A DNA stretch of 32,457 bases from an uncultured Acidobacteriota bacterium (lineage in GTDB: Bacteria > Acidobacteriota > Thermoanaerobaculia > UBA5066): assembly GCA_903845115.1 (NCBI GenBank), contig CAIMWE010000141.1, forward strand, positions 1 to 32,457, written 5' to 3'. The notes below the pieces were generated by a model that searched no databases, was not told the DNA's origin, and saw nothing but the letters and a program-made list of their open reading frames with translations. Each line of letters starts with the position of its first letter. Within the stretch, counting starts at the first letter, position 1. The translations under genes and the position numbers were made by a program. Shown one piece after another: positions 1 to 32,457 of the stretch.

Positions 1-279
1 CATCTGGCACATCACCTCCCGCGGGAACGAGTTCCACTCGATCTTCGTGGACGACGAGGACCGGAAACGGTTTCTCGCGCTGCTGGGGAAGGAAGGATCC
101 TGATCCGGTACGTGGCGCTGAACCCGGTGCGGGCCCGGACGTGGGGCGGCTCTGCCGGGAGTTCGTGGCCGCCGAGGCGGTGTCGCTTCAGCGAGAGGAT
201 CGCGATTTCGCCCGGAAAGCCGAGGCGGTCCGCAAGCGCCTCCGCTCGAGCCCTTCGAAAATCACAGAGTAGAGACCTG
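1..279 (+). pseudogene. Decayed, internally deleted copy of a Y1 (REP-associated) transposase gene
   Basis: This stretch is a shortened copy of the intact transposase gene at 1941-2909. Positions 1-92 match 1976-2067, about 101-135 match 2287-2321, the next segment matches about 2444-2490, and the last part matches about 2812-2916. At least three internal blocks are therefore missing. Read in the parental frame it gives IWHITSRGNE, then stops at TGA 100-102, before the HUH motif; that block is deleted. Two of the deletion junctions fall in short direct repeats still visible in the intact gene (GCGGGCC; CGAGGCGGCGAG), which suggests slippage or microhomology-mediated loss. The right end (TCACAGAGTAGAGACCTG) matches the right end of the intact element. 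The left end lies outside the window. It cannot encode a functional transposase, but it could be a non-autonomous derivative. Confidence 0.85.
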
Positions 280-526
280 GCGCCCTTCGATTTGAAGCGA
301 ATCGGGGCGTCGGGGCACCGCGGGGGGGCCAGGACCCGTGCCGTCCGGGTTCGCGTAGAAACCGTGCAACTAAGCGTAGAAAATACCGCGAGGGAACGGG
401 CTCCTTTGTAGGACTCGGTCAGATAGGATGAGGTGCCCAAAAGGCTTCCAACCCCGAGGGGGCATTCATCTCATGAACGCCGCACCAGGTGACGTGTTCC
501 CGAGACCGATTGCACGGAGAAATATC

Positions 527-655
527 GTGGAAAGAAGAAGAGACGTCCTCGCCCCGGCCCGGGTCGGCATATTGCGACTCGGGGGGGGGCCTCCTTCTGG
601 GCCTGGCCCTCTCGCTGGGGGTGCCGGCGACGGCCTCGCTCACTGGGATGGACGT
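527..655 (+). pseudogene. 5' stub of a possible exported-protein gene, frameshifted at a G9 run
   Basis: A GTG at 527 follows GGAG (516-519) with 7 nt spacing and opens a frame beginning MERRRDVLAPARVGILRL. A run of nine G (581-589) then puts the next, strongly hydrophobic segment (LLLGLALSLGVPATAS) in another frame. With eight G the two pieces would join into a convincing signal peptide: arginine-rich n-region, leucine-rich core, and an A-x-A/S-like cleavage region. The reading is lost at about 655, where the IS21-type end repeats begin, so the body of the gene is gone. This is interpretation from signal-peptide shape only; no family is recognisable. The interval 280-526 between it and the transposase remnant shows no gene I can support. 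Confidence 0.3.
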
Positions 656-665
656 CGGCTGCGGG

Positions 666-860
666 TTCCGGCGATCGTGAACACCCATTCCGGTGATCGT
701 GATCGGAGCGAAGCGACGCTCTTCGGCAGGTTCTCTGGTTCTCCTCCCTGGCCTGGTGGGGGGAGAGGCTCGTCGTCGTAGTTGTTCTTCTTTTTTGCTC
801 CTTTTTTCTTCTTGTGGATTCCGGTGGAATTGTGCATTACTCCGGATCGGGACCCCGAGA
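666..860. repeat. IS21-type end repeats (TTCCGG...GATCGTGA units)
   Basis: Two copies of a roughly 16-bp unit, TTCCGGCGATCGTGAA (666-681) and TTCCGGTGATCGTGAT (688-703), lie 22 bp apart. Looser copies start at 819 (TTCCGGTGGA) and 840 (CTCCGGATCG), 21 bp apart. Multiple short repeats of this kind are typical of the ends of IS21-family elements, and they lie on the downstream side of the istB remnant, as expected. Between the two pairs is an unusually pyrimidine-rich, low-GC tract (about 781-815) with no identified role. No complete terminal inverted repeat or target duplication was found. Confidence 0.4.
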
Positions 861-936
861 AGGGCCGAGTTCGGATGGCCCGGACCCGCTGATCAGACGA
901 GTCCGGGCGGGTTGAAGCGGTTCGGGGTGTCTGCGA

Positions 937-1623
937 TCAGCGCTCCGTTTCCTCCGCGACCCCTGGGACATCGGCGGTGGAATTCTCGTGGGAGGCGCCT
1001 CGGGACTCAGGGCGCCGCCGGGATGGGCCCTTCAGTTCGACACGGTGGGCGGTGTGGAGGAGGCGGTCGCAGATCGAGTCGGCGACCGTCGGGTCCCCGA
1101 GGTACTCGTACCACGTCCGGGGCGGCAGCTGGCTGGTGACGATCGTGGAGGAGTTCCCGTGACGATCTTCGAGGACGTCCAGAAGGCCCTGCCGGTCGGC
1201 ATCGCGCATGCTGGCGAGGCCGAAATCATCCAGGACGAGGACGTCGACCCGGAGAAGCCGCGAGAGCAGCTTGGGGTAGGTCCCGTCGGCCCGGGCGAGA
1301 GCCATTTCCTCGTACAGGCGCGAGGCACGCCGGTACAGGACGCGGTAGCCCTTACGGCAAGCCTGCTGGGCCAGCGCACGCGCGAGATAGGTCTTGCCGG
1401 TGCCGGTCGCCCCGGAGATCAGGATGTTGAGGTTGTCCGTGACGAAGACGCAGCTGGCGAGCCGCAGCAGCACCGCCCGTTCCAGACCGCGGGCCGGAGC
1501 GGTCTCGACGTCTTCGACGGCGGCGTTGGAGAGGCGCAGCTTGGCCTCGCTGAGACGGCGCTTGAGCCGCTTGTTCTGGCGGAGCATCCACTCGGCGTCC
1601 ACTAGCCTGGATTTCCACGGCAT
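937..1623 (-). CDS. istB: IstB-like ATP-binding protein, N-terminally short (IS21 transposition helper)
   Basis: 228 aa. IstB is a AAA+ ATPase that works with the IstA transposase in IS21-family transposition. Walker A is visible as GATGTGKT, and Walker B as VLVLDDFG. The family segments around VTSQLPPRTWYEYLGDP and LHTAHRVELKG follow in the usual order. The family normally has about 50 more residues before the segment seen here at the start (VDAEWMLRQNKRLKRRL), so the N-terminal part that precedes the ATPase is missing. A GGGGAA just upstream of the ATG at 1623 could allow translation of the short form. The C-terminal tail after VELKG is about 30 residues and looks non-conserved. No istA is present next to it, so this is probably a non-functional leftover, though the ATPase core is intact. 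Confidence 0.85.
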   Translation of the reverse strand: MPWKSRLVDAEWMLRQNKRLKRRLSEAKLRLSNAAVEDVETAPARGLERAVLLRLASCVFVTDNLNILISGATGTGKTYLARALAQQACRKGYRVLYRRASRLYEEMALARADGTYPKLLSRLLRVDVLVLDDFGLASMRDADRQGLLDVLEDRHGNSSTIVTSQLPPRTWYEYLGDPTVADSICDRLLHTAHRVELKGPSRRRPESRGASHENSTADVPGVAEETER

Positions 1624-1904
1624 AGGGTTCCCCTAAGCTGGCGCAGGTCGGAGATGCCGACGTCCCCGCCTTCGCCACAGGGTGTTCGAGGCGGCCGGCT
1701 TGCGACGAACTCCACGTCCATTCGGCAGGCACCCGTGGAGCACTCTTCGCGAGACATCGGGCGATCGCCCTCTTCCGCACGCGACCGCAGCGCTGATGGC
1801 TTAGGGAGAATGGTGCTTTTATGGGCATAGGTGTGGGGTGGCATTCTGTTGGAAACGGCAGACACGCTCATCGTCGTAGGTGCCCGGACTCTTTCAAGGG
1901 GAGA

Positions 1905-1928
1905 GGGGGTCAGGTCTCAACACTGTGA
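1905..1928 (+). repeat. Left inverted end of Y1 element
   Basis: 24 nt starting GGGGGTCAGGTCTC and ending CTGTGA. It pairs with 2899-2922 at 22 of 24 positions; the two mismatches are A/T changes at the 15th and 18th bases. Y1/HUH transposases usually recognise end hairpins or REP-like sequences, so these ends are the likely recognition sites. Confidence 0.75.
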
Positions 1929-1940
1929 TATTGTTACCGG

Positions 1941-2909
1941 GTGAGCCGACCCCTCAGGCCTGAAGTTCCGGGCGCCATCTGGCACATCACCTCCCGCGGG
2001 AACGAGCGCCACTCGATCTTCGTGGACGACGAGGACCGGGAACGGTTTCTCGAGCTGCTGGGGAAGGTAGCGGAGGACTTCAACTGGCGCTGCACCGCGT
2101 TCGTCTTGATGGGCAACCACTACCACCTCATGGCGGAGACGCCGGAGCCGACGCTCTCCCGCGGAATGCGTCAGTTGAACGGAGTCTATACGCTGGGGTT
2201 CAACAGGAGGCACGGCAGGGTGGGGCATCTCTTCCAAGGGCGCTTCAAGGCGATCCTGGTGGAACGGGAGTCGCATCTACTCGAGCTGATCCGGTACGTG
2301 GCGCTTAACCCGGTGCGGGCCGGACTCGTGGCGGCGCCGCAGGACTGGAAGTGGACCAGCTACCGGGCGACGGCGGGATTCGAGCCGGGGCCGTCGTGGC
2401 TGGAGTCGAAGTGGATCCTGTCCCAGTTCGGACCCGCGGGCCGGGACGCGGGGCGGCGCTACCGGGAGTTCGTGGACGCCGAGGCGGCGAGCCGGTACCG
2501 CCCGTGGGACAACCTTGCGGGGCAGATCTGCATCGGGAGCAAGCGATTCCGAGCGGAGGTCGAGGCGAAGGTCAGGCCGCTCGAGCCGCGCGGCGTTCCG
2601 CGGAGCCAGCTGCGGCCGGCACGGCCCACCCCGAAGGAGATCGCGGACGCCCTCGAGGAGGTACTCGGGCCGTTCGAGGCGACCAAGGGCGGGAGGTCGA
2701 AGGCGCGGCGCATCTACGCGAGCCTGCTCCATTCCGAGGGACTCCTGACCTACGTCGCGATGGCCGAGCACCTCGGCGTGGGCGCCTGGGCGGCGTCGCT
2801 CCTCGCGCGAGGCGGCGAGACGCTTCAGCGAGAGGATCGTGTTTTCGCCCGGAAAGCCGAGGCGGTCCGGAAGCGCCTCCGCTCGAGCCCTTCGAAAATC
2901 ACAGAGTAG
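1941..2909 (+). CDS. REP-associated tyrosine transposase (Y1/HUH family)
   Basis: 322 aa, starting at GTG 1941. Y1 transposases cut and rejoin single-stranded DNA through a tyrosine that attaches to the 5' end. The HUH metal-binding motif is HYH at residues 60-62 (in MGNHYHLM). The likely nucleophile is Y119 in LIRYVALNPVRAG, and the N-terminal TSRGNERHSIF is the usual family signature. The first ~170 residues are the catalytic domain. The long C-terminal part (about residues 200-322) includes a possible helix-turn-helix (YVAMAEHLGVGAWAASLL) and a basic tail. No strong Shine-Dalgarno precedes the GTG. The gene has no visible frameshift and fills the element between its inverted ends, so it may be active. 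The next gene starts 68 nt downstream and is unrelated in function. Confidence 0.92.
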   Translation: MSRPLRPEVPGAIWHITSRGNERHSIFVDDEDRERFLELLGKVAEDFNWRCTAFVLMGNHYHLMAETPEPTLSRGMRQLNGVYTLGFNRRHGRVGHLFQGRFKAILVERESHLLELIRYVALNPVRAGLVAAPQDWKWTSYRATAGFEPGPSWLESKWILSQFGPAGRDAGRRYREFVDAEAASRYRPWDNLAGQICIGSKRFRAEVEAKVRPLEPRGVPRSQLRPARPTPKEIADALEEVLGPFEATKGGRSKARRIYASLLHSEGLLTYVAMAEHLGVGAWAASLLARGGETLQREDRVFARKAEAVRKRLRSSPSKITE

Positions 2910-2922
2910 AGACCTGACCCCC
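2899..2922 (-). repeat. Right inverted end of Y1 element
   Basis: It begins TCACAGAGTAGAGACCTG and ends in a C run, the inverted partner of 1905-1928. It contains the transposase stop codon TAG (2907-2909). The first 18 nt recur at the end of the decayed copy (about 262-279), which supports it as a mobilised boundary. Confidence 0.75.
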
Positions 2923-2942
2923 CGGCTTCTCGTTCGATTGGG

Positions 2943-2948
2943 TAGAAT
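2943..2948 (+). promoter_or_regulatory. Possible -10 element for the small gene at 2978
   Basis: TAGAAT matches the sigma-70 -10 consensus at five of six positions and lies 29 nt before the ATG at 2978. No good -35 hexamer is visible at 16-18 bp. It stands out in a GC-rich setting, just outside the right end of the Y1 element. Weak call. Confidence 0.25.
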
Positions 2949-2977
2949 GACCCGACACGGCGCCCGAGGAGGTCGTA

Positions 2978-3289
2978 ATGAAGTCTGCACTGCTGAATGG
3001 GCTGAAGCTGAAGTCGGTGAAGAGCATCGTCGTCCTGCAGAAGGACCCGTCCGGCTTCACGACACCCTTCGTCGCGTACCGCGAGCGGCGAAAGGGGTCT
3101 CGCCGGCTGAAACCCCTCGAGAAGGTGGTCCGGCGGCTCAACATCGCTCAGGGAACGGCCGCCGGCGTCTACCTCGAAGCCCACGAGCGGTCGAACAGCA
3201 GGAAGCGGAACGGCTGGTTCAAGGATCTCCGCAAGAACCTGGCCCGGGCGGGCCGCAGAGGTGCGAAGAAGCTGTTCCGCGGCCGGTAG
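2978..3289 (+). CDS. Small basic protein, DUF6312-like (copy A)
   Basis: 103 aa, very rich in Arg and Lys, with no signal peptide or membrane segment. The ATG at 2978 has a strong Shine-Dalgarno, GAGGAGG (2966-2972), 5 nt upstream. It opens with a short hydrophobic stretch (SVKSIVVLQ). A basic, highly conserved second half follows (AQGTAAGVYLEAHERSNS, then NGWFKDLRKNLARAG). It is 77/103 identical to the protein encoded at 12963-13274; in the last 47 residues only four differ. The pattern resembles what I remember as DUF6312, but I could not check this. The function is unknown; the charge would suit nucleic-acid or ribosome binding, but nothing in the sequence proves it. The DUF6200-like neighbour seen next to copy B is absent here, its place being taken by the Y1 element. 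Confidence 0.85.
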   Translation: MKSALLNGLKLKSVKSIVVLQKDPSGFTTPFVAYRERRKGSRRLKPLEKVVRRLNIAQGTAAGVYLEAHERSNSRKRNGWFKDLRKNLARAGRRGAKKLFRGR

Positions 3290-3443
3290 AGCGACTTCGC
3301 CGGGCACGACGGACTCGCCCGCGGCCGGGTATGGATGCCGGATCGCCGGCCTTCCTCTACACGATCGGATCGATCTCTCCAAATAGGAAACTCGACGGGA
3401 GGCCGGCTCTTCCCGGCCGCGGGAGATAGGCCAGCCAAGTTTG

Positions 3444-3453
3444 GCGGAGGAGG
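3444..3453 (+). promoter_or_regulatory. Ribosome binding site that fixes the TolC-like start
   Basis: GGCGGAGGAGG-type sequence with its GGAGG core ending at 3453, 4 nt before GTG 3458. It selects the GTG over an upstream in-frame ATG at 3335 that has no such site. Choosing 3458 also puts the signal peptide at the N-terminus. The leader 3290-3443 must hold the operon promoter, but I could not identify convincing -35/-10 boxes. A weak inverted repeat (CGGGC 3301-3305 / GCCCG 3317-3321) lies just after copy A. Confidence 0.7.
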
Positions 3454-3457
3454 TGTC

Positions 3458-4906
3458 GTGGACGCCGATCGACGCGGACGCGCTCGCCGTAGCGCCTGGA
3501 TGGCCGGGGCCTGGCTCTGCGCGTCTCTCGCCGGTGCCTCGGGGACACGGGCGGCAGAGGAGCCCCCGGAGTCGACCCTCGATCTCACGCTCGCCGGCGC
3601 GCTCAAACGCGCCGCGTTAGTCAGCCAGGACCGTCGGATCGCGGCCTCCCAGGTCACGGCTGCCGAGGCCCAGCTGGTCGCCTCCCGGTCCGCGGCGCTG
3701 CCCCAGGTGAACGCAGACTTTTCGTACACGCGGACGATCAGGACGCCGTTCGAGGTTCCGGATGGCGGCATTCCCGGCATGGTCCTCCCGTGGGGGATGA
3801 AGAACACCTGGGTCGGAGGGTTCGACATCGCCCAGCCTCTCTATGCCGGGGGCCGGATCCGCGCCGGGGTCGAGGCCTCGAGGCAGTCCGTCGCGGTCAG
3901 CAGGGCGCAGGCCGTGGAGGTGGACGAGGACGTGAAGTCGTCCGTCGTCGGGGCCTATCTCGGCGCCGTACTGGCGCAGCGGCTGGCCGAGATCACCCGC
4001 CTCTCCGCGGAGCAGGTCGACCTGCAGCTCCGCGAGTCACGGCTGAGGCGTGAGGCCGGGAATGCGTCGGATCTGGACGTGTCGCGGGCCGAGGTGGAGC
4101 GGGAGAACTTCGAGCCGGAGAGGGTCGCGGCCCTAAACGACGCCGACCTCTCCCTCCACCGGTTGATGCAGATCCTGAACCTCCCCGCCGGAACGAAGAT
4201 CCGGCTCACCGACGGCCTCTCGGCCTCGAGCGTCCAACCGCTCGCCCCCGCAGTCCTCGAAGGGATGGCCGTGGGCGCGCTGGAGCGCCGCGCCAGCCTG
4301 GTGGCGGCGAACCGCTCGATCGCGGTGCAGCAGGCGCAGGAGAAGACGGCCCGCGCGGCCCTGCTCCCGACGGTGAAGCTCTCGGCCCGGCTCGGAGCGC
4401 AGGCGTTCCCGGTCCCGGTGATGCCGGTGGGGAGCGACTGGCTCGACGACTGGAACGTCGGGTTCTCGATCCGGGTGCCCGTTCTCGACTGGGGCCAGCG
4501 GTCGTCCCAGATCGCCGTCGCCCGGGAGCAGGTGACCCAGTCGACCCTCCAGCGCGACCGGCTCGTCTACACGATCTCGCTGGACGTGGAGCAGGGCCGC
4601 GCCGAGGTCTCCCGCGCCCTGGCCCTCCTCTCGGCCCGGACCCGGACCGCGGCGCAGGCCGAGAAGAACCACGAGCTCACGAAGCTCTCGTACAGCGTCG
4701 GTTCCGCGTCGTACCTGCAGCTCACGGACGCGCGCTCCTCCCTGCAGAAGGCCCGCGCGAACGAGGTGCAGGCCGTGCACGACTACTACATCGCGCTCGT
4801 CAGGCTGCAGCGGGCCGCCGGTATCCCGATCGACCTCTCCGGCATCGGGGCGTCCCCCGCCGTCGAGGCGCGGCCGACGGCTGCGAGCCCGACGAGAACC
4901 CAATGA
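3458..4906 (+). CDS. TolC-like outer membrane efflux protein
   Basis: 482 aa from GTG 3458. It should form the trimeric outer-membrane channel of the tripartite pump encoded by this operon. The N-terminus is a signal peptide: arginine-rich RRGRARRSAW, hydrophobic core AWLCASLAGASG, cleavage near TRA-AEE. Two outer-membrane-factor repeats follow. Each has long helical stretches and a short strand region: FDIAQPLYAGGRIRAG in the first, FSIRVPVLDWGQRSSQIAVA in the second. The last helical part is LQLTDARSSLQKARANEVQAVHDYYIALVRLQRAAG-like, shown here only in part. Length and internal duplication are normal for the family. Its stop (TGA 4904-4906) overlaps the Shine-Dalgarno of the next gene, so co-transcription is almost certain. 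Which drug or metabolite it carries cannot be read from the sequence. Confidence 0.92.
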   Translation: MDADRRGRARRSAWMAGAWLCASLAGASGTRAAEEPPESTLDLTLAGALKRAALVSQDRRIAASQVTAAEAQLVASRSAALPQVNADFSYTRTIRTPFEVPDGGIPGMVLPWGMKNTWVGGFDIAQPLYAGGRIRAGVEASRQSVAVSRAQAVEVDEDVKSSVVGAYLGAVLAQRLAEITRLSAEQVDLQLRESRLRREAGNASDLDVSRAEVERENFEPERVAALNDADLSLHRLMQILNLPAGTKIRLTDGLSASSVQPLAPAVLEGMAVGALERRASLVAANRSIAVQQAQEKTARAALLPTVKLSARLGAQAFPVPVMPVGSDWLDDWNVGFSIRVPVLDWGQRSSQIAVAREQVTQSTLQRDRLVYTISLDVEQGRAEVSRALALLSARTRTAAQAEKNHELTKLSYSVGSASYLQLTDARSSLQKARANEVQAVHDYYIALVRLQRAAGIPIDLSGIGASPAVEARPTAASPTRTQ

Positions 4907-4916
4907 GGAGGCCCGG

Positions 4917-6005
4917 ATGACCATCAGGACGAATCTGGGGAGCTCGCCGGGCCGGGTCTTCTTCCTGCTGGCCGTGGCCGCGTCGAGTTGCGGCCGCGCC
5001 CCGGCTCCCACGGCCGGACCGGCCCTTCCGCTCGTCCTCGACGAGCGCGACGTGGTCACGGTCACCTCGGGAAACGTCGTCTCGGGCGTCTCCGTCAGCG
5101 GGTACCTGCGTCCGGCCGTCCAGGTCCAGGTGAAGAGCAGCATCTCGGGCCGGGTGGAGGCCGCACGCGTGAGCCGGGGCGTCACGGTGCAGCGGGGGGA
5201 GGTCGTGGTGCAGCTCGACCCCGCCACGCTCGAAGCCCAGCGCGCAGGGGCCGCCGCCAGCGTCGCGGCGGCACGGCGGGACCACGCGGCTGCCGAGATG
5301 CTCGTGAAGGCCGGGTCCTCCGCCCAGGCCGACCTCGTGAATGCCAAGGCCTCGCTCGAGGCGGCCCAGGCGAGGCTCGCCGGAGCGCTCGAGTCCCTCG
5401 CGGGCACCCGGATCGCCTCGCCCATCACAGGCCTCGTCACGGAAAAGCTCGTCGAGGAGGGGGGCACCGTCTCGGCCGGAGAGAGGCTCTTCACCGTCTC
5501 GGACGTCTCGGTCCTGGAGCTGCCGGGAATGGTGGACGCCTCGGAGCTGGAGAAGATCCAGGTCGGGCAGGCGGTCTCCCTCTCGGCCGACGCTTCCCTC
5601 GGCAAGCTCTTCGAGGGGAAGGTTTCGCGGATCGAACGGGTCGCCTCCACGGGGACGCAGCAGGCGACCGTCTTCATCCGCGCTCGCGGCGACGACGGGA
5701 GCCTCCTGGCGGGGCTCCACGTCAAGGGGACGATCCGGACGGAGAACGGGGTTCCCAGGCCGATCGTGCCGCTGACGGCGGTGCAAGAGGAGGGGGGCGG
5801 CGCCGCCGTCTACGTGGTGGACGGCGGGCGGCTGAGGCGAGCTCCCGTGGTCCTGGGGCAGCGAAACCAGGGGAGCGGCAACGTCGAGGTGACGTCGGGT
5901 CTCGCGGCCGGAGCGCGCGTCCTCGTCTCCCTCACGAGCCAGGCGAAGGACGGAGCGCGCGTCGAGGTGGGCCCGGTGGCGACTCCGGCGCCCGGGAAGC
6001 CGTGA
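4917..6005 (+). CDS. RND efflux periplasmic adaptor (membrane fusion protein, HlyD/AcrA type)
   Basis: 362 aa. The ATG at 4917 has GAGGAG (4905-4910) 6 nt upstream. It should bridge the RND permeases and the TolC-like channel in the periplasm. The N-terminus looks like a lipoprotein signal, with Cys25 after LLAVAASS; the lipobox is imperfect (Ala at -3). Domains in order: first half of the lipoyl-like fold (QVQVKSSISGRVEAARVSRG, QRGEVVVQLDP); a short coiled-coil hairpin (about residues 100-160, rich in Ala and Glu); the second lipoyl half (IASPITGLVTEKLVEEGGTV); then the beta-barrel and membrane-proximal domains (PIVPLTAVQEEGGGAAVYVV). The hairpin is short. The stop codon overlaps the GTG of the next gene (GTGA 6002-6005), which points to translational coupling. 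No repressor gene lies nearby. Confidence 0.92.
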   Translation: MTIRTNLGSSPGRVFFLLAVAASSCGRAPAPTAGPALPLVLDERDVVTVTSGNVVSGVSVSGYLRPAVQVQVKSSISGRVEAARVSRGVTVQRGEVVVQLDPATLEAQRAGAAASVAAARRDHAAAEMLVKAGSSAQADLVNAKASLEAAQARLAGALESLAGTRIASPITGLVTEKLVEEGGTVSAGERLFTVSDVSVLELPGMVDASELEKIQVGQAVSLSADASLGKLFEGKVSRIERVASTGTQQATVFIRARGDDGSLLAGLHVKGTIRTENGVPRPIVPLTAVQEEGGGAAVYVVDGGRLRRAPVVLGQRNQGSGNVEVTSGLAAGARVLVSLTSQAKDGARVEVGPVATPAPGKP

Positions 6006-9000
6006 CGGCGGCCGGGCCCGAGCCGGAGGGCCCGGCGGGCGGCAAGGGCCCGGAGGAGGCCCAGGGATCCGGCGTGCCCGAGGGGGGCGGCCTCGTGGGC
6101 GTGGCGATCCGACAGCCCGTCTTCACCGTGATGATGATGGCCGGCCTCATCGTCCTCGGGGTCTTCTCGCTCGGGAAGCTCTCGATGGACCAGTTCCCCG
6201 ACGTCTCGATCCCGGTCGTCTCCATCCAGACGACCTACAAGGGAGCGTCTCCGGGAACGGTCGAGACCGACGTCACGAAGAAGATCGAGGAGGTCATCAA
6301 CACGACCCAGGGCGTGAAATCGGTCAGCTCGACCTCTCTCGAGGGGGTCAGCTCGATCACGGCCCGCTTCACGCTCGGGACGCCGATCGAGTGGGCCGCG
6401 GCCGACGTCCGCTCGAAGATCCGGCAGATCGAGCGGGACCTCCCCCCCGGGATCGACGCCCCCATCGTCCAGCAGTTCGACCCGTCCGCGGAGCCGATCC
6501 TCTCCCTCTCCCTCGCCAGCGAAACCCGCTCCATCGCCGACATGACGACCCTCGCGGACGGCCCGATCCGGAGGGCCCTCGAAGGGGTCGAAGGGGTGGG
6601 GCGCGTGCAGATCAACGGCGGGCTCCGGCGCGAGATCCACGTCCAGATCCGCCCGGACGAGAGCGCGGCGCTCGGGATCGGCAACCAGCAGGTGATCGAC
6701 GCGCTGGGAAAGCAGAACGTCGAGGTCCCGGCGGGGAGTCTCGCGGCCGGCAACCGCGAGCTGCTCGTCCGTGTCATGGGCCGCGTCGAGCGCCCGGACC
6801 AGTTCGCGAACGTGATCCTCGCCCAGCGCGACGGGGTCCCCGTCCGGCTGTCGCAGGTGGCGAACATCGTCGAGGAGACGGAGACCCCCACGACCGCCAC
6901 CCGGGTCAACGGCCGTCCGGCGATCGGCCTCGACCTGCTCAAGGTGGCGGGGGCCAACACGGTCCGGGTGGCCGACGGCGTGCAGGCGGTCCTCGCGCGC
7001 CTGAAGCCGACGCTCCCGGCGGGAGTGTCGCTGCACGTCGTCCGGGACAATTCGGTGGAGATCCGCGCGTCCGTGAAGTCGGTGGGGCACGAGCTCCTTC
7101 TCGGGGCCGTCCTGACGGTCCTGATCGTCCTCCTTTTCCTGAACGACCTGCGGGCCACCGTCATCACCTCGCTCTCGCTCCCGGTGTCGGTCGTCAGCGC
7201 CTTCATCCTCCTCTACTCGCTCGGCTTCACGCTGAACATCCTGACGCTGATGGCTCTCTCCCTCTCCATCGGCCTCCTGATCGACGACGCCATCGTCGTC
7301 ATCGAGAACATCGTCCGGCGGCGGGAGAAGGGGGAGGGGGCCTCGCTCTCCGCTTTCCTGGCCACCCGCGAGATCTTCCTGGCGGTCATGGCCACGACGC
7401 TCTCCATCGTCGCGGTCTTCGTCCCGGTGGCGTTCATGGGAGGCGTGATCGGACGCTTCTTCTACCAGTTCGGCCTGACGGTGGCCTGGGCAGTCCTCGT
7501 CTCGCTCTTCGTCTCTTTCTCGCTGACGCCCATGCTGGCGGCGATCTGGGCCGGGGGAGGGGCCCGGACCGAGCCGAGGAGGGGGCCGGCCCGCTTCCTC
7601 TCCTGGTTCAACGCGAAGTTCGATGAGATCGCGGCAGGCTACCGCGACCTGATCCGGTGGGCCCTGGGGCACCGCAAGACGACTCTCCTCGCGGCCCTCC
7701 TCAGCTTCGCGGCGGCGATGGCGCTCTTCCCCCTCGTCGGCGGCTCCCTCATGCCGGACGAGGACAGCGCCGAGTTCACCGTCTCCTTCGAGACGCCCCC
7801 CGGGTCGTCGCTGGAGAACACCATCCGCCGCGCCGCCGGCGTCGAGTCGGTCCTGGCGGCGATCCCGGAAGTGCAATACACCTACACGACGATCGGCTCC
7901 GGAATCGCGGCGACGGTGACGCGCGGCAAGACCTACGTGAAGCTTTCGCCCGCCGAGTCGCGGAAGAGGTCCCAGCAGGACCTGATGACGGTGGCCCGGG
8001 CCAGGCTCGCGCCGCTCTACGGGATCCAGGCGTCGGTGATGAACACCTCGAGCGTCCTGCCCACCTCGGGCGGCTCCGACGCCACGAAGCCGATCCTCGT
8101 CTCGCTCCGCGGGGACGACCTGGAGAAGCTGCGGCGCCTCTCCGCCGGCGTGATCGAGGCGATGCGCGAGGTCCCTGGCGTGATCGAGTTGGAGTCGAGC
8201 CTCGCGGGGGACACCCCCCAGGTGCGGCTCGTCGTCGACGTGGACGCGGCGAGCGAGGTGGGCCTCGACCCGGCCGCCATCGGGAAGAAGCTCTCCTCCC
8301 TCCTCGCCGGGAAGAAGGCGACCGTCTGGGAGGGCGCGGGAGGGGAGGAGCGGAGCGTCATCGTTCGCCTCCCCGCGCGGGAGGTCGGCGACCTGGGGCG
8401 CCTCGCGCGCCTTCCCGTCTCCACGGGGCGGCCGTCGCGCTCGGGGGCAGGCCTCGAGAAGGTCCCGCTCGGGCAGCTCGTGCGAATCGAGATGTCGGGC
8501 GGACCGGCGCAGATCGACCGGGAGAACCTCTCGCGTGTCGTGCGCATCTCGGCCAACCTCGAGCAGGGGACGTCGCTGTCGAAGGCGTCCGAGGGGATCC
8601 AGGCCCGGCTGGGAGCCCTGAAGATGCCGGACGGGTACGCGGTGCAGCTGGGTGGAGACACGGCGGAAATGGCCGACACGATGAAGACGGTCGGGCAGTC
8701 GGTCTTCCTGGCCGTCATCATGATCTACCTGATCCTCGGGTCCCAGTTCGGCTCGTTCGTCCAGCCCCTGGCCATCATGTTCGCGCTCCCCCTCTCGCTC
8801 GTCGGCGTGATGCTGGCCCTCCTGGCCACGCGGGACACCGTGAACATGATGAGCATGATCGGCGTCATCATGCTGATGGGCCTGGTGACGAAGAACTCGA
8901 TCCTCCTCGTCGACAACGCGAACCACCACCGCCGGCAGGGGATGCCGCTGGCCGACGCGCTGGTGGAGGCCGGCGAAACGCGTCTGCGCCCGATCGTGAT

Positions 9001-9229
9001 GACCACCCTCGCCATGATCTTCGGGATGCTCCCGATCGCCGTCGGCGTCGGCGAGGGAGCGGCGTTCCGGGCGCCGATGGCACGGGCCGTCATCGGGGGG
9101 CTCGTGACGTCGACGGTCCTCACCCTGGCCGTCGTCCCGGTCGTCTACTCGCTCCTGGAGAACTTCTCCTCCTGGTTCCGGGAGAAGGTGGCCGGGCGGG
9201 AGACCGTGCCGGCGCCGGAGCCTCCGTGA
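6002..9229 (+). CDS. RND efflux permease 1 (AcrB/MdtB-like)
   Basis: 1075 aa from GTG 6002. It is a proton-driven inner-membrane pump of the RND superfamily. TM1 begins after [16 protein letters not shown]. The TM4 proton-relay aspartates are Asp428-Asp429 ([17 protein letters not shown]). The TM10 lysine is Lys964 ([17 protein letters not shown]). These match the AcrB relay residues, so it should be active. Two large periplasmic loops and the internal duplication ([14 protein letters not shown] / [14 protein letters not shown]) are present. A Pro/Gly/Glu-rich segment of about 35 residues precedes TM1, longer than usual. An in-frame GTG at 6095, with AGGGGGG before it, is an alternative start that would remove most of it. 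I kept 6002 because of the GTGA overlap. It is a close paralogue of the next gene; the pair resembles MdtB/MdtC-type hetero-oligomers. Confidence 0.93.
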
Positions 9230-12200
9230 CGGGGAAGGGGAGCCGCGAGGCTGGTCCGGAGAGAGCCGGACCGGGGCTCCCGGAGAGCGGAGGCGGAATC
9301 GTCGGCGTGGCGATCCGCCAGCCGGTCTTCACGACGATGGTCATGGTGGGCCTCGTCGTCCTGGGGATCTTCTCGGTCGGCCACCTCGGAATGGAGGAGC
9401 TTCCGGACGTCTCGTTCCCCGTCGTGACGATCCAGACGTTCTATCCGGGCGCCTCTCCCGAGGCGGTGGAGACGTCGGTCACGAAGCTGATCGAGGAGGC
9501 GGTCAACACGACCCAGGGGGTGAAGAAGGTCTCGTCGGTCTCCCTCGACGGCGTCAGCGCCATCACGGCCTCGATGAGCCTCGGCACCTCGGTACCGTCG
9601 GCCGTGGCCGACATCCGCTCGAACATCGAGCAGATCGCGCGGAACCTCCCCACGGGGATCGAACCCCCGCTCGTCCAGCAATTCGACCCGGCCGCGGCGC
9701 CGATCGTCTCGCTCGCGCTCAGCTCGACGACCCTCTCGATTCCCGAGCTGACCGAGCTGGCCGACCGGTCGATCCGCCACGCGCTGGAGTCGATCGAGGG
9801 GGTCGGGGCCGTGAGGATCAGCGGGGGGCTCCGGCGCGAGCTCCACGTCCTCATGGACCCGGCCCGGATGACCGCCCGGAGGGTGAGCCCGGGCGAGGTC
9901 GCCCAGGCGCTCGAGCAGCAGAACGTCGACGCGCCGGCCGGCCACGTCGTGTCCGGAGAGAGGGAGCTCCTCGTCCGCGTCGTTTCGCTTCCGGGCAGTC
10001 CCTCCTCCTTCGGGAAGACGATCGTGGCCGTCCGCGACGAAAGGCCGGTGAGGCTCGCGGAAGTCGCGGAGGTCCGGCTCGCGACGGAGGAGCCGCGGAG
10101 CGCAGTCAAGATGAACGGCGAGCCCGCCGTCGGAATCGACCTCTTCAAGGTCTCGGGCGCCAACACGGTGACGGTGGGGGAGCGGGCGCGGACGGTCGTC
10201 TCGGGCCTCCTGCCGACCCTGCCGCCGGGGGCGAGGCTGACGGTGATCCGGGACAGCTCCGTCTTCGTTCGCGAGTCGGTCGCATCGGTGGGCCACGAGC
10301 TCCTGGCCGGCGCCGTCCTGACGATCCTCATCGTCCTCCTCTTCCTGGGCGACGTCCGCGCCACGGTGATCACCGCGCTGACGCTGCCGGTCTCCGTCGT
10401 CAGCGCGTTCATCCTGATGTTCGCGCTCCGCTTCACGCTGAACACGCTCACCCTGATGGCGCTCTCCCTGTCGATCGGCCTCCTGATCGACGACGCCATC
10501 GTCGTCATCGAGAACATCGTCCGCCGGCGGGAGACGGGGGAGGCGCCGCTCTCGGCGGCCTTCACGGCGACGCGCGAGATCTTCCTCGCCGTCATGGCGA
10601 CGACGTTCTCCATCGTGGCGGTCTTCGTCCCGGTCGCCTTCATGGGGGGCGTGGTGGGGAAGTACTTCTACCAGTTCGGCGTCACGGTCGCCTGGGCCGT
10701 CCTCGTCTCGCTCTTCGTCTCCTTCACCCTGACGCCGATGCTGGCGGCGTGGTGGATGCCCCGGGCGGGCGGGCCGCCGGGACGCGTCCGGCAGGCGGTC
10801 GGGGGCTTCAACCGCGCGTTCGACCGGCTCGCGGGCCGGTACCGGGGAGTGATCGGCTGGGTCCTCTGCCACCGGAAGACGACGGTCGGGGGGGCCCTGG
10901 CCAGCTTCGTGGCGGCGATGGCTCTCGCCCCCCTCGTCGGCGGATCGAGCATGCCCGACATGGACTCCGGCGAGTTCACGGTCGCCTTCAAGACCCCCGC
11001 CGGCTCGTCGCTCGCCTACACCGGGGCGAAGGAGGAGCACGTCGAACGGATCCTCCGCGCGTTGCCAGGCGTCGCCACGACCTACACGACGATCGGGGGA
11101 GACCCCACGAAGGGGCCGAGCGAGGGGAGCGTCTTCGTCAAGCTCCTCCCGCTCGCTCGGAGGAAGGTCAGCCAGCAACAGGTGATGACCCGGGCCCGCG
11201 CCGCGCTCGCCGGCGTCTACGCGGTCCGGACGAACGTCGCCGGGAACGCGGGGCCGGGAGGCCCGAAGCCGATCCAGGTCCTGGTCCGGGGGCCGGAGCT
11301 CGGCGTCCTCTCCGCGCTGTCGGAACGGATCGCCGGGATCCTGTCCGGGATCCCGGGCGTGATCGAGGTGGAGTCCGGACAGGGCGACCCCGGACCCGAG
11401 GTGAAGCTGACGGTCGACCGGGAGAAAGCCTCCGCGCGCTCCCTGGACGCCGCTGCGATCGCCAGCACCGTCCCCGCGTTCGTCGCGGGGACCCGGGCGA
11501 CGGTCTGGAAGAGCGTGCAGGGGGACCGGAACGTCATCGTCCGGCTTCCCGAGAGGGGGCGTTCGACCCTGGGGGACCTCGGTTCCCTTCCGCTCTCGAC
11601 GGTGCTCCCGGGGCAGACGGAGTCGACGACGATCCCGGTGGCGCAGGTCGCCCGGATGGCGACCGGCTCGGCTCCCTCCACGATCGAGCGGGAGGACCTG
11701 GCTCGTGTCGTACGCGTCTCGGCCAACCTGGCCGAGGGGTACGACGTCTCGAAGGTCTCGGGCAAGATCCAGCCGCAGCTGGACCGGATGGTGCTGCCCT
11801 CGGGATACGGAGTGTCGATGGGCGGAGACACGGCGGACCTCAAGGAGACGATGGGGTACGTCCTCCAGGCGATCCTGCTCGCCATCATCATGATCTACCT
11901 GATCCTGGCCTCGCAGTTCGGCTCCTTCGTCCAGCCCCTCGCGATCATGCTGTCGCTTCCCCTCTCGCTCGTCGGGGTCATGATCGCGCTCCTCGTCACG
12001 CGGGAGACGTTCAACACGATGAGCGTCATGGGCGTGATCATGCTGATGGGGCTCGTGACGAAGAACGCGATCCTGCTCGTCGACAACGCCAACCACCATC
12101 GGAGGCAGGGCCTGTCCCGCTCGGAAGCGCTGATCGAGGCTGGCGAGACACGGCTACGCCCCATCGTGATGACCACCTTCGCCATGATCTTCGGGATGTT

Positions 12201-12411
12201 CCCCATCGCCCTGGGGCTCGGCGAGGGGGGAGGTCTCCGGGCCCCGATGGCGAGAGCCGTCATCGGGGGCCTCGTCACGTCGACGCTCCTGACCCTGGCG
12301 GTCGTCCCGGTGGTCTACGCGATCCTGGACGACGCGGGGACGTGGCTCCGGAGGATCGCCGGGCGAAGGGCGCCGGGTTCCGGCGCGCCCTCGCGGCTCG
12401 ACGCCGTTTGA
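9226..12411 (+). CDS. RND efflux permease 2 (AcrB/MdtC-like)
   Basis: 1061 aa from GTG 9226, which overlaps the previous stop (GTGA 9226-9229) and has GGAG (9217-9220) 5 nt upstream. It has the same fold and order as permease 1. TM4 carries Asp422-Asp423 ([14 protein letters not shown]), and TM10 carries Lys946 ([16 protein letters not shown]), so the proton relay is intact. The N-terminal cytoplasmic extension is about 29 residues; GTG 9307 is a weaker alternative start. The two permeases match closely in the membrane parts (for example both have VAIRQPVFT and [10 protein letters not shown]) and differ more in the periplasmic docking parts, as expected after tandem duplication. The pair probably forms a mixed trimer with the upstream adaptor and channel. 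About 150 nt follow before the convergent small gene; there is a weak hairpin (CGGCG/CGCCG near 12422) but no T-run. Confidence 0.93.
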   Translation: MTGKGSREAGPERAGPGLPESGGGIVGVAIRQPVFTTMVMVGLVVLGIFSVGHLGMEELPDVSFPVVTIQTFYPGASPEAVETSVTKLIEEAVNTTQGVKKVSSVSLDGVSAITASMSLGTSVPSAVADIRSNIEQIARNLPTGIEPPLVQQFDPAAAPIVSLALSSTTLSIPELTELADRSIRHALESIEGVGAVRISGGLRRELHVLMDPARMTARRVSPGEVAQALEQQNVDAPAGHVVSGERELLVRVVSLPGSPSSFGKTIVAVRDERPVRLAEVAEVRLATEEPRSAVKMNGEPAVGIDLFKVSGANTVTVGERARTVVSGLLPTLPPGARLTVIRDSSVFVRESVASVGHELLAGAVLTILIVLLFLGDVRATVITALTLPVSVVSAFILMFALRFTLNTLTLMALSLSIGLLIDDAIVVIENIVRRRETGEAPLSAAFTATREIFLAVMATTFSIVAVFVPVAFMGGVVGKYFYQFGVTVAWAVLVSLFVSFTLTPMLAAWWMPRAGGPPGRVRQAVGGFNRAFDRLAGRYRGVIGWVLCHRKTTVGGALASFVAAMALAPLVGGSSMPDMDSGEFTVAFKTPAGSSLAYTGAKEEHVERILRALPGVATTYTTIGGDPTKGPSEGSVFVKLLPLARRKVSQQQVMTRARAALAGVYAVRTNVAGNAGPGGPKPIQVLVRGPELGVLSALSERIAGILSGIPGVIEVESGQGDPGPEVKLTVDREKASARSLDAAAIASTVPAFVAGTRATVWKSVQGDRNVIVRLPERGRSTLGDLGSLPLSTVLPGQTESTTIPVAQVARMATGSAPSTIEREDLARVVRVSANLAEGYDVSKVSGKIQPQLDRMVLPSGYGVSMGGDTADLKETMGYVLQAILLAIIMIYLILASQFGSFVQPLAIMLSLPLSLVGVMIALLVTRETFNTMSVMGVIMLMGLVTKNAILLVDNANHHRRQGLSRSEALIEAGETRLRPIVMTTFAMIFGMFPIALGLGEGGGLRAPMARAVIGGLVTSTLLTLAVVPVVYAILDDAGTWLRRIAGRRAPGSGAPSRLDAV

Positions 12412-12564
12412 CGGACTCGAGCGGCGTCGTTTCAGCGCCGCGGACGCCGAGCCCGCGCGTTCGACCAACGTTCTGGGCAAAGCTCCCAGAGCGGGTGAGG
12501 CGACCGGCGGTCCTGCCCGAAGTCGCCGTCCGCGCGAGGGCCGGAGGGCGATCGGGCGACGGGG

Positions 12565-12801
12565 CTACAGGGAGAGGAGGCCGACCCTCTTCTTCTTGCG
12601 CTCCTTGACGACGACGATGATCGGCTGGGCCGACGGCGAGATCTTGCCGCCCGTCTTGAGCTCCTCGATGCAATGGGCGACCCGGTCCATCAGCTTGCCC
12701 GAGCCCTTGCCGAGCTTCTTGATGTCCTTCCGCTTCTTCTTTCCGAGGTCAATCACGACCGGGGCTTCGAACGTCTGCTCGGTTTCGGGATCGGTGGCCA
12801 T
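12565..12801 (-). CDS. Small DUF6200-like protein, divergent from copy B
   Basis: 78 aa, MATDPETEQTF to RVGLLSL. I chose the inner ATG (complement of 12799-12801) because AGGAGG (complement of 12810-12815) lies 8 nt upstream; a longer frame from 12858 has no such site. It has an acidic first ~15 residues and a basic core (VVIDLGKKKRKDIKKLGKGSGKL, shown in part: DLGKKKRKDIKKLGKG). A beta-strand-like hydrophobic stretch (QPIIVVVKE) and a Lys/Arg-rich end follow. The core looks like what I recall as DUF6200, unverified. It has no signal peptide or membrane segment. It is transcribed away from the DUF6312-like gene across a 161-bp gap. I know of no assigned function. Confidence 0.8.
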   Translation of the reverse strand: MATDPETEQTFEAPVVIDLGKKKRKDIKKLGKGSGKLMDRVAHCIEELKTGGKISPSAQPIIVVVKERKKKRVGLLSL

Positions 12802-12845
12802 CTCTCGTTCCTCCTCGTCGAATTCGAGGATCGTCCCATCGGCGA

Positions 12846-12875
12846 TTGCGTGAGTCAATCGTGCGGTGCTATTTT
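12846..12875 (+). promoter_or_regulatory. Candidate promoter for copy B
   Basis: TTGCGT (12846-12851) and TATTTT (12870-12875) are 18 bp apart, with TGC directly before the -10, an extended -10 form. It lies in the shared 161-bp gap between two divergent genes and would give a leader of roughly 80 nt. In a sequence this GC-rich the T-rich box stands out, but this is pattern matching only. Confidence 0.3.
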
Positions 12876-12962
12876 CTCGCTTCCGGGGGCACGATCAGCC
12901 ATCAGTCCGGGGGTCGGCGCGGACGCGCTCGACCAGGCCCGTGCCCGCTGGCGGAGGTAGCG

Positions 12963-13274
12963 ATGAAGTTCACCTCGTTCAAGGGGCTCGATCTGAGGTC
13001 CGTCAAGCGGATCGTCGTCCTTCAGGAGGACTGGACCGGCACCGTCCAGCCCCAAGTCGTCTTCCGGGAGCGGCGCAAGGGATCGCGCGGCCTGAGGCCC
13101 CTCGAGAAGGCGATCCGGAGGCTGAACGTGGCGCAGGGGACGGCCGCCGGGGTCTACCTCGAAGGCCACGAGCGCTCGAACAGCAAGAAGCGGAACGGCT
13201 GGTTCAAGGACCTCCGGAAGAACCTGGCCCGGGCTGGCCGCCGGGGCGGCAAGAAGCTCTTCCGCATCCGGTAA
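12963..13274 (+). CDS. Small basic protein, DUF6312-like (copy B)
   Basis: 103 aa. The ATG at 12963 has GGAGG (12953-12957) 5 nt upstream. Its sequence order matches copy A at 2978-3289: a hydrophobic patch (SVKRIVVLQ), then RERRKGSR, then AQGTAAGVYLEGHERSNS, and NGWFKDLRKNLARAG near the end. The first third is the most divergent part, so the conserved function probably sits in the basic C-terminal half. It is followed by a possible terminator and then, in the same frame but after a further stop (TGA 13419-13421), by the polyketide synthase. It is thus the last gene before the biosynthetic gene, but nothing in it suggests a biosynthetic role. Function unknown. Confidence 0.85.
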   Translation: MKFTSFKGLDLRSVKRIVVLQEDWTGTVQPQVVFRERRKGSRGLRPLEKAIRRLNVAQGTAAGVYLEGHERSNSKKRNGWFKDLRKNLARAGRRGGKKLFRIR

Positions 13275-13307
13275 GCCGGCGCCAGGAGCCGAGTGCGCCG
13301 ATTCACC

Positions 13308-13332
13308 AGGGAGCCCGTCCGCGGGCTTCCCT
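13308..13332 (+). terminator. Possible hairpin terminator between copy B and the synthase
   Basis: AGGGAGCCCG (13308-13317) pairs with CGGGCTTCCCT (13322-13332) with one bulged base and a 4-nt loop. The following bases (CTCGTATTGT) are only mildly T-rich, so termination would be leaky or Rho-assisted. If real, the synthase needs its own promoter within 13333-13424, where I could not pick out clear -35/-10 boxes. Confidence 0.4.
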
Positions 13333-13424
13333 CTCGTATTGTCCCCGAGGCGGGGAGCTCGGCGAGGCGCCCGTGCGCGCCGCGGCCGGCCCTCGCCTGG
13401 CACGGGCCGCGGGGTGCCTGACCG

Positions 13425-16400
13425 GTGCCTCGGTCGGCCCTCGTCCGGCGACTCCTGGAGTCCGTTCACTCCGGGCGGCTCTCGGCCGAGGACGGGTTCG
13501 AGCTGATCCGCGCGCTCCGGAAGGAGGCGATTGGAGAGGCCGGCTCGCGGGAGAGCGAGGGAATCGCCGTCATCGGGATGGCGGGGCGATTCGCGGGAGC
13601 CGGCAACCTCGAGGAGTTCTGGGCGAACCTCGAGGCGGGACGGGACTCGGTCGTGGAGGTCCCGCCCGACCGCTGGGATCTCGAGCGCTTCTACGACCCC
13701 GACCCGGAGTCCGCGGGAAAGAGTCCCTGCCGCTGGGGCGGCTTCCTTCGTTCGGTCCGCGAGTTCGACCCCCGCTTCTTCGGCATCTCGCCCCGCGAAG
13801 CCGAGCGGATGGACCCGCAACAGCGGCTCTTCCTGGAGGTCGCCTGGAACGCGTTCGAGGACGCGGGCACCTCCCCCGAGGAGCTCCGGGGAAAGGTGTG
13901 CGCCGTCTACGTCGGTTGCAAGGAGGGGGACTACCGGGACCTCCTTCGGCTGGAGGCGCTGGACGCCTACGCGGCCATCGGGAGCAACCCCGCCATCCTC
14001 GCCGCCAGGATCTCGTACTCCCTGGACCTCAAGGGACCGAGCCTGACCGTCGACACGGCCTGCTCCTCTGCCCTCGTGGCGCTCCACCTGGCTTGCGAGA
14101 GTCTCCGCGCCGGGACCTGCGAGATGGCGCTCGTGGGGGGCGTGGCCGTGATGTCCACCCCGGGGAACCACGTGATGCTGGGCAAGACCGGGATGCTCTC
14201 GCCGAGGGGGCGGTGTCGAGCGTTCGACGCGAAGGCCGACGGATTCGTTCCCGGGGAGGGGGTCGGCGCCGTCGTCCTGAAGCCCCTCTCCCGGGCTCTC
14301 GCTGACCGCGACCACGTCCACGGAGTGATCCTCGGCTCCGGGACGAACCAGGACGGGCGGACGAACGGCATCACGGCCCCGAGCGGGCCGTCGCAGGAAG
14401 CCCTCGAGACCGCGGTGTACGACCGGTTCGGGATCGACCCGGCCACCTTGACCTACGTCGAGGCCCACGGGACCGGCACGGGACTCGGCGACCCGATCGA
14501 GGTGCAGGCCCTCTCGGCCGCGTTCCGGCGAAAGACCGCGCGGACGGGCTTCGCGGCCATCGGGTCGGTCAAGACGAACATCGGCCACGCCCTGGCGGCT
14601 TCCGGGATCGCGGGCCTGCTCAAGGTGCTGCTCTGCCTCGAGCGCAGGACGCTGGTCCCCTCGCTCCACTTCGACAGGGAGAACGAGCTGCTCGACCTGG
14701 CGCGGAGCCCGTTCCACGTGAACACGCGAACGCGTCCGTGGGACGTGGAGGGGGGGATTCCGCGGCGCGCCGCGGTCAGCTCCTTCGGGTTCAGCGGGAC
14801 GAACGCGCACGTGGTTGTGGGCGAGGCGCCCGACGTGAAGCGGACGGGGGGCCCGGCGGGCACGCCCTTCCCGTTCGTCTTCTCCGCGAGGACCGAGGAG
14901 GCCCTGAGACGGCGGATCGGGGACTTCCGCACCTGGCTGGGGAGCCGCGGACGGGGCCAACGGCCCGAGGACGTCGCGTTCACCCTCCTGCGCGGGCGGA
15001 GCTGGATGGCGTGCCGCGCGGCCGTCGTGGCGAGGACGGCGGACGAGCTGGAGGGGAGGCTGGCCGAGCTCCTCTCCTCCGGGACCGTCTCCGGATCGTG
15101 CCCTGGAAGCGGACGGGAGGTCGCGGCGGCGGAAGGGATCGCCCTCGCGTTCGTCCGGGGCGAACCTCCCGCGACCGACGCCCTTTTTGGCGGCCTGGAC
15201 GTCCGGAGGGTCCGGCTGCCGGGGTATCCGTTCGCCCGGGAGTCGTACTGGGTCCCGGACGCGGACCTGAGGCCGTTCGGGGGAACGGTCGAGCCGCGTC
15301 CGGACGCCGGCGACGTGGTGGCGGGCAGGGTGCGCCTCTCCGGAGAGGAGTTCTTCCTCCGGGACCACGTCGTGGCGGGGCGGCGGCTCCTGCCGGGGGT
15401 GGCCCTTCTGGAGATGGTCCGCGCGGCGGCCCAGCTCGCCTGCGGCTCGCCCGTCCGGACGATGCGGAACGTGGTCTGGGGAAGTCCCGTCGCCTTCGAG
15501 GGCGAGGCGGTGGACCTCGCGATCCACCTTTTCCGGTCCGCCTCCCCGGGGACCAGGCCCTTCGAGGTGTGGAGCTCGCCGCCGGACGGCCGGCGTCTCC
15601 ACTCGAGCGGCACCGTCGTCTTCTCCCGCGGCGACGAGGGCGCCGCGCCCGAACGCGTCGACCTCGAGGCGATCCTGGCCCGGGTCGGCCCGCCGCTCGC
15701 GAGAGGCGAGACGTACGCGCGCTTCTCGGAGCAGGGGTTCGACTACGGGCCTTCGCTGCAGGCGATCGTGGGGCTCGCCGGAAACGGGTCCGAGGCCCTC
15801 GCCTCGCTCGAGCTCCCGCCGAGCGTCGTGGAGACGGCGTCCTCGTGGGTACTCCACCCGAGCCTCCTCGACGGGGCCCTGCAGGCCTTGCTGGGCGTCA
15901 CCGGGCGGAGCGGCGAGGCGGGCTCCCCGGTGCCGTTCAGCCTGGGCGAGCTCGAGGTGCTCGGACCGCTTCCCCCGACCTGCCTCGCGTGGCTCGTGGT
16001 GAGCGGACCGGCAGGCAAGACGGGGCTCGAGAAGCTCGACGTCCGCCTGTTCGGACCGTCCGGCAAGGTCCTCGTGCGGATGAGGGATCTCTCGATCCGC
16101 AGGCTCCGGGGAGAGCCCGCGGCCGTCTCGTCCGGCCGGGCCGCAGCCGGAACGGCGACCCCTCCGGAGGCGGCACTTCCCGTGGCGGACGGCAGCGTCG
16201 CACCGGACCGGGCCCGCCGGGAGGCGGAGCGCCTCGTGCGCGCGGCGCTGGAGCGGGCGGTGCGGATCCCCGCCGGGCAACTGGGCCCGCGTGAGTCGTT
16301 CGAGTCGCTCGGCGTCGATTCGATCATGGTGATGAGCATGACGCGCGAGCTGGAGAGGAGCCTCGGCGAGCTGCCGAAGACGCTCTTCTTCGAGCACCGG

Positions 16401-19400
16401 AACCTGGCCGACCTGTCGGCCTCCCTCGCGCGGAGCCACGAGGGGCCCCTCCTCGCCCTCCGGGCGGAAGAGCCGCCGCGGTCCTCCGGCAGCGAGGCCG
16501 GAGCCGCCCCGCCGGCTCCTGCTCCTGGTCCCGGGGCGGCGCCCGCTCCGGGACGTGCGAAGGCCGTGCGGGGGGACGCCGGCGGCGAGAGGGAGCCGAT
16601 CGCCGTCATCGGGCTCGCCGGCCGCTACCCGATGGCCGCGGACCTCGACGTCTTCTGGGACAACCTGAAGGCCGGGCGGGACTGCATCACGGAGATCCCG
16701 AAAGAGCGCTGGGACTGCCGGCGCGACTTCGACCCGGACCCGGAGCACGAGGGGAAGAGCTACAGCCGGTGGGGGGGCTTCGTTCCCGACGTCGAGGCGT
16801 TCGACCCGCTCTTCTTCCGCATCTCGCCGCGCGAGGCCGAGATCATGGACCCCCAGGAGCGGCTCTTCCTCGAGGCCTCCTGGGCGGCGCTGGAGGACGC
16901 GGGGTACGCCCCGGGGACCCTCGGAACCCGGCGCGTGGGCGTCTGGGCCGGGGTGATGTACGGGCACTACCAGCTCTACGGCGCCGAAGCGGCGCTCCGG
17001 GGGAGGAACGTGGCCCTCGGCGCCTCCTACGCGTCGATCGCGAACCGGGTCTCGTTCACGTTCGACTTCCGGGGACCGAGCCTCGCCCTCGACTCGATGT
17101 GCTCGTCCTCCCTCACGGCGCTGCACCTCGCGTGCGATTCGCTCCGCCGCGGCGAGGTCGACGTGGCCCTGGCGGGCGGCGTGAACGTCACGATCCACCC
17201 GCAGAAGTACCTCCTCCTGAGCCAGGCGAAGGTGGCCTCGACGGACGGGCGGTGCCGCAGCTTCGGCGCCGGCGGGGACGGGTACGTGCCGGGCGAGGGA
17301 GTCGGGGTCCTCGTCCTGAAGCCGCTTTCGAGGGCGCTCGCCGACGGGGACCACATCCACGGGCTCGTCCTCGGGACCGCGGTCGGCCACGGGGGGCGGA
17401 CGAACGGCTACACGGTGCCCGACCCGGCCGCCCAGGCGGAGGTGATCGCGGAGGCGCTCGCGCGCGCGGGCGTGCCGGCGAGGACGGTGAGCTACCTGGA
17501 GGCGCACGGGACGGGGACCGCCCTGGGCGACCCGATCGAGGTGGCGGGGCTCACCCGCGCCTTCCGGGCGACGACGGACGACGACGGGTTCTGTGCGATC
17601 GGCTCCCTCAAGTCGAACGTCGGCCACCTCGAGGCGGCCGCGGGCGTGGCAGGGGTGACGAAGGTCCTCCTCCAGATGCGGCACGGCCAGCTCGTTCCTT
17701 CGCTCCACGCCGCGGTGCCGAACCCCCACATCGACTTCTCCCGCACGCCGTTCGTCCTCCAGCGCGAGGCGGCCCCCTGGCCCCGGCCGGCATCCCGGGG
17801 GGACGGCGGAGACCGCCCGCTGCGCCGGGCCGGGGTGAGCTCGTTCGGCGCCGGGGGCTCGAACGCTCACGTCGTCCTCGAGGAGTTCGACTCCGGGGAA
17901 GGGACGACCCTCCCCGAGGATCGCCCGCAGCTCTTCGTCCTCTCGGCCAGGAACGGGGAGCGGCTCCGGCTCTCCGCGCGGCGCCTCGCGGCCTTCCTGG
18001 AGCGGCGAGCGGCCGGCCAGAGGGAAGGCGGCCCTCTCCTCGCGTCCGACGTGGCTTACACGCTCCAGGTGGGGCGCGAGGCGATGGAGTCGAGGCTCGC
18101 CGTGGTGGCGGAGTCGCTCGGGACCCTGGCGGCGAAGCTCCGCCGGTTCGCCGAAGAGGGAGCCGGATCGAGCGGCGACCCATCCGCCGTGGTCGGCGAG
18201 CGGACCCGGCGAAGTGCCAGCTCTCCCCTCGCGCTGGAGGAGGAGGACCTCCACGAGATGGCGGGCTCTCTCCTGCTCGCGGGGAAGCTTTCGACCCTGG
18301 CGCGGATGTGGGCGTCGGGGGCGGACCTCGACTGGCGACGGCTCCGCTCCGGGAGCCGCGCGAGGCGCGTCCCCCTTCCGACGTACCCCTTCGCGAGGGA
18401 GCGCTACTGGATGCCCGATTCCCTGCCCCGTGGACCGCTGGAAGCCGCCGGCCTCGCGGTCCAGGCCGGCAGCGCGACGGCGTCGTCCGCGGAGGTCGCC
18501 GACGGCCACCGGCTCGTCGGTCGGGGAGAGGCCCGCGGCGAGGGGATGCGGTTCCCGTGCGAGCTCTCCGCGGGGGACGACGTCATCGGGCATCACGTCG
18601 TGGGCTCTTCGGCCCGCCTCCCCGCCGCCGTCTCGCTTGAGCTGGCCAGGGCGGCGGGAGCCCTGGCCGCCGGCCGTCCCGTGCGGGGGCTGGGCGGAGT
18701 GGCCTGGCGGGCGCCCCTCGATTTCCCGGGGGGAACCCGGAGCATCGAGGCGCGCCTCGGACCCGTCCAGGAGGGGGGCTGCTCTTTCGAGCTGGTCGCC
18801 CTCGACACGTCGCCCCCCGTCGTCGTGGCCGAGGGGCACGTCCTCTTCGGCGAGAAGGGCGAAAGGGAGCCTCCTCCGGTCGATCTCGGCGCCGCCTGGA
18901 GGCGCTGCGGGCCGGTATCGAGCGGGGCCGCGACTTACGAGGCGCTCCGCGCCGCCGGACTCGCCCACGGAGACCGCTACCGGGTGATCGAGGAGAGCGC
19001 GACCGGAGAGGGGGAGGCGATCGCGCGGCTGAAGCTCCCGCTGGAGCTCCTCCCCGAGCTCGAGACGCTCCCGTTTCACCCCTCGCTCCTCGACGGTGCC
19101 CTCCAGGTGGTGGCCGGAGTCGGAGGGTGCTGGCCCGCCGGAGCGCTCCCCGTTCCCTTCGCGCTCGGCGAGATCCGCGTCTTCGGCCCGCTTCCGGCGA
19201 GCCTCGAGGTCCACGCGCGGCTAGCCGCTCGGCCGGAGGGTCCCATCCGGAGGTTCGACGTGGACCTGGTCGCCCCGTCGGGCCGGACGGTCGCGACGAT
19301 GCGGGACCTGGCGGTGAAGGTCCTGGCCCCTCGGGAAACGGACGCGCCGACGCCCCTCCTCTACGCGCCGGTCTGGATCGGCCAGTCTCACCTCTCTCCG

Positions 19401-22400
19401 GCGGCAGTGCGAGAGGGAGTGCTGATCCTCGCCGGGGAGGCCTCCCGCGACGAGCTGGTCCGGGCGGTTTCCGGGATGGCCAGCCAGGTCGCCGTCGCGG
19501 TTCCCGGAAGGGCCTTCGCTTCCACGGGGGAGGGGCGCTTCGAGGTCCGGCCCGGCGAGGTCGCCGACTTCCGGGACCTCCTGGAGCAGCTCTCCCGCGG
19601 CGGACCGGGCCCGGGGACGATCGTTCACGCCTGGGCAGGCCCCGCCGCGGACGGTGCGGGGGCGTTCTGGCCCGAGCGCGCGCGGGGGATCGGGACCCTC
19701 TTCGCCCTGACGCGCGCCCTCCTCGGGCAGAGGTCGATCCGAGACGTCGAGGTGCTCTTCTTCCACCCCTCGGGCGCCTTCGGTCCCTCTCCCGTGCACG
19801 CCGCGGCAGCGGGGTTCGCCCGGAGCCTCGTGCAGGAGAACCCGCGGGTGAGGTGCCGCGTGGTCGGCTACGAGGGGGCCCTCGCGGAGACCGTCGGCAA
19901 GGAGCTGGCGATCGGGTCGAGACGTGCCGACATCGAGGTCGTCCACGAGTCGGGCGAGCGGCGGGTGCGTCGCCTCCGGAGGATCGCGGCGGCCGGGCTC
20001 GACGCGGCCGACGCGGCGCCTCTCCGTCCGCGCGGGGTCTACCTCGTGACGGGAGGCCTCAAGGGGATCGGATTCCACGTGGCGCGCCATCTCGCCCGGA
20101 CCGTGAACGCCCGGCTCGTCCTCGCCGGGAGGTCCGAGGCAGGAGACGGGGCCCGAGAGCGGCTGGCGCAGCTGGAGGCGGACGGGGGAGCGGCCGTCTA
20201 CTTGCCGGGCGACGTGGCGGACTTCGCCCACGCCGAGCGCCTCGTGGCCGCCGCGCGGGACCGCTTCGGCGGCCTCAACGGGGTCGTGCACGCGGCCGGC
20301 GTCCTGCGGGACGGGTTCCTCCTGAAGAAGACGGAAGCCGACTTCGAGGCGGTGGTGGCTCCGAAGGTCGGGGGGGCGCTCGTCCTCGACGAGGTGACGG
20401 CCTCCCTGCCGCTCGACCTCTTCGTCCTCTTCTCCTCGCTGGCAGGGACCCTGGGGAACGTCGGGCAGGCCGACTACGCCTACGCCAATGCGTTCCTCGA
20501 CGCCTTCGCGGGGCAGCGGGAGCGCTGGCGGGTGGCCGGGCGGCGGCAGGGGCGCTCCCTCTCGATCGGCTGGGCGTACTGGAAGGACGGCGGGATGCGG
20601 ATGAGCGAGGCCGCCGAGCGCCTCCTCGTGGAGAGCGGCCTCCGGTCGCTCGACGCGGGGAGCGGCCTCGCCGCTTTCCGCCGGTGCCTCTCGGTCCCGG
20701 GGAGCCACCTCGTGGTCGCCGACGGGGAGGCGCCGGCGGTCGATGCCCTGGTGGGGGCCGTGGCCGACGGCGAGGTCGAGGTCGCGGCCGAGGCCGCGGA
20801 GTCCTCCTCGGCGGAGACGCGGGGACGTCCGGGGGGGCTCCCGGTAGTCCCGCGAGGAGTGCGGCCGGAAGCGCCCGGGGCCGAGGTCGAGCGGGCCGCT
20901 GGCCTGGTCGCCGGCGCCCTCTCTCGCGTCCTGAAAGTCCCGGTCGGGCGCATCCGTCCGGACGACCCGTTCCTCGACTACGGGGTCGACTCCGTCACGG
21001 CCCTCGCGGTGACGCGCGCCCTGGAGGGGACCTACGGGCCTCTGCCGAAGACGCTCCTCTTCGAGCACGGGAGCGTCGCCCGGCTCTCGGCCCACCTGGC
21101 GAGCGAAGGCTCCCGAGCGGCCCCGCCCCCGGCTCCCGCGAAGGCCGCCGAGGCACCGCCGCCGCGGCATTTCGCCCCTACCGTCGCCGCCTGGACGCGT
21201 CCCGGGATCCCTGTCCGCGAGGAGGACGTCGCGATCATCGGGCTCGCGGGGCGGTACCCGATGGCGCCGGACCTCGGCACCCTCTGGACGAACCTGGCGG
21301 GCGGGCGCGACTGCGTCACCGAGGTGCCGGGCGACCGCTGGGGCGAGGAGTGGTTCGACGCGGGAGGGGCCCCGGGCAAGTCGACCTGCCGGTGGGGAGG
21401 CTTCCTCGACGGCGTGGACCGGTTCGACCCCCGGTTCTTCGGGATCACCCCGCGGGAAGCCGAGCTGATGGACCCGCAGGAGCGCCTCTTCCTGGAGGTG
21501 GCCTGGCAGACGGTCGAGGACGCCGCCCTGACCCGCGGAGCCCTCGAGAGGAGCCGGGTGGGCGTCTTCGTCGGCGTGATGTGGGCCCAGTACCAGCTGT
21601 TCGGGGCCGAGTGCCTCGCCCGGGGCGAGGCCGTCCCCGCCTCTTCGTTCGCTTCCATCGCGAACCGGGTCTCCTACTTCTGCGGCTTCACGGGGCCGAG
21701 CCTCGCCCTCGACACGATGTGCTCCTCCTCGCTCACCGCGATCCACCTCGCGTGCGAGAGCCTCCGCCGGGGCGAGTGTGACGTGGCCCTGGCGGGAGGG
21801 GTGAACGTCTCGATCCACCCGCAGAAGTACGTGCTGCTGAGCCAGGGGCGCTTCGTGGCGAAGGGGGGGCGCTGCCGGGCCTTCGGAGCCGGGGCCGACG
21901 GCTACGTCCCTGGCGAGGGGGTCGGGGCGGCGCTCCTCAAGCCGCTCGCCCGGGCGCTCGCGGACGGGGACCCGATCCGGGCGGTCATCAAGGCGAGCGC
22001 CGTGAACCACGGCGGGCGCAGCGCCGGATACTCGGTCCCGAGCGCGAAGGGGCAGGGAGCGCTCGTCCGGCGGGCCATCGAGCTGTCCGGCGTGGAACCG
22101 GGCTCCATCTCGTACGTCGAGGCGCACGGGACGGGGACCGCCCTGGGAGACCCGATCGAGGTGCGCGGGCTGGAGGAGGCTCTCCGCTCCTCCGGTTTCC
22201 CCGCGGGAGGCTGCGCCCTCGGCTCGGTCAAGTCGAACCTCGGGCACCTGGAGTCGGCGGCGGGGATCGCGGGCCTGACGAAGGTCGTCCTACAGCTCGA
22301 GCATCGCCGGCTCGTCCCGACGCTCCACGCCGAGGTCCTCAACCCGGACCTCGGGCTCCTGGGGACGCCGTTCCGGATCCAGCGGGAGCTCTCGGAGTGG

Positions 22401-25400
22401 ACGGGCTCTCCCCTCAGGGCCGGCGTCAGCTCCTTCGGAGCGGGGGGAGCCAACGCGCACCTCGTCCTGGAGGAAGCGCCGGTACCGGACGGCCGGGAGG
22501 AGCGACCGGAGGACGGCACCCCCCGGCTCGTCCTCCTCTCCGCGAGGAACGAGGAGCGCCTTCGCGAGTCGGCCCGCCGGCTCGCCTCGTTCGTGGGGGA
22601 GAGGTCCGGACCGGGCCTCGCCCTCGCCGACGTCGCGAGGACCACGCAGCTCGGCCGCGAGGCGATGGAGGAGCGGCTCGCCGTCGTGGCGGGCGACCTG
22701 GGCCAGCTGCGGCGCCTCCTGGAGGGATTCTCGGACGGCGCCCCGGAGGAGGGCGGGGTCTTCACCGGGCGGGTGGGGGAGTCCGCGCCCCCGAGGGAAG
22801 AGGCGGGACGGCTCAAAGCCCGGTGGCTCTCGGAGGGGAACCTGGAAGAGCTCGCCCGTCTCTGGGTCGCCGGCGCCGAGGTCGACTGGAGCGAGCTCCC
22901 GGCGGAAGGGGGGCGGCGCATCTCGATTCCCCCATACCCGTTCGCCCGTGAGCGCCACTGGGTGGCGGGGACGTCGGCCGTGGCCCCCCCGGCCCGCGCC
23001 GAGAGCGCCGGGCAGGAGGAGAGGCCGCCCGCGTCCCGGCCGGCGGCCGTCGGGACGAGCCCCCGCGCCTACCTGGAAGGGCTCCTCCTCTCGCAGTTCA
23101 AGCTCCGCGTGACGGTCGCGGACGAGAACGTGAACTTCGCCGACCTTGGCCTCGACTCGGTCCTCTCGGCCGAGCTGATCGGCCGGATGGAGAAGGAGCT
23201 CGGACCGCTTCCGAAGACCCTCGTCCTCGAGTACCCGACCCTCCGCGCTCTCTCCGAGCACCTCGCGGAAAATCACGGGGAGCGCCTTTCGGCCCCCTCC
23301 CCGGCGCCGGTCGAGGCGCGAGGGGGCGGCGATCCCGGACCGGTCGACATCGCGATCGTGGGGATCGCCGGCCGCTACCCGGGAGCCCGGAGCCTCGAGG
23401 AGTTCTGGAGCCTGCTCCGCGAGGGACGGACGGCGGTCTCCCGCTGTGCGAGGGAGCGCTGGGCCCTGGTGGGGGTGCCCGCCGCCGACGTGGTCGGGGA
23501 GTGGGGGGCGTTCCTCCCCGACGTCGACCGCTTCGACCCGTTCGCGTTCGGGATCACGCCGCTCGAGGCTCGGGGGATGCCCCCCGAGGAGCGTCTGTTC
23601 CTGGAGGTGGCCTGGAGGACGCTCGAGGACGCGGGGTACTCGCAGGCGGAGCTCGCGGGCCGGAGCGTGGGCGTCTTCGTGGGAGCCACGGCGAACACCT
23701 ACCCGCTGGCCCTCGCCGAGGCGAGGCCCTCCGACCTCCCGGCGCCCGACACCTCGTCGTTCTCGCTCGCAAACCGGGTCTCGTACTTCTTCGATTGGAC
23801 GGGTCCCAGCCTCGTCGTGGACACGGCCTGCTCCTCTTCGCTCGCCGCCCTTCACCTCGCCTGCGAGAGCCTGCGCCGGGGCGAATGCGAGCTCGCCGTG
23901 GCGGGGGGCGTGAACCTCTACCTCCACCCGTCGCGGTACCGGCGGCTGGCGCAGGGACGGCTCCTCGCGACCACGGGGCCGAGAGGGCTGTACGAACGTG
24001 GCGGAGAGGGGTTCGTCCCCGGGGAAGGGGTGGGCGCCGTCCTCCTCCGGCCGCTGTCGCGGGCGCTCGCGGACGGCGATCACGTCCACGGCGTCATCCG
24101 CGCCTCGGGCCTTTCGCACAAGGGGCGGAGCAACGGCTTCCACGCGCCCTCTCCCCGCTCCCAGCCGGCGCTCCTCTCTCGCGTCCTCGCTTCGGCGGGG
24201 CTCGACGCCAGCTCGATCGGCTACGTGGAGGCGCAGGCCATTGGCTCCGAAGTCCCGGACGCGGTCGAGTGGCAGGGGCTGGGGCGCGTCTTCGCAGGGG
24301 GGACGGCCGGGCGCTGCGCGCTCGGCTCCCTCAAGCCTGCCATCGGGCACCTCGAGGCGGCTTCGGGCATCGCTCAGCTGACGAAGGTCCTGCTCCAGAT
24401 CCGGCACGGCGAGATGGCGCCGGTCCGGGTGGCGCGGGAGACGAGCGCGGAGATCCGGCTCGAGGGGTCGCCGTTCTTCGTCCCCGAGGCGCCCACCCCG
24501 TGGCCGGCCACGGGCCTGGCCCGCCGCGCGCTCCTCGGCTCCTTCGGCGCGGGGGGCGTCGAGGTCTTCCTCGTCGTCGAGGAGCCGCCGGAGGCAGGCC
24601 GGGGCGGCCGCGCCCCGCTGCCGCCGCGACCCTTCGAGCGCGTCCGGTGCTGGCTCGACGGGAACGGGCCGGCCGCGACCGTCGGAAAGGCCGCGGAGGC
24701 CCCGGCTGGCGCCGCAGGCGATTCGCCGGTGGCGCGTTACTACGACGCCGCCATTCCCCCGGCTGGCGCCGACGAGGAGGCTCTCCTCACCTTCGCCCCG
24801 TTCCCCGAGCTCGTGCCCGGGTTCTCCTGGCTGAACGTGATGACCGACCCCGGGCAGTACCCGGCCGAGGCCCGCCTCGTGAGGGAGAAGCAGCTCGAGC
24901 TGCGAGGCGTCGCCCTCAGGCACGTGGACCTCGGCAGCGTCCGGCGGCTCCTCGACCTCGGGTGCGGGCTCGCCTCGGACCTGGTCCGGCTGACGAGGGC
25001 GAACGGGGCGCTCACGGCGGACGGCTACACGCTCTCTCCGGCCCAGGCGCGCGCGGGAGAGGAGGGGATTCGCCGCGCCGGGCTCGAAGGGCGTTGCCGC
25101 GTCTTCTGCCGCGACAGCGCGGCCGAGGCATTTCCCGGCGTCTACGACCTCGTGATCGGCTTCGAGGTGACCTTCCACGTGGAGCGCAAGGAAGCGCTCT
25201 TCGCGAACGTCGCGGCCCACCTCGCCCCCGGGGGCCGTCTGGTCCTGGCCGACGTCGTGGCCCGGACCGCCGCGCCCGTGCGGCTCGGGGAGCGGGGCCA
25301 GTTCACGAGCAACGTCGAGGAGTGGTGTGCCGTCCTCGCGAGGGCGGGCCTGTACGTCGCCGGCTGCGTGGATGCCAGCCGCGAGGTCGCGACCTTCCTC

Positions 25401-28400
25401 TCCAACCCCGATTTCGATGCCGACCTCGCCCGGCTGGCCGAGCGCCGGCCCGACCTCCGGGCCGTCGCCGAGGAGCACCGGGGGTGGCACGGGTTCGGCC
25501 TCGCCCTCGACGCGGGACTCCTCTCCTACGTGCTCCTGTCGATCGAGCAGGGGGGAGGCCAGAGCGTGGAAGAGCTCTCCGGGCGGAGCCGAGCGGCGCT
25601 CGTGGAGCCGGTCCCGTACCGGCAGGCGCTCCGGGAGGCCGAGGAGGGCCGGAACGCGGCGGGGCCGAGGACGATCCCGGCGCCCGTGGCCGGGCCGGCT
25701 CCTGTCGAGGCGCCGGACGTGGCGTCGCTGGTCGAGCGGATCACCGGGATCGCGGCCCGCGCGCTCGGGACGGAGGCCGCGAGGCTCGATCCGGGCACCC
25801 CGCTCGCCGAGTACGGGGTCGGCTCCCTCCTCGGCCTGAAGCTCCTGGAGGAGATCAACCGGGAGCTGGGTTCGCGCCTCGAAATTAGGGCCCTCTACGA
25901 CCACCCGACGCTCCGGGCGCTCGGCCGCCACGCCGCGCGGGAGCTCTCCGCCACGGGGCCTGTCGCGTCCCGTGCCGTGAGCGTCGCCCCGGGGGCGACC
26001 CGGCCGGAGGGCGACATCGCCGTGATCGGGATGGCGGGGCGATTCCCCCTCGCCCGCGAGGTGAGCCAGCTGTGGCGGAACCTGGCGGCGGGGGTCGACG
26101 CGGTCACGGAGGTGCCGGCCAGCCGCTGGGACTGGCACCGGCACTTCGACCCGAACCCGCGCGCCGCGGACCGGACGGTGAGCCGGTGGGGCGGCTTCGT
26201 GGACGGCGTCTTCGAGTTCGACCCGGCGTTCTTCCGCATCTCGCCCTCCGAGGCGCTCGTGATGGACCCGCAGCAGAGGCTCTTCCTCGAGGCCTGCTGG
26301 ACGGCGCTGGAAGACGCCGGCTACGCCGGGTCTGCGGTGGACGGGGCGCGCTGTGGCGTGGTGGCGGGGGCGCTCGACGGCGACTACCGGAAGCGGCTGC
26401 GGCGCGAGGGCGCCGCCCCTCGCGTGGCGCAGTCGATGCTGGGGAACTCGGGCTCCATCCTGGCGTCGCGTATCGCGTACTTCCTCAACCTGAAGGGCCC
26501 GGCCCTCAGCGTCAACACCGCCTGCTCGTCGGCTCTCGTGGGTGTTCACCTCTCGTGCGAGAGCCTGCGGCGGGGAGAGACCGACCTCATGCTGGCCGGC
26601 GGCGTGACGCTCTACCTCGACGAGGAGCCTTTCATCCTGATGAGCAAGGCCGGGATGCTCTCGCCCACCGGACGCTGCCGGGCGTTCGACGACGACGCCG
26701 ACGGCATCGCGGTGGGGGAGGCCGTGGCCGTGGTCGTCCTGAAGCGCCTCGCCGACGCGCAGCGCGACGGCGACCGCGTCTACGGCGTGATCCGGGGCTC
26801 GGGCGTCAACCAGGACGGCCGGACGAACGGGATCACGGCGCCGAGCGGGGAGGCGCAGACCGCGCTCGTCCGCGAAGTGCTGGAGAGGAGCGGCGTCGAC
26901 CCCGGGACGATCGGGTACGTGGAGGCGCACGGCACCGGGACGCGCCTCGGCGACCCGATCGAGGTCCGGGCGCTCACCGACGCGTTCCGGGCCTTCACGG
27001 ACCGCCGGGGTTTCTGCGCGCTCGGCTCGGTGAAGAGCAATCTCGGCCACACGTCGGCGGCGTCGGGCGTCGTCGGCCTCGTCAAGGTCCTCCTCTCCCT
27101 CCGTCACGAGTGCATCCCGCCGACGCTCCACGTCACGCGTGAGAACGGACACCTCGGCCTCGAGTCGAGCCCCTTCTTCGTGAACCGCTCTCCCCGGGGC
27201 TGGCCGGCGAGGAAAGGGGCGCCGCGACGGGCCGCCGTCAGCTCGTTCGGCTACAGCGGGACGAACTGCCACGTGATCGTGGAGGAAGCTCCGCCGCGCG
27301 CCGTGTGCGGAAGCGTCCCGACGGGGGAAGGGCTTCCCGGCTCTCCCCGGGGCGACGCCGGCGTGGAGCTCGTCCCTCTCTCCGCCCGGACCGAGGAGCG
27401 GCTGCGCGATTACGCGACCGAGCTCCTCTCGTCCCTCGAGGGGCCGGGCGTCCCCCCCGACGACGCGGTCGACGACGCCCGCCGGGCCCTCGCGGAAGTG
27501 GCTGCCGTCTTCCAGCTGCGCGAGCCGATGGAGGCGCGTCTGGCCGCCGTCGTCTCGAGCCTGGCCGGGCTCCGGGCGAAGCTCCGCGGCTTCCTGGCCG
27601 GCGAGCCGGGCGAGGCGGGCCTCTTCCGCCCCGGCACGCTCCCGACCCAGGAGGGCCACGACTGGAGTTCGCTGGCCAGCCAGTGGGTCTCGGGGGCCGA
27701 GGTCGGCTTCCGAGAGCTTCGCCGGAAGGCGGGAATCCCTCTCCCGGAGCGTCGCCTCGACATCCTCCCGACCTATCCGTTCGCGAGGGGGAGCTACGGG
27801 CTCCCCGCTCCCGAGGCGGCCCCGGCCGCGTCGCCGTCCCCTTCCTCGAGGGTCGTGGAGCGGCTCGACGGGACGGACCCACGCGTCTGCGAGCACGTCG
27901 TCCAGGGCGTGAAGACGCTCCCGGGGGTCGCGGCCCTCGAGATGGCCCGTGCGGGGGGAGAGAGGGCGCTGCCGGGGAGGGGCGTCTCGGGGCTCCGGGA
28001 CGTCGTCTGGTCGAGGCCGGTCACCGTCCCCGAGGGGACCGTCGTCGAGCTGGAGCTGGAGGTGAAGGAGCGGCCCGGCGGAGAGGTGACGTTCGTCCTG
28101 TCGAGCGGCTCCGTGGAGCACGTCCGGGGACGGCTCGTGTTCGGGGAGGGGACCGGCCGGGAGGACGGCCCCGCCGGCCCGCTCGACCTCGCGGCCATCC
28201 TGAGTCGCTGCACGCGCTCGACCGGCGGGGAGGAGTTCTACCTGGCGTTCGGGACGAGCGGGGTCGCGCACGGCCCCTCGCTCCGCTCCGTGAGGGAACT
28301 CCTGGCGGGAGACGGGGAGGCGATCGCCCGGCTGGAATGGCCCGAACCGTTCCCGCTCCCCGGCGCGCGCCTCGACCTCGCGATGCTCGACGGGGCCCTG

Positions 28401-31400
28401 CAGACGGTCCTCGGGATCCTGGGGACGGAGGGCGGGAACGTCCTCTATCTCCCCTACGCCCTCCAGGCGCTCGACGTCGCGGGAGATCTCCCCGCTCGTG
28501 CCTACTCCCACGCGGTCGCGCGTCCCGACGACGAGCCGGGGAGGGAGGCCGGGACGCGCCGGTTCGACGTCACCCTCGCCGACGAGGGAGGGTGCGTCGC
28601 CGTGAGACTGACGGGCCTGGCCCTGCGCCCCGTCGCGGGGGCGGGGCCGGAGGTCTCTCCGGCCGCGGCTGTCCGGGGAGGCCTGGCCGCAGGGCTCCTC
28701 GTCGTCGGGCCGACCTGGGCTCCCTCCCCGCTGGCCGCCGCGCCGGCGTCGCCCCTGGGGGCTGTCGTCCTCTTCGACGGCCGGCCCGGCCGGGGTGAGG
28801 CCCTGCGGCGGGCGATCGCGGGAGAAGAAAGCGATGGCGGGGGAGACCTCGCGGTCGAGGTGGTCGCCGGGGATCGCTTCCGTTCGCTCGGCGGACTCTC
28901 GTTCGAGGCGCGCCCCGGCTCGCCCGAGGACGCGCGGGCGCTGACGGGCGAGCTGGTGTCTCGCGGCATCGCGCCCAGGACCGTCCTCGTCCTCTGGACC
29001 GGGGACGCGCCGGATCTCGAGTCCCAGCTCGTGCGAGGGTTCGATTCGTGCCTCTCGATCGCTCGCTCGGTGACGACTGCATGGCCCGGCCGGCGAGTCG
29101 ACCTCCTCGTCGTGGCCGGGGAGGGCGTGGAGGGCGCCGAGCCCGCCCTCGCCGCGCTCGGAGGCCTGGCCCGGAGCCTGTCGCGGGAAGCTCCCCACGT
29201 CTCGTGCCGGGTCGTCCACGTGCCGGAGGCGCTCCTCCGGGCGGAGGCCGCGCCGGACCTCGTCTCGCTCCTCCTGGCGGAAGCGCGAGGAGGCGCGGCG
29301 ATCGACCGCGAGGTGCGGTACTCGGGGAAGGAGAGGCTCGTCCTGGGTCTCTCGGAGATCGACCTGCCCCACGGCGCGGAGAGCGCGGCACCGGGGCCGG
29401 AGGTCTCCCTCGTGACGGGGGGGATAGGCGGGCTGGGGCGGCTCTTCGCCTCGCACCTGGCCCGGCGTCCCGGCGCGAGGCTCGTCCTCTCCGGCCGCTC
29501 GGCGCCGGACGAGGCGAGCGCCTCCTTCCTGCGGGAGCTGGAGGGGCTGGGGGCCGAGGCGATCTACGTTCCCGCCGACGTCGCGAGTCCCGAGGACGTC
29601 GAGCGCCTCCTCTCTTCTGCGCGGAGCCGGTTCGGGTCGGTGAACGCCGTCTACCACGCCGCGGGGGTGGCGGCGCCGGGCGCCGGACGGGCCGTCCTCT
29701 CTCCGAAGGTCCAGGGGTCGCTCCTCCTCGACGAAGCCACGAGAGAGGAGCCGCTCCGGCTGTTCGCGCTCTTCTCGTCCGTCGCCGGGGTCCTGGGGGA
29801 CGACTTCCAGCCGGGATACGCGTTCGCGAACGCGTTCCTCGACCGCTTCGCGCTCCGCCGCGAGGGGAGGAGGGCGCTGGGTCTCCGCCGCGGACGGACG
29901 CTCTCGATCGCGTGGCCCCCCTGGCGGGACGGCGGCATGCAGGGAGGGCCGGAACGGGAGCGGCTCCTCGCGTCGCTCGGCCTCGTGCCGCTCGGCGCCG
30001 CCGAGGGAATCGCGCTCTTCGAGAGGATCGCGGCGTCGGAGTGGAGCCGCTGCTTGCCGCTTCCGGGCGACGTCGTGCGGCTGCGGCACCTCGTCTCCGG
30101 CGCGGCCCTCACGACTTCGCCGCGATTGCAGGCCGGCGGACCGGCCGGGGCCGTCGCTCCGGCCGCGGTCGCGCCGTCCTTCGACGCCGTCGAGTCCGCG
30201 AGACGCGGTGTCCGGGAAGCCGTCTGCGAGATCCTGGGTGTGCGGCCCGGAGACGTCGACCTCGACGCGGACCTGCGCGACCACGGTTTCGACTCGATCG
30301 GGTTCACCGAGCTGGCCAACCGGCTGAACGACCGCTGGGGCCTCTCCCTCACGCCGGCTCTCTTCTTCGAGCATCCCACCCTGGAGAGCGTCGCCACGGC
30401 CGTCGCGGCCCGCCTCCCCGCGCCGCCGGAGACGCCCCGTCCCGTGCCCGGGAGGGCCGGGGAGGCCCCGTCCCCCCAGCCCGCGAGCAGGCCAGAGGGC
30501 GGGGCCGGGTCGACCTCCCGCGCGGTGGCTCCGCCGCCCGGCGGACCGGTGCCTCCATCTCCGGAGGGAGAGAGGGCTCGGCACGCCCCGGGTGAAGGCC
30601 CCGAGCCGATCGCCGTCATCGGCATGAGCGGGGTGATGCCCGGCTCGAGGGACCTCGAGACGTTCTGGCGGCACCTCGCTGCCGGGACCGACCTCGTGAC
30701 GGAGGTCCCCGCGGAGCGCCAGGACGCGAGCGGAGGGGCGGCGGACGAGACGGGGGGCCCGGTCGCGAGACGCGCCGGCTTCATGCCGGACGTGGACCGG
30801 TTCGACGCGGCCTTCTTCGGCATCTCGCCCCGCGAGGCGAGCCTCATGGACCCGCAGCAGAGGCTCTTCCTGGAGACGGTCTGGGCGACGATCGAGGACG
30901 CGGGGTACCGGGCGTCGGACCTGGCGGGCTCGTCGACCGGGGTCTTCGTGGGGGTGGCGAGCCTCGACTACGGCAACCTGATGGCGCGCGCGGGGGTGCC
31001 TGGCGACGCCCACTCCACGACGGGGATCTCGCATTCGGTCCTGGCCAACCGCGTCTCGAGCTTTCTCGACCTGCACGGCCCGAGCGAACCGATCGACACC
31101 GCCTGCTCGAGCTCCCTCGTCGCCATCCACCGCGCCATCGAGTCGATGCGGGGCGGCGACTGCGACCTCGCGATCGCGGGGGGGGTGAACGCGCTCCTCT
31201 CCCCGGACCTCTTCGACGCGTTCTCGAAGGCCGGGATGCTGAGCCCCGACGGCTGCTGCCGGACCTTCGACGCCTCCGCGAACGGGTACGTCCGGGGCGA
31301 GGGGGTCGGCGCCGTCCTCCTCAAGCCCCTCTCCCGCGCGCTCGCCGACGGCGACCAGATCCACGGCGTGATCCGGGGCTCGGCCGAGAACCACGGCGGA

Positions 31401-32457
31401 CGGGCGACGAGCCTCACGGCCCCCAACCCGAAGGCGCAGTCGGCGGTCATCGTCCGGGCCTGCGAGCGGGCGGGGGTCGACCCGGCCACCCTGACGTACG
31501 TGGAGGCTCACGGCACCGGGACCCGCCTGGGGGACCCGGTCGAGGTGAACGCCCTCAAGGAGGCCTTCTCAGAGCTCTTCCGCCGGCGCGGAGAGGAGCC
31601 CCCTCGGGAGCCCACCTGCGGCCTCGGCACGGTGAAGACGAACATCGGCCACCTCGAAACGGCCGCGGGGATCGCGGGAGTCCTCAAGGTCCTCCTCTCG
31701 TTCCGCCACCGCCTCCTCCCGGCCACCCTTCACTTCCGGGAGCTGAACCCGTTCATCGACCTCTCGGGGAGCCCGTTCTACGTGGTCGCGAGCGCCCGGG
31801 AGTGGGCGCCCGCGATGGACCGGGCCGGGCGGCTGGTGCGGCGGGCCGGCGTCAGCTCCTTCGGCTTCGGCGGGGCGAACGCCCACCTCGTCCTGGAGGA
31901 GTTCGTGCCGGGCGGGACGTCGCCCGCATCCCCCGGGGAGCGGCTCTTTCCCCTCTCGGCGCACAGCGAGGAGCGGCTGAGGGAGTACGCGGGCCGCCTG
32001 GCGCGGTTCGTCGAGGAAGGGACGGAGCTTCCCGAGCCGGAGTTCCTCTCCCGCGTGGCGTTCACGCTCCAGGCGGGACGGGAGGCGATGGAGGAGCGGC
32101 TGGCCTTCACGGCCGCGAGCCGCGCCGAGCTCAGGGACCGGCTCGCGGCCTTCGCGGCCGGCGATGTCGCCGGCGGCGTGCGGCGGGGCACCGTCCGGAG
32201 CGGCGGCCACGGTGAAGGAGTGCTGATCGACGGCGAGGAGGGGCGCGACTTCGTCAGGGCGCTGACCCTGAACGGGAAGCTCGACCGGCTCGCGCGGCTG
32301 TGGGTCACGGGCGCCGAGGTGGACTGGAACCTCCTCGACCCGGTCCATCCCCGCAGGATCTCCCTGCCGTCGTACCCCTTCGAGCGCCGGCGCTTCTGGT
32401 TCGACCAGGGGCCGGAGCCCCTTCCGCTCCCGATCCGGAGGGAGGCCGCGCAGGAGG
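13425..32457 (+). CDS. Giant trans-AT modular polyketide synthase, 3' end outside the window
   Basis: A single frame of 6,344 codons with no stop, open at the right edge. The start is taken as GTG 13425, the first start codon after the in-frame stop at 13419-13421; no strong Shine-Dalgarno precedes it. The first ~40 residues (VRRLLESVHSGRLSAEDGF) look like an N-terminal docking helix pair. Domain order by residue: KS1 47-468, DH 630-894, ACP 933-1005; KS2 1059-1489, DH 1695-1965, KR to about 2420, ACP around Ser2523; KS3 2602-3019, ACP around Ser3245; KS4 3307-3722, cMT about 3767-4065, ACP around Ser4134; KS5 4197-4622, DH about 4805-5070, KR to about 5550, ACP around Ser5624; KS6 5727-6160, then cut. 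No AT domain or GHSxG motif is seen; each KS is followed by only 10-170 residues before a YPFxR-type linker. Malonyl units must therefore be supplied by a separate AT. All six KS starts lie in one reading frame, so no frameshift is evident. Confidence 0.95.
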   Translation, partial: MPRSALVRRLLESVHSGRLSAEDGFELIRALRKEAIGEAGSRESEGIAVIGMAGRFAGAGNLEEFWANLEAGRDSVVEVPPDRWDLERFYDPDPESAGKSPCRWGGFLRSVREFDPRFFGISPREAERMDPQQRLFLEVAWNAFEDAGTSPEELRGKVCAVYVGCKEGDYRDLLRLEALDAYAAIGSNPAILAARISYSLDLKGPSLTVDTACSSALVALHLACESLRAGTCEMALVGGVAVMSTPGNHVMLGKTGMLSPRGRCRAFDAKADGFVPGEGVGAVVLKPLSRALADRDHVHGVILGSGTNQDGRTNGITAPSGPSQEALETAVYDRFGIDPATLTYVEAHGTGTGLGDPIEVQALSAAFRRKTARTGFAAIGSVKTNIGHALAASGIAGLLKVLLCLERRTLVPSLHFDRENELLDLARSPFHVNTRTRPWDVEGGIPRRAAVSSFGFSGTNAHVVVGEAPDVKRTGGPAGTPFPFVFSARTEEALRRRIGDFRTWLGSRGRGQRPEDVAFTLLRGRSWMACRAAVVARTADELEGRLAELLSSGTVSGSCPGSGREVAAAEGIALAFVRGEPPATDALFGGLDVRRVRLPGYPFARESYWVPDADLRPFGGTVEPRPDAGDVVAGRVRLSGEEFFLRDHVVAGRRLLPGVALLEMVRAAAQLACGSPVRTMRNVVWGSPVAFEGEAVDLAIHLFRSASPGTRPFEVWSSPPDGRRLHSSGTVVFSRGDEGAAPERVDLEAILARVGPPLARGETYARFSEQGFDYGPSLQAIVGLAGNGSEALASLELPPSVVETASSWVLHPSLLDGALQALLGVTGRSGEAGSPVPFSLGELEVLGPLPPTCLAWLVVSGPAGKTGLEKLDVRLFGPSGKVLVRMRDLSIRRLRGEPAAVSSGRAAAGTATPPEAALPVADGSVAPDRARREAERLVRAALERAVRIPAGQLGPRESFESLGVDSIMVMSMTRELERSLGELPKTLFFEHRNLADLSASLARSHEGPLLALRAEEPPRSSGSEAGAAPPAPAPGPGAAPAPGRAKAVRGDAGGEREPIAVIGLAGRYPMAADLDVFWDNLKAGRDCITEIPKERWDCRRDFDPDPEHEGKSYSRWGGFVPDVEAFDPLFFRISPREAEIMDPQERLFLEASWAALEDAGYAPGTLGTRRVGVWAGVMYGHYQLYGAEAALRGRNVALGASYASIANRVSFTFDFRGPSLALDSMCSSSLTALHLACDSLRRGEVDVALAGGVNVTIHPQKYLLLSQAKVASTDGRCRSFGAGGDGYVPGEGVGVLVLKPLSRALADGDHIHGLVLGTAVGHGGRTNGYTVPDPAAQAEVIAEALARAGVPARTVSYLEAHGTGTALGDPIEVAGLTRAFRATTDDDGFCAIGSLKSNVGHLEAAAGVAGVTKVLLQMRHGQLVPSLHAAVPNPHIDFSRTPFVLQREAAPWPRPASRGDGGDRPLRRAGVSSFGAGGSNAHVVLEEFDSGEGTTLPEDRPQLFVLSARNGERLRLSARRLAAFLERRAAGQREGGPLLASDVAYTLQVGREAMESRLAVVAESLGTLAAKLRRFAEEGAGSSGDPSAVVGERTRRSASSPLALEEEDLHEMAGSLLLAGKLSTLARMWASGADLDWRRLRSGSRARRVPLPTYPFARERYWMPDSLPRGPLEAAGLAVQAGSATASSAEVADGHRLVGRGEARGEGMRFPCELSAGDDVIGHHVVGSSARLPAAVSLELARAAGALAAGRPVRGLGGVAWRAPLDFPGGTRSIEARLGPVQEGGCSFELVALDTSPPVVVAEGHVLFGEKGEREPPPVDLGAAWRRCGPVSSGAATYEALRAAGLAHGDRYRVIEESATGEGEAIARLKLPLELLPELETLPFHPSLLDGALQVVAGVGGCWPAGALPVPFALGEIRVFGPLPASLEVHARLAARPEGPIRRFDVDLVAPSGRTVATMRDLAVKVLAPRETDAPTPLLYAPVWIGQSHLSPAAVREGVLILAGEASRDELVRAVSGMASQVAVAVPGRAFASTGEGRFEVRPGEVADFRDLLEQLSRGGPGPGTIVHAWAGPAADGAGAFWPERARGIGTLFALTRALLGQRSIRDVEVLFFHPSGAFGPSPVHAAAAGFARSLVQENPRVRCRVVGYEGALAETVGKELAIGSRRADIEVVHESGERRVRRLRRIAAAGLDAADAAPLRPRGVYLVTGGLKGIGFHVARHLARTVNARLVLAGRSEAGDGARERLAQLEADGGAAVYLPGDVADFAHAERLVAAARDRFGGLNGVVHAAGVLRDGFLLKKTEADFEAVVAPKVGGALVLDEVTASLPLDLFVLFSSLAGTLGNVGQADYAYANAFLDAFAGQRERWRVAGRRQGRSLSIGWAYWKDGGMRMSEAAERLLVESGLRSLDAGSGLAAFRRCLSVPGSHLVVADGEAPAVDALVGAVADGEVEVAAEAAESSSAETRGRPGGLPVVPRGVRPEAPGAEVERAAGLVAGALSRVLKVPVGRIRPDDPFLDYGVDSVTALAVTRALEGTYGPLPKTLLFEHGSVARLSAHLASEGSRAAPPPAPAKAAEAPPPRHFAPTVAAWTRPGIPVREEDVAIIGLAGRYPMAPDLGTLWTNLAGGRDCVTEVPGDRWGEEWFDAGGAPGKSTCRWGGFLDGVDRFDPRFFGITPREAELMDPQERLFLEVAWQTVEDAALTRGALERSRVGVFVGVMWAQYQLFGAECLARGEAVPASSFASIANRVSYFCGFTGPSLALDTMCSSSLTAIHLACESLRRGECDVALAGGVNVSIHPQKYVLLSQGRFVAKGGRCRAFGAGADGYVPGEGVGAALLKPLARALADGDPIRAVIKASAVNHGGRSAGYSVPSAKGQGALVRRAIELSGVEPGSISYVEAHGTGTALGDPIEVRGLEEALRSSGFPAGGCALGSVKSNLGHLESAAGIAGLTKVVLQLEHRRLVPTLHAEVLNPDLGLLGTPFRIQRELSEWTGSPLRAGVSSFGAGGANAHLVLEEAPVPDGREERPEDGTPRLVLLSARNEERLRESARRLASFVGERSGPGLALADVARTTQLGREAMEERLAVVAGDLGQLRRLLEGFSDGAPEEGGVFTGRVGESAPPREEAGRLKARWLSEGNLEELARLWVAGAEVDWSELPAEGGRRISIPPYPFARERHWVAGTSAVAPPARAESAGQEERPPASRPAAVGTSPRAYLEGLLLSQFKLRVTVADENVNFADLGLDSVLSAELIGRMEKELGPLPKTLVLEYPTLRALSEHLAENHGERLSAPSPAPVEARGGGDPGPVDIAIVGIAGRYPGARSLEEFWSLLREGRTAVSRCARERWALVGVPAADVVGEWGAFLPDVDRFDPFAFGITPLEARGMPPEERLFLEVAWRTLEDAGYSQAELAGRSVGVFVGATANTYPLALAEARPSDLPAPDTSSFSLANRVSYFFDWTGPSLVVDTACSSSLAALHLACESLRRGECELAVAGGVNLYLHPSRYRRLAQGRLLATTGPRGLYERGGEGFVPGEGVGAVLLRPLSRALADGDHVHGVIRASGLSHKGRSNGFHAPSPRSQPALLSRVLASAGLDASSIGYVEAQAIGSEVPDAVEWQGLGRVFAGGTAGRCALGSLKPAIGHLEAASGIAQLTKVLLQIRHGEMAPVRVARETSAEIRLEGSPFFVPEAPTPWPATGLARRALLGSFGAGGVEVFLVVEEPPEAGRGGRAPLPPRPFERVRCWLDGNGPAATVGKAAEAPAGAAGDSPVARYYDAAIPPAGADEEALLTFAPFPELVPGFSWLNVMTDPGQYPAEARLVREKQLELRGVALRHVDLGSVRRLLDLGCGLASDLVRLTRANGALTADGYTLSPAQARAGEEGIRRAGLEGRCRVFCRDSAAEAFPGVYDLVIGFEVTFHVERKEALFANVAAHLAPGGRLVLADVVARTAAPVRLGERGQFTSNVEEWCAVLARAGLYVAGCVDASREVATFLSNPDFDADLARLAERRPDLRAVAEEHRGWHGFGLALDAGLLSYVLLSIEQGGGQSVEELSGRSRAALVEPVPYRQALREAEEGRNAAGPRTIPAPVAGPAPVEAPDVASLVERITGIAARALGTEAARLDPGTPLAEYGVGSLLGLKLLEEINRELGSRLEIRALYDHPTLRALGRHAARELSATGPVASRAVSVAPGATRPEGDIAVIGMAGRFPLAREVSQLWRNLAAGVDAVTEVPASRWDWHRHFDPNPRAADRTVSRWGGFVDGVFEFDPAFFRISPSEALVMDPQQRLFLEACWTALEDAGYAGSAVDGARCGVVAGALDGDYRKRLRREGAAPRVAQSMLGNSGSILASRIAYFLNLKGPALSVNTACSSALVGVHLSCESLRRGETDLMLAGGVTLYLDEEPFILMSKAGMLSPTGRCRAFDDDADGIAVGEAVAVVVLKRLADAQRDGDRVYGVIRGSGVNQDGRTNGITAPSGEAQTALVREVLERSGVDPGTIGYVEAHGTGTRLGDPIEVRALTDAFRAFTDRRGFCALGSVKSNLGHTSAASGVVGLVKVLLSLRHECIPPTLHVTRENGHLGLESSPFFVNRSPRGWPARKGAPRRAAVSSFGYSGTNCHVIVEEAPPRAVCGSVPTGEGLPGSPRGDAGVELVPLSARTEERLRDYATELLSSLEGPGVPPDDAVDDARRALAEVAAVFQLREPMEARLAAVVSSLAGLRAKLRGFLAGEPGEAGLFRPGTLPTQEGHDWSSLASQWVSGAEVGFRELRRKAGIPLPERRLDILPTYPFARGSYGLPAPEAAPAASPSPSSRVVERLDGTDPRVCEHVVQGVKTLPGVAALEMARAGGERALPGRGVSGLRDVVWSRPVTVPEGTVVELELEVKERPGGEVTFVLSSGSVEHVRGRLVFGEGTGREDGPAGPLDLAAILSRCTRSTGGEEFYLAFGTSGVAHGPSLRSVRELLAGDGEAIARLEWPEPFPLPGARLDLAMLDGALQTVLGILGTEGGNVLYLPYALQALDVAGDLPARAYSHAVARPDDEPGREAGTRRFDVTLADEGGCVAVRLTGLALRPVAGAGPEVSPAAAVRGGLAAGLLVVGPTWAPSPLAAAPASPLGAVVLFDGRPGRGEALRRAIAGEESDGGGDLAVEVVAGDRFRSLGGLSFEARPGSPEDARALTGELVSRGIAPRTVLVLWTGDAPDLESQLVRGFDSCLSIARSVTTAWPGRRVDLLVVAGEGVEGAEPALAALGGLARSLSREAPHVSCRVVHVPEALLRAEAAPDLVSLLLAEARGGAAIDREVRYSGKERLVLGLSEIDLPHGAESAAPGPEVSLVTGGIGGLGRLFASHLARRPGARLVLSGRSAPDEASASFLRELEGLGAEAIYVPADVASPEDVERLLSSARSRFGSVNAVYHAAGVAAPGAGRAVLSPKVQGSLLLDEATREEPLRLFALFSSVAGVLGDDFQPGYAFANAFLDRFALRREGRRALGLRRGRTLSIAWPPWRDGGMQGGPERERLLASLGLVPLGAAEGIALFERIAASEWSRCLPLPGDVVRLRHLVSGAALTTSPRLQAGGPAGAVAPAAVAPSFDAVESARRGVREAVCEILGVRPGDVDLDADLRDHGFDSIGFTELANRLNDRWGLSLTPALFFEHPTLESVATAVAARLPAPPETPRPVPGRAGEAPSPQPASRPEGGAGSTSRAVAPPPGGPVPPSPEGERARHAPGEGPEPIAVIGMSGVMPGSRDLETFWRHLAAGTDLVTEVPAERQDASGGAADETGGPVARRAGFMPDVDRFDAAFFGISPREASLMDPQQRLFLETVWATIEDAGYRASDLAGSSTGVFVGVASLDYGNLMARAGVPGDAHSTTGISHSVLANRVSSFLDLHGPSEPIDTACSSSLVAIHRAIESMRGGDCDLAIAGGVNALLSPDLFDAFSKAGMLSPDGCCRTFDASANGYVRGEGVGAVLLKPLSRALADGDQIHGVIRGSAENHGGRATSLTAPNPKAQSAVIVRACERAGVDPATLTYVEAHGTGTRLGDPVEVNALKEAFSELFRRRGEEPPREPTCGLGTVKTNIGHLETAAGIAGVLKVLLSFRHRLLPATLHFRELNPFIDLSGSPFYVVASAREWAPAMDRAGRLVRRAGVSSFGFGGANAHLVLEEFVPGGTSPASPGERLFPLSAHSEERLREYAGRLARFVEEGTELPEPEFLSRVAFTLQAGREAMEERLAFTAASRAELRDRLAAFAAGDVAGGVRRGTVRSGGHGEGVLIDGEEGRDFVRALTLNGKLDRLARLWVTGAEVDWNLLDPVHPRRISLPSYPFERRRFWFDQGPEPLPLPIRREAAQE
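13563..16440 (+). other. PKS module 1: KS1-DH-ACP
   Basis: KS1 has the complete catalytic set: Cys213 (DTACSSAL), His348 (EAHGTGT) and His388 (KTNIGH). It is followed by about 130 residues and the LPGYPFARESYW linker, with no AT. The DH has His648 in HVVAGRRLLP, a FDYGPSLQ segment and Asp816 in HPSLLDGALQ, so it looks active. There is no KR in this module. The ACP serine is Ser966 in GVDSIMVM, followed by LPKTLFFEH, a typical trans-AT carrier sequence. Dehydration therefore needs a hydroxyl made elsewhere: by a trans KR, or on an upstream protein before transfer, as in split modules. No loading domain precedes KS1. Confidence 0.88.
16593..21110 (+). other. PKS module 2: KS2-DH-KR-ACP
   Basis: KS2 has Cys1226 within DSMCSSSLTA, plus HGTGT and SNVGH, so it is complete. 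The DH keeps His1724 and Asp1890 (HPSLLDGALQ). However, the Gly of the HxxxGxxxxP motif is Ser (HVVGSSARLP), and the usual YGPxF segment reads HGDRY, so activity is uncertain. The KR has TGGLKGIG for NADPH and catalytic Ser2338 and Tyr2351 (FSSLAG...QADYAYAN). An LRD sequence after HAAGV carries the Asp associated with B-type ketoreduction. The ACP serine is Ser2523 (GVDSVTAL). The expected output is a beta-hydroxy or, if the DH works, an alpha,beta-unsaturated unit. Confidence 0.88.
21228..23280 (+). other. PKS module 3: KS3-ACP
   Basis: KS3 has Cys2766 (DTMCSSSLTA), EAHGTGT and SNLGH, so it should condense. About 150 residues and an IPPYPFARERHW linker lead directly into an ACP with Ser3245 (GLDSVLSAEL). 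No reductive domain lies between. The product on this ACP should be a beta-keto thioester, which the next half-module can take over. KS3 closely resembles KS2, including the Met before the active-site Cys and the YQLxGAE segment. Confidence 0.88.
23343..25950 (+). other. PKS module 4: non-elongating KS4 - C-methyltransferase - ACP
   Basis: KS4 keeps Cys3469 (DTACSSSLAA) and His3642 (PAIGH). In the HGTGT position it reads QAIGS (Gln3604), and the following GDP motif is lost. The end motif, normally NAHxVLEE, is VEVFLVVEE. Loss of the HGTGT histidine is the standard mark of a KS that transfers chains but does not condense. The post-KS linker has almost vanished: LPPRPFERVRCW follows within about ten residues. 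The methyltransferase shows FAPFPELVPGFSW and the SAM motif LLDLGCGLASD (around residue 3843), with GFEVTFHV further on, typical of trans-AT cMTs. The ACP serine is Ser4134, but the motif is GVGSLL, with Gly replacing the usual Asp. Confidence 0.88.
26007..30417 (+). other. PKS module 5: KS5-DH-KR-ACP
   Basis: KS5 has Cys4367 (NTACSSALVG), EAHGTGT and SNLGH. The DH has His4824 in HVVQGVKTLP and Asp4989 in MLDGALQ, so it should be active. The KR has TGGIGGLG, with Ser5452 and Tyr5465 (FSSVAG...PGYAFAN). Between HAAGV and PKVQG it is about eight residues shorter than the KR of module 2, and it lacks the LxD aspartate, which suggests A-type or altered stereochemistry. The ACP serine is Ser5624 (GFDSIGFTEL). 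The ACP is followed by a roughly 60-residue Pro/Gly/Arg-rich linker. Expected output: a double bond. Confidence 0.88.
30603..32457 (+). other. PKS module 6: KS6, remainder outside the window
   Basis: KS6 has Cys5894 (DTACSSSLVA), EAHGTGTRLGDP and TNIGH, so it should condense. It differs from the other KSs in the part after the active site (IHRAIESMRGGD; PDLFDAFSKAGMLSPDG). It probably belongs to another substrate clade. The LPSYPFERRRFW linker is reached near the right edge; the processing domains and ACP lie beyond it. Confidence 0.85.

Follow-up and report, generated by a model that had tools for sequence, protein, structure and literature searches.

A PKS frame that is still open at the end of its contig and carries no AT raises the questions of whether it is a functional trans-AT gene and of where the rest of its assembly line is encoded. 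The window analysed here spans contig C141 (32,457 bp) from end to end; the contig belongs to a genome of 5.85 Mb in 305 contigs.

The PKS frame and its domains

The frame opens with a GTG at 13425 and runs for 6,344 codons, without a stop, until the window ends. Its length is weak evidence: in DNA of 74% GC either strand commonly holds long frames, and antisense frames of 2,119 and 3,073 aa are also present. It is nevertheless a real gene, the decisive points being the domain matches (KS E near 1e-250; with Pfam 3.7e-278 and 1.9e-253, one for each half of the protein) and a GC3 of 0.92. HMMs built in this analysis recovered six KS, three DH, two KR, five ACP and one methyltransferase domain in the order KS-DH-ACP / KS-DH-KR-ACP / KS-ACP / KS-MT-ACP / KS-DH-KR-ACP / KS (Table 1), behind an N-terminal, docking-like helix region of ~44 aa.

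Pfam detected no AT domain in the frame, and a genome-wide AT search placed none on C141; this includes the intervals between KS and processing domains. Assignment to the trans-AT class is supported by this absence, by RhiE-like post-KS linkers, by the best solved-structure matches of KS5, which are mostly trans-AT or AT-less KSs (7zma, PksL, 4z37, PksJ and an "AT-less" PKS), and by the presence in the genome of a further contig, C119, which has two free-standing ATs together with matching PKS genes. A previous sequence-only reading had described a trans-AT line in one uninterrupted frame with six KS and no AT, still open at the window end. Each of these points is borne out, the contig itself stopping at 32457, and the proposed module order agrees with the HMM result, the identity of the methyltransferase excepted. 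That reading also placed the gene at a cluster edge, as the contents of the contig confirm: left of 13425 lie efflux and small accessory genes and then transposases (at the left contig end, window 1-2909, one transposase gene of the Y1/IS200 type and one IstB-like gene of IS21).

The degraded DH2 motif, the non-elongating KS4 and the end of the contig within the gene could be taken as signs of a decayed or misassembled, nonfunctional PKS. Such an origin appears extremely improbable in view of the 6,344 codons without a stop, the high GC3, the intact active-site residues in five of the six KSs and the recurrence of KS0-oMT pairs in relatives.

Table 1. Positions of the PKS gene, its domains and the associated accessory and efflux genes
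Feature	Contig or locus	Positions	Strand	Remarks
DUF6312 copy a (PF19831)	C141	2978..3289	+	E 8e-20
TolC-like outer membrane efflux protein	C141	3335..4906	+	
RND periplasmic adaptor (HlyD)	C141	4917..6005	+	
RND transporter 1 (ACR_tran)	C141	5999..9229	+	start approximate
RND transporter 2 (ACR_tran)	C141	9223..12411	+	start approximate
DUF6200 (PF19702)	C141	12565..12858	-	E 1.7e-23; beside DUF6312 copy b
DUF6312 copy b (PF19831)	C141	12963..13274	+	E 4.5e-20; 150 bp upstream of PKS gene
trans-AT PKS gene	C141	13425..32456	+	6,344 codons; 3' end cut by contig end; modules 1-6
KS1	C141	13557..14834	+	Cys-His-His intact
DH1	C141	15225..16061	+	HVVAGRRLLP intact
ACP1	C141	16224..16436	+	
KS2	C141	16593..17894	+	Cys-His-His intact; MCSSSLT type
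DH2	C141	18384..19280	+	HxxxGxxxxP degraded to HVVGSSARLP; function doubtful
KR1	C141	19410..20624	+	with structural subdomain; LRD motif
ACP2	C141	20895..21107	+	
KS3	C141	21222..22484	+	Cys-His-His intact
ACP3	C141	23061..23273	+	
KS4	C141	23343..24593	+	non-elongating KS0; QAIGS replaces HGTGT
O-methyltransferase (oMT)	C141	24870..25454	+	StiE 6ecx, E 6e-58
ACP4	C141	25728..25943	+	
KS5	C141	26010..27296	+	Cys-His-His intact; groups with KSs downstream of other oMT modules
DH3	C141	27774..28589	+	HVVQGVKTLP intact; HPxxxD part altered to DLAMLD
KR2	C141	28758..29966	+	no LDD motif; LRD of KR1 also absent
ACP5	C141	30198..30413	+	
KS6	C141	30603..31910	+	Cys-His-His intact; final domain before contig end
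ABC1/UbiB ATPase gene	C119	52231-54240		adjoins AT
Further DUF6200-DUF6312-ABC1/UbiB set	L104	12869-15739		
Further DUF6200-DUF6312-ABC1/UbiB set	L101	2080-2865		

The KS4-methyltransferase pair

KS4 had been read as a KS0, and indeed it has lost the HGTGT histidine; with QAIGS standing in place of HGTGT it is non-elongating. The label of C-methyltransferase (cMT) given to the domain that follows had to be abandoned. Its top matches are the O-methyltransferase domains of StiE (E 6e-58, also the best solved structure) and StiD (E 9e-50), it carries the motif DLGCGLASD, and it falls into a separate HMM class from the C-methyltransferases of the cluster (MT versus MT2), which are of the LEVGAGTG type and with which it does not group. 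By sequence (E 6e-58 to 9e-50) the oMT family is therefore one that the window shares with the stigmatellin proteins StiD and StiE. The stigmatellin line is cis-AT and, unlike there, the window oMT follows a KS0.

In the KS tree, KS4 groups with other KS0-oMT KSs (support 99/99), KS5 with KSs following oMT modules in contig C30 of the same genome and in G023, another genome of the same class (98/87; 100/89 with KS4 of G023), and KS6 lies near KSs that come after DH-KR modules. This placement is consistent with delivery of an O-methylated intermediate to KS5. The module ahead of the pair lacks a KR, so that the group methylated may be either a hydroxyl or an enol; we count this missing KR against the overall model presented below.

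The probable remainder of the assembly line

A free-standing AT and a thioesterase, which the sequence-only reading had suggested looking for, are both encoded on C119: two ATs and a terminal TE, whose connection to C141 we infer from the evidence that follows. A single strand of C119 encodes the end of a KR and then a PKS with MT-ACP-KS-DH-ACP-KS-DH-KR-ACP-TE. The KR-bearing frame overlaps the next, MT-ACP PKS gene by 11 bp (C119 64096-64106) with the domain spacing of a continuous module, and the overlap represents either a split module or a frameshift. The next genes, on that strand too, encode an ABC1-family protein, an AT, a PPTase, the second AT, a decarboxylative-type KS, HMGS, ECH and a PfaD-type reductase (TIGR02814 score above cut-off). 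The same strand also carries a starter gene, in which the order formyltransferase-A-PCP-C-A-PCP precedes three PKS modules and tandem ACPs occur in the first of these; the formyltransferase (Formyl_trans_N, E 1.4e-15) has A and PP-binding domains beside it. Judged from a manual comparison with the GrsA positions, and hence as leads only, the code of the second A domain is close to glycine and that of the first has no clear match. C30 is a single open PKS frame. It holds five KS, one of them in a second KS0-oMT.

No contig-end overlap joining C141, C30 and C119 was found, although other PKS contigs of the genome are joined by 141-bp overlaps, and gaps of any size may lie between the three. One such joined pair, C255 and C174 (L008, L012, L013, L044; 141-bp overlap), holds a PKS cluster mixing AT-bearing and AT-less modules. 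The lack of overlap and the AT-less modules on C255/C174 would be compatible with the window gene belonging to a second trans-AT cluster, separate from that of C119. This is unlikely: high-scoring KS and KR domains of this type occur only on C141, C30 and C119; codon usage is alike among their PKS genes (L1 distance 0.085-0.108, against 0.16-0.18 for two of the genome's other PKS genes); a line begins and ends on C119 but its middle is missing there, while C141 and C30 have a middle but no start or end; and clusters elsewhere have the same accessory set that is here divided between C141 and C119. Codon usage, accessory genes and the complementary parts of the line indicate that the three contigs are likely to represent one trans-AT PKS-NRPS cluster of at least 77 kb, to which we also assign, by inference, the F-A-PCP loading module of C119.

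We consider it highly probable that the window ORF encodes the second multimodular protein of a C119/C30 trans-AT PKS-NRPS line with O-methylation, HMGS branching and RND export. The C119 starter protein would load and formylate an amino acid, add a second residue (the one with a code close to glycine) and extend it on three PKS modules. It probably feeds the window protein, since the latter opens directly with a KS behind its short N-terminal helix region. On the window protein the chain would pass six KS modules and be O-methylated once, by the KS0-oMT pair; it would then proceed on C30-type modules and be released by the C119 thioesterase. Malonyl units would come from the free-standing ATs of C119, and beta-branches would be introduced by the HMGS cassette at the tandem ACPs. 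Export would probably be by the RND pumps adjoining the PKS gene, where the TolC, HlyD and two RND genes are located upstream between two DUF6312 genes. The order of the proteins, the chemistry of each module and the export route are thus predictions, and the fragmentation of the assembly, with its further PKS genes including the AT-less modules of C255/C174, the missing overlaps and the first A domain code all count against them.

Formyl loading modules (F-A-PCP) are known from rhizopodin, oxazolomycin and conglobatin (PMC5764310), and the product could in principle be a known formyl-starter trans-AT compound such as rhizopodin, oxazolomycin or a relative. The two-residue start, the tandem-ACP beta-branch sites and the KS0-oMT order differ from the ptx and ozm lines (PMC5764310), and named matches in the plasmid collection remain below 48% identity, making a known product very unlikely. 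Among 148 relatives and 396 genomes sampled from the phylum, only three other genomes reach the stricter limit with a comparable KS0-oMT (48-54% identity), and none of the lines mapped in the genomes searched has the same module order. The best named match among 72,556 plasmids is a trans-AT cluster of Azospirillum argentinense (45.7% over 91% of the query), with a different architecture. Judged against these genome and plasmid collections, the description of the cluster as uncharacterised stands, and the data support the window PKS as a real orphan trans-AT line of a known kind. The sole match in a genome contig scan, a Nocardia locus, has cis-AT modules and is 36% identical; it was discarded as not being a useful relative. 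To our knowledge, few trans-AT products have been described from this probable acidobacterial lineage; the present line would add an orphan whose chain would start as a formyl-dipeptide and be beta-branched and O-methylated. The assignment of the lineage is indirect and comes from a match to the acidobacterial ADOP family that exceeds the family's cut-off.

The DUF6200-DUF6312-ABC1 set and related clusters

The small genes beside the efflux genes and the ABC1 gene of C119 belong to a recurring set, DUF6200-DUF6312-ABC1: several genomes of the phylum have it by their PKS clusters, and it is also present in trans-AT clusters of two alphaproteobacteria. Every DUF6312/DUF6200 locus over the cut-off examined in the phylum adjoins an ABC1 gene, except that of the window, whose partner would be the ABC1 gene of C119. 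Seven of 11 DUF loci have a KS, AT, A or C domain no more than 10 kb away, compared with one of 14 ABC1 loci without DUFs (Fisher p about 0.007), in a small and phylogenetically non-independent sample in which five of the 14 control loci gave no match with our in-house ABC1 model. That single control locus is an ABC1-PfaD-AT block of G023. A mere ABC1 background was rejected as an explanation: in the same genomes, ABC1 loci without DUF6200 lie away from megasynthase domains, save for this G023 block. A tblastn search of all plasmids with the window DUF6312 matched only Methylosinus trichosporium OB3b and A. argentinense (two records each), and in the one record examined per species the match lies inside a trans-AT cluster also carrying DUF6200 and ABC1.

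The set is not confined to such clusters. In the window's own genome (G000:C18 7577-13489, L014), DUF6200, DUF6312 and two neighbouring ABC1 genes lie beside a cis-AT PKS gene with two consecutive ATs. At L057/L064 (G110:C116) and L073 (G493:C22) it adjoins AT-KS-KR synthase genes which, by eye, are PUFA/enediyne-like and not modular PKS-like.

The closest PDB relatives of the C119 ABC1 protein are MSMEG_1954 and MABP-1 (Rv3197), with E about 1e-21 over about 280 aa. These are ATPases reported to confer macrolide resistance, and MABP-1 has been described in complex with erythromycin (PMC8696161, PMC6208485). Against NF050082, the model for MABP-1-type macrolide-binding ATPases, the C119 protein scores 88 bits (curated cut-off 800 bits) and, unlike MABP-1, it has C-terminal hydrophobic segments; it is only a distant relative. 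Two AarF/ABC1/UbiB genes, one affecting production, occur in the tiancimycin cluster (PMC9464397). Our literature search found no paper naming DUF6312 or DUF6200, and one pairing trans-AT with AarF/UbiB returned nothing on PKS clusters among the ten best matches. The association may be unfamiliar to specialists.

We regard the evidence as evenly balanced on whether polyketide clusters (mainly trans-AT) of different phyla share an undescribed accessory set made up of DUF6200, DUF6312 and the ABC1/UbiB ATPase and serving self-protection or the extraction and handover of a hydrophobic product, perhaps to the adjoining RND pump. Given the likeness to MABP-1/MSMEG_1954, distant as it is, and the tiancimycin genes, self-protection or product handling is a fair hypothesis. 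If correct, a module for immunity or product handling would assign a function to two Pfam families that have none, and the set could serve as a marker when genomes are mined for such clusters. It is a more general lead than the PKS itself and could be tested in the cultured M. trichosporium OB3b and A. argentinense.

Among the related systems, G023 encodes a second formyl-starter trans-AT line (G023:C40 3-56903, L033-L035; G023:C13 34303-38794, L117). It shares with the present line an FT-A-PCP start, KS0-oMT modules (49-54% identical) and DUF6200-DUF6312-ABC1 and ABC1-PfaD-AT blocks. It differs in its module order, in having a protein of 13,976 aa and in an NRPS module that combines an oxidase-like stretch with two domains of the condensation type. 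Its start also has an extra methyltransferase-like stretch between the FT and a Gly-type A domain (code read by hand), followed by the PCP and the KS0-oMT modules; in this it resembles rhizopodin-type compounds with their N-formyl-N-methyl starter logic. The cluster on plasmid p3 of A. argentinense Az39 (NZ_CP007796.1, about 17-98 kb; product unnamed in the record) contains a 45.7% identical KS0-oMT-ACP-KS block and, like C141 and C119 together, an AT di-domain, HMGS, DUF6312, DUF6200 and ABC1; it differs in module order, in its alphaproteobacterial host and in that no formyltransferase/NRPS start was found. The trans-AT cluster on pOB3b1 of M. trichosporium OB3b (NZ_CP023738.1) likewise has PfaD, DUF6200, DUF6312, ABC1, a PPTase and two ATs as neighbours of one another, along with a KS-HMGS-ECH cassette, but is distinguished by other PKS genes, a MupA-type monooxygenase and a P450.
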